DNA of 64,000 bases from Micropterix aruncella (taxonomy: Eukaryota; Arthropoda; Insecta; Lepidoptera; Micropterigidae), in NCBI GenBank assembly GCA_944548615.1, contig OX155963.1, positions 16,887,575-16,951,574 of the forward strand, read 5' to 3'. Position 1 is the stretch's first letter, and each line of letters begins with the position of its first letter. The notes beneath the pieces are model-generated. The model did not search any database and had not been told where the DNA came from. It worked only from the letters and a program-made list of their open reading frames with translations. This document shows positions 1-64,000 of this stretch, one piece after another. A program made the position numbers and the translations under genes.

Positions 1-6
1 AATTAC

Positions 7-20
7 ATTGTAGAGAAACA
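7..20. repeat. Target site duplication, left copy, family A copy 1
   Basis: The 14-mer attgtagagaaaca here recurs exactly at 502-515, on either side of the family A repeat at 21-501. A perfect 14-bp direct repeat abutting both ends is read as a target site duplication. Confidence 0.85.
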
Positions 21-501
21 ACGGGAGCTAATGGGTGCCTGTTGCAGTTAGGCCACTAAGACCCATGTGTAAGGTTCGGCCAGACTACAGGGTCAGCACC
101 TATCCGGCAGCCTCCAAGCAGGAGGAAGAGCACGGGTAGGACTCTGGCCTGCGGGTCCAGTTTCCCCTAGCGATCGCCGTTCGGGCGCTCTTAGTCGGTT
201 TGCGCACCATGCGGCGTCATCCAATCGATTGTGAAAGCCGACGGATCACCGATACGTAACCACTCTGGAGATCGGAGTGATAAGTTGCAACTGGAGGTAA
301 GAACGAGAGTGTCGTCCCGCTGGGTCATTAACCTGGTTATCTCCCGGTAATGCGTTGGCTTCTTACGGGCGAATGGCGTAACTAGACAGTGGACTGTTTT
401 CGTCCCAAGTCTTCTACGCTTACCTCACGGGAGACAGAATGATCAAATATCGTTAAAACTTCCTGAGTTGACGGGTTCGCCCGTTATAGTCGACAGCTCT
501 A
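21..501 (-). mobile_element. Family A dispersed repeat, copy 1 (about 480 bp)
   Basis: Reverse-oriented copy of the dominant dispersed repeat. In family orientation it begins near tagagctgtcgac, carries the conserved gggcgaacccgtca block and ends with ccattagctcccgt. It is shorter than the 650-710 bp copies elsewhere and so probably carries an internal deletion. The ends are fixed by a perfect 14-bp duplication (7-20 and 502-515). There are no terminal inverted repeats, no poly(A) tail and no significant ORF. Class unknown; variable-length duplications across copies favour a retroposon. Confidence 0.85.
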
Positions 502-515
502 ATTGTAGAGAAACA

Positions 516-1429
516 TCATATCGTAGGTTGTACGCCTATCCTAGGTTGTAGACTATCGAGTTTAAAAAGAGGTAATCTGTCCTTGTACGATTCAGGATAC
601 AGTATACAGTAATTAATTAATCACGATACAGTAATTAATTAAAATAGACCCCTTTTTTCGAAAAAAAAACAATTATCCGAATTTTTGATTATCTGAATGG
701 GGTCTGGTCCCAATTGATTCAATTAATTGGAGTTCTACGGTATTACTTAAGTACTTGGCAGTACTTAACTAATGATCAATACTTCACTATAGATTATTGG
801 GTAATGACGCTGACATTGGATTGGAATTATCAAGTAATGATGCTGACAAAGAAAAAAACATTAAAAAAATCGATTTCATTTTTTTCACTAAGGCAACTCG
901 TTCGTGTGCTATGCATGCTGACTCCATACATAATTTGAATATGAATGCATACCGACGTTAAGAAACCATTTAAACTTGCAATGTTCATATTAAAATAATG
1001 GCTTCCTAAATCCGTTAGGAATGAAAGTCGATTAATGTAAACATGGGCCAGTCGCACATATTTATCATTTCATCTTATAGAATTATAATACCAAATTGGC
1101 TACTCGAAGCAATAATGTTGCAACATTTCCCTTTACTGTTGGTCGTGATTGATATGTATTATGTTCACTGATATATGAACAGATCTAAGAGAAGACCCAA
1201 ATTGAATAATAACAATACATTATTATTTTGCCTGGTTTTACCTTATTGGAACCTGCTCTGTTTCCATAAACAAATCTGTGTAACTCCTTCTTTGTATGCG
1301 AGCTCCGACGCCCGCATACTAACGCGTTCTCGAGCCGATGCCTATAGCACACCTATAGCGGACGAGGGAATGATTGGATGAACTATCTCTTTCATGCATA
1401 TGGCGGATGCTTGCTTTTCACTTATGGGC
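516..1429. other. AT-rich spacer, no supported gene
   Basis: AT-rich sequence with direct copies of agtaattaatta near 607-640. Short ORFs at 714-938 and 1175-1381 have no recognisable domain and low-complexity composition; I do not call them genes. Confidence 0.6.
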
Positions 1430-1760
1430 TCCATAGACGGTCAAAATTACTTGTCAAGTACGTGATTTTTTCCTGATTGACATGCAATTTTCACTGTTTA
1501 GTTAGAACTAAGCTTGATGGCTTGCCAAGCAAACTACGTGCCTGTCCACAATGATATTTGAAAATTTATAATGTTTCCAATGCTTGTCAAGCACGCTTGA
1601 CCGTCTATAGATTTGCTTAGAAAGCAACTCACAAGTCACACCAATTCACTACCAAACGCTCTATGCTTGACAAGCATACCTGATTTGACATTAAGCCACG
1701 TCAAGCATGCTTGTCAAGCAGGTAAATGTTCGACAAGCAATTTTGACCCTCTAGGGAGTT
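1430..1760. mobile_element. Non-autonomous TIR/hairpin element with cttgacaagc motifs
   Basis: The left end gggctccatagacggtcaaa and the reverse complement of the right end (actccctagagggtcaaaat) match as imperfect inverted repeats of about 30 bp. The interior is full of direct and inverted copies of gcttgacaagc/gcttgtcaagc. Possible short target duplication ttat on both sides. The same end motif and the same palindromes occur in the foldback at 37398-37712, so the two look like one MITE family. No coding capacity. Confidence 0.6.
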
Positions 1761-2672
1761 ATTAACTGGATGCGGTGTATTATGTGTAAACAAGTAAAAT
1801 AAAATTGTACCATTCCGGCATCTAGCTTTAACCAATTCCTGCGTCCATTGTGTTACTAAAGAGCAGATACAGAGGAGTGTGTTCTACTCTGGATTTTAAA
1901 CTGACGTCATTTCCACGCCTTTTTCGATTTAAGGGTCATTCCATTCCGCGGAGTCGCTTACTTACTATGGCTTCAAAAAGACCCATTCCGGCTCACGAGC
2001 GGATCACTCATGGAGCCTCGCGAATGAGCCGCAAGAGCTACTCTTTTTAGTAGCCTACTCTTTTTTTGCTTGTATGATCTCGTGTATCTGACATAGCGAG
2101 GCCACTCACTTCCTACGCAAAGAGTAAACCAGAAACCCGCATTGCCAGCTCATTTTTGATAGAGATTCAAGTATGTCTCCACAATATGGATCCAAAAATT
2201 AATATCTTTAAAAGTAGCTTTTTAAATGCTTTAAATTCATTAGCCATCAGTGTGTTTCTAGAACTTACGTTCGCAACGCGTCAGAGATACTCGTGCATAG
2301 AACATCGGCGAATGCGCAGAGAAAAGACATGCGAAAGTACATAAAGAATCGTTAATTATATTCCATTTTTTGCATTAATGTATGGTATTCTCTAACCTTT
2401 TATTTTTGTCTGTGTATTTTATGAATCCATTATCATCTTTCTTAACTTTTTTTTTGCTATATAATTATTTTAAAATGACAAACTGAGTAAATCGTACTCA
2501 AACTCAGTCTCAAAAACAAAAATATATTGTACATCAGTTGTACACAATACAAGTGCACCTTCGGAGAACGACAGCAACTTCTGATGCCATATACATATAC
2601 GTTGCATAGGTGGGACAAGTATTCACATCAACGTGGAAGCGTTGCCTCGTATACGTTGTGTACGTGGGATCC
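1761..2672. other. Spacer, no supported gene
   Basis: No domain, RNA gene or clear repeat recognised. Short ORFs (1850-2050, 2156-2344, 2527-2733) show no family signature. Confidence 0.5.
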
Positions 2673-2675
2673 TAA

Positions 2676-3361
2676 CGCCCGGTTTAGACACGGCGATTAC
2701 AGCGCGGTTCCCGCGCGGGTCTTATTTCCATAGACGTCCAAATAATCGTTCAGACGTAATCGCGCGGTTCGTCAAACCGCGCGATAAACGCCAGAAAATT
2801 GTCCGCCAGAAAATTGAATCGCGCGGCGCCCTCGCGATTCTGTTACTATGGAGCCCCAGGAGAGCGTTCAGTTGCGTTGCGGGAACCGCGCGGTTCGGAC
2901 GTCGTGAGACCACGAGTTCGCAATGGATCGCTTCGACACTGAATTTTTCATTATGGAGTGGATAAAAGACCTGCAATATTGGATCACACGCTTGGCCTCA
3001 TATGGGTTTAAGAAGTTGAGATATCTTCCCTGACCAATTCAATTAGTTCGTTAACATATTTTAATGAGTTTCTTAAATAATCCATGATTTTTTTCTAAAT
3101 ATTTTTAATTTGGGATATAAGGATACGAATTGGCCATTTCGAATCGATTACTTAATATTGGATGCACCATACCGCCTTCTCTTTTATTTTTGAGCAACAT
3201 CAAATATAATTGCTTCTTCGACCTCGATCTTTAGGCTGACTACTCCGATATCCTCACGCCAACCGCTCACTAACCGCTCGCTATCTGAACACATAACGAA
3301 ATTTTGCGGTTCAAACCGCACGATTTGCAATCGCGCGGTTCCTGCGTGTCTGAACAAGCCC
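2676..3361. mobile_element. Probable PIF/Harbinger-type MITE, GC-rich TIR
   Basis: Left end cgcccggtttagacacggcg and reverse-complemented right end gggcttgttcagacacgcag are imperfect inverted repeats, and the flanks carry taa on both sides (2673-2675 and 3362-3364). Three-base TWA duplications are typical of PIF/Harbinger. Internally the motif gcgcggttc and its complement recur many times (2760-2900 and 3320-3345), so the element can fold extensively. No transposase. ORFs at 2633-2965 and 2722-2976 are by-products of this GC-rich repeat. Confidence 0.5.
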
Positions 3362-3364
3362 TAA

Positions 3365-4867
3365 ATGTCTCCACGAGATACTCATTATCTCAAATCCAAA
3401 CATTCCGCCGAACTCAGCAAAGATTCCTGGCTTGATGTCTTTCATAAAAAACAAAAGCTCGGAGCCTAAATTCGGCGACTTATAAAATTACTTCAATTAC
3501 AAGGCGATGTTTTACCCTCTATATTGGCTGGGTGACGACCAACAGAGCGGGCCGGGCCGAGATAAAAGCGAGTGAAACGTTATTAAATGTAAACAGGGTC
3601 GATATAGTAATAAAACAGAGAGTGGGAGAGATCGGGGAAGACCCGCATCACTTTTAAGCCCTGTGCACACCGTGCGAGGACAAGAAGCGAGGGCGCTGAC
3701 TAAAGAACGAGATGCTATATTCTAGACTGGATATTCTAGCACAGTAGCGAGCGTTAAAATAGCTGCACAAAAACGTACGCAAAATGGCAGAAGTCGGACG
3801 AAATTCCAAAAAAAAAAAAATACAAGGCAACTTATAAATTATTGATAGCCCACAAACCAGGGATTTCAAATCCAATTTAGTCATCATAACCACCATCATT
3901 TATTAATTCCGAGCATACAATTTATGACCTAATAGTGCAAGAAAACAATATCAGTACGTTAGAAAAGTCGCAAGATATACAATATTCTTATTGTTTTAAG
4001 TACCAGCTAACAATCATAACAGTAATTCGGCATGGAATGTATTGTAGAGACTACGTTACATTATTTTCATCGCCAACAGCAATTCATATTTTCCCGCCTG
4101 CGGTGTTACCACTGAAATTTTATATATTAAAATTGTATATTTTTAAATTTTGTATATAATATATACATTTTTCTATGTGATAATATAGGGGTCGTATCAC
4201 GCACGTTCGTATAAGTAGGGCGGTTAAAATAAATTGTAAAATAAAAATAATTCTATCATTTATCCATGAAAGGGCTGACACCCAATAAACATTTTCAGCG
4301 AATAAATATTTTGTTTAAAAATATACTCGCGCATCGTGTAAAAGAACGTAGTAAAAAACAAACCTGGTAATCAGAAAAATCTTCAGCACATCTGATATAA
4401 GTGCACGTCAAACGCGTACCGTGTAGACCAGGCTTTATTCGCAAAAAATCATCGGTTAACTTGGGCCGTAGAGCGACTTTTGCCTGCCAAGGTTTTTGGG
4501 GTATCCGTGCGGTATTAAATTAGAATCTAATCTAGCGAACTGACGCAGGGATAATGCTACGCGTTTTATTAACATATTTCAACCCCCGCTGACTCACAAA
4601 TACAGCCAGTTATAAAAACATGAGAATTTCATTTACTGAGGTTGAACACAAATTTAGAAAGAATGTATATGCCGTTGGTAAACCATATTGGGGGTTATTT
4701 TGTAATGCAAAGCAGGCGTTTTGTGGTATTTTCAATTCGTAATTACATGTAAGCAAGTCTGCAAGATAGAACATAAATAAGATGGTTAGAGATTTTATGA
4801 AGGAAAGTATCTATCTACTTTTAAATATGTGCTATATGTACGATTCTTAGCAGTAGTCACAAACTAA
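3365..4867. other. AT-rich spacer, no supported gene
   Basis: No recognisable gene or RNA. Short ORFs (3654-3899 minus, 3935-4159 plus) have compositions expected of random AT-rich DNA. Confidence 0.5.
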
Positions 4868-5560
4868 AAAAAAATGTGTCACCCCAACACTTTACCGGCA
4901 AGTAGCCAAGGGCTGATGTCATCTGAATATGAATTTCATTAATAAAATCGGGGAGCGCCCTCTTCGGCCGGCGGTCGAAACAGGTTGGGTTCAATTACGA
5001 CGCCTCAGGCAGCGCGATTCGTTTCTCGGCTCGCTTCGGGCGGCTTGGCGTTAGAATTTAAATAAAATGTATGACGGGATTAAAATATTATTAGTGTAGC
5101 TTGTATATGAGATATTCCAATTTCACAACGTAATTTCGGTTGGCACAAGGCATCTGTGTACCGAATTTCAAGTCTCTAACTGCAATATTTCAAGATTGAA
5201 GTATAACTAGCGCGCCCTCTGGTGGACCGATTTCAACTACAACCTGTTGAACTCTTGCCACGACCGAATGATGCCTGCATGCCAAATTTCAGCTCAATCG
5301 GATGAAGCGTTTTTCGTACGTAATTTCGTTTCAACAAGGCATCTTGTGTACCGAATTTCAAATTTTTAACTGCAATATTTCGAAATTGAAGTACGACTAG
5401 CGCGCCCTCTGGTAGACCGATTTCAACTACAATAATGTTACAATGTACGCTAACTTTCCATAAAATGCACACTAAATTCTGTACGCCTTCCACAATTGAC
5501 AATAAGTTTAAAAAACGTGTCACTTGTGTCACCCCAAGACTTTCCCGTCAAGCAGACAAT
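4868..5560 (-). repeat. Family B dispersed repeat, copy 1, with internal duplication
   Basis: Reverse copy of a repeat seen also near 20785, 32545, 44400 and 54520. Shared marks are the gtgtcaccccaag end, the block ggcatgcaggcatcatttgg (here inverted) and the cgcgccctctgg block. The segment around 5140-5270 is repeated at about 5320-5440, so part of the element is duplicated in tandem. The ORF at 5233-5532 lies inside the repeat and is not a gene. Class unknown. Confidence 0.7.
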
Positions 5561-5800
5561 CCCCCCATTCCTCGCGCGCCAAAACCTTAACCCTCAATCT
5601 CTCCCCCCCCTCCCCTCCAATTACCCTCCCAACGCTACCGCCCGCAACGCCGCACCACCGACCCCCCCCCCCTCCCAGATCCCCCTCGCCCAGATCACCC
5701 TCCCCACCACCAAACAAACTCCCTTCCCCCCAAACTGTAACGCTCCTCTCTCCAAACCTTCCACACCCCCAAACACCACCCCCCAAAACCCCTTTTGCAT
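5561..5800. repeat. C-rich low-complexity tract
   Basis: Strongly strand-asymmetric tract of C runs broken by T and A. Overlapping ORFs on both strands here (5496-5838, 5529-5809) encode Pro/Ser/Thr or Gly-rich low complexity and are artefacts of the composition. Confidence 0.8.
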
Positions 5801-5970
5801 CCTTAACACTTGGGTATCTATTTATTAAAGCTTTCTAGATAAACCGGGATAAGAACCCACGGAATAAGAATAATATCGGAGGAAAAATAATATTTTCGTC
5901 CGGAACTTTATAAATACATCCTGAGTATTTGGTCTATTTTCTTCGAAGTTAAAGCATTATAGATAAATAG

Positions 5971-6632
5971 GTGGTCAACTACAACGGGCGAACCCGTCAC
6001 CTAAGGAAGTTTTACGATTAGTCGTTCTATCTCTCTGGAGTGAGCGCAGAAGACTTGGACAAAACAGTCCACCGTCAAGCTCCGCCACATTCCCGTAAGA
6101 GGCCAACGCCTTAACCGCGAGATAGCCAGAAGTGTTACCCAGCGGGCTTACACTCAAGCCCTTACTTCCAATTGCGACCAGATTACTCCAATCTCTCGAT
6201 TGGTTACGAGTTCGAGGTCGCTTGCGCGGTCCTCTTCCTTACGAAGCGGTGAAACGGTGTATACCGAATCTTTCGCGGACCACGCCATCCTTTGCCCGGC
6301 TGTTTACCCAGGATCGGGTAGCCGATGGTCGTTTCAAGAGCAGTCGCCGTAAGGTCTGCAGACACCCCCGCTCTATAGGAACCAGTACTGCTTTCAGACT
6401 CCTCCGACTGTTAGTCAGAGTGCACAATCGATTGGCTTACGCCGCACGGTGCGCAGACCGTCCAGGAGCGACAGAAGGTTGATTCGTAGGGAAAACTAGC
6501 CATAAGGCCAGAGTCCTACCCGGGCTCGCACTTCATGCGTGGAGGCCGCCGGATGGGTGTTGACCCGTGAGTGTGACCAACCCTGAACAGAATGGGTCTT
6601 CGTGGCCAACTCAGCAAGGGCCCATTACCTCC
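5971..6632 (+). mobile_element. Family A dispersed repeat, copy 2 (near full length)
   Basis: Near full-length forward copy. It starts gtggtcaactac, carries gggcgaacccgtca, and ends at gggcccattacctcc. It closely matches copies at 45914-46589 and 40292-40874 (same subfamily). An open frame at 6132-6482 is shared by those copies, but I have no evidence it is translated. It sits within or next to family B sequence, which continues at 6690. No clear target duplication found. Confidence 0.8.
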
Positions 6633-6689
6633 TAGAGACACTAAGATCATTTCATAAAGGAGATTTTTTCCTAGAGAGACTAAGATCTA

Positions 6690-6835
6690 ATGGACCTATT
6701 TCAACCACAATCTTTTCAACTCCTGCCATGACCAAATGATGCCTACGTGCTAAATTTCAGCTCAATCGGATGAAGCGTTTGGGCTCTATCGTGGAGAAAT
6801 ACACACAGACATACAGACACACAAAAGTGCGTTCG
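6690..6835 (-). repeat. Family B fragment
   Basis: Contains the inverted block catgccaaatttcagctcaa (with changes) and a tail of acacagacatacagacacac. It is the continuation of a family B repeat in the same orientation as the copy at 4868-5560, perhaps separated from it by the family A insertion. Confidence 0.65.
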
Positions 6836-7276
6836 CAATACTCTCCTTTGCCAGATAAGTAAAAATAAATCCTTTTCGTTCCATGTATAATTTTACTTTC
6901 TTCTTGATATTTCGTATTATCCGGTTTACTACGAAAATTTGTCGTACAAAATGTCTCAAGTACTTTTTGGCGTTAGCGTTTTGAGCGGTCTCCGCTCCAC
7001 TCGTATTAGTGTCACGTTAAATTGACCTCTGCGAACGATCATGTTCATAATATGATACTCGTATGCTTCGCACGCAACATCTAATGCGAAGCGAAATCGG
7101 AACACTTTTCCCCAGAACTACGTGCTTGCTAATCGTTCGTAATCGACACACGAAAGTGGCCCTCCGGTACGACTCAACCCGCAAAGAATAATATTATTTT
7201 CCGAACAATGCAACTAGGTCTTTGTGACATATTGTTAAAGAATGCTAAGATATGCTTGCTAATGCCATTGTCAATC

Positions 7277-7354
7277 TACATCATATTTACATATCATATC
7301 ATATCATCATTATCATCATCATTATCATCATCACCATCATTATCATATCATATC
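7277..7354. repeat. Microsatellite (atatc)n/(atcatt)n next to family A
   Basis: Degenerate tandem repeats of atatc and atcattatc. The matching pentanucleotide follows the other end of the same family A copy at 11791-11813, so the element either landed in, or is bounded by, this microsatellite. Confidence 0.8.
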
Positions 7355-7451
7355 GGGAGTTAATGGGCCCTTGCTGAGTTGGCCACGAAGACCCATTCTG
7401 TTCAGGGTTGGTCGCACTCACGGGTCAACACTTATCCGACGGCCTCCACGC
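7355..7451 (-). mobile_element. Family A copy 3, first segment (split by later insertions)
   Basis: Carries the family A 3' end in reverse: gggagttaatgggcccttg through ggcctccacgc. The sequence stops abruptly at 7451, and the next family A position resumes at 11217 (ttgaagtacgagcctggg). The two pieces are halves of one copy interrupted by about 3.76 kb of later insertions. Confidence 0.8.
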
Positions 7452-7677
7452 TGTGACGAACTACTCGTCACGGGAATTTACTTCTTTAAAATATAATAGT
7501 AAAACTCCGATATAATTCACTTTACACTTCGCCACAATTTAATCGGCACATAAATGAATTATCTTGACTTCCAACCGTTGCCATAATCGCATCATGCGAT
7601 ACAACAACGCACACCCCTAGTCGGATTCGCGGCAAAAAAATTGCCAGACGACTAAATTCAAAACAAGCATTGACCCA

Positions 7678-9297
7678 TTGATTAAATCAACATCCATTCA
7701 TAACATTAGACAACGAGTGAGACCACCTATCACACAATTTAATTTCACGGCCACAACGCCATACGAACTACGACGCATCATCAAAAAAATACAAACTAAT
7801 GCGACTGGGTGCGACAATTTAAATATTGCACTTATCAGCCCAATTATTGAGCCAATTCTTTCAGTTCTCACTCACATCATTAACTTCTCTTTCACAAATC
7901 GTAGCTTCCCTACTCTTTGGAAACGGGCCTTTATCATCGCCTTACCTAAAACATCTTCACCTCTGCTGCCCAAAGACTATAGGCCAATTTCTATATTGCC
8001 TATTTTCTCGAAGGTTATAGAACGCGTCGCATACATTCAACTAAACCACTTTCTTGTCTCTCATGGACTACTTAATTCTCTCCAATCCGGTTTTCGCCCT
8101 GGTCACAGCACTACCTCAGCTCTGGTCAAAGTCACCGATGACATTAGATGCGCTATGGACAATAGAAAACTCACAATTCTCACACTCTTAGATTTCAGTA
8201 GCGCATTTAATACGGTCGATTTTGATCTATTGCTGGAGCGGTTGCACTCTCTCAAAATCTCAGATGATGCAGTAATGTGGTTTGACTCTTATCTGAAGGG
8301 GCGCCGACAGTGTGTTAAATCAGCCGACACTTCCACCGATCTGATCGACCTTACTGCCGGCGTACCCCAGGGAGGAGTCCTTTCCCCTCTTCTCTTCTCT
8401 ATATTTATCAGCCCCATAACCGAGAACCTTACCACCTCGTATCACCTTTACGCTGATGATCTACAAGTTTATATCCACACAAAACCGGACGATATTGACT
8501 CTGCCATACTTGATATGAACTCGTCTCTTGCCCATATATCTTCTTGGGCTAAAAGTCATGGCATTGTCTTAAATCCTACTAAGACCCAATCAATTATAAT
8601 TGGCAGTCAACAATTACTGTCTCCTATTTCTCTATCATCTTTACGTCAAGTAGAAATCGAGGGCAACGTCATTGGGTATTCTAAAGTTGTAAAGAATTTA
8701 GGCATACTCGTGGACGAGACATTTTCTTGGCAAGCACAAGTCAACGAAGTAAGCAGGCGAATATATAATGGCTTTCATAGCCTTCGGAGGTTGCAGAGAT
8801 TCCTACCTGTAAGCACTAAGCAAACCATAATTCAAAGTCTTCTCCTGCCGTTACTAGACTATGCCGATGTCGCATATTTGGATCTCACCGAAAACAGACT
8901 GGATAAACTTGAGCGCCTACAGAACGTTTGCATAAGGTACATATTCAATCTGAGGAAGTATGACCATGTTTCCGAGTACCGATCAAAATTGCAATGGCTT
9001 CGTATACGGGACCGGAGAAATTTGCATATTCTTTCACTTCTATATAATGTCCTACACAATCCTACATCTCCCTCCTACCTCAACGAGGCTTTTACCGGAT
9101 TAGGAAGTCATGGTCTCCCACTTCGTTCAAGTCAGAATAATATCCTACGTATCCCAAAACACAATACCACTTTTTTTTCCTACTCCTTCTCCGTACATGC
9201 AGCTCGACTGTGGAATCAGCTTCCTTTAACTATTCGAGGCGCTAGCTCGCTGTTCACCTTTAAGCAATCATTGAAAAAGCACTTCCTTTCACAATAA
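7678..9297 (+). pseudogene. LINE reverse transcriptase (CR1/L2-like), N-terminally truncated
   Basis: A 539-codon open frame encoding the reverse transcriptase domain of a non-LTR retrotransposon, which would copy element RNA at a nicked target. Visible motifs in order: a GCDN-like segment near residue 43, KDYRPISIL near 100, SGFRPGHSTTSAL near 136-148, LLDFSSAFNTV near 167, AGVPQGGVLSPLLF near 228, the catalytic YADD near 257-260, and a C-terminal WNQLP segment typical of CR1, L2 and Rex1 elements. The endonuclease domain is missing. The frame has no true ATG at its start and is open upstream to the truncation at 7665. The body is uninterrupted, so the insertion is fairly young although dead on arrival. 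The clade cannot be fixed without alignment. Confidence 0.9.
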
Positions 9298-9591
9298 ATA
9301 TTAATCATAAATTCTAACCTTTCCGTTATCCCCTCCCTTTCCTTACCTTATTTTGGCAGTTTATTTATTTACTTATTTATTTATTTATTTATTTGTTAAT
9401 ATATCAAAATATGTATGTATATACATATACATACATATAATATGTCAAACTCAAAAATTTATTTATATATTTACATTGTACTTTAGATACACACACAATG
9501 TATATTATATGCTATAATTTCAAATTTAATTTTAGGCTATAATTTGTTGCCTACTCTTCTTTTCACACCAGCATGTTGGTTGACTGGAAGA

Positions 9592-9612
9592 TATTGCTGT
9601 AGTGTAGCAATA
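9592..9612 (+). other. Conserved 3' UTR hairpin of the LINE
   Basis: tattgct, a 7-nt loop and agcaata form a 7-bp stem. The equivalent position in another LINE 3' end (33250-33269) has tattgcc, a 6-nt loop and ggcaata. The last pair changes T-A to C-G on both arms together, which supports a conserved RNA stem. Many LINE reverse transcriptases recognise a 3' stem-loop, so a template-recognition role is a fair inference. Confidence 0.6.
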
Positions 9613-9656
9613 AGTCCGCCATTGTACCTTATTTTATTGTGCAATAAAGAGATTTT

Positions 9657-9708
9657 CATTCATTCATTCATTCATTCATTCATTCATTCATTCATTCATT
9701 CATTCATT
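9657..9708. repeat. (CATT)n tail of the LINE
   Basis: About 13 perfect cattcatt units after the aataaagag signal. This is the LINE 3' tail. The Phe-Ile-His-Ser repeat ORF here (9544-9864) is an artefact. Confidence 0.9.
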
Positions 9709-11216
9709 CAAAACCGACCGGATCGGGCGTTCAGTTTTATACCCTCTCTTAGTTTTGAACCGCGGAACGAAGCGGAAGTGCTCGCGGCCGCTGGGAGTCA
9801 AACCCCCAGCGGGCCACATTTTCTTGCAAAGCGGAGCCGCAGTGACACGTATAAGTTCGTCTGAAATTCAATAGTTTTACCGGGCAATATCAGTGCGCAA
9901 ATCCCGCAGTCGAGCCGCAACGAACCCCAGCCTCCGAGGGACCTACCTTCCATATCAGGCGAGTTTTTAGGGTTCACGTTTTTCTGACTCCCCAAACTTT
10001 AATACCCCAGAGTTCAGCTAATGAGTATTATATTTCATATTAAACAATCTAATCAATCAAATCTAGTGCTAGAGCGCTCTCTATAGTTCGCCTTAGGGCG
10101 TTTCCCGTTCAATCGTCAATTGACACATTATTCAACCTAGCCGAGCGCGAGAAAGAATCCAAGGATTCGGCGCGTAGTTCCCGTGAAACCGTGGGGCGAT
10201 TCAGAGAACGCGCTCCCTAGTAGTCGGCGGCCTACAGACCGACGTAACGCAAGCCCCGCGCGCCGGCGGTTGTTGAAGGTTCTCACCTTTTCAAAGGCCC
10301 CCTTTATATAAAAACTATAAAAGCACATCGATAGAGGTGTTCCCAAATCTATTCCGAGATCCCCATATCAACCCATAAGCGCGGACCTACCCTGAGTTTG
10401 GCGACCTACCTACCGTCACTTTCCACGCACGCCCCCGGCGATTCCTCCGCTCTGAAGGGCTTGCAAAGGTACTAGAAGGCCTCCCGAATATATTTCGCAT
10501 ACTTAAATCAAAAATGTTTTCCTAATAAAAGCTGTAATTTACGAGTAATAAATCTTGTATCGTACTTTGAATCTTTCTTTTTTAAAAGGGTTAAACTCTC
10601 GCACACGGAGAGAAATTCTATTACTGCTTTACGATAAAAAATGGTGCAAGGTCAAATTAGCAACGTACGAAAGTAACTGCTCCGAATCGGCGCGAAGTTC
10701 GCCGCTACACATCGGCGCAGAAACCGCCGCGCAGCGATCTGACAGCTCGGATCGCGCGCGACTTCACAGCGGTCGTATATCTACTTTATCTTTCAGGTTC
10801 AGCGATAAGCCACAGTAAGTACGCCTTATATCCCTATTTTATTACTTTTCCACTTTGTTTTCCATAATCTTACCTTTTTTCACAATAGAAGCAAGGCTGT
10901 CCTTCTCCTCCAGAAGCTCTCCTTTTCCCGCGCAGGATTCCTTGGGTTTACCACGACCCCTTCCACTGAGCAGTCGCGGTCCCAGGTACTGTTGCGCATC
11001 CCCTTCTGCGGCGTTCAAGGTCAGGCAGCGGCCACGCCTGCTTTTTCTCGTAGCGACCCGAACCCCCAATCATCCAGGATTTCCGTGGTGGCGCCTACAC
11101 TCACACATCACGAAACCATTTCACCTTCTTTTCCACGGCAATCCTAAATTCCATGAAAGATATTTTTCCCATGACCTAACAACAGGCTTTTCCTTAATCG
11201 GGTAACATTACAACGC

Positions 11217-11790
11217 TTGAAGTACGAGCCTGGGTAGGACTCTGGCCTTATGGATAGTTCCCCTAGGAATCAACCTTCTGGCGCTCCTGGACGGTCTGCG
11301 CATCGTGCGGCATAAGCCAATCGATTGCGCACTCTGACTAACAGTCGGGGGAGTCTGGAAGCAGTACTGTTTCCTATATAGCGGGGGTGGTTGCGGACCT
11401 TACGGCGACTGTTCTTGAAACGACCATCGGCTACCCGATCCTAGGTGAGCAGCCGGGCATAGGATGCCGTGGTCCGCGATAGATTCGGTATACACCGTTT
11501 CACCGCTTCGTATGGGAGAGGACCGCGCAAGCGACCTCGAACTCGTAACCGATCGAGAGACTGGAGTATTCTGGTCGCAATTGGAAGTAAGGGCGTGAGT
11601 GTAAGCCCGCTGGGTAACACTCCTGGCTATCTCGCGGTTAAGGCGTTGGCCTCTTACGGGTTGGTGGCGGAGCTAAACGGTGGACTGTTTTTGTCCAAGT
11701 CTTCTGCGCTCACTTCAGGGAGATAGAACGACTAATCGTTAAAACTTCCTGAGGAGACGGGCTCGCCCGCTGTAGTCGACAACCCTAGTT
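11217..11790 (-). mobile_element. Family A copy 3, second segment
   Basis: Resumes the family A copy begun at 7355-7451 and runs to gtcgacaaccctagtt. Contains cgggctcgcccgctgtagtc, the family 5' block in reverse. It is followed by an (atatc)n stretch at 11791-11813, like the one left of 7355. An open frame at 11469-11726 belongs to the repeat. Confidence 0.8.
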
Positions 11791-11870
11791 ATATCATCAT
11801 ATCATATCATATCTACAACCTTAAATAGTTAACTTATATGCTGACATTAGGCTAAACTTGATGAGCACTT

Positions 11871-12440
11871 TAGAGTTGTTAACTACTACGGGTGAATCCG
11901 CCACCCCAGGAAGTTATAATGATATTAGATCGGTATTTCAACCGTGGGGTGAACGCAGAGATTTAAGGACAACACAATCCATTGTATAACCACACCAACA
12001 AGGACATATGAGTCTAACGCCTTACCGCGAGGCATTGGGAAGTGAAGATCAGGCAGACCTTGCGCCCTTGCGCCTTGACCGTCCTCCCGTCTCGTCAAGG
12101 ATTCGAGGTCGCTTACGCAGTCTCTGCCAGATGTAAGTGGTAAATTAGTTAGAACATATAGCGAACTGAAGCGTCCTTTGCCAGCCACGGTCACTCGGGA
12201 TCGGGTGGCTTCAAGGATAGATGACTTCAAGTCGACAACTACCTCTACTCTCTAGGAGACATACATCTCCAGACCCCTTTGGTCATTCGACGGATTGCGT
12301 AAGCGTGGTTGATACAGCCTGGTACGCAAACCGTCCAGCTTCACCCGAGGTAGTACCCCGAATCCTTAATCTTCTAATCTCAAGTGCTTTCGACTGCAGC
12401 TTACAGTCGAGGCATAAAATCACAGCGGCCCTAAGAGGTT
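11871..12440 (+). mobile_element. Family A copy 4, diverged
   Basis: Starts tagagttgttaactactac and retains cgccaccccaggaagtt, the gatcggtatttc block and traces of the middle (gattcgaggtcgcttacg in reverse-related form). More diverged than its neighbours, and the 3' end cannot be placed exactly, so the right limit is approximate. Confidence 0.6.
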
Positions 12441-13041
12441 AAGTCTCTCTTCTAAGATACCATGAGCAGGTGAAATAAAGTAAATAAATTAAAATATAAA
12501 ATTGAAAAAAATACTGTGTAAACAACAGAAAAATAGAATATGAACCGCTGACAAAAATCCACGACTGATAAAATACCTCAGGTAGTCTACCAGTACATAT
12601 GGTCACTATCACAAAAAATATTTTTTTTCTACCCCGTTGTAACGTTTCAGACAACGACATTACAAACTACACACAATCATCGATCTACTGTGAAATTAAA
12701 TGATTTCAGCCATTTTCAGCATATTTAACAGCTCCATATACAGAACGGGACTTGACAGCATATAAAATCAAAATCGAAGCTCAAACGTAGGGTTCTCTCG
12801 CATCTCGATAAGTCGTCTTGAATTTAAGTCGCTGCTCGACTCGGCACACTGACAGAAATCGCTTAATTCGCCTCGGCAAATAAACGCAGAAGCATAAATA
12901 GGTCAAGGGGCCCTGAGTCGCGAGGCAAGCATCGGGAACCTCACGGCTCAGAGCGGTGACGATGCAAGTCGACTAGCTTGTCTTCGAGTCGATTCGAGTC
13001 GCAATATCACGTCACCTATATCTGCATGCTGGAAAAGGCAC

Positions 13042-13568
13042 AAGTTGGGTTGTCAACTACAAAGGGCGAACCCGTCATCTCAGGAAGTTTTAACAATAGT
13101 CATTGTTCTATCTCTCATTAGGTGAGCGTAGATGAGTTAGAGACAATACAAATCTTACGTCTAGCTAAGCCAACATGCCGGTCAGAGCCCAACGCCTTAC
13201 GGCGAGGCACTGCGAAAGGTATCCAGCAGGCAGCCTCACCCCCTGACTACTAATTTTGGCAGGATATCTCCGTCTGGATTTAACCATCAAGATACATCCG
13301 TCCTTTCGACCGGTCACGGGTTCGAAATCGCTTGCGAGAATCTCTACCTGCCGTATGTTTAGCGGTGATTCCATTTGAATCTATCGCGGACCATGGCATC
13401 TTTTGCACGGCTCTGAACTCAGGATCAGGTAGCCAATTGGTCATTTCAAGAGTGGAAGACGACACGTCAACATCCACCCCCGCTGCTTAGGAGACAGTAT
13501 ATTTTCATAGTCTCCTAATTCCTTTAGTAAATAATCAGAGTGCACAGCCGATTGGCTGATGCTGTACG
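13042..13568 (+). mobile_element. Family A copy 5, 3'-truncated
   Basis: Starts agttgggttgtcaactac and keeps the family order through aatcagagtgcacagccgat, then breaks near gatgctgtacgtaaac. The last 150 bp or so of the family is missing. ORFs at 13165-13374 and 13280-13477 (minus) lie within it and are not genes. Confidence 0.75.
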
Positions 13569-13957
13569 TAAACGTAAACATGTACATTTTTTTTTTCTCT
13601 TTATTTGAAAAAACTAAATTGTTATAAGTACCTACATACATAACAAGTTTAAATACGCGATAAATATGTATAGGCATAAAGAATAAAAAATAATACAGAA
13701 TACATAAAAAAAATAAAAACAGCCGATCTTATTCTGAAAAAAATAAGTAACGCAATACCCACACCATGAAGAGATGTGGGCTCGCTGTAATAATATCGAG
13801 GTCTGACGCTGTCGAACATAGACCACTTATGTGCCGTACGGCACGCGTAATCAGACTCCACCGACTTGGGTTGGTTCGCGAGGACAGTTTCGCAAATAGA
13901 GTATGTGACCGAGCTCGATTATAACTATCCGGAACAAAGAGACAAACCTTCGCTAGC

Positions 13958-14540
13958 GTGCTAGGATTATCTCTCGAAGACTCTCAGAAGGAGGTTACCG
14001 CAAGGTATAACGGACGATCAATTGTGCGCTGGCAGCTTAGAAGGAGGACGAGACAACCTATGCCAGAGAGGAGGAGACAACCAATGCCTCATCAACATAA
14101 TCGCCGTTACCAGTATTGGAAAGAGCCCTTGCGGAAGTGCCAAGGGACCTGGCATATACACTGTCGTGAAGAGTCATGTGAAATAAATGGCGTTTTAGGA
14201 GTATGTCTACCGCCGGAAAATTGTCCAAAAACTGACGGGGATTTGCCAAAAGGCCAATCACAATTTTCTATAATGTCGGAACAAGAGACTGTATGCTGTA
14301 TTCAACACAGCCCCATGAGCAACAACACGAGATCATCAGAAAACCAGGATAAATCCAATAATGCATCTTCTACATCACCGCCTACTACATGCATCTTCTA
14401 CACCTTCTACTACACCGCCTACAACTACCAATAAGTCACCGGTCATCTCTACAATAGCTCCAGAAAAACCTTAAACATCACCACAAGCCATAACTACCAA
14501 TTTCATAAATGACAGTGTGGACAAACGAACTAAATCCGAA
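13958..14540 (+). pseudogene. Possible clip-domain-like gene fragment with P/S/T linker
   Basis: The first frame (13958-14434) encodes an Arg/Gln-rich stretch and then a cysteine block: C at about residues 60, 69 and 74, GVLGVC near 83, ENCP near 90 and a VCC pair near 112. The order of GVC, NCP and a terminal CC resembles the clip domains of insect secreted serine proteases, which regulate immune proteolysis, although one expected cysteine is not obvious. A Ser/Thr/Asn/Pro-rich linker follows. The linker then continues in another frame (STPSTTPPTTTNKSP-type sequence to about 14460), so a frameshift is present, and a stop follows. No protease domain and no signal peptide are seen. It may be a decayed exon, a pseudogene or chance. 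Confidence 0.35.
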
Positions 14541-14626
14541 AAAAAATAGCTCTGCAATATTAAGTACAAATTTAACAATGGCAGCCATTGCTGTGTTGGC
14601 GATTAATTAATTTATTTTATTTTATC

Positions 14627-14834
14627 TGCATCCAAACTTTTCTCTGGTTGTAACGGTCTCCGTTCCATCGGGTTCAGAAGAGGGAGGAAGAGAGATTGCA
14701 CCCGTGGTCGCGCTCCCACCTGTGCACTATAATATAGCCTGCGCACTTGACTGCTTCCGAACAATGGACTCTGAGAAGACTAAAGAAGTCACTAGAATCT
14801 ACAATGCAGTCGCTATGGCCGAACACGGCTAGAA
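14627..14834 (+). mobile_element. Internally deleted derivative of the RTE-like LINE
   Basis: The first 160 bp or so (tgcatccaaacttttctc through gactaaaga) match the 5' end of the LINE at 57123 almost exactly, and the last 40 bp (tagaatct through cggctagaa) match its 3' end at 60591-60631. About 3.3 kb between them is absent. The start codon context aatggact is kept, so only a stub peptide remains. It has both termini and no enzyme, so it would depend on the LINE if mobile. Confidence 0.85.
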
Positions 14835-14839
14835 AAAGG

Positions 14840-15430
14840 ATAAGGATTATCAGTTATGCCCCGGAGTCTTCTGACAATTCTTTATATTTTTTAATTTCAT
14901 ACTATTACCTCAGGAGCGGAATAAATGAAAGAACTTCAGCGGGCGTCATCAGGTGAAACATCAGTGTATGGAAGGATCATCTACCCTTTTCTTATATTAA
15001 TGTGAGTGTGACACGACCTACGGAGCGCTCCGAAATGTATTGGGAGTGGCTCCATGAGCACGTGCTCCTCGCAGTCCGCCCCCGTGTTGGTTTGGCCCAC
15101 TGCCTAATGAACTAGTCATATGGACAACAAGGCCAATGACCTGCGGGATACGTGGACGAAAACATTTTGAACCAATTTTTCAAAGGAAGTAATTTGTTTT
15201 AAAGTGTTTGTCAGGTGTTTTTAGTGATTAGTGCTTTAATGTTTTTTAATGTGAGGTGTTTTTAATGACTGATCTTGTAAATGAACAATGGAAGACGTGT
15301 AAAAAGAAAAATGATCAAATAAATACTTGTTGTTATGTTTTGTTGTTTTTCTAGAAGGCTGCTGATGTTGTTGTTTTCCATCTACTAAGTATCTATGTAT
15401 CTACCAGCCTGGGATAAAATGATTGCGTTT
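14840..15430. other. Spacer, no supported gene
   Basis: No domain, tRNA or obvious repeat recognised. T/G-rich stretches lie at 15180-15400. Confidence 0.5.
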
Positions 15431-15436
15431 TAAATA

Positions 15437-16300
<864 letters not shown>

Positions 16301-16500
16301 NNNNNNNNNNNNNNNNNNNNNNNNNNNNNNNNNNNNNNNNNNNNNNNNNNNNNNNNNNNNNNNNNNNNNNNNNNNNNNNNNNNNNNNNNNNNNNNNNNNN
16401 NNNNNNNNNNNNNNNNNNNNNNNNNNNNNNNNNNNNNNNNNNNNNNNNNNNNNNNNNNNNNNNNNNNNNNNNNNNNNNNNNNNNNNNNNNNNNNNNNNNN
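16301..16500. other. Assembly gap, 200 N
   Basis: Exactly 200 undefined bases following the (AT)n tract; a round number suggests a scaffolding placeholder. Confidence 0.99.
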
Positions 16501-16936
16501 GGTCCCAGGTAAAATTCCGTCACGTTCCGCGTAAATTGCTCCCAAATTCAAAGCTGCATTTCTGTTATTTATAGAACCCGATGAGAGAAAGCCTTAAATG
16601 GCACTTCAAAAAGCCATTCGGTTTGAGGCACAAAGAGAGCGAGGTTGGGTTTTTCAGCGAGGGGTTGGAAGGGGGGGGGGGGAGAGGCGGAAATTGCTCA
16701 GAAATGTAACACCGCTTCAACATGTGTCCCGGGAGTGAGGGAAGGAACATTTACACATGCCGGTGAGGTGTGATAAAAACGAGGATATTTATGTTACGTT
16801 ATGTCGACAAGAAATAAATTACGATCGTTCGGCAATAAAAATTGTAATTCACAAAGGCAGAAACATTGTCGGTTATGATTTTCAAGCAAATCAAACACAA
16901 TGTGTAAGTTTGTTAACCAGATGTATGTTTGTTACA
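16501..16936. other. Spacer with G-run, no supported gene
   Basis: Contains a G tract near 16669-16681. Short ORFs (16565-16750 minus, 16757-16963 plus) have no recognisable features. Confidence 0.5.
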
Positions 16937-17593
16937 ACTAGAGCCGTCATTTACAACGGATGAACCCGTCACCTCAGGATGTTTTAACGATATTAGATCG
17001 GTATTTATTGTTCTGTCTCCTGTGAGGTGAGCGTAAAAGACTTGGGACGAAAACAATCCAATATCTAGAGACGCCACTCGCCCATAAGAAGCAAACGCCG
17101 TATCGCGAGAAACCGGGTTTTCAACCAGCGGGCCGACACTCGCGCCCTCACTTCCAGTTACAGCCAGATTTCTCCGGCCTCCCGACTGGTCACAGGTTCG
17201 AGGCCTCCCTTGGGTAGCGGTGATTCAGTGTCTACCTAATCTATCGCGGACCACGGAGTCCTTTACCTGGCTGTTCGCCCGGTATCGGGTAGACAAACGG
17301 TCGTTTCAAGAGCGGTTGCTACAAGGTAAACAGCCGCCCCAGAAAAAAAAAGCCGTTTCCAGATTCCCCCGGCTATCAGTCGGAGTGGACAATCGATTGG
17401 TTAACGCTGCACAGTGCGTAAACCGTCCAGGAGCGCCCGATTACGATTCAGGGGAACTGGACCGCAGGCACAGAGTCCTACCCGGTCTCGCACATCTGCT
17501 TGGAGGCTGCCGGATGGGTGTTGACCTGTGAGTTCAGCCGACCCTAAAACACATGGCTTATAATGGCTTAACTATACAAGGCCCATTAGCCCC
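16937..17593 (+). mobile_element. Family A copy 6, full length
   Basis: Starts actagagccgtcatttac, contains ggatgaacccgtcacctcag and ends gcccattagcccc. Both family ends are present. An open frame at 17220-17531 corresponds in position and phase to those of the copies at 5971 and 45914. Confidence 0.8.
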
Positions 17594-17661
17594 CTAATAC
17601 ATGATAATAACAGCTGCATCATAAACATTGTCGCGGATACGATACAACTACGATACGATAA

Positions 17662-18640
17662 GGCCCGGTAGCTCACTGGTTAGGTCGCCAGACCTTACAT
17701 TTGGTAGCGAATGGTTTCGTGCAGTTCGGACCATAAGATCCATTGTGTTTCTAGGGTCGGTCCAACTCCCGATTCAGCTCCTATTCAGTAGCCTCCTCGA
17801 GTGAGGAACTACCCTGGATAGGACTCTCGCGTCCAAGGCGTCACAGCTAGTAGATCGCTTTCCCTTGTGGGATTGCCTTTCGGCGCTACTGGACGGTTTA
17901 CGCACCGTTCGGCGACGGCAATCGGTTGTGCACTCTGACTAATTACTGAAGAAGTCTGGAGACTATGGAAATAATCTGTCTCCTAAGCAGCGGCGGTGGA
18001 TGTTAACCTGCCGTCTTCCACTCTTGATCACAAATGACCAATTGGTTACCTGATCCTGAATTCAGAGCTGGGTATAAGATTATGGTCCACGATATATTCA
18101 AACTGAATCACAGCTGAACCTACGGCAGGTAGATGTCCGCGCAAGCGATCTCGAACCCGTCACAAGTCAGAGGACGGAGGTATTCTGATGGATAAATTTA
18201 GATGGAGATATCCTGCCAAAACTGGTATTCAGGGGGCGAGGCTGACACTTGGTTACCTTCCCGGTGCCTCGTCGTAAGCTTACTGGGCGGTAGGTTTGTA
18301 CTCGTCCTCAAGTCTTCTACGGTTACCTCACTGGAGACAGATCGACCAATATCGTTAAAACTTCCAGGGGTGACGGGTTCGCCCATTGTAGTCGACATCT
18401 CTAACGAATCTTACATTGTAAGATTCCGAGTTCGATTCCCGGCCGGGTCATTATTTTTCCGTTAGGATAAAATAAGGGAATTGCATTTTCAATGCAGTCG
18501 ATCCAATGAAATAACAAGAAATACGATTACACACGTGTTACATGGACACATACATAAAACACCTCGTAGTAGGGTTGGTTGTAAGAGATCACCATACGGA
18601 AATAAAACCACCCATTGTGAAATTTCACAATAAAGATTAG
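17662..18640 (+). mobile_element. tRNA-derived SINE interrupted by family A
   Basis: The head ggcccggtagctcactggtt (17662 on) contains an A box (tagctcactgg). After the family A insertion (17702-18409) the SINE continues with cttacattgtaag and a B box (gttcgattccc), followed by a tRNA-unrelated body to about 18640 that ends near cccattgtgaaatttcac. Both RNA polymerase III promoter boxes are thus present but separated by 0.7 kb. The body is shared with the SINE at 36842-37145. Confidence 0.8.
17702..18409 (-). mobile_element. Family A copy 7, inserted in a SINE
   Basis: Reverse copy, from tggtagcgaatggtttcgtg to gtcgacatctctaacgaat. The 8-mer cttacatt occurs at 17694-17701 and again at 18410-18417, once on each side; the uninterrupted SINE has it once. 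This fixes both ends and shows that the family moves as a unit of about 708 bp. Same 3' subfamily (gcacgaaaccattcgcta) as the copies at 45193 and 53626. Confidence 0.9.
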
Positions 18641-19425
18641 AAATAAACAAACTCCTTAATATGGTTTACGGAATCATTGAAGTCCCACTCCTTTCTAGAA
18701 AAATTATCTAAAACCGCGATTTCTGCATCTCAAATTCTATGGCTTCGAAGGGGGAGTGAATGGGTGGTAAGGTGAACGCTCACATGTGGCAAGACAGCTG
18801 TCCTAAACCTACCACAGCCGGTTCGTAAGTCCGGAATCCACTGCTCACCCCCCAGAAGTGTAAAAAAAAATAATAGTATTATGATGGGCCCGACTCCGGT
18901 CGGTGAATTCCATGGCAGCTCCGTTTGTATTTTATTTACTGCAGAAGAGTCTCCTCGGTGGCATTCGGAGTGGTCGCGTTCGGAGCGGCTATGGATTTCA
19001 TATTTTACATGAACACGTCTATCATATGTTCGCGCCACATATGAGTACTATGTCAGGTTTTCCAGAAGTTACCTAAGTCGTGGCACCCTTAACCCTTATT
19101 ACTCGTATCGGATATATTTTACCCCACGGTATGTTTGACAGCTTGCAATACCTTTATATTTAAAGTTATCTCCACGGCGTGCCCAGTAGCTGCCTAAATT
19201 AACCTTCCCCCTCCGCCACTCCATGATTCACTAGCGAACGGTGCTCCGTGCCGTGAGGTTGTGTCAGGAGCTCGTGCCTGAGTGTCTTGCTCCATGCGAG
19301 TATATATTGATTCAAGACAATGGCTTTGATTTGACAGAGACTCACCAGCAAACTCGAGCAACAACTGCCCCGGGCCATACGAAAACGTCTCAAGATGTGT
19401 GGGCCATACGAAAACGTCTCAAAAT
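18641..19425. other. Spacer with short tandem duplication
   Basis: No gene recognised; the frame at 18730-19038 (minus) has no family signature. The stretch gggccatacgaaaacgtctc occurs twice in tandem at about 19374 and 19401. Confidence 0.5.
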
Positions 19426-19437
19426 AACTTTAAAATA

Positions 19438-19841
19438 TATAATAATAATAATAATAGAAGCCTTTATTCGCTGACCGTATTGTACAATTTTACCTTATGT
19501 GATAAAACAATATATTCTATTAATTTTTTAAAAGGTATCATATTATTCTTCAGCAGCCAGTTTTTTGGTCAGGTTGTCCTTCGACATAGGCCTCCCCCAT
19601 TTTCTTCCATTCGTCTCTGTCCCAAGCCAACCTTCTCCATCCTTTCGGTAAGTCATCTTCCCATCTTTTAATTTGACGTCCTTTTTGTCTTTTCCCATTT
19701 CTAGGATACCATTCCATTACGTCCTTCGTCCATTTTTCTTTGTTGGTTCTCATGATGTGACCAGTCCAGTTCCATTTTAGTTTTCTAATTTTGTTTAAAA
19801 CATCGTTCAAAAAAAAAATAAGGAAAAAAATAACAAAGGTG
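19438..19841 (-). mobile_element. 5'-truncated LINE insertion (RTE-type) with (ATT)n tail
   Basis: The 12-mer aactttaaaata is found at 19426-19437 and 19842-19853, marking a target duplication. Inside is the C-terminal part of a reverse transcriptase on the minus strand, a short 3' UTR and an (att)n tail lying at 19438-19455. This is a typical short, 5'-truncated LINE insertion. Confidence 0.8.
19550..19810 (-). pseudogene. C-terminal end of a LINE reverse transcriptase
   Basis: An 86-codon frame with the run KLKWNWTGHIMRTN, then NGKRQKGRQIKRWEDDL and a Trp/Arg-rich tail (WRRLAWDRDEW). This is the post-polymerase C-terminal region of insect endonuclease-reverse transcriptases of the RTE type. 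The catalytic domain is not included because the insertion is 5'-truncated. The fragment ends with its natural stop and is uninterrupted. Confidence 0.8.
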
Positions 19842-19977
19842 AACTTTAAAATACAAAGTATTAAATATTGTATTTTATTGTGCTCTTGAAATTGGGGTTA
19901 AATACGCCTATGCGAGCATTATTGTAACTTTATTGACGCGAGTTATTATGGGTTAAGAGCATTAGAATTTTAACACG

Positions 19978-19994
19978 CCCCCCCCCCCCCCCCA
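19978..19994. repeat. Poly(C) run
   Basis: About 15 consecutive C, next to an AT-rich (ttat)n stretch. Confidence 0.9.
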
Positions 19995-19999
19995 GTCAT

Positions 20000-20740
20000 A
20001 TAATTAATTTATTTATTATTTATTTATTTAGTAACCCATCTAGTAAACAATTAATGTGATATTTAGTAGTACTAGTAAACAAGTAAGATGTAAGTCGCCT
20101 AACTAGGCCTAGGCCTGTTCTAAGGCAGACTTTTAATGACTAGATATTAAGTGTGCACTGTCAACTTAAACTATAGTTAGTACTTATTTTTAAATCGACA
20201 AATATGAAACTAGAAATATTTACGCATATACAAATATAGATACTCATATACATGTATAGATAAAATATATATCCATATATGCACGCATACACATACATAT
20301 ATGTATGCGAAAATAATAATAAAACCAAAATAAATAAAAATAAAAAATAAATTAATATACATATATAAATCAATTACATATTGATATAACGTTTACATAC
20401 CTATAATAGTCATTTAAAATTATCATGGTAAAAACTAAATACTAAGTACTAAATACTATCATTCAAAATACAACAGTCAGCATATTCCCTAAACCGTCCC
20501 TACCCACCTCCAACAACCAATCGGTTAGTGATTTTTTTAAAGTGGATGTGTTCTCACTACTTTTGATTGCTTCGGGAAGATTGTTGTACATTATAGGGCC
20601 CAATGAACGTGAAATGGCGCTGGCCAAATGCTGTGTAAGTTCTTGGCACCATCATATCACCAGTTTTTGTTGCTCTCGTCTTTCCAACTCGTTGCTTAAT
20701 ATCTATCCATGTTAAACGATAGTACTATCATCAAGGAAAC
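20000..20740 (-). mobile_element. LINE 3' fragment with decayed RT C-terminus
   Basis: On the minus strand, 20480-20735 can be read in two frames as FGQRHFTFIGP, then MYNNLPEAIKSSENTSTLKK, followed by a Trp/Leu tail. This is the C-terminal signature of CR1-like reverse transcriptases (an xxNxLP segment then Lys-rich). One base shift separates the two parts, so it is dead. The FGQRHxxF segment also occurs in the fragment at 22707-22967. Downstream AT-rich sequence with (aaat)n near 20005-20030 is probably its 3' UTR and tail. Confidence 0.6.
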
Positions 20741-20784
20741 GTACATAGCAAATTCATTTCCTTTATTTACTTTACGGGCCTACT

Positions 20785-21455
20785 AACTGACGAGGAGAAA
20801 AGTGTGAACGCGCTAAAAAAACGTGATGAAAAACGATATATACAATATTATGATTCCCCCCCCCCCCCCCCCTCCGCCCCCCCCCCCCCAGACGATTAAG
20901 ACCATTTCCAGAATGAAGTCTGTCTGTGTGTCTGTGTGTCTCTATGTCTATGTGTATTCATCCACGATAGCGCCCAATAGCCTCATCAGATTGAGCTGAA
21001 GCTTGGCATGCAGGCATCATTTGGTCATAGTATCATTTGGTCATGGCATCATTTGGTGTGGTAGAAATCGGTCCACCAGAGGGCGCCCTAATCGTACTTC
21101 AATCGCGAAATATTGTACCAGAGACTTGAAATTCGGTACACAGGTGCGTTGTTGGGTCTAAACCACGTAGTGAATCACATTTTGGTAGGAATATCTTATA
21201 TACAAGCTGCACAAATAATGTTTAAGGTCCGCCATACAAATGTATAGGGAATCAAATCATTAACTTTGGGGCGTTGCCCGTTTGATATCGCGCGACGCAC
21301 GTTCGAAATTCAAATCTTTACTGCGTAGTGTCGCTCCTTCGAAATTCTAATGGCGAATTTTACGGCGACGCGCGCTTGAACCGATTATTAAATTGATTAA
21401 AATGGCGTCCTTGACTAATTGCCGTGAATGTCTTGGGATGACACAACCGTTTTTG
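20785..21455 (+). repeat. Family B repeat, copy
   Basis: Runs from a gaggagaaaagtgtgaacgcgc end, through a C-rich tract (20857-20889), the tgtctgtgtgtctctatg microsatellite, gatagcgcccaatagcctca and aagcttggcatgcaggcatc, to cttgggatgacacaaccg. The order of blocks matches the copies at 32545, 44400 and 54520. Confidence 0.7.
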
Positions 21456-21962
21456 TTTCTATCCATTGATCGTTAAGAACCACGTTCTAGATTCTTCGAT
21501 TGAAGGTGTTGGTCGACAGAGGAGCAAATATAATTAAAGCCTATCGACTAAAGTGTTTACTGTATTCTTTGTTTTATGTATTCTTAATAATCAAAGTGCT
21601 TTTTATTATCATCTTACTCTATCTCAGACTACCCACTGCGACATTTACATGCTGCATTTTAATTCATTTTAACGAAACAGTTAAGTCGCGCTTATCGATA
21701 TGTGTAGATTTTATTCCGATAGATATAAATCTGTTCCGGGTTGATAAGTAGTTTCTCCATATCTACAAAATAGCCTTTTATCATGGAATGTTTTACTGAC
21801 TTTACGTCTTATCGTCTGTTCATATCGACCATTCCTCGGCCACTGCGCAGCTCCTACTGCAGATCAAGAAAGTGAGGTAACGGTTACGTAACGACGAAGA
21901 TCCAATGAAACAGTCGCCGTGTTGTATTCTCATCCGGTGTCTGCCTGTTCTAGTTTTTCATT

Positions 21963-22622
21963 CTTCTTACTAAAGTACGAGCCAAAGGAACGTTCCCATG
22001 AGGATGCGGCTAACGTCGATATTGCTTATCGATGAATTACGATTGCTCGATGAAGCAGTATTATACAGCTGCATTTATTATGGTATCGATTGCCATATTT
22101 ATAAATATTTTCGGTTGAAGTATTATTTTAGAATTAGAGTAATTAAATAATGACCTAATTATGTGATGTGAGTTATTAAATGAGTACTTAATAGATAACT
22201 GATTATTATAGCATAGCATATTATAGGTCATTATTAATTTCTAAACAGTCATTAGTAAAATGTTACCGTGGCATTTTGTAATAACGAGTCCCACATATGT
22301 ATATTATAAAATGCTGCGCGGATAAAACATCCTTACTTGTCTATTAGTTAAGCAATGGAAACCATATTTTCTAACCTGGAGCAATTGAAGTTGAAGGGTG
22401 ATATTAACATGCAGACTCGGAGCCTAACACATAACATTGTGTCATTTTTTGTCGAACTGAAAAGTGACCCGACCAAAAGTTTCGCTGCTCAATCTCAATA
22501 ATATAATAATTTGCGAAGGTTGCGACACGCATCCCTACAAGCAGGCAGTAAAAGGGGCGGGGCCGGCCTAACGATTTATTGCCTCACCGGAACGTTCCTT
22601 TGGCCCGTACTATAGTTCTTAC
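21963..22622. mobile_element. TIR element with 8-bp target duplication (hAT- or P-like size)
   Basis: The element at 21971-22614 (644 bp) has inverted ends taaagtacgagccaaaggaa and, in reverse, tatagtacgggccaaaggaa. The match extends to about 33 bp (aacgttcc then gaggtgagg-like). Flanking 8-mers cttcttac (21963-21970) and gttcttac (22615-22622) differ at one base. Eight-base duplications fit hAT or P elements. No transposase ORF, so non-autonomous. Confidence 0.75.
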
Positions 22623-22699
22623 GTTTCCCAAACCATACTGCTATACCACGAAAGTCGCTATATTGAACATAATAATAGAAGACAAATCAATTAAATTAT

Positions 22700-23265
22700 T
22701 ACAACTATGAACGACATCTACACGTTGCGTTTCATAGTAAGATCCTGGTTGTCAAATTATAGTACCACATTGAACAATCTAACACGTTATAAATTAAATG
22801 GTATCATTACCAAAGAAAACTTTCAAGTACAGAAACGTTTAACGTCTTTTGGACAACGTCACTACAGCTTTCTTGCCCCTAGAATGGCTAACATTAATAA
22901 TAAACACATGTTGGGAACACATGGCAGAAGAGAGACGGAAAACACATTTATGACAATATTAAAATAATGTATTTTTTTATGTACACATGTTTATATTTAT
23001 TCTATTTAAGTATTTATTATATACATATTATTATTATTATTATTACTCATAATTATTATTGTTTATTATTACCAATTACTCATTGTTATTTAGTACTTAT
23101 ATATAGTTGTTATTTTAATAACCATTTTATTATTGGTATTCTCCTTAAAGCAGGCTCTGCCTAGTTAGGAGAGGCACAAAATATGTTAATTTGAAATACC
23201 TAATACGAGTATGTATATTTTTGGTCTTGGAAATAAAAATTTAAAAAATTATTTAAAAAAACAAC
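22700..23265 (+). mobile_element. LINE 3' fragment
   Basis: A short C-terminal RT-like frame (22707-22967) is followed by an AT-rich 3' UTR with (att)n near 23025-23045 and an A-rich end near 23230-23265. Limits are approximate; no target duplication identified. Confidence 0.45.
22707..22967 (+). pseudogene. Possible RT C-terminal fragment
   Basis: An 86-codon frame with SFGQRHYSFLAPRM near residues 47-60. The same FGQRHxxF core occurs in the decayed RT tail at 20480-20735, which suggests a shared origin from CR1-like LINE C-termini. No catalytic motif is included. The call rests on this resemblance and is tentative. Confidence 0.4.
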
Positions 23266-23519
23266 TGAATTGTCTATACCGGCATTTTTTATACCTCCAT
23301 TAAAATATATTATCCAGTGAGGACTATTGTTTAGAATACATAATCATTTAACAGATAATAAAATATATAAGATCTTTTAGATGGCATATACTTATGTAGA
23401 CTTAAAAACAATTTAATACAAAAATACTGAGATTCAGAGTCAAGAAAGAGAGACTGAAGTCTAGGATATAAATTCCTTTGTATAAAATACCCACTTCAGT
23501 GTAATCATCGTTGTAATTG

Positions 23520-24310
23520 TTACACGGCTGCCCAACAAAAAAGGAGTGTAATGTGTTCTGGGTTCATCTATGTATGTTTTTCGTTTCTTTATTCCACCAT
23601 ACTTTCTAAGCGCTTAAACCGATTTAGAAGTGTGTGGTATTGTTAGAATCGTTAAGTCATCCTGAGTGACATAGGGTACATTACCTGTCGAAATATCAAG
23701 TAAGTAAGTTGTCTAAATGTCCAAATGTCAATAAAAAAAAATACTTTCATTTGTTGACTGGGGCTTTTCTAAGGTCTTTATGAGCCTTATAACTCTGTGA
23801 CCATTGTTGATCTATTGTGTTCGCCACCTACTATAGTTCTGCGCTAAGCCTCGTGTCATTTAAGAACCGCAGCAGGCTTTTGGCGCCAGATTGTTTTACC
23901 TCCTCAGGTTGGAGGTAAAGACCACCCAAGTGTTTACGCATCAGCGGGCCACGCTCGCAGATGAGTGCTGGTGAGTTTCCTCGGCTCCTTGGCAGAACCT
24001 GCATATTTTTGTGTCTCTGAGCTTGAGGTTAAACATGTGTTTGTTCAGGCCACAATGCCCCGTGAGCGCCCTCACCAGTATGCGTAGATTGTTCCTATCA
24101 TTGATTTTAAATACACTATAAAATCAATGGTTCCTATTTAGCGATAAGGCCTCACGGGGCCGCCGGACGGTCATAGTCAATACATTAACGTCAAATGAAA
24201 AGTCTTTTCGAGTACATTCCTGAAATATACATCTATCTATACATATGAATAAATACATAAACCACAAATATTAAAAAAAAAACATTTTAATAATATAAAT
24301 ACAATAGTTC
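23520..24310 (+). repeat. Family C repeat, split by a LINE fragment
   Basis: Family C starts ctgcccaacaaaaaaggagt and includes tttattccaccatac and aaatatcaagtaagtaagt. It is interrupted after gtcaata at 23727-23733 and resumes with gtcaata at 24176-24182, then attaacgtcaaatgaaaag. The copy at 28541-29060 lacks the interruption and shows the empty site. Confidence 0.75.
23734..24175 (-). mobile_element. LINE fragment with RNase H-side remnant inside family C
   Basis: Bounded by a 7-bp duplication gtcaata. On the minus strand, sequence between about 24120 and 23850 reads GHCGLNKHMFNLKLRD, then KICRFCQGAEET, and after a one-base shift LLCERGPLMRKH and SLLRFLND. This is the C-terminal region following the RNase H domain in I/R1-type LINEs, which has a conserved Cys pair. 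Frameshifts make it a pseudogene. Confidence 0.6.
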
Positions 24311-24493
24311 ACTTTCTGTAACGGCAGTCGTGTTTTTCAATTCTTATTAATATATTTACTTGTTAATCAAACAATACACAATATCAACATGATCCAATTT
24401 AAACAATGGCAATGTGTCATGTGTCATGTGTCATTATTGGATAGAAATGTGTCGGTGTTAATAGGGTGTCTGGATGTTGGGCGTCGCGGCGCG

Positions 24494-24512
24494 GCGGTGG
24501 GGGGGGGGGGGG
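24494..24512. repeat. Poly(G) run
   Basis: About 13 consecutive G after gcggcggtg. Short ORFs across it on both strands (24389-24675) are composition artefacts. Confidence 0.85.
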
Positions 24513-24747
24513 TTCGCTTTGGCGGCAAATTGTCCAGCATCCGATTGGTCGTGACGATGATTACCTCCGTCCGTTGAAGTGTGCGCTTTTCAATTTCATC
24601 GGCGACACGTTTCATTCCGTCTCCACAAACGGCCGGCGAAACGTACCCATTTGCCCGCTATCGATCACAATATAACACAATACACAATATGCCTGTGTAC
24701 ATTCGTTTCATTATTTTTCGTCCCGCTACGTCAATGGTTTTTTTTAC

Positions 24748-25060
24748 GACTGCCCAAAAAAAGGAATGTTATGTGATTTGGATTCATGTAGTATGCATGT
24801 TTTCCGTTTCTTTATTCCACCTTAACTTCTAAACGCTTGAACCGATTTCGAAGTGTGTAGTAATGTTAAGACTCGTTATGTCATCCCGAGAGTCATACGT
24901 ACCGTGACCTCTTGGTCTCAAATAAGGAGATAGCAGCGTCTTCAATATAAATCGCCGCGTTACGCCTTTGAGTAAAGGACAGTCAGCATTTGACAGTTTA
25001 CTTTTTACGTCCTTCCTCTTCGCGGCCGTCAGGGATAAACCGAGTCGAGTACAAAGAGAA
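24748..25060 (+). repeat. Family C repeat, copy
   Basis: Starts tgcccaaaaaaaggaatgtt, keeps tttattccaccttaacttct, and extends through aaggagatagcagcgtcttc to tcgcggccgtcagggataaa. The last part is shared with the copy at 36135-36470 but not with the one at 28541. Confidence 0.7.
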
Positions 25061-25985
25061 GTATTTGTAATATTAATTCAGCAAAATAAATTATACAAAG
25101 TGTATTACTCTCCACAACATATTACCGATTTTTAAATAACCGATTATGGTTCTTCCGAATTTATTACACAAAAAGAAGTGTTAAGTGTTTAGATGCCATG
25201 TTAAGTGTTTAGATGTAATTTTTTTAGTCCTTTCATTAAATCACGGTCTTTTTATTTTTAGCTCCGAAAAGAATTTCAACAGTTACATTTTTTCTAATAT
25301 CAACTGCAATGTTTTCCCCCGCATTCACGAACTAATGAGACTAAAACTCCTATTCGTGCACTCATATAAAAGAGCATATATTGCAAGAAGGTGTCCTTGT
25401 ACATTGTTAAATAAAATAGAAGATTGGGCGTCCGATTGAACGCGTTCTAAAAAGCTCCTTCCCCGTGGGGCGGGCAGGAAAACACGTGGCGTTATGGGCG
25501 GAAGAGGATTACCGTCCCAGCCCGATATTGTACTGCCAGGGCGGAAAGTGGATACGGGGGGCGCGGATCGAAAACCATCGGTATTCAACCTAATATAATA
25601 AAAATAATAAAATCGTAACTTGAAAGCAAAACAGACAATTCGTTGAATGGTTGCCAAACTACCTCTCCATTAAAAAAAACCACCTCCACATTCCTACTTC
25701 CCTCTTTTGGGTTGAATTTCGCAAAACCCTCGAATACTTATCCACTTCTTGATGATAAATAGATAAGTAACTCAGTCAAGTTAGATAAGAGCATTTGCCT
25801 TTTATATTATACTGGCTTAACCCGGCTTCGATTCGCTGTGGCTCAGTCTGATATGAAATGAATGGGAAACACACCGATGTCGAGGCGCACCAAAGAATCT
25901 ACCGGTGCGGGAGGGGGTGTATCGATTGCAACATTATGTCAAAATTTCATTTTACTATAAAAATGCGCGTATTCAAATGCGTATT
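25061..25985. other. Spacer, no supported gene
   Basis: The minus-strand frame at 25325-25657 lacks any recognisable feature. Nothing else seen. Confidence 0.5.
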
Positions 25986-26640
25986 CGTGCAGCTTGGGTG
26001 GTGTTGTCCAAAATCTATTTCATTTGGCCAGCACAACTCACGGTTCAACTCCTATTTGGTAGACTCCTCGAAGAAGGGCTTACCCTATCAGAGCCGCTGT
26101 GAGCTTCTGCCACGGCTGTAATCCTGCAGTTTGGAAGCGGTTTGGGATAAGAAGATAGCGGATTCGGGGGAATACCTCAGGCGGAACTAGTCAGCTGGCA
26201 AATAATTAGAGGGATCTGGAGACGTACGTTTCCTATGACAGCGGAGGGTAGTTATCGACCGGACGTCTTCAACCCTTGAATTGATCCGTCGGCCACCCGA
26301 TCCCTAGGGACCATGGCGGGCAAAGGGCGTCGCGGTCCGCAAAATATTTAAACTGAATAACCGCTAATGTCGGGTAAAGGCCGCGCAAGCGACCTCGAAC
26401 CCGTAACCAGATCGGAGGACGGAGAAATCCAGCCAAATCTGGTAGTAAGGGCGAGAGGTTGGCCGGTAGTTTTCAAATTTCAGTGCCTCGCGGTAAGGCG
26501 TCTGATTCTTACGGGCATGTTGACGAAGCTAGAATGTGGACTGTGTTGTCCCTGAGTCTATCACCTCACGGCTGAAAGGACGATCTATATCGTTATAACA
26601 GACTGAGGTGTCGGGTCGATGTACACAGATGTACGTCAAA
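25986..26640 (-). mobile_element. Family A copy 8, diverged
   Basis: Reverse copy from cgtgcagcttgggtggt to about the tcgttataacagactgaggt block. Contains gcgcaagcgacctcgaaccc. Ends are approximate and no target duplication is seen. The ORF at 26367-26555 lies inside. Confidence 0.7.
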
Positions 26641-27227
26641 ACCTGGCAGCGGCGGATCTCTAGAAAGCAAAGAGAGCGCTGCCTAGGGGTTCCTGACTTG
26701 AATTTTCAAGGAGAGCATTGCCGATGCTGGGACAATCACGTTTTTTAAATTATTCTGTATATTACAAGTTTTGAAATGCATTAACCTAAGATTTTATATT
26801 GACCTTCCAATGTTCACTACCTCTGGCCCAATATTACATTACCGCGTACAATATTTGTAATTTTGCCGGAGATGCTGTTCTACTAAATGAGCAAATTAAT
26901 CTTTAAATTAGTTAGGGTAGTTTGATCTAGTTAACCCTAGTAATATTAGGCATAATATAAACCGGTTTGTTGTAATCTTTTCAAATATTTCGCAACGCTA
27001 TAATGGAAGTATTATATTCATTGAAGTAAATCTTACATTAAAAAATATAGAATGCGACGAATCAGCCTTTTACGTTTAACATTAAACTAGTAAATATATT
27101 AAAAAGAATTAAAAACAGAAAGTGAATGATTGTATTTAATTTTTTTTATTGCAGTTTTTTTCGTGAAATATTTATCAATCAGACTATTCATTTGACACTG
27201 AACACGATATATTTTGTATTTTTTTTT
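26641..27227. other. AT-rich spacer, no supported gene
   Basis: Nothing recognised apart from A/T-rich low complexity. Confidence 0.5.
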
Positions 27228-27436
27228 GGAATTTGGACATTTAGACAACCACGTACTTGATATTTGGATAGCTAAGGTACCCTAAGGCACTCGGGATGAC
27301 ATAACGATTTAAACAATACCACACACTTCTAAATTAGTTTAGAGAAGAGTTTAGAAGTTATGGTGGAATAAAGAAACGGAAAACATACATATATGAACCC
27401 TGAACACATTACACTCTTTTTTTTTGTTGGGCAGTT
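27228..27436 (-). repeat. Family C repeat, reverse copy
   Basis: Contains ttggacatttagacaacc and tatggtggaataaagaaacg, and ends ttttttgttgggcagt, the reverse of the family C start. Confidence 0.75.
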
Positions 27437-27654
27437 GTGTAATATTGGGAGTTCTTAAGGCTTTTTTAAGTTGGGCACAATTTACTCAGAATTTAATTTG
27501 ACTATGGATTAGGTATATTTTTTAAGACGTCCTAAAATTATTTTTAATATGCCACCGATAAACAGGTGAGTTTTAATCAACAGGTCCTTCAAGGGGGTAA
27601 ATTATAACGAGCAAGCTAGCAAATTTTAATTTTTAAAAATCGGGAGAAAAACCT

Positions 27655-27810
27655 ATATTTTTTTTTTTTGGTTTTTGTTTTTTATTTGTTTAGATTTGAA
27701 GTACTGGACTGTTAAATAAAAGTATGACAAGGGTTTGAGCGCGGTGCGCCATCTAGCGGTAGATAAAATATTTTACCTACCATTAGGTTAAAACCCACCC
27801 TGTATATATA
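27655..27810 (-). repeat. Copy of the inverted-repeat element at 15437-15765
   Basis: The reverse complement reads ctaccgctagatggcgca, then a caaaccc and atttaacagtc series and an A-rich end, as at 15662-15760. The outer end (atacagggtg in reverse) adjoins a short (at)n. Confidence 0.55.
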
Positions 27811-28023
27811 TATATGATTTGAAACGGGCATAGCTCGTACCCAATAATAATCAATCAATATATCTAGAGCAAGTTACATAAATATAGAGTATTAAATGAG
27901 AAACCTGAAAAAAGTAGTTTTATGACACTTCTAATATAAATAATTAGGAATAATATTAAATTTACAAATTACACACAGGGCTAGTTTTGAATTTAAATTT
28001 ATAATTTGAACAATAACCAAAAG

Positions 28024-28155
28024 TACCATAAAGTACCATGCACAAGCACTCACATGCACATTCGCACTACAGATACACACACCCACACACACATATATAC
28101 ACCCTCACACATATACAAATACACACAAACACACACTAACATCCATACACTCGCA
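28024..28155. repeat. CA-rich low-complexity tract
   Basis: Degenerate acacac/catac repeats, followed by an AT-rich stretch ending in (aaat)n near 28330, which may be a LINE 3' tail. Confidence 0.7.
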
Positions 28156-28540
28156 CCTAGCGATTTTAACTGTTACTTTTAAATTCTTTTTGGTTTTATT
28201 TATTTTGTATTGTTTAGCATATTTAATCCTTATATAGCAAATAATTTAAAACATCATTGGCTTTGTTACTGGTATATATATTATGCTTATACGTATTTTT
28301 TATGCTGTATGTTTTTAAGAAAAATAAAATTAAAAAAAAATAAATAAATAAAAATGTATTTTGAAATGTGTACTTTTAATATGGAATACTTTTAAGACGA
28401 ACGATAAAAAACTTTTAATCCATAATCGCTAATAACGTCGTATTTCATGATACCACTCTAATGGGCTATTTATGATACCGCTCGGACAGGCCATCATAAT
28501 CATTCTTCGTTTTTGTGGTAACTTAAACGTTCCTTTGTAC

Positions 28541-29060
28541 ACCACTGCCCAATAAAAAATGTGTGTATTGTGTTCAGGATTCAACTATGTATGTTTTCTG
28601 TTTCTTTATTCCACCATAACTTCTAAACGCTTGCCCCGATTTAGAAGTGTTTGGTATTTTTAGAATCGTTATGTCATTTTGAGTGTCATAGGGTACCAAC
28701 CTATCCAAATATCAAGTAAGTAGTTGTCTAAATGTCCAAATGTAACTAAATTAACGTCAAATGAAAGGTCTTTTAGAGTACATTCCTGAAATGTCGAAAT
28801 ATCAAGTATATAGTCATCTAAAAGTCCAAATCTCAAAAAACGTTAATAAATTTACATAAATATATTGTATAGGGTACCTCAACGGTCTAGATATCAAGTA
28901 AATAATTCTCTAAATGTTCAAATGTTAATCAAATTAACATAAATTTATCGTGTTTAGTAGTAAATGAAAAGTCTGATTAAGTACATTCCGGAAATATGCA
29001 TGTATCTATATGGATAAATACATAAGCCACAATATTTCATAGAAATTCGTTGTAAAAATA
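28541..29060 (+). repeat. Family C repeat, longest uninterrupted copy
   Basis: Starts actgcccaataaaaaatgtg and runs through tttattccaccataacttct, repeated atatcaagta blocks (at about 28710, 28800 and 28890), attaacgtcaaatgaaaggt and tacattcctgaaat. The atatcaagta-to-aaatgt segment is itself tandemly repeated about three times. Confidence 0.75.
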
Positions 29061-30487
29061 ATTATAAATGGAATAGTATAAATAGAATTATTAATACAAT
29101 AAGTTTAAATACAAAAATAATTATAAATACAAATACATAAATAATTATAAATACAATAATATATGTTTTAATATATTTCCTAGATGGTTTCAGTGCATTG
29201 GTGTTTAAATAAATGCAATACGTGTGACCTGAGCATGTAGGCGAGAAACCGAGAAACTTGGTGCGGCCTTTACATGATTCTGGTTTTCTCTTTCGATGCT
29301 TTTATTTATTACGATAATAGGACGAAAAAGTATTACCTATTGGTAATCTGATATCTTCGTGCATACAATATATCGGTGTTCTCGCAATAATGGATGCGAA
29401 AACACGTGCCACTTTCGTCATGTGTTTATTAGCGGATATAATAGCATCATCCCTCACCCTTCTTCCGACCAATCTAGGACAGGAGAGTGCCCCATTGTGC
29501 CCATGAGTCACCTCTAATATGGACATCCCACCTACGTGCGCATCTGTCTCTATACAACTAATGGCTAATGGTCACTCATTGTTTTCGTGTGCCTAATTAA
29601 CTAAGCAACCAACGAAGGGGGAGCAGCTGCTCTCTCGCGGCGATGACGCGAATCAATCACGATGACGTCACACCCTCCTGCTGCGCTGATTGGTCATATC
29701 CTATGATTTATATCCCCAATTTTAACCACCGCGCTCTTTCCTTCCGCAATCTACCTACTTACAAATCCATACAAAGATAAGAGTATACCATTTTAAAGTT
29801 GGAGATTTCGGCGCAAATATTACTTAAATCTGTCACTAACAACAACAATTATATTGCAAAGAAATCTGGATGATACATGGTACCATATACTTTCCCAAAT
29901 TTCGTCTTGTTGAAGTGGCATACAATGCATCGCTGTTCTAGGTATTGACTATATAATAAGCGCGATAATTTATTTGCATTCGATTACCAAACTCTTATGT
30001 TTTTCTCTAAGGCGACATGATACCAGGAAACGACCATATCTGAAGAATTTTAGTTTTATCAGTTTTTTTTAAAATATAAGCATTAATTTAAAAAAGTTTC
30101 TATGTGAATCCCTCGATAAGGAACCAATTAAAAATGTTGACTCAAAAAAGTTTCTCATAGCCTTGGACATTAGGGCTCGCGTTTACTCCTACAATAAACT
30201 ATATTATAGTTTATTTGTAGGCGATATAATTTATAAACATTTACACACTATAATTTGTAATATTTATGTTTCAATTAGCTCCCAGACTGCACTCTGTTTA
30301 CAGACTATAATGAAAGTCTAATCATATTAGTTATCTCAAGCACACAATAACACGATGGTAGCTCCTCTATCAAAACGACGAATAAATAATAATAAACAGA
30401 TTACCTCTCAGTCTGTTAGGTTCTAATTGTATACCGTAAACAATGAATAATCATTACAAGTCTAAATCAGAAGTTGAAAATTATATA
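29061..30487. other. Spacer with a small promoter-like patch
   Basis: Mostly AT-rich. Around 29655-29720 there is tgacgtca (a CRE-type site), gattggtc (an inverted CCAAT box) and tttatatcc (TATA-like), spaced like an RNA polymerase II promoter, but no coding sequence follows that I can recognise. The ORF at 29302-29526 (minus) has no family signature. Confidence 0.3.
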
Positions 30488-30999
30488 TTATGGGCCGTCC
30501 ACATATCACGTAATTACGTTTTTGGGATTTTTGACCTCCCCCCCCCCTCCCCCTTGTCAACAGAAATAATCAGCGACCTGACCCCCCTCCCCCCTCCTCC
30601 CCCCAAGATTACGTATTCAACCGGATTTCCGGAAAATGTGAAAAATAGTGAACCCAGCATTTGTAAAGTGTTTGAAGACGGTGACTGGAAAAAAACATTT
30701 TAGAATGCTTTTAAAAATGTAGAGCTTTTAAATTAAAAGTAATTACAAAATCTGAAACTCTTCGGTTTATTTTACAGATATTAATCATTAGACTACGGTA
30801 TTAAAGAGATAAAAAATATTTAATGCATTTAAAATACACATTTAATGTGCAGGTTTAGACCAAAAAAATTGCGATGCGGTGACCAAACTTGATTAAGTGA
30901 TCAGGACGGCCCCCCTCTCCCCCACGAACTCAAGCGTAAGCCTCAGCTCCAACCCTCCCTAACCCTCGGTGATTGCGTAATATGTGGACGGCCCCTTAT
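30488..30999. mobile_element. TIR MITE (gggccgtccac ends), 504 bp
   Basis: The left end gggccgtccacatatcacgt and the right end in reverse (gggccgtccacatattacgc) are inverted repeats. Flanking ttat occurs at 30488-30491 and 30996-30999. C-rich runs lie just inside both ends. Insect genomes carry abundant short elements with this type of end. No transposase. The ORF at 30443-30703 reads across the left end and is rejected. Confidence 0.75.
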
Positions 31000-32540
31000 A
31001 GCAGTTCACACTTTCTGTTACTCCCTGATCAAGGACATTTTAGTTTCAATTTATTTTATTAAAATTGCGGTAATAACATGGAGTTTTACAATTATTCAAT
31101 GCATCGCAACCTGCCTTTTAGGTGTACAATATATTTTTTTAAACAAGACTGCGAACAGAAATTGATTTAAACAATTTTTTTAAAAACTACTTTTATGTTA
31201 AAATACACAATCAGTTAGGCTACGTATTAAAAAGCTAAATTATTCAGAATAAAATTTTGTTCAGAGATAACCTAAAAATATTAAATAGTTTAAAAATAGT
31301 CAATAATTAAGAGAATTAGTAATAAATTATCATTTTATAATAATAAAAAAACACGGTAGATAAAAATAACAAAAATGGTATGTCTTAAAATACCTATATA
31401 ATCATTAAATCCACTACACCTTGCTAAGTAGATAATAAAATAGTAAACTTTCAATTTGATAGTAGGCCAATTTGGAGGAAACGGTAGAACGCTTTGGACT
31501 TGGGATTTGCGGACGCAATCAGCGCTTCTTTTAGTTGGAATTAGGTTAGAGGGGTAGCGGAGCTTTCACATTAATAAGACAATCGCCGTAAAACTCCTTC
31601 GGAAATAAGACCCAAATCTCAATCTCCCGACAAACTTCGCCTTCAAAGAGGATAAAGAAAAAGGGGTAGGAATACCAACTTAAATAATCAGTTGTTCGCT
31701 TGATGAAATCAGGTGACTATTTATAAATACGTGCGGATTTTTTTTACAAATTCTTCCAGTTCTTCAGTTTATATATTGGCGTATTTAAATGGAGGATATT
31801 TAGCCTGTGAGAGCGGCCACCCTTCACTAGACTCCAATTGATTGTGAGCGAAGGGTGGTTCTCATCAAGTTGTTTTCTCCGTTATTGAAAGTCGTTGCAG
31901 TTGAAGTTGAAGTGTTTATTCAGAAGGTCTGTAGTAGGTTGCCAGTTCGTAATGCCTTGGTCGGTATTTCGCCGGTGTGTAGGTAGTGTGGGCGCGAGGT
32001 GAAGTCGTGGTTGTGTGTCCGAAGTGTGAAGCGCCGCGATAGATTCGAAGATAATGATGATCGCGTATACTATGCGTAGGTTGGTCGACTCGAAGGTAAT
32101 GAAAAGCGCGAGTACTTGCAGATGAGCGGTTACTGTCCGCCAGGGAATGATAATGATGTTTAGTCGCAGTAACTGCCCAACAAGGGAATGATATTGATCG
32201 ATCGAAATGTACTGCGTTTTATATGGTATGCAGTGACGCAATAGTTATAAAAAGAGGTGAGAAATGAGCGTGTTAATTCGTATCGATCAGGAGAAATGAC
32301 ATTAGTCATGGTTTGACTGTGCATAAAATGCCGAATTTAGTTGGAAATCAATTGCAGCTGGCTCGTGTATATTTGAGCGAATTTGCGGTTTCGATTCTGT
32401 AGAAATTACTTTTTTGTTGTGGGTATGTTGGACTGAGGCTCCAACATGCCCTTGTTTGTACATGACCTGAAAAAATGATTTTTTTATGTAACCTATTACT
32501 GTTACATAAAAAATAATATAAGCTGATCTTACGTACATTT
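31000..32540. other. Spacer, no supported gene
   Basis: AT-rich to 31780, then more balanced. Frames at 31882-32241 and 32302-32538 (minus) have no recognisable domain. Confidence 0.5.
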
Positions 32541-32544
32541 TACT

Positions 32545-33125
32545 TTCCTGACGACCTATCGGAAAGGAAAGTATTGTGATCGCGCTAAAAAAAAATTTTG
32601 AGATGAAGATGGGAATATATATTTTGAGACTCCCTGAGACGATTGAGACTATTTCCAGACCGATCTCTGTCTGTATGTATGTCTGTATGTCTGTATGTCT
32701 GTATGTCTGTATATCTGTATGTCTGTATGTCTGTATGTATGTATTCTTCCACGATAGCGCCCAGACGCTTAATCGGATTGAGCTGAAATTTGGTATATAA
32801 GCTTCTGTTAACCGTCGGAGGAACCCATTAGTTTTTGGAGTCCCTACGCCCTACGGTTGTGGTACCTCCCATACAAATTTGGGGTTCCCGGCGAAAAAAT
32901 TGTTTCCGCGATAGCGCCCAGACGCTTAATCTGTCTAAGTTAAAATTTGGCATAGAAGCTTCTGTTAACCATCGGAAGAACCTATTAGTTTTTGGGGTAC
33001 TTACGACCAACGTTTGGGGTACCTGCCATACAAATTTGGGGTACTAGAGTAAAAAATGTCGCTGTTTTTTCGCACCTCCCTGGATACTAGTCAGGAAAGT
33101 CTTGGGGTGACACAACCGATTTTTT
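32545..33125 (+). repeat. Family B repeat, copy with (TGTATGTC)n
   Basis: From cctgacgacctatcggaaag through the tgtatgtctgtatgtctgta microsatellite (32668-32740), cacgatagcgcccagacgct twice (32751 and 32912), to cttggggtgacacaaccga. The block from agcgcccagacgc to about 200 bases on is duplicated in tandem. The Cys/Val/Met ORF at 32576-32800 is a microsatellite artefact. Confidence 0.75.
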
Positions 33126-33329
33126 TATTATGTATATGTGTAATATGGATATTATGCTTCATTTATATTATTATGCACATTATGTGTTATATAAATTTTA
33201 AAAATGTTCTGCCACGAACAAACTTAATTACTACCTGCTGGTTGGAGGATATTGCCGTTTATGGCAATAAGCCCGCCATTTGTACCCGTTGTGGTCAATA
33301 AAGAGTTTTTATTATTATTATTATTACTG
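33120..33329 (+). mobile_element. LINE 3' UTR with hairpin and (ATT)n tail
   Basis: Contains ctgctggttggaggatattg, the hairpin at 33250-33269, aagcccgccatttgtaccc, aataaagag and an (att)n tail at 33310-33329. Block order and sequence parallel the 3' end of the LINE at 7665-9714 (there with a catt tail), so the two elements are related. Confidence 0.7.
33250..33269 (+). other. Conserved LINE 3' hairpin
   Basis: tattgcc, a 6-nt loop and ggcaata. It pairs with the comparison at 9592-9612 and shows a compensatory pair change. Confidence 0.6.
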
Positions 33330-36130
33330 TTTATGTCTGCTTGTTGTGCGTAAAAAATCGGTAACGAACACTGACGTTATCCAATCTACACGCACTGTTA
33401 AGTAGCGAATGAACTTGGGAAATAAATTAATAAGCACGTCAGGCGAAATGAAAGCGATAGCCGGTATAGCCTCTCGGAATCTAGCGACCGCGACGTCCCA
33501 AGATTGATCGATTTTATATTAATGACTACAATAAAGAAGTTTTCTCTTGATAAGTTATTATGACACTTATTAATTGGTTTTGGATATACTTCTACAAAAA
33601 TCGGAACGAGGATGATGCTATCAACAAGTTTGAAGAATTGATTCGAATTGAGAAGAATTAAATCGCCCATCTAGGCACAGGCGTAAGCCTAGTTAGATGT
33701 GTGACGTGCCTCGGGTTGGTGGGATTGAGAAGCCTATTAGTCGAATAAGAGTGGTATAATCGCTATAAAGCATACTAATTTATAACTATTATATAAGTGA
33801 CACCTGTATAGTAGTCGAATAAATAACCTTTATAGAACAAACAAAACAAAAGCTACTAGATTACCCTTACTCTACTAAAGGCTGTATAATGGTTACAAGA
33901 CCCACTTTTATACAGCTTATAGTCATATTGTTATCACTAGGACCTCACTTACTCAGCGTATAGTTTTATAAAGGTTATATTAAAGTTGCAGATGCTATAT
34001 AAGCAAAGCGGCCATTTTTTCTCGAATCTTTATAACTTAAAATTTTTGTATGATATTTTGTATTAAAGGTAGATTATATCTCAAAGTGTGTCAACAATAC
34101 CCAGCAAGTATTCTTTTTTACTGCGAAAAATAAAATTAATTTACAAAAAAACTTTAAAGCATAATTATGAATTAAAATTCAGATAAAATATTAATATTTT
34201 GAAGGCACGTTTAAATTTTGTTAGACATGTTACTTAATATTGTCGATGAAATGATGTCCGCAAGAGAATTTGGTGTATTAAACTACAATACAATCATTTT
34301 AAGGTCAATAAAATTCAATGTATTAGTAGCCATTAGTAATTCTATGTTTGCGACAGCAAATGATCATGCAGCTTCCTTTCGTTATCATTCTATATCATTT
34401 TAAGGCATTACCCGACTAGAAGTTGTATTAAAGTACCAATTGGAGACAATTTTACAGCCGCTATGGCTATATAAGGGTGGCTTATACCACCAAAGGTAGC
34501 CGTTGTGAGCGCTATTCAGCCACTATTCAGCTAAAAGCCGTATAAAATGCGGCTAATCCGGTCATTTAGCAGTCATAAAAACGTTTAGATGACTGCTATA
34601 TGACCAGTTCTTGTGACTAAAAGCTGTAGCGATACCGTTGCCATGACCATTATATAGCCAATTTGTGCTACTTGAGAATGTAACTACATTTTTTGTACAA
34701 GCATTAAATAAATAAAATAAATAAATGTATATTTCAACACTCCTAGTGCTGGACCAACATGAAACTTGACAAATTCACAATTAATGTTTCATCACACGTG
34801 AACTCGTCTTCATAATAATTTTAATTAACGTTGACTAGAGCACGACATTTACGTAATAATTGTACAACGAACTCACTTCGCAAAAACTCGTAAATGTACA
34901 GTAATTACAGTGTAATTAATTAATGCATATCAAAAATTCGTGTGCGATATAATAATATGTAATTAACGCCTTTGTCTGTGGTATTTTACGAGCGAATGTT
35001 TTGGATTAATAAACGTGATGTTTAAAATAGGGGGTCGATACGCATACAATTAACAGAATGGATAGAATTACGTACGGGTTGTTTCTGACCCAAAATTATA
35101 GAGAGAACGTAGAGAGTTTCGAAGTCTTCAAAGGTTGCCGCATTATAATGTTTCAATAGGTATGAAACTAATATTTGTATCGTTTGTTTGGAGTTTCAGC
35201 TTCAGACATCAACCAACCACAGCCAACAGTCATTATACACGTTTCATTATCCAAATTCACTTTTATTGTTTTTATTCTGAATTTATTGTAAATTTCGATA
35301 TAAAATTTGAATTTTTGGGATATTTTTTAAAGATTTTTTGCTGTATTTTAAAGGCTTACTAAATCGTTATTATTCGTCGTTAATCGTTTTTTTTTTTAAG
35401 TTCATTTCCTATCACTATGTAAATATATTTTTTTTATATTGTTAATAATTTTAATTGTGATACTGTTTATTTTATTATTTTTTAAAGAATCATCAGTTAA
35501 ATGCTTAATCTGGGCACATAGGCAATAATTTATTTAGAATAGCATAGCATAGCATAGTATTATTAATAATTAATATTTATTTTTATTATTTAAGAATTAA
35601 TTACTATAAAACGTTGATTTTGGTTACAAAAATAACAGGAACCGAACGGCAAAACCTTAACCTTTTGCTTATTTGATTTTGTCACCCACCTGGGACTAGC
35701 CCGTTCTAGGCTGGATATATCTGTTAGAGTATTGTTTGTGTACCTATTATTCTAAATAAATAAATAAATTGTCGTTTAATTGTATAAGCAGTATAAGAGA
35801 AACGGACTCCGTGAATGCGAGAGGGCTCGAGCACCCACCGTGAGGTTTTTGCTGTGAGCGTTTCGCACCGGTAAAAGGTCATAATGTAAAATATTCAACA
35901 TTTTTTAGTAATTAGTGTCCACAACTATTTCTTTTAGATGTTTTAGACGCAGGTTGCAGCAATTCACACTATAAATAAACGCAAAGGGAAATTTCGAACA
36001 AACATGACAAAGCAGGTGGCACGCTAAGCACCTGCTAGGAACGACAATAAAAAACAGAAACTTTAAAATTAGGAACCGCTCTTAAAATTTACGCAACGCA
36101 ATACCAAACGAATGTGAATGGTTACTAGTT
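33330..36130. other. AT-rich spacer with possible decayed MITE and LINE tails
   Basis: 33740-34690 is rich in short tatagcc/ggctata-type motifs in both orientations, which suggests an old inverted-repeat element without clear ends. A (atagc)n microsatellite lies at 35540-35560, and sequences resembling LINE 3' ends (aaataaataaata runs) lie at 34700-34725 and 35755-35770. No coding sequence recognised. Confidence 0.35.
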
Positions 36131-36134
36131 TTAC

Positions 36135-36665
36135 ATGACTGCCCAACAAAAAATAAGTGTAATGTATTCAGGTTTCATCTATGTATGTTTACTGTTTCTT
36201 TATTCCACCATAACTTCTAAACGGTCGAACCGATAGAAGTTGATAGACGTAGAAGAAGAAGAAGAAGTCGATAGACGAAGTATGTGGTATTGTTAGAATC
36301 GTTGTCATAACGAGTGTCATGCCAACCCTTTGCTTTCAAATAATGAGAAAGCAGCGTCTTCAATATAAATCACCGTGTTACGCGTTAGCGTAAAAGCCAG
36401 TCGTCATTTGACAGTTTAGTTTTTTTTTCGTTCTTAATCTTCGCGGCCGTCAGGAATAAGCCCGGTAGGTTAACTGTGCTTAATTGTCCAAATATCAAGT
36501 CTAAATGTCCAGATCTCAAAAATGCCAATAAATTAACATAAATATATCGTGTTTAGTGTTCAATGAAAGGTCTGATTGAGTACATTCCGAAATTATTTAT
36601 GTATCTATATAGATAAATACATTAACCACAAATATTTCATAAAAAAACCGTAACAAAAATAATTA
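36135..36665 (+). repeat. Family C repeat, copy
   Basis: Starts actgcccaacaaaaaataag and keeps tttattccaccataacttct. A (gaa)n expansion lies at 36249-36266. The gcagcgtcttcaatataaat block shared with 24748-25060 follows, then caaatatcaagtctaaatgt and tacattccgaaattattt. Confidence 0.7.
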
Positions 36666-36841
36666 AAATACAGTAGCTTTTAGTACTTTTTAATATATTT
36701 ACTTGTTTGTATTTTAAAATCAACAAAAAATTGGCCTTAGAGAAACGGAATACGGGCTAGTGGACAATATGCATAGTTAAGGCAAGGACTTGCTAAATTT
36801 GAATGGTACGGCGTCCCTTTTTATTTGTTTTGAAAGAAAAG

Positions 36842-37145
36842 AGCGTGGCTTACACGGTGGCAAAAGGATTAGGTGGCCTGATCTTACATTGTATAGTTTC
36901 GGGTTCGATTCCTGGCCGGGTCACCATTGGGATAAATGAATTGCATTCACCTTCCATTGGGATAAATGAATTGCATTCAATGAATTGCATTTCAATTCTG
37001 TCGGTCGAATGCAATAACAAGAAACACACTTACCCTACACACATGTTACACGAACAACATACATATAAACACTTCATAGCAGGGTTGGTGGTAAGAGATT
37101 GTCATATGGTAATTAACTCGCCCATTGTGAATCCACAATAAGGAG
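36842..37145 (+). mobile_element. tRNA-derived SINE, with internal duplication
   Basis: B box gggttcgattcctggccggg near 36898-36917 and a diverged A box upstream (ggcttacacggtgg). The body matches the SINE at 17662-18640: acacatgttacacgaacaac, agggttggtggtaagagatt and cccattgtgaatccacaata. The stretch ccattgggataaatgaattg is present twice in tandem (about 36922 and 36955). Confidence 0.75.
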
Positions 37146-37282
37146 TACCTAGTGTGCCTGTAAGATTAACTAGTATAAATTCCTTTTGAGCTCTTAATAA
37201 AACATTTACCTATGGCCAAGATTTCTAAAGACACGTTAGTTTTTATAAGTTTTCGGCGGATACTTATGAAAAAAGGATTACG

Positions 37283-37330
37283 TAGTACTGGTAGTAGTAG
37301 TACTGGTAGTAGTACTGGTAGTAGTAGCTA
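37283..37330. repeat. (tactggtagtag)n microsatellite
   Basis: Tandem tactggtag and gtagtag units. Confidence 0.9.
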
Positions 37331-37397
37331 CCAACATAGCTACATGTACTTATAAAGATATTTGAATATGATTTTTCGTAATGTGGATAAAACTATG

Positions 37398-37712
37398 GGG
37401 CTCTCTAGACCATCAAACATGCTTGACAAGCATTGCGTCGAGGGCTGGGAATTGATCGTAAACCGCAGGAAAAATGCAATTATTTTTTAAAAATATTTAC
37501 CAAAAATGCCTAATTTTGTTTAAAAACCAGGGATTTACATTAATTAGACGTAATTGAATGATGAATGACGTGACTCCCTGGTATAAACTACAAAATTAGG
37601 CATTTTTGGTAAATAATTTTAAAAAATATTCGCATTCTTCCTGCGGTTTACGATCCCCTTCAAGCCCGCCACGCGATGCTTGCCAAGCATGCTTGATCGT
37701 CTAGGGAGCCCC
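37398..37712. mobile_element. Foldback element, long inverted repeat of about 130-bp arms
   Basis: The left arm includes aaaccgcaggaaaaatgcaa and taccaaaaatgcctaatttt. The right arm repeats these in reverse (aaaattaggcatttttggta and ttcttcctgcggtttacgat). The outermost ends are ggggctctctag and ctagggagcccc, with gcatgcttgacaagcat-type palindromes next to them. Arms of about 130 bp around a loop of about 50 bp would form a strong hairpin. The end motif matches the element at 1430-1760. Confidence 0.8.
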
Positions 37713-38079
37713 TTAGGCAAATAGCAAGAAAACCTACCAAACGGCTTTTGACCGAGTACCTCTAACACATATACTAGCCCCCCAAGCAAAAATGCCACAT
37801 CTCAGCCAGAAACTCGTATTGTGGCGTTCCATTTAATAGCCAATCTACCAACTCTCTTTGAAGTTTCAAAATAGCAAAGCAAATAAAAAGCGAACCGTGA
37901 AAAAAGCCTTTCTTAAAATTAGGCAGCCACGCCGTCTACGAGATGACTGTCTAAATATTGTTAGTTTGTTGTTTCTACTCTTTACTGCGAAACTTTACAA
38001 TGGGCGGGTATATTATCATACGACAGTCTCTTCCAAACAGCCCAACTATGGATTGTTTATATGTTTGTGTGAGTGTAAC

Positions 38080-38165
38080 ATGTGTAAATTGTGTAAATGG
38101 TTACCAAGCCGGGAATTCAACCCGGAACCTTACAATGTAAGATCAGGCGACCTCGTTAACGCTTC
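38080..38165 (-). mobile_element. tRNA-derived SINE fragment
   Basis: The reverse complement reads gaggtcgcctgatcttacat, then tgtaaggttccgggttgaat with a B box, close to the SINE head at 17662-18450. Truncated; only the tRNA-like part is clear. Confidence 0.6.
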
Positions 38166-38608
38166 TAAAATAAATTTAATTTTCATATAATGTAGCTATA
38201 TTTTAATTAATTAAACTATATATTTAACCGTATGTATAACAATTAAATTTGCTTAAAAATGGTAAATCATAGATTTTTCAAGAAAAAAATACGGTCATAT
38301 TATAAGCGGAAAAGTAAAGAATAATATACCATACATACATAATAACATATTCTTAAAGAAAGGAAATATAGGTCCGCTTTTATAATTTCACCGTGACAAA
38401 TTAAAATATTACTGCAATCTTGTTATACAAATGAAGTATCCGATATGGGACGTAAGCAACCTTGATTACAGTAACTACAATCATGTTACAACATGGGTGT
38501 AACTACAACCATATTACAACATGGGTGTTACCTACTGGGACACTGATGAGGTAGGTTTCGCTTGCCTCCATTCAATGCCACAATGTTCTACTACTCTGGA
38601 TTCCACTG

Positions 38609-38626
38609 TGCCATTCTATGATCAGT
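38609..38626. repeat. Target site duplication, left, family A copy 9
   Basis: The 18-mer tgccattctatgatcagt is repeated exactly at 39288-39305. Confidence 0.9.
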
Positions 38627-39287
38627 TTTAAGTTGTTACATACAACGCGCGAGCCCGTCACGCCAGTTAGGGTAGTTATTCTTTCAATAGTGGGGTGAAC
38701 GTAGAGACTTATGGGCGAGACATTCCACAGTCGAGCTACGCCAGCATGCCCATCAGAGACCAACGCCTTATCAAGAGGCACTGGGAAGAGAAGCCAGCGG
38801 GCCGACCTCGCACCCTGACCACCAGATTTGGACGGATTACCCCGTCCTCCCGTCAGATCACTGGTCCGAAGTCGTTTGCGCGGACCAGTGACCTGACGGG
38901 ACTCTACCTAATGTTAGCGGTAATCCAGTTTGAATTTATCGCGGACCGTGGCGTCATTAGCCCGTCTACCATTCAGGATCGGCTGGCCAACGGGCCAATC
39001 TCAAGGGTAGGAACGTCTTCCGCGCTGCTTAGGAAACGTAAAAGAGCATTTCTATTCTTCCTCCCACAGTCGATTGGCTAACGCCGCACGATGCCTAAAC
39101 CGCCCAAAAGCGACCGAAAGACATCCCCCAGAGAAATCGATCAATTATGTCGTAATAGGGGAAAATGAAGCCCTTTCCAGGTTCGATCATCTTCGATGAG
39201 GCTACCAGATAGGAGTTGAACCGTGAGTTAAGCTGAACCAAGAAACCGAGTGGGTCTTAGCGGCCCATCTGCATGAGAACCATTAGC
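38627..39287 (+). mobile_element. Family A copy 9, with 18-bp target duplication
   Basis: Starts tttaagttgttacatacaac, carries gcgcgagcccgtcacg and ends gagaaccattagc. Flanked by a perfect 18-bp direct repeat (38609-38626 and 39288-39305), the longest seen for this family. Full length at 661 bp. The ORF at 38695-39081 is within it. Confidence 0.9.
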
Positions 39288-39477
39288 TGCCATTCTATGA
39301 TCAGTCTAAAATCTAAGATAAGCCTGAAACCTAGAATCCCATTTAGAGCTGGATACTTTACATTTTAGTTTTTCTGGTTATCTAATTCGGGCGGATTGCA
39401 CTTTCTAATATTGAGAACGTTTTAATGTGTATTATTTAAGGATGTAAGCATACAGACGCATAATGTCGATATCTTGG

Positions 39478-39759
39478 ACTCACCGATGAGGAAGTTCTAT
39501 GGCGTGTCGGCCAAAAACGCAAGCTATGGCAGACCATCAAACAGCGAAAAGCTGCATACGAACTCCTGCAACTTATGGCAGGTACGAACTCCTGCAACTT
39601 ATGACGGGAAAACTTGCAGGGAAGAGGAGATTAGGCCGTAGACGAAAATCTTGGTTGCGGAACGTTCGAGAAAGGACCAGGTTTACAAGTGTCGCAGAAT
39701 TGTTGTGCCTGGCGAAGGACAAAAAAAAGTATGCAGAGCTGACTGCCAACCTTCACTAG
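39478..39759 (+). pseudogene. C-terminal LINE RT fragment with short duplication
   Basis: The frame reads LTDEEVLWRVGQKRKLW, IKQRKAAYELLQLM, GKLAGKRRLGRRRKSWLRN and ends in a stop after TANLH. This matches the C-terminal region of insect endonuclease-RT proteins (the GKRxxGRRRxSWLRNxR block). A stretch acgaactcctgcaacttatg occurs twice in tandem (about 39557 and 39583) and inserts extra residues. 5'-truncated and therefore non-functional. Confidence 0.7.
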
Positions 39760-40007
39760 TTGGAGAGGCATCCTAAGAAGAAGAATGAAGTTAAAATATG
39801 ATAAAATTTTCAGATAAGCCTCATTGTCAGTTTTCACAGTGCAGGGGCACGGTCGGTTATGAATGGTACAAGGATGTGACAGGCGCGTCACGTCGTCAGT
39901 AGCAAGCAGCGTTTACACTAATGGCATGTGTCAGTCACCATCTGTTGTCATTGGCTGTCACCGGCAATCATCGTTATTTTCTCCGCACTCATCAATTACG
40001 TTTTCCC

Positions 40008-40008
<1 letters not shown>

Positions 40009-40040
<32 letters not shown>
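40009..40040. repeat. (CA)n microsatellite
   Basis: About 15 perfect CA units; the His-Thr repeat ORF across it is rejected. Confidence 0.95.
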
Positions 40041-40043
<3 letters not shown>

Positions 40044-40277
40044 GGGCAATATTGCCCACGGGGTTATTAGCACCGCTGTACCGAGCCGGTACGGCACATA
40101 ACGTCCTGTCCCGTTTGTATAACGACCATATGATCCCAGCTCGCTTTTCAAAAATGACTCCTGCTAACTTATCCATTTAGTTTGGGAGGGGGTGAGTTGG
40201 CCAGACAAAATCATATGAAAGGTTAAGGGGAAAAACGATTGATGTCTTTTTTTTTTTTATGAGATACTAATGCCATC

Positions 40278-40291
40278 TTGTGGCTTGTTCC
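40278..40291. repeat. Target site duplication, left, family A copy 10
   Basis: ttgtggcttgttcc here and ttgtgccttgttcc at 40875-40888 differ at one base. Confidence 0.8.
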
Positions 40292-40874
40292 TCTGGCACT
40301 TCATGTGGCCTCCACGCATGAAGTGCGAGCCTGGGTAGGACTCTGGCCTTATGGTTAGTTTCCCCTGGGAATCAACCTTCTGGCGCTCCTGGACGGTCTG
40401 CGAACCGTGCGGCATAAGCCAATCGATTGCGCACTCTGACTAACAGTCGGGGGAGTCTGGATGCAGTACTATTTCCTATAGAGCGGGGGTGGTTGCGGAC
40501 CTTACGGCGACTGCTCTTGAAGCGACCATCGGCTACTCGATCCTGGGTGAACAGCCGGGCAAAGGATGCGGTGGTCCGCGATAGATTCGGTATACACCGT
40601 TTCACCGCTTCGTAAGGGAGAGGACCGCGCTAGCGACCTCGAACTCGTAACCAATCGAGAGACTGGAGTAATCTGGTCGCAATTGGAAGTAAGGGCGTGA
40701 GTAACACTCCTGGCTATCTCGCGGTTAAGGCGTTGGCCTCTTCGGTTTGTGGCAGAGCTAGACGGTGGACTGTTTTTGTCCTAAGTCTTCTGCGCTCACT
40801 CCAGGGAGATAGAACGACTACTCGTTAAAACTTCCTGAGGTGACAGGCTCGCCCGCTGTAGTCGACAACTCTAG
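40292..40874 (-). mobile_element. Family A copy 10, end-truncated with a snap-back hairpin
   Basis: Reverse copy flanked by a 14-bp duplication with one mismatch. The family 3' end is missing beyond ggcctccac. In its place the first bases are tctggcacttcatgt, so that gcacttcatg and catgaagtgc form a perfect 10-bp inverted repeat around an 11-nt loop. The target duplication lies outside this, so the odd end formed before or during insertion. The frame at 40372-40605 (minus) corresponds to that of copies 2 and 12. Confidence 0.85.
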
Positions 40875-40955
40875 TTGTGCCTTGTTCCCAAACGAATCGA
40901 AGCATGAAACGATTTTCAAACTACCCTTAAATGAAGAGAGAAGAAAACGTATAAT

Positions 40956-41010
40956 GGGAAAGAACGATCAAAGTCCACGCGGTGACGGTGAACATTGATC
41001 GTTCTTTCCC
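40956..41010. repeat. Perfect 16-bp inverted repeat
   Basis: gggaaagaacgatcaa at 40956-40971 and ttgatcgttctttccc at 40995-41010, separated by 23 bases. Likely a small hairpin or MITE end. Confidence 0.8.
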
Positions 41011-41620
41011 GTCAGGTCCAGAGGTGGGGTGGGGTACCTCGGTGACCCTCCGGTTGACGCTGAAGAGGAACAATGATGGGAAATACTGAGCAAGGCCAAT
41101 GACTTTTGATAATTTAAATATAATGCATTTTTTTAGAAACTCACGTATACTTACTTATACGTATATTATTACATTCTTATATTATAGTTTTCTATTTTTT
41201 CTGAGGTGGAATATACCTAAGTAAAATGTATTTTTTTTTTTAACCTCAAATATGTTTGGTTTACAGACTAAATATATTTTTGTCTCACTCAAACCCTTGT
41301 TAAAATATATTTTTTATGTCAGTAAAATTTCAAAATGGAATTGCCGAAATATTAAAAAACTTGACATAAATCGTTTTTTTTCATATAACCCTTCATATTG
41401 TATCATCTGTCCCACTCAGACACTAATTACTTGTACTAATTTATTTTTAATACTTAATAATTAATCGCTTTCATATTTTGACTTATACAAAAATTGCCTT
41501 TCAACGAACTCAGTTAGCAACGTTTCAATAGAGAATTCTTTCTTGAAGAGAAAGCAACTTTCTTGTTACTATATCTCGAAGATTAGTCTTAAACTTAATT
41601 TTCTGAGCTTTAATTTACTC
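41011..41620. other. AT-rich spacer, no supported gene
   Basis: The short frame at 41252-41464 has no family signature. Confidence 0.5.
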
Positions 41621-41621
41621 G

Positions 41622-41799
41622 TAAGGGCAGGGCCACACGATGCGGTGCGGCTGCGACGCGGCGTCTGAGCAGGTGCCGCTGCGGCGTCCTACATACAAAT
41701 ATCCATGGTATCCACAAGGTGCGCTCCGGCGCCGAACCACACGCATAGGCGAAAGCTTTGCGGTGTGGCGCCGCACCGCATCGTGTGGACTGGCCCTAA
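41622..41799. mobile_element. GC-rich MITE with inverted ends, about 178 bp
   Basis: Left taagggcagggccacacgat, then gcggtgcggc; right in reverse ttagggccagtccacacgat, then gcggtgcggc. The interior also carries a gcgccgcacc-type palindrome. The GC content is far above the AT-rich surroundings. No coding capacity; superfamily unclear because no target duplication could be fixed. Confidence 0.7.
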
Positions 41800-41800
41800 C

Positions 41801-42985
41801 GTTCGTACCTATTTACTGAGATATATTTAGTGAGATATCACAAATCATGTTGCAATGCATGTATTGTGTTATATTTTAATTGTTTTCTCAACTGGATTCT
41901 GACAACTTAGCTGATAATACAGATGAAGGCTACCGCGACACTCGCCACTATTTTCCCTTTTTATCTAGACGTAAAAAATAATAATTTCAGCTATCATTGG
42001 CCGATGCGGAAGAAGAAGATTTTATTATTATTGTTCGTGTTTCGTAATTGATGAACCCCATAAATTTAATATTATTCGATTAGTGTCAAGACGTTATAGT
42101 ATAACCATATCAGGCGTTTACACATTTAACGATAGGCGTGAAAAACTTACCGAAGTCCTAATGATAACTATGGCAGTTAATATTTCGCCTACTATACTAT
42201 CATATACACGTTCAGTAATAGTCAATAGTAAGTAGTAGAATTTATTTTTTAAACAATCAATAAAGCCAATTAGAATTATGTAAAAGCGACTTCGTTCAAT
42301 AAGAATACTAATTTCAAAGAGTTTGATAATAAACCGCTGTTCATATTTGAACAAGGCGTTTTACTAGAAACAGCGGAAGTAAGAGCCGACAGAAAATAAA
42401 CATCCTCCAAGCCTTTCAAATAAATTAGTCATCTAACAGAAAATGACATAGGTAGATCACACAGTAACTGTAACAATGGTTTACAAATGTTGTAAATACC
42501 TTTCCAAACACTTATAAGTCTTAGATCATTTTAGTGACAACTGTTCTAAAAACCTCCCCAAACTCTTATAGGTCTTAACTGATTTCAGTGACATTGTTCA
42601 TGTGATGCTACATTTATTTACTCCGAATCACTAGTCTATACTGAAACCGGTTATGTGCAAGTTTGGCTCGTGCGCCAAGGGTTTCGTACCTACCACATCT
42701 CAACGAATGCATAACAACGATGAAGAATATATTATAATGTTTATCTATATAAGAATGTGCGCCAACCAGCTTACTTCTATTCCTCCGTATAATTGATTAT
42801 AAAGCGTATCAGATTGCTCAGCGTCGTACAACAATTTGGCTCAAGGATTACAAGGCGTCATACACGGATTTTACTAGGAAGCGCAACGTATAGATGGCAC
42901 TCATAGTTCCAAAAATTAATTAATTTCCTGTGTTATTTCGCATATACGAAATAATTAAAAATTAATTATTTTGTAATATGCGATT
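41801..42985. other. AT-rich spacer, no supported gene
   Basis: The frame at 42118-42354 (minus) has no recognisable motif. Nothing else seen. Confidence 0.5.
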
Positions 42986-42989
42986 TTCG

Positions 42990-43495
42990 CTCAAGAAGCT
43001 CTTTGCGAATTTTATTACAATAAGAGCTCGGCCATATCCCACGAGAAAGTACATCGGCATGACACCAGGAATAAAACTCAGTATCTCCAACCGTTCGTAG
43101 CACGTACTGCCAAGTTTCAGTCTACTAGTCGATACATAGGCCTGAAACTTTTTAATAAATTGCCTGAAAGACTTAAAAGCGATTTAAAACATCGATATTT
43201 TCAAGAGATCCATCCGAGTTTATCTCCTTAAAATTAACATGTATGCTCATAACGACTTCTTAAAATATTGTAAAAATACATAGCATCGTATCTAACCATT
43301 TAATCTAATACACATTTATTGTCAATTGTTTTGTTGTAAACTGTTATGATATAGTCTTTGTTTTTGTGAATTGTAAGTTTAAAGTTATATATTGTATATC
43401 ATCTCTTGGCTAAATTGAGCAACTAGTTTAAGATTAATTTAATGCCATTCCTACACAATTGTTATGGTTGTATTGGAAATAAATACATTTATCTT
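42990..43495 (+). mobile_element. LINE 3' fragment with RT C-terminus and 3' UTR
   Basis: About 43037-43228 translates without a stop as HEKVHRHDTRNKTQY, then RYIGLKLFNKLPERLK and a tail. The HxxxTRxK then xxGxKLxNKLP pattern is the C-terminal signature of jockey/CR1-type insect LINEs. It is followed by an AT-rich 3' UTR and aataaatacatttatcttta at the end. 5'-truncated. Limits approximate. Confidence 0.65.
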
Positions 43496-44399
43496 TATCT
43501 ATTAAATATTTATTAATAAGTAAGATAGGTGGTTACTTCAAAACCTCTGACCGTTGGTGGAGTAAAGTTCAAGATGTTATGATCGGATCCTGTGGAGCGG
43601 TTTGTGTCGTTATTGCATTTTAACTACAATTTTGTCAAATAAGATTTCGTCGACTATATGTCAAGCTAGCATAACCAAGCGGATAAAATTGCGTAAAGCG
43701 AATATCTCTCGCGTAATAATAAGAATAACCACTATTCCCTTATTTTGTCGGTCCTTTTCATCCTTTGATAAACTCGCCTCAGACGCTCGACAACTTATTC
43801 CTCTTGTTAGTATTCAATTGCGCGAAGTTTTCCTCAGAGGCCCCTCAATTCGCCCGCTACGCACATATCGATTTCTCCAGAGAATATCGCCTTAGTTGAG
43901 TTTGAAATATTGAGCGCTGGCACTCGCTTTAGTATGCGATTGGAAGGTCTACTGGGCCGAGCGTTCGGGATAGATATTTAATTCGATTCATGCTGACTGA
44001 CGTCGTATCATCTTCGATTCTTCTGGGAAAATAAAAGCATGTCAATAACGAAATATAGAGTTATACTCATACGAGTAAGGAAACCAGCTACTAGTGATAC
44101 GCTTTATTTAATACTAACTTGCTAATAATATTCGGTTACCATCCTTATCATACAATTTCTCATTACTAATTACATTGACTGTTTATGGTATATTCTTAAG
44201 TCCATGCTTCGATCTATAGGCTAAAATAAAGATATTAAAGGTAATATTTTTATTTTGTATATTTTGTATATTTTTATTAACTAATATTTAGTATTTAGAT
44301 CTATTTTATAATTATTCGACTACTTTTATTATCTATTTCGACTACTTTTATTATTTAATGATTATTTTGATTTTTTAAAGATTTTTTTTAGTTTGTTTT
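43496..44399. other. Spacer, no supported gene
   Basis: The frame at 43602-43895 has no known domain. Nothing else recognised. Confidence 0.45.
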
Positions 44400-44890
44400 A
44401 CTTCCCTGCAGAGGAAAATTATTATGAACGCACTTCCTTATGTCTCTGACTCTGTGTGTATTTCTTCACGATAGCGCCCAAACGCTTCATCCGATTGAGC
44501 TGAAATTTGGCATGCAGGCATCATTTGGTCATGGCAAGAGGTGAAAAGATTCTAGTTAAAATCGGTTCAATCTCGAAATATTGGACTTACAGACTTGAAA
44601 TTCGGTACACAGACGCCTTGTTGGACCGAAACCGCATTGTGAAATATTTGTTGGAATATCTCATATACAGGCTACACTAACAATATATAAATTATGTCAT
44701 ACATTGCTATCAAATATTACCGCCGTTTGTTAGGGCTTAGCCTAGAAACGAACTGCGCCAGGCAACCCAGCCGGCGCGTTGGACGCCCCCCGCGCGCTCT
44801 TCCACCACCAGGCGCCGCCCAACCGAGTTCATCCTCCGGCCAAGAGACGGCTCATTGATTTTATTTATGAAATAAATATTCAGATGAATC
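44400..44890 (+). repeat. Family B repeat, copy
   Basis: Contains cacgatagcgcccaaacgct, tttggcatgcaggcatcatt, atattggacttacagacttg and gatgaatcagcccttggcct, in the family order. Confidence 0.75.
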
Positions 44891-45183
44891 AGCCCTTGGC
44901 CTCTTTCCGGTCGCGAATTCGCTCTATCTTGTGATACCTGACATTATTTTAAGCGATATTTTTTTAAGTTTTAGATTCCAGTGTTTGAGTTAAGTTAATA
45001 TTTTTTAAGCCAATCGTTTATTCGCGGTGCGATCATGCAATATTACCTTGAAGGTTTAATGTTACCCGATTTGACTTTATTCAAAGAGCTTATTTATCTA
45101 GCACATTTTCGATCTACAATAAGTTATGTTTATTTTGCGAAAGAGGTGAGAAAATATATTATTTTGTAAATTGTCTTATGGTT

Positions 45184-45192
45184 AAAGGGATA
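45184..45192. repeat. Shared 9-bp target sequence, first of three
   Basis: aaagggata occurs here, at 45905-45913 and at 46590-46598, exactly between and around two consecutive family A copies. Confidence 0.9.
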
Positions 45193-45904
45193 GTAGGGCG
45201 GTGTCGACTACAACGGGCGAACCCGTCACCCCAGGCTGGTATAACGATATGTGATCGTTCTTTCAGCCGTGGGATGAGCGTAAAAGACTTAGAGACAAGA
45301 CAATCTAATGTCTAGCTCGCCAACAACCCGTTAGAGACCAACACCCTACGGCGAGGCACCAGGAATGGCACGGCAGCCTCGCCCCCTAACTACCAGTTTT
45401 GGTAGGATATCTCCGTATGGAGTTAACCTTCAGGATACCTCCATCCTACCGACTGGCCCGAAGTCGCTTACGCGGCCTCTACCTGTTGTATTACAGCGGT
45501 AATTCAACTTGAATTTATCGTGGACCTGGGCGTTCTTTGCCGGCAGTGCCACACAGGATCGAGTGGTCCATGGTAATTTCAAGAGTGGCACGACAACAGG
45601 TCAACATCCACCCCCGCTGCTTAGGAGACAGTATATTGCCATAGTCTCCAGACTTCTTCAGCAATTAGTCAGAGTGCACAACCGATTGGCGTCTCCGAAC
45701 GGCGCGCAAACCGTACAGTAACGCCGGGACGCAATCCCGCCAGGAGAAACCTGTCCACCAGCTTTGAGGCCCGAGACGCGAGAGTCTTGCCCGGAGTAGC
45801 CTTCTGCACGTGGAGGCTTCTGAATAGGAGCTGAATCGTGAGCTGAGCCGATCCGACAACAAAATGGATCTTGTGGCCCAAGCTGCACGAAACCATTCGC
45901 TAGT
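45193..45904 (+). mobile_element. Family A copy 11 (712 bp), first of a tandem pair
   Basis: Starts gtagggcggtgtcgactac and ends gcacgaaaccattcgctagt. Belongs to the same subfamily as copies 7 and 14. Bounded by aaagggata on both sides. The frame at 45509-45721 and its minus-strand shadows are inside. Confidence 0.9.
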
Positions 45905-45913
45905 AAAGGGATA

Positions 45914-46589
45914 TATGGAGTTGTCAACTACAACGGGCGAACCCGTCGCCTTAAGAAGTTTTAACGATTAGTCGTTCTCTCTCCCGTGAAGTGAACGCAG
46001 AGGACTTGGACAAAACAATCCATCGCCAAGCTCCGCCACATGCCCGCGAGAGGCCAACGCCTTAACCGCGAGATAGCCAGGAATGTTACCCAGCGGGCTT
46101 ACACTCACGCCCTTGCTTCCAATTGCGACCAGATTACTCCGGTCTCTCGATTGGTTGCGAGTTCGAGGTCGCTTGCGCGGTCCTCTTCCTTACGAAGCGG
46201 TGAAACGGTGTATACCGAATCTATCGCGGACCACGGCATCCTTTGGCCCGCTGTTCACCCAGGATCGGTTAGCCGATGGTCGTTTCAGGACCAGTCGCCG
46301 TAAGGGCCGCAACCACCCCCGCTCTATAGGAAACAGTACCTACCTCTTCCAGACTCCCCCGACTGTTAGTCAGAGTGCACAGTCGATTGGCTTACGCCGC
46401 ACGGTGCGCAGACCGTCCAGGAGCGCCAGAAGGTTGATTCCTAGGGGAAACTAGCCCTAAGGCCAGAGTCCTACCCGGGCTCGCACTTCATGCATGGAGG
46501 CCGCCGGATGGGTGTTGACCCGTGAGTGTGACCAACCCTGAACAGAATGGGTCTTCGTGGCCAACCCAGCAAGGGCCCATTAGCTCCCC
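45914..46589 (+). mobile_element. Family A copy 12 (676 bp), second of a tandem pair
   Basis: Starts tatggagttgtcaactac and ends gggcccattagctcccc. Belongs to the other 3' subfamily (with copies 2, 3 and 10). Also bounded by aaagggata on both sides, sharing the middle copy with its neighbour. It holds one of the longer family open frames (46083-46454). Confidence 0.9.
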
Positions 46590-46599
46590 AAAGGGATAG

Positions 46600-47467
46600 A
46601 GCAATGTAGACGAATAGAGTCGAAAAGGTTGGGTATTTAAAAAAAACTCATTTAAGGTTCTGTGACCTTAACTGAGCATTTCCCCATTAGCTGTATAGAA
46701 ACATTTAATATTTTGTGTAGAATAACATGTATGAATCTACGTAAAAGGTCATTCCATAGAGAGAAATACAGCTATTGTAATTTGTACAACGATGCAAACG
46801 CTGCATGTTTCAAAAAGTTCGGACGTGTAAATTTCACGCAGTCGCGAACAAAATAGTTGGATTTGGTAACGCGGAGATAGGCTTGAGCAAACGTCGGAAC
46901 AATACAACCCGACCTTTTATCACTTCTGCTGCTATTATTACCGATGAGAATGGATGAGATTTTATTTACTACATTTTGCAAAACGTAAGTATTTTAAATC
47001 CTATTTTCTATATTATTCTATTTTATTTTATAGTTCTGAAAAACATTCATATTTGTTGACTATTAATGATTCTATGTTTAATTTTGACAAAAAAAATATT
47101 TTTACTAATTTTGGAAAGTTTTAATAATTTGAAATACTTTTGACTATTTTAAACTAGTTCTTTAATTTTAACTCCATCTATAATCTACTTTTTTCTAAAT
47201 GATATTTTCTTTAAAAAAATGTAAATAACATATACAGATAGGGGGCTAGATTGCGTTTCTCTTGAACTAAAATCGGAAATTACTTCATGTGAAAGAGACA
47301 GAGTAGTGCATCAGAGCGGAATGTGAAATGAATGGTTGTAACTTTTCCGCATTAAAACTACCCACCGAAGATAAAGCAGCTAAATCTAACACCGCATGAA
47401 ATGTTTTCAAACTTATTCAGGCGACTATAAGTTCGACAGGTAGTTTTGGTGCGGGAAAGGTCTGCTA
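46600..47467. other. AT-rich spacer, no supported gene
   Basis: Frames at 46662-46856 and 46772-46981 (minus) are opposite-strand overlaps without features. Confidence 0.5.
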
Positions 47468-47474
47468 TAAATTC

Positions 47475-47812
47475 ATATTGAATTACCGCTGTAATACAAC
47501 AGGTGGAGACCGCGCAAGCGACTTCGTTTCCGTAACTAGTCGGAAGGACGGAGGTATTCTGAAGGTTAATTCCAGACGGAGATATCCTGCCAAAACTGGT
47601 AGTCAGGGAGCGAGGTGGCCCCACTGTGTTACCTTCCTAGTGCCTCGCCGTAAGGCGTTTGCCTCGCTGGACGGTAGATTTGTATCGTCGTAAGTATAGA
47701 TAACATTTGTATCGTCGGTAGATTTGTATCTACGATCACCTCACGAGAGACAGAACGATTATTATCGTTAAAACTTCCTGAGGTGACGGATTTGCCCGTT
47801 GTAGTCGACATC
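47475..47812 (-). mobile_element. Family A copy 13, partial
   Basis: Reverse copy from taccgctgtaatacaacagg to tagtcgacatctccg. Only the family 5' half remains. A short stretch (gtagatttgtatc) is repeated near 47680-47730. Confidence 0.75.
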
Positions 47813-47815
47813 TCC

Positions 47816-50100
47816 GTATTTTTTTAATTTATGCACTACTTTTTAGCAATTATAATTATTTGAATACTAGATTGGACACCTTAGACCAGGCATCCTATAA
47901 CCTAGTTAGGTGACATTATATTGATAAAATAGGTGTTCTTGCCTCTACATTTTTATCTATAATATTTTGATTGTACATGTTGTCCATTTTGCTGTAGATT
48001 ATTGTCAATTACAAATGAAATCAAATTAAACTTCATTTAATTATCTGTATTATGATAAATTTCAAGATGCTGATGCTAACGATGCGAAAAAAATATTCTA
48101 GGTTTTAAATACATCGGCAACCGAAAATAGAGAAAACAATATCTAGTAGTCAACAATAAAATTAAAATAATATGAAATTCATTAATAACAAACTAATATC
48201 AAAAAATATATACTAGTTGTTGAACAATAGTAGCATTTCTCACTTGAGTACCGATTTGCCATAAAATAAATTCCGCCGTTGGTGGTCGATCAGCAATTGA
48301 ATACAAATTTTGTGATAACTTAATGACATGAGTCACTGTCATTCTCACAACACAATTGACACTTGTTTAATAAACTTAATAAATAAATCTCATATAGAAA
48401 ATAAATTTCAAATAGACACCCCCCGATCCTAAAGGGGCGTCTTTACTGGTCTGAATGCATGAACTAATAAAAAGACGTATCAATAGAAAGCAATGAATAG
48501 GTCATTTACAATGTCGAATTGACCTTAAGAATTGCTTTCCAAGCCTTTCTGGACTGTATTAATTTTATCAAGGATTTGGAGGATAGTTTCAATTCATGCA
48601 CGAAAGAAATTGGCAAGTTTGTATATGAAAAAATAAACATCTTACCTTCAAAAACCTTAAACTGGAAACGCTAAAAGCTTTGAAACTTTAAAAGATTTCA
48701 GAAGACCCCAATTTAGCGGTAGTTATAGACGCTTGATTTTTCACACATTTAATAAAATGGACAAATGCGGAATTAAAATTGAAATATTTCAGAAACTTCT
48801 TATCCCTAAACGCTAGCATGGAATGTGAAATAATTATTGCGATACACGATATTTTGCCGAGATTTACACCTGGTGTGCTCAGCTGTGACCAGGGACACTT
48901 TTTAAATACAAAACGCCGATACAAAATACTCTCTAATAATAGGATTTCAAAAAACGCAAAAGGACACACGGAAACATATCTTCAAAAATGTACTCAATCA
49001 TCACCTTACAGGATACCGTGATCTAACGATATGCGTCAGTGTCATGACACTGCGATTTTGTATTCGAAAGTAATTTGCACTAAGGTTTTGTATGAAGAAC
49101 TACTCCTTTACCCGTCCCCTTAATTCAGTCCAAATATGAGGGTAAATTTATAAATCTCAATTGCTTATACTCGTATATTGATCAAGAATGCAAAGATATC
49201 TTCATTTCAAGAATAGATTCCTTACGATTACACCAGGATAAAAATACAATAGGATTTAAAAACTTCACGTGATTTAAAAAAAAACAAGTATCACAAATAA
49301 ACTAATACACTGTCAGATTTAATATCAACTCTTTCATGCACTATGGGAACCGCCACTAACCAGTAAACAAGCTTTAAATCAAAAACCAATTTATGATTTT
49401 CGTGAATCGTACACTTTACGCGCACATTAATAATAATTTGTAAGCTGTATGTAACACTCGAAATTTTCGAAATTCGCGCGCTCCGGGCCCGGCCCCCCAA
49501 CACCGTTATAACCTACGCAGTGGCGACAGCGGTATGCGGCCTATCCGCAAAACAACGGATTGACAGCTCTTTCAGTCTACCCTGGACAACGGCGGCTGCA
49601 ACGTCACCGAAATGTCGGATGCTACAAATTTCACGCGGTAAATTCATTTCTATCCCATTTATAATAAAAAGGTTTTTATTTTATTTTTTTCAAAAAATAT
49701 ATAAGAGTTATTTTTACACAACGATTTTGCTTCACTCATAACTAGGCAGTGCCTGTTCCAAGGAAAACGCCAATTTTATATGATTTCATTTTTTTTATTA
49801 TTATTTAGTTTTATAAAAAAGATGTCAATAAATTGTGTTCGTAAATTAAAAGAAATAATATAAAATAAAATAAAGCATCATCATGATCTTACAAATTAAT
49901 GTAAAATAATAATACATTTCTTCCCAGAAAACTACAATGTCATGCATTTTAAGGATTTACTTAGAAAATTCAAATTTAAATGTGAAGAGTTTTGTTTCTG
50001 TCGACCTAAATCTACAGCTTTCGACTTAGTTACGACGTGTAGCTCCAGGCGCCGCCCGCCAATGTTTTAATTCAAAGCAAATATGATTCTACCTTTGCTA
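47816..50100. other. AT-rich spacer, no supported gene
   Basis: Short frames (48688-48969, 48779-49021, 49291-49503, 49520-49741) overlap on opposite strands and show no domain. Nothing convincing seen. Confidence 0.45.
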
Positions 50101-50169
50101 TTTGCTTAATGTCTTTAGTAAAGCACGCACAGGAAGGGAAAGAGTCTGTTTACTCTATCTCTCTTACAC

Positions 50170-50195
50170 ACAGTCACACACACACACACACACCC
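50170..50195. repeat. Short (CA)n microsatellite
   Basis: Perfect CA run within a pyrimidine-rich stretch. Confidence 0.85.
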
Positions 50196-50671
50196 TTACG
50201 ATCTCCCTCTTTCTACCGTCTACCTCTATTCCTCTGGCACTATTAATTAAGACGCGCCAGGGTTTCCGCTCTCGTGCTGAATCTCATCAACCTTGAGGTT
50301 GTATTTACAGAGCGAACGTGTATAGGTTTTGGAGCCCTTATTGCTTATTTGTTAAGGGACAACTTTAGCGGGCGAAGTGGGTCAAAGCGAAGGCGGTGCT
50401 CCAACGAAAACACAAATTTTCCTAATGACAATCTCAACGGTAATCAAATAAACAACGAATCTAATTTAGTCCCAACCGCGGTGAGTCAAAATAGAAACTA
50501 CGGCCGTAAAGTTATTCATAGGAGGGTCAATCAGATTACTGAATAGTACAGAGTGGACGTTAACTATAGACGCTATTTAAAAATCAAATAAAAAAGAATT
50601 ACTGTGCATAGGAATTTTAAAGTTATATTTTTAAAAACTAGAAAAAATAAAATTTTTATGACATATAAGTT

Positions 50672-51207
50672 TTAAATATTATATTGTCTAAGTGACGTCC
50701 ACCAGCGTGTTTACATTCTTCAAGTCGGACTCACAGATTCTCAAAAACACGTTGGCGAGTTGCTCTCGAAATAGCGTTGATTTCCCGTATAATGTTGTAT
50801 TTTTGCTGGTCTATTATTGTGGGATTATCTTCATAAACACCTAATTTAAGGTACCTCATAGAAAATAATTGTTTGGAGTGAGATTTGGGCTCCGTGAAGG
50901 CCACTCAATGTCTCCTTTCCTTGAGATGACTTTCCCAGGGAACATGATTGTTTCAATCGGTCTATAGACACTGTGGCGTGATAGGTAGCCTCATCCTGCT
51001 GAAACCAGGTGCTAGAATTGTCACCTTGAAATTCTCGATAGATCTCTTGATATTTAAGGCTTGACTTCTCTTGCGAGTCGATTTTTGTGGATTTTGTCTT
51101 ACCGATTCGCTAATACGCCGAATAGTTTTTAGCATCCGCGCTGACTTCGGGCGGCCGTCATTATATATTCTCCAGGCCCAGTTGTCACTATAGTCGCCGT
51201 CATACAA
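50672..51207 (-). pseudogene. Mariner-like transposase, internally deleted pseudogene
   Basis: On the minus strand the start reads GRPKSARMLKTIRRISESVRQ and STRKRSQAL, the helix-turn-helix linker region of insect mariner/Tc1-like transposases. It then jumps to the C-terminal half, readable in shifted frames: STWFQQDEATYHATVSIDRL, the catalytic QDxA block, then ISRKGDIEWPSRSPNLTPNN-like and finally VRLEECKHAGGRHLD-like sequence. The middle of the catalytic domain, including the first catalytic aspartate region, is missing, and at least two frame changes are needed. No inverted ends were located. Functionless. Confidence 0.7.
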
Positions 51208-51652
51208 ACTGATAACCGGCCCGTACCTGCCATTGGCCTAGGGACGGTCGCTTGACGATAAAAGATTTATTTAAAACTCGATATCATTATTATATTTTGT
51301 TTGGTTTATTAGACATATGTTATAACATTATTTAATTACTAATAGGTTCAATCACCATAGAAAAGTAGGCAGGTAGACATACTGTCGGCAAACAAACCAC
51401 ATCAATTCGTCAATCAAAATAAATTTAAAATGTGGATATTATATTTCGTTACCTACTTACTACGTGTATACCGGAGCCTTTTTGGAGTATTTTACAACGC
51501 TTTTGGCAACGGTATTCAGAGAGTACACACATAATTTTGATGCTATAAAATAGTTAATATGGAATTTTGACACGAAATAACTACTAAATAGTGCAGTTTA
51601 CAATATTTTATATTTTACAGTATTACAATACAGTTTAAAAAATTAAAGGGTT

Positions 51653-51830
51653 AAAATTCGTCTTCGCTGTCACTATCGTCTTCTTGAAAGTTGATAATAA
51701 GAGGTCGGATATCCATTAAACGTGCTTTCGCTAAGTCATCATTCTGTAGGTTTTCAGCATGACGGACACATTTATTCCAGTCTTCGGTAGTGACATGGTC
51801 GATAGCTTCATTCAGTATCTTCTAAATGTC
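51653..51830 (-). pseudogene. Possible transposase C-terminal tail
   Basis: On the minus strand 57 codons read KILNEAIDHVTTEDW, NKCVRHAENLQ, RPLIINFQEDDSDSEDEF and stop. A Trp-x-x-Cys-Val-x-His segment followed by an acidic Asp/Ser end is seen at the C-terminus of many insect DDE transposase-derived proteins (pogo/Tigger-like). The upstream frame is closed by stops, so only the tail survives. Assignment tentative. Confidence 0.4.
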
Positions 51831-51894
51831 TAGTGATTGAAATATTGCGTGTAAAGCGTTATAAGTTACATACTTATTTATTTATTTATGACGG

Positions 51895-52016
51895 CTGAGT
51901 TTTTTAATAGCGACAAGCTTCAAGTGAGTGGTTTAGTACATCGATTTTCGATTTTCTGGCTTAGTTTGATGTACTGAATCGCCCACTTAAAGGATGTCAC
52001 TATTAAAAAATTCAAC
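51895..52016. mobile_element. Small hairpin MITE, about 120 bp
   Basis: The left arm (gttttttaatagcgacaagc, agtgagtggtttagtacatc) and right arm (gatgtactgaatcgcccact, tcactattaaaaaattcaac) are inverted repeats of about 50 bp around a 20-nt loop. Confidence 0.7.
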
Positions 52017-52574
52017 CTGTGTAATAAACAATATCGACAATATCGATAATATTTTATCGATATTTCTTTATACGATATGACATGAAATGACCTTTACTAC
52101 AGATCTGAGTGAGAGATCGTAAAGTTATGAAAGTGCGAAAGGAATGTCATGATTCTAATGATTTTTGGCCCAGTCATCAGTTTGTATGGCGGTGACTATA
52201 ATATTGTAATCCATTTAAGAATAGTTTTTGCGCTGGGTGATTCCTTAATGTCTCGTAAACCAAGTGAACACTGTACAATTGCTTCGCAATCGTCACAGAA
52301 TTATGCTTTGCATAAAACGCGCGAACACAAAACGCACGTTGCACACCTGTGAATGGTGTATGGCGACTAAAATTTACATGAATTGGCGCATCTATCGACA
52401 CCACTCGCGTACCCGTAAGCCCACGATTTTTGAAATATAAACAAAACAAACCGCGAACACAGTTAACGCCCACCCTGTATTTTGACATGTACTAAAATAA
52501 ATTCAATCAAAATGAAAAAGTTGAGATTCAACACCTTCAATCATTGGTGAATCGAAACATTCAGTGATACTTGT

Positions 52575-52660
52575 GCCATTCATACATATTGTGTCATTCA
52601 TACACTACATATGTGTCATTCATACACTACATATGTGTTATGCCATTCATAAATTTGTTT
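52575..52660. repeat. Tandem repeat of about 27 bp
   Basis: gtgtcattcatacactacat repeated twice with partial flanking units. Confidence 0.85.
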
Positions 52661-52785
52661 CTTTGCGAAACGGCCTGTCGAAGCAAACTGGTTACCCGAT
52701 CCAGAAAAAAATCTGATACGTAGACATTATTTCCTTATTTTTGATAGGTAGACATACTGTCTAATAGACAGATATTTATTATAGA

Positions 52786-53543
52786 CTGGCTGTTGCCCGC
52801 GGCTTCGCTTCGCGTAAAGTTTCGAATCGATTTGTTAATTTAAGTAGCGTGGCGTTTATTTGCCTTTTTAGGCGCTACCTTTAGATATATAGTGCGAGAC
52901 GCCCCCCTCAGATGCACGCTACCTATCTCGTAGACGTACGCGTCTTGTTCCTCGCCACCCGCTGAACGCTGACCTTGCTGGGCCAGCAGCCGCCGCCGTC
53001 TGCTAGGTATTTCGGTGTGCTTGCACGCGTTACTAATTTCATGCTATCTCTATAACTATACCACCTAAAAAAAATATTTTGATGAGGATTCTTATTTCAT
53101 TGCTAATGTCTTCAACAAACAATGCCTACTTATTTTTCTTATTTTTTTGAGACATACCTACTCGTAAAAGCAGTTATTGTGGCTTAAATATAAAAGATGG
53201 ATATATAATGATGTCGCAGACTTTTTTATAGGTCTTTTTGAGGCCGATATTGTCATATATCGTTTTCCGTTTCGTTAACGCATGCCGATAAAGCAACTCA
53301 CCAGCTCATTTTTCTCCGACTGGATTTAAAATATCATGATTTCGAAAGGAAAACCAATATTTATCACATTTAAATATAACCTATAGCACTTATCGATAAT
53401 GGAGCTTTCTATTAGTGAAATAATTTTGGAAATCGGATGAGTAGTTTCGTAGATACACACTTACAAGCTTACAAACATACAAACTTACAAACTTACAAAC
53501 ATACAAACTTACAAACATTACTTCTTTATGATATTAGTTTAGA
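52786..53543 (-). mobile_element. Non-autonomous Helitron (Lep1-like)
   Basis: In minus orientation it starts tctaaactaatatcataaag after an A. This resembles the TC-plus-actaatatta start of lepidopteran Lep1-type Helitrons. It ends with a GC-rich hairpin region (cgcgaagcgaagccgcgggc) and acagccag followed by T, close to the canonical CTRR-T end. Near the 5' end is an (acaaactt)n-type repeat at 53460-53520. No ORF. End motifs are slightly decayed. Confidence 0.65.
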
Positions 53544-53612
53544 TAGATATGATAGATAGACATCAGAAATATCTAACAGACATTTTAACAAAAATAGCAT
53601 TCTGGACAAGGG

Positions 53613-53625
53613 GAATTCTTAAAAC
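53613..53625. repeat. Target site duplication, left, family A copy 14
   Basis: gaattcttaaaac here and gaattctaaaaac at 54330-54342 differ at one base. Confidence 0.75.
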
Positions 53626-54329
53626 AGTAGGGCGGTGTCGACTACAGCAGGCGAACCCGTCACCCCAGGCTGTTATAATGATTATATGTGATCATTCTTT
53701 CAGCCGTGGGATGAGCGTACAAGACTTAGAGACAAGACAATCTACCGACTAGCTCCGCCAACAAACCCTTTAGTGGCCAACGCCTTACGGCGAGGCACCG
53801 GGAAAGGTAAAAGCGAGCAGCCTCGCCCCCTAACTACCAGTTTTGGTAGGATATATCCGACTGGAGTTATCCTTCAGGATACCTCCATCCTCCCGACTGG
53901 TTAGGGGTCCGAAGACGTTTACGCGGCCTCTACCTGTTGTAATTACAGCGGTAATTCAATTTGAATTTATCGCGGACCTGGGCGTTCAAAGACCAAGGTC
54001 ATTTCAAGAGTGGCATGACAATAGGTCAACATCCACCCCCGCTGCTTAGGAGACAGTATATTGCCATAGTCCCAGACTCCTTCAGCAATTAGCCAGAGTC
54101 CACAACCGATTGGCGACGCCGAACGGTGCGCAAACCGTGCAGTAGCGCCGAGATGCAATCCCACCAGGTGAAACCGGTCCACCTGCTTGTGAGGCCTGAG
54201 ACGCGGAAGTTTTACCCGGGGTAGCCTTCCGCACAAGGAGGCTTCTGAATGGGAGCTAAATCGTGAGTTGAACCGATCCGAGAACAAAATGGATCTTGTT
54301 GCCCAAACTGCACGAAACCGTTCGCTACC
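53626..54329 (+). mobile_element. Family A copy 14 (704 bp)
   Basis: Starts agtagggcggtgtcgactac and ends gcacgaaaccgttcgctacc. Same subfamily as copies 7 and 11. Flanked by a 13-bp duplication with one mismatch. A frame at 53967-54344 (minus) is contained and not a gene. Confidence 0.88.
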
Positions 54330-54519
54330 GAATTCTAAAAACAAATAGAACTATAAAACAAAGCTAACATATTTAGAATGTGACTCATGAGCAAATTAAT
54401 AATAGGTCTTTCTTGACACCGAATAAGGCTATATATTACTTGCCATGCACGTATTTTTATACGTGTACTTTTCGATAAATAGGCTTAGAACATCTCGTTG
54501 TTTAGTTTTACATTCCCGG

Positions 54520-55075
54520 CCTATCAATCGATGAGGAGGAAAAGTATTGCGATCGCGCCATTTTTTTTGACACGAAGGCGGAACTATCCGTTTTAAGCCT
54601 CTGAGGCGATTAAGAAATTTCCAGATTGAAGTCTCCCTGTGTGTATTCCTCCACGATAGCGCCCAAACGCTTAATCCGATTGAGCTTAAATTTGGTATGC
54701 AAGCATCATTTGGTCATTGAAAGAGTTAAACATATTGTGGTTGAAATCGGTCCACCGGGGGGGGGGGGGGGGAGGGCGTACTAGTTATATATCATCCTCG
54801 AAATATTGGACTTATAGACTTGAAATTTGGTATACATATGCCTTGTTGGACCGAAATCACATTTGATTAGAAATTTTGATTAGATTATCTCATAAACAAG
54901 ATACACTAATAATATTTACATTCAGCCATACATTTTCATCAAATATTAACGCCGAGCCGCCAAAGCGGTTGTGTAACGCATCGATTTTATTTATGAAAAT
55001 AATAATCAGATGAAATAAGTCCTTGGCTACTTGCCGGGAAGGTCTTGGGGTGACACAACCGATTTTTAATTTTCG
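54520..55075 (+). repeat. Family B repeat, copy
   Basis: From gatgaggaggaaaagtattg, through cacgatagcgcccaaacgct, tttggtatgcaagcatcatt, a G-run (54758-54772) and tattggacttatagacttga, to cttggggtgacacaaccga. Confidence 0.8.
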
Positions 55076-55079
55076 TGTC

Positions 55080-56115
55080 ATCACTGTGACCAAATAATCC
55101 AAGTTATTACGGTCGGAACTCGCCTTAGCACTAATCGAAAGTATATTAAATAATTCCGATCAAACAACTATGTTTAGTAAAACCTTAGTAAAACTGTCCT
55201 ATTCCAGAAATTTGTAAAGAATAATCTATAGCCAGACAGTTTTATTACATAAAAAAATATTTTTGTTCCTGTGTGATAGAAGTCCATAGTTTTATAGGCA
55301 TTCTGGCTTTCCTCGATCTACCCGTAACTTCTCAAAGCCACGTCTCGCTCAGAAATAATTCATTTCCCCCCCGATTTTTCAATGTAATATAATGTATGTT
55401 TTACCGAAATGTAAATCACAAAAATGTTGAGTTTTGTAAATCGCCCGCCCGAATACGAAATGCCGGGGCCTAATGTGTAAAATGTATTCAACCGGCTTTC
55501 AACGGTTTGATTGGTAGCACAGAGGCCTCGTTTCCATCGACGGACGAAAAGTGGGAAAAAGAAAAGAAAACGATAGGATAGGACGAAGTCGATCTGATTT
55601 CACGCTGTAACTTAAAAGGAGCCAAGCCGACCACGCTCCCATATCATTATATTTCCATGATTTTTCTGAAACCTACAGTCCCTCTCCATATTATTAGACG
55701 CACCATGCGTTTCCTGTACTAATGTACAGTTTTCAATACTGTCAAACATTGCTCACAGAATAGTGTTTATCTTAGGTACACAAGCTTACGAAATTGGTTT
55801 TTGAAAAATACAAGAGAAATTTTCGTTGATTTTTATGTAATTTGATGTACTGATTTCGAATATGACCTCCATTTTTTTCCATCACGTCAGGATTTTTTGT
55901 ATAATCGATATTTTTGCTAAATCCTATTTGAAAAAGGAATTCTCTCGAACAATTTTGCATGTACTATATGATAATAAAAAGAGGTTCCTTGGCCAATAAG
56001 GTTTTTCCTGACAATTTGGAGCTCAGCAATTCAGCTGCTTCATTGGAAAGGGCCAGATCTCAAGTTAGATCATTAAGTTAAGCTTCTTCATTCGAACGCC
56101 CTCTAGTCAGATCAA
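55080..56115. other. Spacer, no supported gene
   Basis: Nothing recognised. The end of this stretch may include 3' untranslated sequence of the minus-strand ORF at 56116-56517. Confidence 0.4.
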
Positions 56116-56517
56116 TTAGTTAAACCCAAGAGAAAGGCTGAGGTGAATCGGCTGCAGAGGGCTTTTATTCGGTATCGGAGCCTTGAACTTCTGGATCTTC
56201 CGATTCTGAAGACTGTTAAAGATGAATGGCAATACAGTTGGAGACAAAGGCACTGGCACATCAGGTTCATGAAGAACGGGGAGTATAGCCGATAGTATGT
56301 TCTCAGGATAAGAGATTAGCTTTTGATTTTTGCGGTTATATCCACGGACATGACAGGAACAAAAGTAACAATCATCAGAATGGTTTTTCGGCTCCCTCCA
56401 TGTCATAGGAATTCCAAATCGTAAAGCAGTCTTCTTTCCTTTGAGCCAAAAGCGTAGATCATTGAGACACTGCACACAAACTTTATGAGAAGCCCACGAT
56501 TTGTTCTGGTCTCCCAT
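56116..56517 (-). CDS. Conserved arthropod protein of unknown function (exon or repeat-borne)
   Basis: 133 codons starting MGDQNKSWASHKVCVQC and continuing with LRFWLKGKKTALRFGIPMTW, then REPKNHSDDCYFCSC and a Pro-rich C-terminus. The pairs CVQC and CYFC suggest a small zinc-binding fold. The combination of GDQxKSWAxH, a basic GKK region and PMxWREPxNHxxDCYFC is one I recognise from large families of uncharacterised proteins in insect genomes; its function is unknown. Upstream on the minus strand a ttttag precedes the start by about 16 bases, so this may be the last exon of a longer gene. The frame is uninterrupted. It may be carried by a transposon, since the family is multi-copy in some insects. 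Confidence 0.55.
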   Translation of the reverse strand: MGDQNKSWASHKVCVQCLNDLRFWLKGKKTALRFGIPMTWREPKNHSDDCYFCSCHVRGYNRKNQKLISYPENILSAILPVLHEPDVPVPLSPTVLPFIFNSLQNRKIQKFKAPIPNKSPLQPIHLSLSLGFN

Positions 56518-57122
56518 TTCTGGTCTCCGATGCTAAAATACGCAAGATAAAATTGCCTCCAATAATCTGTAATGCTCCTCATGCGATTTTTAATAACACT
56601 ATAAATTGTTTATGTGATAAAGTTTCCACTTGTCGCTGTTTTAGCGTACGCACGACACTATACATGAAAGAAAAATTGAGACGAACTTTAAAATTTCCAC
56701 GTGTTTTATAGTACTACGAACATGGTAAGTACATAAAAATCCTAGTAAATTTGAATTTTTCAAGAAAAAGTGACTTGTGAAAGTTTTTCATTATTTTTTT
56801 TTATTTCACCACCAAAAACTACATAAAGTTTGGCTATCAATTCCATTGCATTTTTTTCATCGCAGGTCTGTGTTATCAATCAAAATAAATAGCTTTTTAC
56901 TTAAGTTACAAATTTATTTAAGTTATTATAATTATGAGTAACGGATTGTTTATTATAACTTCCCGCTATAATATAAAGCAGAAATCCATTTTTTTGCTTT
57001 ATTATAGATATATCTTTATGTTGTAATTTGAAAAAATTCTAAATTTGAATTCTAAAATGTCAGCATATTTTGAAATTTTCTCAATAATTAATCTTATTTA
57101 AATAATAAATGTAGTGATTATT
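56518..57122. other. AT-rich spacer upstream of the LINE
   Basis: No feature recognised. Confidence 0.5.
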
Positions 57123-60100
57123 TGCATCCAAACTTTTCTCCGGTTGTAACGGTCTCCGTTCCATCGGGTTCAGAAGAGGGAGGAAGAGAGAGTGCACCCG
57201 TGGTCGCGCGCCCACCTGTGCACTATAATATAGACTGCGCACTTGACTGCTTCCGGAAAAAATGGACTATGAAAAGACTAAAGAGACCTATGGCGATGGA
57301 CAATGGGTAGCAGTAACCACGGCTGCTACTGCATCTTTTCCTCGTAGTCGAAAATACACAAAAAATAGTATTAAATCCAAAACAATGACGTATGGTGCAT
57401 GGAACGTTCGGACTCTTTTGGATCGCGATTCCAACCTTTGCCCTGAAAGAAAAACCGCTATAGTAGCCCGAGAACTACGTCGCTATAATGTTGACATAGC
57501 TGCCCTCAGCGAAACACATCTTGCAGAGGAAGGGGAACTAGTGGAGCACGGCGGTGGATATACCTTCTTTTGGAAGGGCACTGCCGCGTCGGAGTCCAGA
57601 CGATCTGGCGTTGGATTCGCGGTTAAAAACTGCATCGCAAACAAGTTGGAGGAATGTCCTGTTCACATCTCAGACCGCGTTACCTCACTGCGCCTTCATT
57701 TAAGCAATAAAAACTTCCTCAACGTGATTAGCTTGTACGCGCCAATTCTGGACAAGGAAGACGATGTCAAGGAGAAGTTCTATGAAGAAGTAACTCAACA
57801 TTTGTCTCAGATACGACCCAAAGAACAAGTTTTACTTCTAGGCGACTTTAATGCGCGAGTTGGACAGGACTACGAAGCGTGGCCTAAAGTTCTTGGAAGG
57901 CATGGAATCGGCAATATGAACAGCAATGGCCAGCTTTTGCTCAGTCTGTGCTCGTTATTTGGACTAGCAATAACTAACACTATGTTCAGACTACCACCGA
58001 AATATAAAACCACCTGGATGCATCCAAGATCCAAGCATTGGCATCTGATTGACTATGCTATAGTCCGCCAAAGAGACATCTCTCAGGTGCACGTCACTCA
58101 CGTCATGCGTGGGGCGGACTGCTGGACGGACCACAGACTCGTCATTACCAAGCTGCAACTTCGCCTACACCCACCGCGTAGGACCGAGAGAGTTAAAGGT
58201 GTTAGCCTAAACCTACAACACCTAGAAAATAAAGAAACGCAGCAAAGATACGTCTCTGCAATGAACCTAGCGCTGAGTACACTTAACGTTGAAGACGGTG
58301 ATTTTCAAGCCAACTGGAACCTTCTCTCTTCTCATGTACTAGAAACAGGTACTCAGATCCTGGGCATTAAAACTCGGAGAAACGAGGACTGGTTCGACGA
58401 AAATGAAGAGATACTATCAGAGGCAATTAAAAATCACCGAGAACTACTACGTCGGCAACATCACAGACGCCAGCACCATAACATCACAGATGAGCTAAAA
58501 AGAAGTGGAACTGAGCTACGTAGACTGACTAGGCAAACTAAGGACACTTGGTGGCAAGAAAAGAGCCAACACATGCAGTGGTTAGCCAATACTAACCAAC
58601 TCGGCGACTTCTACTCAGAACTGCAGAAGCTGATTGGTAGTACCCAGCGATGTAGCGTTCCCCTTAAATCCTCTGATGGTTCACATCTGCTGAAAAGCAA
58701 GGAAGATGTGTTGAAGAGATGGGCGGATCACTTTAACACCTTGCTCAACGTGGATCGATCTGTGGACATGCAGCACATCGGCTTAATTCCTGCGCTGCCT
58801 AGTGCTGTTGAGCTAGACGACCCACTCTCTTTGAAAGAGGTAGTTACAGCCCTAAAAGAACAGAAGAATAAGAAGGCGACTGGCATTGACAACTTACCAG
58901 GAGAGCTACTGAAATATGGAGGCGATGAGCTGCACACGAAGCTATGGGCATTGTTCGGACGAATGTGGGTCGAAGAACGTGTACCAGCAGACTTTAAAGT
59001 CTCTCGCATCTGCTCGCTCTACAAGAACAAAGGCGACCGTTCTGACTGCAATTCGTACCGCGGAATATCACTTCTCTCTGCTCCTGGTAAAGTGTTCGCC
59101 CGAATACTTTTAAACCGACTGATGACCCTGTCGGAGAGGATTCTACCAGAAACCCAGTTCGGATTCCGTCCAGATCGAGGAACCTGTGAAGCTATCTTCT
59201 CCGTTCGTCAAATACAGGAAAAAAGCAGAGAACAGGGTCAAAATCTGTATCTATGTTTTGTTGACCTAGAGAAGGCATTTGACAGCGTATCACGTGAAGC
59301 CCTGTGGAAGATTCTGGAAAAGGTTGGATGCACTGAGAAATTTGTCAGACTGATTCGACTTCTGCATGATGACATGGAATGCTGTGTGTCAGTCAACGGT
59401 GAACAAACAGGGTTCTTTCCTGTAAGCTGTGGCGTGAAACAAGGCTGCGTGCTTGCGCCTACCTTGTTTGCCTTATATTTCGCAGTTGTAGTCCGTGATG
59501 CTCTGCAACACATCTCAGAAGGTGTTAGAATTCGTTTTCGCACAGATGGCTCTCTTTTTAATCTGGCAAGACTTAAAGCCCACAAAAAAGTATCATACGC
59601 CACGATAACGGATATAATGTATGCCGATGATCTATGCTTCGTAGCCGAAAGCCCAGATGGCCTGCAAAGGTTAATGACTAACCTCGACGTGTCATGTAAG
59701 AACTTTGGCCTAAAAATCAGTGTGAAGAAAACCGAAGTGATGGCCAACACACTTAATGAAGAACCTATATCTATTAAGCTCGGAGAGACTCCTCTGAAGC
59801 AAGTGGACAAATTCAAATACCTTGGAAGCACTATAACAGCAAAATGTGACCTTGACTCTGAATTGAACGGGAGGATAGGAGCTGCTTCTGCAGCTTTCGG
59901 TAAACTCCGTAGCAAAGTCTTCAGCTCACACGACATCAAGCTGGGAACAAAAGTGTCTGTCTACATGGCGATCGTCCTCCCAAACCTCCTCTACTCGTCA
60001 GAGACATGGTGCCCATACCGAAAGCACATTCGCGCACTTGACAAATTCCACCTTCGATGCCTACGCGACTTAATGAACATCAAGTGGTCGGACCGTGTGA

Positions 60101-60635
60101 GGAACACGGAAGTTCTTCGACGCGCTAAAGTCAGCGGAATAGAAGCATACATGATGCGACGACAGCTGAGATGGTGCGGACATGTCTCCCGTATGCCTGA
60201 TGAGAGAGTGGCAAAGCGTATCTTTTACGCTGAACTAAAGAACGGCAAGCGGAAACAAGGCGGCCAGCTCCTCAGATACAAGGATACTCAGAAGAGGCAT
60301 ATGAAAAGGTGCAACATTGAACCCTCTCAGTGGGAGAGTAAAGCGAAAGATCGCCCAGGATGGAGATTGCTAGTGCAGGGCAATATAGATGATTTTGAAA
60401 AGAAGAGGCTGCTCGACATAGATGCCAAGCGCGACGAGCTAAAGGCCCGACCACCGGCGGCCATAAAGTATAATTACGTCGATGGTGTCTTGACTTGCGC
60501 CAAATGTGCACGCACATTCAAAGCCAAGATCGGCTACATCAGTCACCTGAGGGCTCACCAGCAAAACCCCCAACAATAAAATTAAAAAAAAGAATCTAGA
60601 ATGCAATCGCTATGGCCGAATACGGCTAGAAGGAT
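57123..60635 (+). mobile_element. Near-intact RTE-like LINE, about 3.5 kb
   Basis: Both ends are defined by the deleted relative at 14627-14834: the 5' end tgcatccaaacttttctcc and the 3' end gccgaatacggctagaa. It has a short 5' UTR of about 140 bp, a single long ORF, and a 3' UTR of about 50 bp without poly(A), ending near aaggata. The 3.5 kb length with one ORF fits RTE-type elements. A Helitron 3' end lies within about 15 bp downstream. No target duplication could be fixed. Confidence 0.85.
57262..60579 (+). CDS. LINE endonuclease-reverse transcriptase with C-terminal zinc finger
   Basis: 1105 codons, uninterrupted. It would nick target DNA and prime reverse transcription of the element RNA. 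An apurinic-type endonuclease domain occupies about 43-295: [24 protein letters not shown] near 194 and WTDHRL near 287. The reverse transcriptase follows at about 520-900: [50 protein letters not shown] near 666, [17 protein letters not shown], catalytic YADD near 786 and KYLGSTI. After a thumb-like part comes [17 protein letters not shown], and a C2H2 finger (CAKC to HLRAH, 1078-1099) closes the protein. The endonuclease resembles those of RTE/BovB-like elements; the C-terminal finger is also known from related clades, so exact clade is open. A second ATG at residue 43 could also serve as start. Confidence 0.92.
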
Positions 60636-60976
60636 ATATATCTTTACTAGCGACCCGCCCCGGCTTCGCACGGGTGCAATGCTGATACTAAATACAGTAC
60701 AGAAAAACTGTGAACGTTGTATATAAAAACATCGCGGCCCGCTCTGGCTTCGCACGGTTATAAAATATATAGCCTATGTGATTAAAATCGATCCAGTAGT
60801 TTTGATTTATTCATTACTGCCCGTGGCCCGCACGCGTTAAATTTGGAGTAAAACAATCCCCCTTTCCCTATACCATGAAGATTTCCTGCTATCTTTGGAA
60901 TATCTAAATTCATACACTACATTTTTACTTATTTACTTTTTACATTTTTAACTATTTATTTTATTTTTACAACATA

Positions 60977-62035
60977 TTACAGAATGTCTTTATAAACAAC
61001 GTTCACAGCTTTCTTGTCATTAGACAATACAAACATGTTTTCTCTGGAGGTCACTCTTGAAAGAGCGACATACAGTTGTCCATGTGAAAAACAGTCAACG
61101 CTCAAATCTAAGCCTGCAACGTTGAAGGTTTGACCCTGCGATTTATTAATGGTCATTGCAAAAGATGTCTTTACCGGAAACTGTAAACGTTTAAATTGGA
61201 AGGGTAAATCCGATGGTATCAGAGGGATTCGGGGAATCAATACATCTTCTCCGGTATCACATCCTGTGAGTATTGTGCACTCTATTATGAAAGTTTTCAA
61301 TGATTTTACCAGCAAACGCGTGCCATTGCAAAGTTTAGGTGGATTCAGGTTTCTTAATAAAATAACAGGACAACCTACTTTCAACACCATTTTGTGAGGA
61401 GGGAGTCCAGACGGGTTCAAAGAGTTTAGAAATTCTGTAGGAAAATGAACAGCTTCTTCCAAATCGAGAACAGTATCGACCGAGTAGTATATTTTCGTCG
61501 GCGCATCAATCTTTGAAAGAATCAAGTTATTTACTTTATCTACTTGTTCGTTAGTTGGTGACAGAATCGCTCTTTCTTTAAACCAAGATATTGTCTTATA
61601 ACTTATGTTATCAATGTCAGGATAGACATTGTTGACTAACTCTTGGATGTTGTCTATCAAAACGCAAAGGTTTTCTAGGTCAATCCTTCCCTCACTTTGT
61701 GTTAACTCTCCATTGCCAACTTTTAGCAGCATCTCTGGAAATAGCCTGTTCTCACGTGAAGATGACGAAACCCTCATATTAGTTTTAAGCTTTAATTTAT
61801 TGACATGTGGCCAAAGGTTGGATCTTTTTAGGCAAGCATTTATTTCGTCAGCACGTGTTCCTCGAGTCACAACTGGTAGGATTTGACGGAAATCTCCTGA
61901 GAACAGAATTGTACATCCACCCATAGGTGAATTTTTGTTGCGCAAATCGCGCATTGTCCTATCCAGTGCTTCCACAGACGTCTTGTTTGACATGGTAGCT
62001 TCGTCCCAGACTATTAATGAGCAGTCACGTATCAA
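60977..62035 (-). pseudogene. Helitron helicase, C-terminal part
   Basis: 352 codons of the Pif1-like superfamily 1 helicase that unwinds DNA during rolling-circle transposition. Visible: motif II LIVWDEATMS at residues 7-16, the GDFRQILPVV motif near 50, INKSQGQTF near 305 and YVALSRVTSRENM near 325, then the natural C-terminus. Walker A lies in the next fragment (62047-63744), but the connecting segment of roughly 70 residues that should separate Walker A and B is missing. A stop and frame change lie at 62036-62047. No ATG; the frame is a continuation, not an independent gene. Confidence 0.9.
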
Positions 62036-62046
62036 TTTTCAGCAAT

Positions 62047-63744
62047 TCAAAGCAGATTGATTAAAAATGTTTTTCCTGTACCTCCTGGGGCATCAAGGAA
62101 AAACAATTTCCCTTCATTGTTATCAATTGTTGATAGTAATGCAGTGAATACTTTTTTCTGATCGATGTTTAATCGTGGCTCATCTTGAGCTATATTTTGT
62201 AAAAGTCTCGTTTGATCGTATGATGTTTCTCTTGTGTATTCGGCACTGTTAGTTAAATCTGAGTTAGTAGTATTAGCTGGCATCGGCAGCCCAAAATCCT
62301 TGATCGATTTACCCGAAAGTAATTGCACTACTTTGTTCAATTCCAATAATGCTTCGTCAAATATGTTTTGATCATATTGTACATCATCTGAGTTTAACTC
62401 TCGCCGTCGCCGAATCAGAATATCACTGGCCATATTTTCTTGAAATTTATTCCATAGATTAACAGAATCAGTTACTTGACAAAACACTACTATGACGGCA
62501 AATAAATATCTTAATGATGTAGCTGAACTACAAACAGCTGCTTTTGATAATGTGTTTTCCCAGTGAGAATCGTCTTCCAAGAGCCCCATAGCTTTGCATG
62601 CTGCTTGATAAGTATTGTAAACAACACCTTGTACAGTTCTTAGGTGTGCAAAGGATGTCGCGCCTTTTACAATATGCAATAACATTCTCAGATAAAAGCA
62701 TTCGCTGTTGTTGGGATGAACCACGTAGACTCTGCCAAGAGCATCCGTTTTTTTTACTCCGGGGAAACCATCAACCGCAGTACCTTGTTTTCGCCGTTGA
62801 AAAGTTTTAGAACTCTGGTTCCATGTATAGTAACCTGGAACTCTGTCATACGTCAGTGTTTTCGCGAAATCATCTTGAGCACATAACTTGAAGAATGCTG
62901 TCAATGTTGTATCCCGCGGGTTATTAACAACTTCTTGTATATTGTTCTCTGTGAAATATACTCTTTGTCCATTTTCTAAATGAACTGCAAGGTGGACAAT
63001 TGTGGGAGCCCGGTCGTGCACTTCGAATGATAAAATCCTCCATACAGCTTCAGAGCTGCAGATGTAACGTCCAGACTGATATTTTTCCACTTCATTTGGT
63101 GATTGTATGCTGAAAGTGGCTTGATTACTGCCTTTATTAATGTACTTAGTAACATTTTGAATTGACTTTATTGAATTGCACAACTCTACGTTGATGTGGG
63201 CATCAAAATTTTTCAAAAGGAGCGGATTATAGGAAACGATCCATCGGTTATCAATATCATGGTTTCGGACGGTAGCATTTTGCCCACCCTGTTCTGGCGA
63301 TCGTCGACGATATTTGGGATATCCGTCATCGCTAGTACTTGTTTGAGTTTGGAACGACTTCGGAAATTTTTTGCTGCATTTAGAATCTCGCATACATGGA
63401 GAATTCGGGTTTAAAGTCCCGCAAGGGCCGTGTACCATATGTTTCTTTACGATTTCGTACAGGATAGGATCTTCATCTTTATCCGGTAATTCAGCTGAAA
63501 TAACCCTGTCAATTTGGTTTGGTCTAATTTTGTTCACTAACCACACCAACAGGTGTACATGTAGCAAGCCACGTTTCTGCCATTCTATTGTGTACATATG
63601 ACAGCGCGGCGGACCGAATATATGAGACTTGTTAATGAGGTGCAGGAGTTTTTGTACTTTTAAATGGAAGACTCTGTTAACTATATCGTATCTGTCTTGT
63701 GGAGTTAAATTGGTGTTAATATTTTTTTTTTGATTTCCGGCCAA
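62047..63744 (-). pseudogene. Helitron Rep nuclease and start of helicase
   Basis: 565 codons. The HUH nuclease motif is LLHVHLLVWL (His62, His64), followed by a Cys-rich segment (CGTLNPNSPC, CMRDSKCSKKFP). The second Rep motif SIQNVTKYINKG has Tyr201, but Asn197 where active Helitrons have the other tyrosine of the Y-x3-Y pair. It ends with Walker A, DAPGGTGKTFLINLL, then a stop. The N-terminus is fused out of frame to 63705-64000 at a run of ten A (minus strand; 63722-63731). Rep cleaves and joins single-stranded ends; with these changes activity is unlikely. Confidence 0.9.
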
Positions 63745-64000
63745 TTTGGGTTACATGTTGCAGTTATAAATAAATCAGGTTTGCCGTAATTTCTTACGTA
63801 AGTCATGGCGTCTTGCGATTTTTCGTGTAAATATCGAGGTCCACCTGTGAATGATGAAGGTAGTATAACCAACTGCCCAATGCCGTTGCGGTGTTCATTC
63901 GCCTGTAAAGCATCCTGAAGATGAACGTAATTTTCAGCTCTCAATTTAGTTTGATTATTACGGATGTAGGCCAATCTCTCAGATTCAATTTTCGCATATT
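63705..64000 (-). pseudogene. Helitron N-terminal domain, open to the window edge
   Basis: Reads AYIRNNQTKLRAENYVHLQD, ILPSSFTGGPRYLHEKSQD and KPDLFITATCNPNWPEI, the Helitron-specific N-terminal domain (helitron-like N). The frame is open through the last base, so the true start is outside. It should continue into the Rep fragment but shifts frame after NWPEI at the A10 run. Confidence 0.88.

Follow-up and report, generated by a model that had tools for sequence, protein, structure and literature searches.

A long, structured non-coding repeat family in the moth Micropterix aruncella, read as a candidate LINE-dependent retroposon

The Micropterix aruncella window (the whole 64-kb stretch of DNA analysed) carries a real non-coding repeat family, about 0.66-0.71 kb at full length. 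A search of the window with a family profile (nhmmer --max) returned 17 rows. One of them (E 0.6) is no better than chance; the other 16, all at E <= 1.9e-18, resolve into 14 loci. Rows 23-251 and 252-500 form a single copy with an internal deletion (a1), and rows 7355-7464 and 11211-11786 form another, split by a 3.76-kb insertion with the 5-bp repeat ACGCT at its edges. A count of 15 was rejected, as 7354-7452 and 11213-11785 belong to one copy. The first-pass annotation had described about 14 copies of this repeat, its family A, and both the number and the shared blocks were recovered. The copies total 8564 bp (13.4% of the window) and fall into three clades, with identity of 57-71%:

a1, 22..501, + strand: clade I with an internal deletion; flanked by the 14-bp target duplication ATTGTAGAGAAACA (7-20/502-515)
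a2, 5969..6634, - strand: clade I, full length, without clear target duplication
a3, 7354..7452, + strand: 5' portion of the copy interrupted by the insertion 7453-11212
a4, 11213..11785, + strand: clade I, 3' portion of the split copy a3/a4; TATCATATCATATC in both flanks (repetitive stretch)
a5, 11871..12370, - strand: clade III, without the first ~175 model positions
a6, 13045..13580, - strand: clade II, without the first ~200 model positions; 3' end kept
a7, 16939..17596, - strand: clade I, full length, without clear target duplication
a8, 17702..18403, + strand: clade II, full length, 8-bp duplication CTTACATT (17694, 18410); interrupts a tRNA-like sequence
a9, 25974..26618, + strand: clade III, diverged; 5' end short by ~15 nt, final ~23 model positions missing
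a10, 38629..39292, - strand: clade III, full length, 18-bp exact duplication
a11, 40300..40873, + strand: clade I, sense 5' end truncated; 14-bp duplication (1 mismatch) 40278-40291/40875-40888
a12, 45196..45903, - strand: clade II, full length; downstream (sense) partner in a tandem pair
a13, 45916..46589, - strand: clade I, full length; same insertion site as a12
a14, 47446..47816, + strand: clade II, without about the first half; 3' end kept
a15, 53630..54329, - strand: clade II, full length; 13-14-bp duplication, 1 mismatch

The copies were originally thought to lack coding capacity, and this is borne out. Pfam (E <= 0.1) finds no domain in the six ORFs of at least 110 aa that overlap copies, and every frame contains at least four stops in the seven copies examined. 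Coding was also rejected from sequence differences, which are spread over all three codon positions in the closely related pairs a2/a13 (15, 20, 16) and a12/a15 (29, 22, 21).

Five flanking duplications lie where they had been placed before: three are exact, of 14 bp (7/502), 8 bp (17694/18410) and 18 bp (38609/39288), and two carry one mismatch each, of 14 bp (40278/40875) and 13 bp (53613/54330). The 9-bp duplication attributed to the tandem pair is likewise present, with TATCCCTTT occurring three times: before, between and after a13 and a12. Of the 14 loci, 8 reach a flanking repeat score of at least 8. In the control of 182 mismatched flank pairs 11 do so, some of which are likely genuine since a12 and a13 have common flanks. 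One of the eight scoring loci sits in a TATCA-rich stretch. No repeat of that score was found at the other six loci (a2, a5, a6, a7, a9 and a14). The duplications vary in length from 8 to 18 bp at these eight loci, as in sequences mobilised by LINEs through target-primed reverse transcription.

The copies indicate that the element reads opposite to the strand of the first-pass annotation, whose 5' and 3' labels were swapped, since a11 has a truncated snap-back end and the reverse strand gives the better family fold. Copy a11 (40300-40873) lacks about 82 nt of what had been called the 3' end, the 5' end in the sense direction, and retains its target duplications. At this truncated end lies a short inverted repeat:

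Snap-back of a11, 40296..40326, + strand: 10-bp GCACTTCATG (40296-40305), inverted repeat of CATGAAGTGC (40317-40326)

The truncated end and the fold together indicate that the former '5-prime head' TCGACTACAACGGGCGAACC is the 3' tail of the element read in complement; a LINE match is to be sought with GACGGGTTCGCCCGTTGTAGTCGAC rather than with the other end. Sense 5' truncation with the 3' end kept, as target-primed reverse transcription produces, is found in a5, a6, a11 and a14; only a11 among them has a target duplication. The 3' end is reached at 13 of the 14 loci, a9 being the exception. Elements start roughly with GG(T/G)AGC(T/G)AATGG and continue through a B-box-like motif near +70 and a body of about 550 nt to a predicted three-way RNA junction at the 3' end. 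As had been claimed, this end has no poly(A), nor does it have a simple-repeat tail. The reported lack of inverted ends was upheld in the eight copies checked, in which no word longer than 6 nt from the first 30 nt recurs inverted in the last 30. CTRR occurs within the last 12 nt in 0/8 copies on the sense strand and 1/8 on the other.

Judging from predicted structures, an intricate RNA fold seems to have been retained across the family despite sequence drift of a third. Such a conserved fold is missing from the first-pass annotation. Computed on 10 of the 14 rows, the family fold has z -9.4 on the sense strand versus z -4.8 on the antisense (40 column shuffles each); on all 14 rows, without shuffles, the values are -153.9 versus -122.2. 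The three clades share a predicted fold of 171 pairs. Across all 14 rows 88.0% of its cells are paired against 36-46% in slid controls, which favour a structure derived from the very rows on which it is scored, and 41 pairs are changed on both sides against 25.5 in shuffles, a kind of test that related rows can inflate; 0 of 500 shuffles reach either value. A structure predicted from four of the six clade I copies was transferred to three of the five clade II copies: pairing survives in 15 of the 27 pairs changed on both sides, where 6.7 were expected (p 0.001). The transfer in the other direction preserves 13 of 18 (5.9 expected, p 0.003). The antisense strand too folds better than its shuffles and does equally well in the cross-test from clade I to clade II (14 of 20, 4.7 expected); what decides the strand is therefore the energy comparison together with a11. 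Cross-tests of single copies are mixed, with no significance for double changes in a5 (p 0.47) and a7 (p 0.89), p 0.02 and 0.09 for a10, and p 0.14 and 0.008 for a9. The predicted 3' end is exemplified by a12:

3' terminal RNA domain of a12 (predicted), 45196..45288, - strand: helices 31-35 of the fold

In this domain a closing helix (GTC..TTACG with TGTAGTCGAC) encloses a 13-bp hairpin arm and a CGGG-TTCG-CCCG hairpin, and 7 nt follow.

These features suggest, with a probability of roughly 0.78, a long, structured and non-autonomous retroposon family that is LINE-dependent and SINE- or SIDE-like. Target-primed reverse transcription, proposed at the outset, is supported by the variable duplications, the 5' truncation and the snap-back of a11. 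The family RNA, transcribed perhaps from a degenerate Pol III type-2 head or from a Pol II start, would fold into several domains and end in the closed three-way junction. A host LINE reverse transcriptase would then bind the 3' RNA domain and nick the target. Its copying of the RNA would run from the 3' end (GTTGTAGTCGACAnCTCTA) toward the 5' end (GGTAGC../GGGAGC..), at times ending prematurely, and would produce the 8-18 bp duplications. Both the LINE partner and its recognition of the 3' domain are what we infer. The window does contain a LINE ORF with endonuclease and reverse transcriptase domains, whose named relatives, among the matches listed, are nearly all lepidopteran. No LINE sharing the family's 3' end was found in the window, where the profile matches only the family's own copies, and the stretches after two reverse transcriptase ORFs there look unrelated to that end by eye.

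The earlier statement that a clear Pol III head is lacking was based on the wrong end; what the true 5' end shows is an A-box-like start, at +2 to +4, and a B-box-like motif that is perfect in two of the nine copies tested, both of clade III, and matched by 0 of 1000 shuffles in either case:

B-box-like GGTTCAACTCC of a9, 26042-26052, + strand: perfect
B-box-like GGTTCAACTCC of a10, 39212..39222, - strand: perfect, 71 nt from the sense 5' end

The best match lies at +67 to +71 in six of the nine. One mismatch is present in a8 and a15, where the motif falls at +56 to +58, and two to three in the other five copies, for which shuffles are equal in 10-43% of cases. This arrangement would suit a long SINE proper, in which these boxes mark a Pol III head of tRNA origin and a long body leads to a tail derived from a LINE, a plausible reading that falls short of even odds. 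By eye, the start GGTAGCGAATGGTT is also similar to GGTAGCTCACTGGTT in the tRNA-like sequence into which a8 has inserted. However, the rarity of the perfect motif speaks against such a head, the A-like box at the extreme start leaves no room for an acceptor strand, and runs of T4 or longer occur on the sense strand in 10 of 14 copies. Such runs can terminate Pol III transcription. Neither ARAGORN nor Rfam gives a tRNA, 5S or 7SL match. A tRNA-Ser/Leu-like string in the sense 3' third, GCGGTTAAGGCGTTGG, was dropped as unsupported by either program.

Among described lepidopteran SINEs, PxSE1-5 and relatives (PMC8010984) and Metulj (PMC4016481) resemble the family, in the passages compared, as non-coding, high-copy elements that depend on LINEs, as the family probably does; their head carries Pol III boxes, to which the box-like motifs of the family would correspond. 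They differ in that the former are 252-389 bp with a tRNA or 5S head and Metulj is ~267 bp with a tRNA-like head. The family is short and non-coding as SINEs are, yet its 0.66-0.71 kb exceeds the 252-389 bp of the lepidopteran SINE table, in which 21 of 23 rows have a simple-repeat tail and two are ND (PMC8010984). ZenoSINE and Flambeau of heliconiine butterflies are also lepidopteran retroposons, the former with a head of unknown origin, but their tails resemble Zenon or R1 LINEs in the text compared (PMC6685494), whereas no common LINE tail was found here.

The family could instead be a SIDE, that is, an internally deleted LINE of the stringent type (R2/R4/CR1-like) that has kept its structured RNA at both the 5' and the 3' end and does not need Pol III for transcription; this is a credible alternative, though less than an even bet, and the absence of a clean Pol III head agrees with it. 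According to the passages compared, R2 SIDEs of Drosophila willistoni conserve their fold by mostly compensatory changes, the 5' ribozyme having diverged by 30-40% and the 3' end by 20% (PMC3414825). R2 and R2/R1 hybrid SIDEs are likewise non-coding and LINE-dependent with conserved RNA structure; in contrast to the family, these SIDEs have specific 28S sites, a 5' HDV-like ribozyme, poly(A) and a clear R2 parent, none of which is seen here (PMC3414825). Lepidoptera do have SIDEs, such as Persaeus, a non-coding CR1/Zenon derivative for which the text compared reports no Pol III promoter, but Persaeus is only 263-386 bp, ends in poly(A) and has clear Zenon homology (PMC6740152). Against a SIDE stand the lack of a protein remnant by Pfam in the six ORFs scanned, of a parent LINE in the window, and of an HDV-like 5' ribozyme, the mark of R2-type SIDEs, by Rfam (the window at gathering scores; a8, a10, a12 and a13 at E <= 10). 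No hammerhead- or HDV-like start was seen by eye or in the Rfam searches.

A bolder version of LINE dependence, tentative and on balance unlikely, would have the ~700-nt structured RNA spread whole, its fold being both the heritable unit selected in master copies and the uptake signal for a LINE enzyme, with no sequence borrowed from that LINE. In the predicted structure a long central multi-branched domain would then form the core, and the 3' three-way junction would replace a tail.

Retrocopies of one or a few host genes for structured RNA, diverging under selection and each seeding dead copies, would account for one predicted fold common to three clades. This origin is improbable: no Rfam family matches, and 13.4% of the window together with two insertions at one site suits a mobile family better. 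Rfam returned nothing at gathering scores over the whole window, and loose searches (E <= 10) of the stretches with a12 and a13, a10 and a8 gave chance-level matches only (MIAT_exon5_3, E 0.24; Xist_exon4, E 9.2; mir-341, E 0.35; none for a8). Further afield, an 18-mer of the 3' tail had 0 matches in viral contigs and 1 in prokaryotic genomes, a degenerate tail pattern had 0, and a 17-mer of the body matched 3 viral contigs; these four loci were treated as chance, as the family profile finds nothing there at E <= 10. A DNA transposon, MITE or Helitron would explain the missing poly(A) and the fairly constant ends but is very improbable given duplications of no single length, 5' truncation with snap-back, no inverted ends in the eight copies checked and, for a Helitron, target duplications at 8 of 14 loci and the scarcity of CTRR.

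What leads LINE enzymes to take up RNAs that end in neither poly(A) nor a simple repeat is understood only in part. If dense and non-coding, with three diverged lineages and a fold kept over most of its length, the family would be a natural mutagenesis record of what the enzyme needs. No title or abstract start among the open-licence papers listed for lepidopteran SINEs, long or structured SINEs and SIDEs describes the family, which may have a name in Repbase or Dfam. In the tables and passages compared, lepidopteran SINEs and SIDEs are shorter than 400 bp and have mostly simple tails (PMC8010984, PMC4016481, PMC6740152). To these the family would add a structured, tail-less type.

Family A, a non-coding repeat of 0.5-0.7 kb, occupies 14 loci in the window by self-comparison and a profile search run with every filter off. 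The first-pass annotation had proposed about 14 copies of this length, which is borne out, and a motif scan recovers the common blocks. Together the copies (a1-a15) amount to 8564 bp, or 13.4% of the window, and their individual GC contents are 47-58% versus ~39% for the window. The profile search extends the homology of a5 and a9 beyond their initial blastn matches. The two pieces of a1 represent a single copy with an internal deletion, while a3/a4 (7354-7452 and 11213-11785) is a single copy split by a 3.76-kb insertion repeating ACGCT. This insertion (7453-11212) with its 5-bp repeat contains an RT ORF (7621-9297) and a (TTCA)14 run; direct terminal repeats were absent in self-comparison. 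The tree, midpoint-rooted for drawing only, resolves three supported groups, with identities of 57-71% between clades and 89-94% in the closest pairs.

Clades of family A copies
Clade I: a1, a2, a4, a7, a11, a13
Clade II: a6, a8, a12, a14, a15
Clade III: a5, a9, a10

Five flanking duplications of differing length had been reported, and all were recovered by motif scan, two with one mismatch. When the two flanks of each of the 14 loci were compared ungapped, a repeat scoring at least 8 was found at 8/14 loci and was absent at six (a2, a5, a6, a7, a9, a14). Mismatched flanks of different loci reached this score in 11/182 pairings, some of which are likely real duplications because a12 and a13 have a common target.

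Flanking repeat scores
a1: 14
a3/a4: 14, a TATCA-rich stretch
a8: 8
a10: 18
a11: 11 over 14 bp
a12: 10
a13: 9
a15: 11 over 14 bp

In the tandem pair a13-a12, whose members belong to different clades, TATCCCTTT is present before, between and after both elements; therefore, this site was used by two separate insertions. A template jump would be expected to leave no target copy between the elements, yet TATCCCTTT stands there. Elsewhere, a8 interrupts a sequence (17662-17701 and 18418-18450; GGCCCGGTAGCTCACTGG ... GAGTTCGATTCCCGGCCGGG) that is tRNA-like by eye when its flanks are rejoined, and in which ARAGORN calls no gene.

The orientation originally assigned to the family does not hold, as the truncation of a11 places the element's 3' end at what had been called the 5' end. 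A 14-bp duplication with one mismatch flanks a11 on both sides, and its originally named 5' end is intact while ~82 nt of the opposite end are missing. On the truncated side, GCACTTCATG (40296-40305) is an exact inverted repeat of CATGAAGTGC (40317-40326), and family A sequence begins between the two. Such a repeat is the trace that would be expected of a cDNA that stopped early and then folded back on itself. Copies a5, a6 and a14 are truncated at the same side without target duplications, and the other end is missing only in a9. The mechanism suggested at first pass, target-primed reverse transcription, is supported.

The sense strand, the reverse of that first annotated, is predicted to fold into a structure shared across the family. 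In a sequence-only alignment (A1), the consensus energy for 10/14 rows (a1, a5, a9 and a14 excluded, as were columns with half or more gaps) is -241.9, while 40 column shuffles average -176.2 (sd 7.0; z -9.4); for the other strand the values are -189.4 and -155.4 (sd 7.1; z -4.8). Without shuffles, the energies are -153.9 and -122.2 for all 14 rows and -236.2 and -193.5 for nine, sense strand first. Folded singly, a12 gives z -3.6 on each strand (20 shuffles per strand).

Across the 14 rows, this 171-pair structure has 88.0% standard pairs versus 84.3% with partners shuffled, 41 versus 25.5 pairs with both sides changed, and 91 versus 37.0 double-changed cells, values reached by 0/500 shuffles; further pair types number 140 versus 130.5 (1/500). 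Sliding the structure along the rows yields 36-46% standard pairs, a control that flatters it since it was derived from 10 of the 14 scored rows. Cross-tests, in which the fold from some copies is applied to others, escape this circularity. Derived from 4/6 clade I copies and tested on the majority of 3/5 clade II copies, the structure keeps 15/27 double-changed pairs (6.7 expected, p 0.001), and the reciprocal test keeps 13/18 (5.9 expected, p 0.003). Single-copy tests are mixed (a10, p 0.02 and 0.09; a9, p 0.14 and 0.008; a5, p 0.47; a7, p 0.89), and in two close pairs, a13/a2 (1 double change) and a12/a15 (4), the numbers are too small to judge. Antisense cross-tests also exceed expectation (I to II, 14/20 kept, 4.7 expected; II to I, 11/15, 6.0 expected, p 0.02), so the cross-test alone cannot pick the strand.

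At the 5' end, the sense RNA begins with GGTAGCGAA(T/C)GG in a8 and a15, TAGCGAATGG in a12, variants of GGGAGCTAATGG in clade I (a1, a2, a3, a7, a13) and GGCAGCTAATGG in a10. A B-box consensus was sought in the first 110 nt of nine copies, and its best match lies at 67-71 in six. In a9 and a10 the match is GGTTCAACTCC, equalled by 0/1000 shuffles; in a1, a2, a12 and a13 it has two or three mismatches and is equalled in 10-39% of cases. For a7, a8 and a15 the best position is 56-58, where the mismatches number three, one and one, respectively (P 0.43, 0.02, 0.02). Columns 247-258 are predicted to pair with 696-706 in a long-range helix (77% of cells paired) that closes off a multi-branched domain in the centre of the RNA. 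The predicted 3' end is a three-way junction, in which a closing helix of GTC..TACG with TGTAGTCGAC encloses two hairpins, one with a 13-bp arm and one formed by CGGG-UUCG-CCCG. This last hairpin adjoins the closing helix like the T arm on the acceptor stem of tRNA, a resemblance only. A short single-stranded stretch (~7 nt in the alignment) and sometimes a few extra bases separate the junction from the target duplication, and poly(A) or simple repeats are absent there in the aligned copies.

An uninterrupted 1110-aa ORF encodes endonuclease and RT domains. Among the 120 of 1500 relatives listed, its best named relative is a Plutella xylostella protein (83% identity), and the other named ones are nearly all from moths or butterflies, with the exception of Branchiostoma (44%); the host was therefore taken as lepidopteran. 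The ORF is also 93% identical to an unnamed protein, and, judged from sequence, this LINE was perhaps recently active. By eye and by profile search, the family A 3' end was not found in the 3' flank of either RT ORF.

Other features of the window
13925-14434: ORF, 169 aa, cysteine-rich, clip-domain protein-like by eye; no Pfam match
15761 onwards: (TA)n, 540 bp, directly before 200 N at 16301-16500, an assembly gap at a microsatellite
32666-33042: (TCTGTATG)n, then a tandem repeat with a 157-bp unit (1.9 copies)
57247-60576: the 1110-aa LINE ORF
60977-62038: ORF adjoining the next, probably its continuation
62047-63750: Helitron-like ORF, Helitron_like_N plus the beginning of a helicase of PIF1 type

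Literature searches of open-licence papers, with Repbase and Dfam outside the comparison, found no title or abstract describing family A. SINEs of Plutella and relatives measure 252-389 bp (table in PMC8010984), Metulj ~267 bp (PMC4016481) and Persaeus, a lepidopteran SIDE with a poly(A) end, 263-386 bp (PMC6740152), while stringent-type LINEs are described as recognizing a 3' stem-loop (PMC5135761). Family A is probably a LINE-dependent non-coding retroposon and may be either a SINE or a SIDE. Nearest in kind are the R2 SIDEs of D. willistoni, likewise non-coding and LINE-dependent, whose folds are kept by mostly compensatory changes at divergences of 30-40% in the 5' ribozyme and 20% in the 3' end; they differ from family A in carrying a ribozyme, ending in a poly(A) tail and inserting at a fixed target (PMC3414825). 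The predicted conserved RNA fold of family A is new information beyond the first-pass annotation, and its conservation may reflect either selection or inheritance from few masters.
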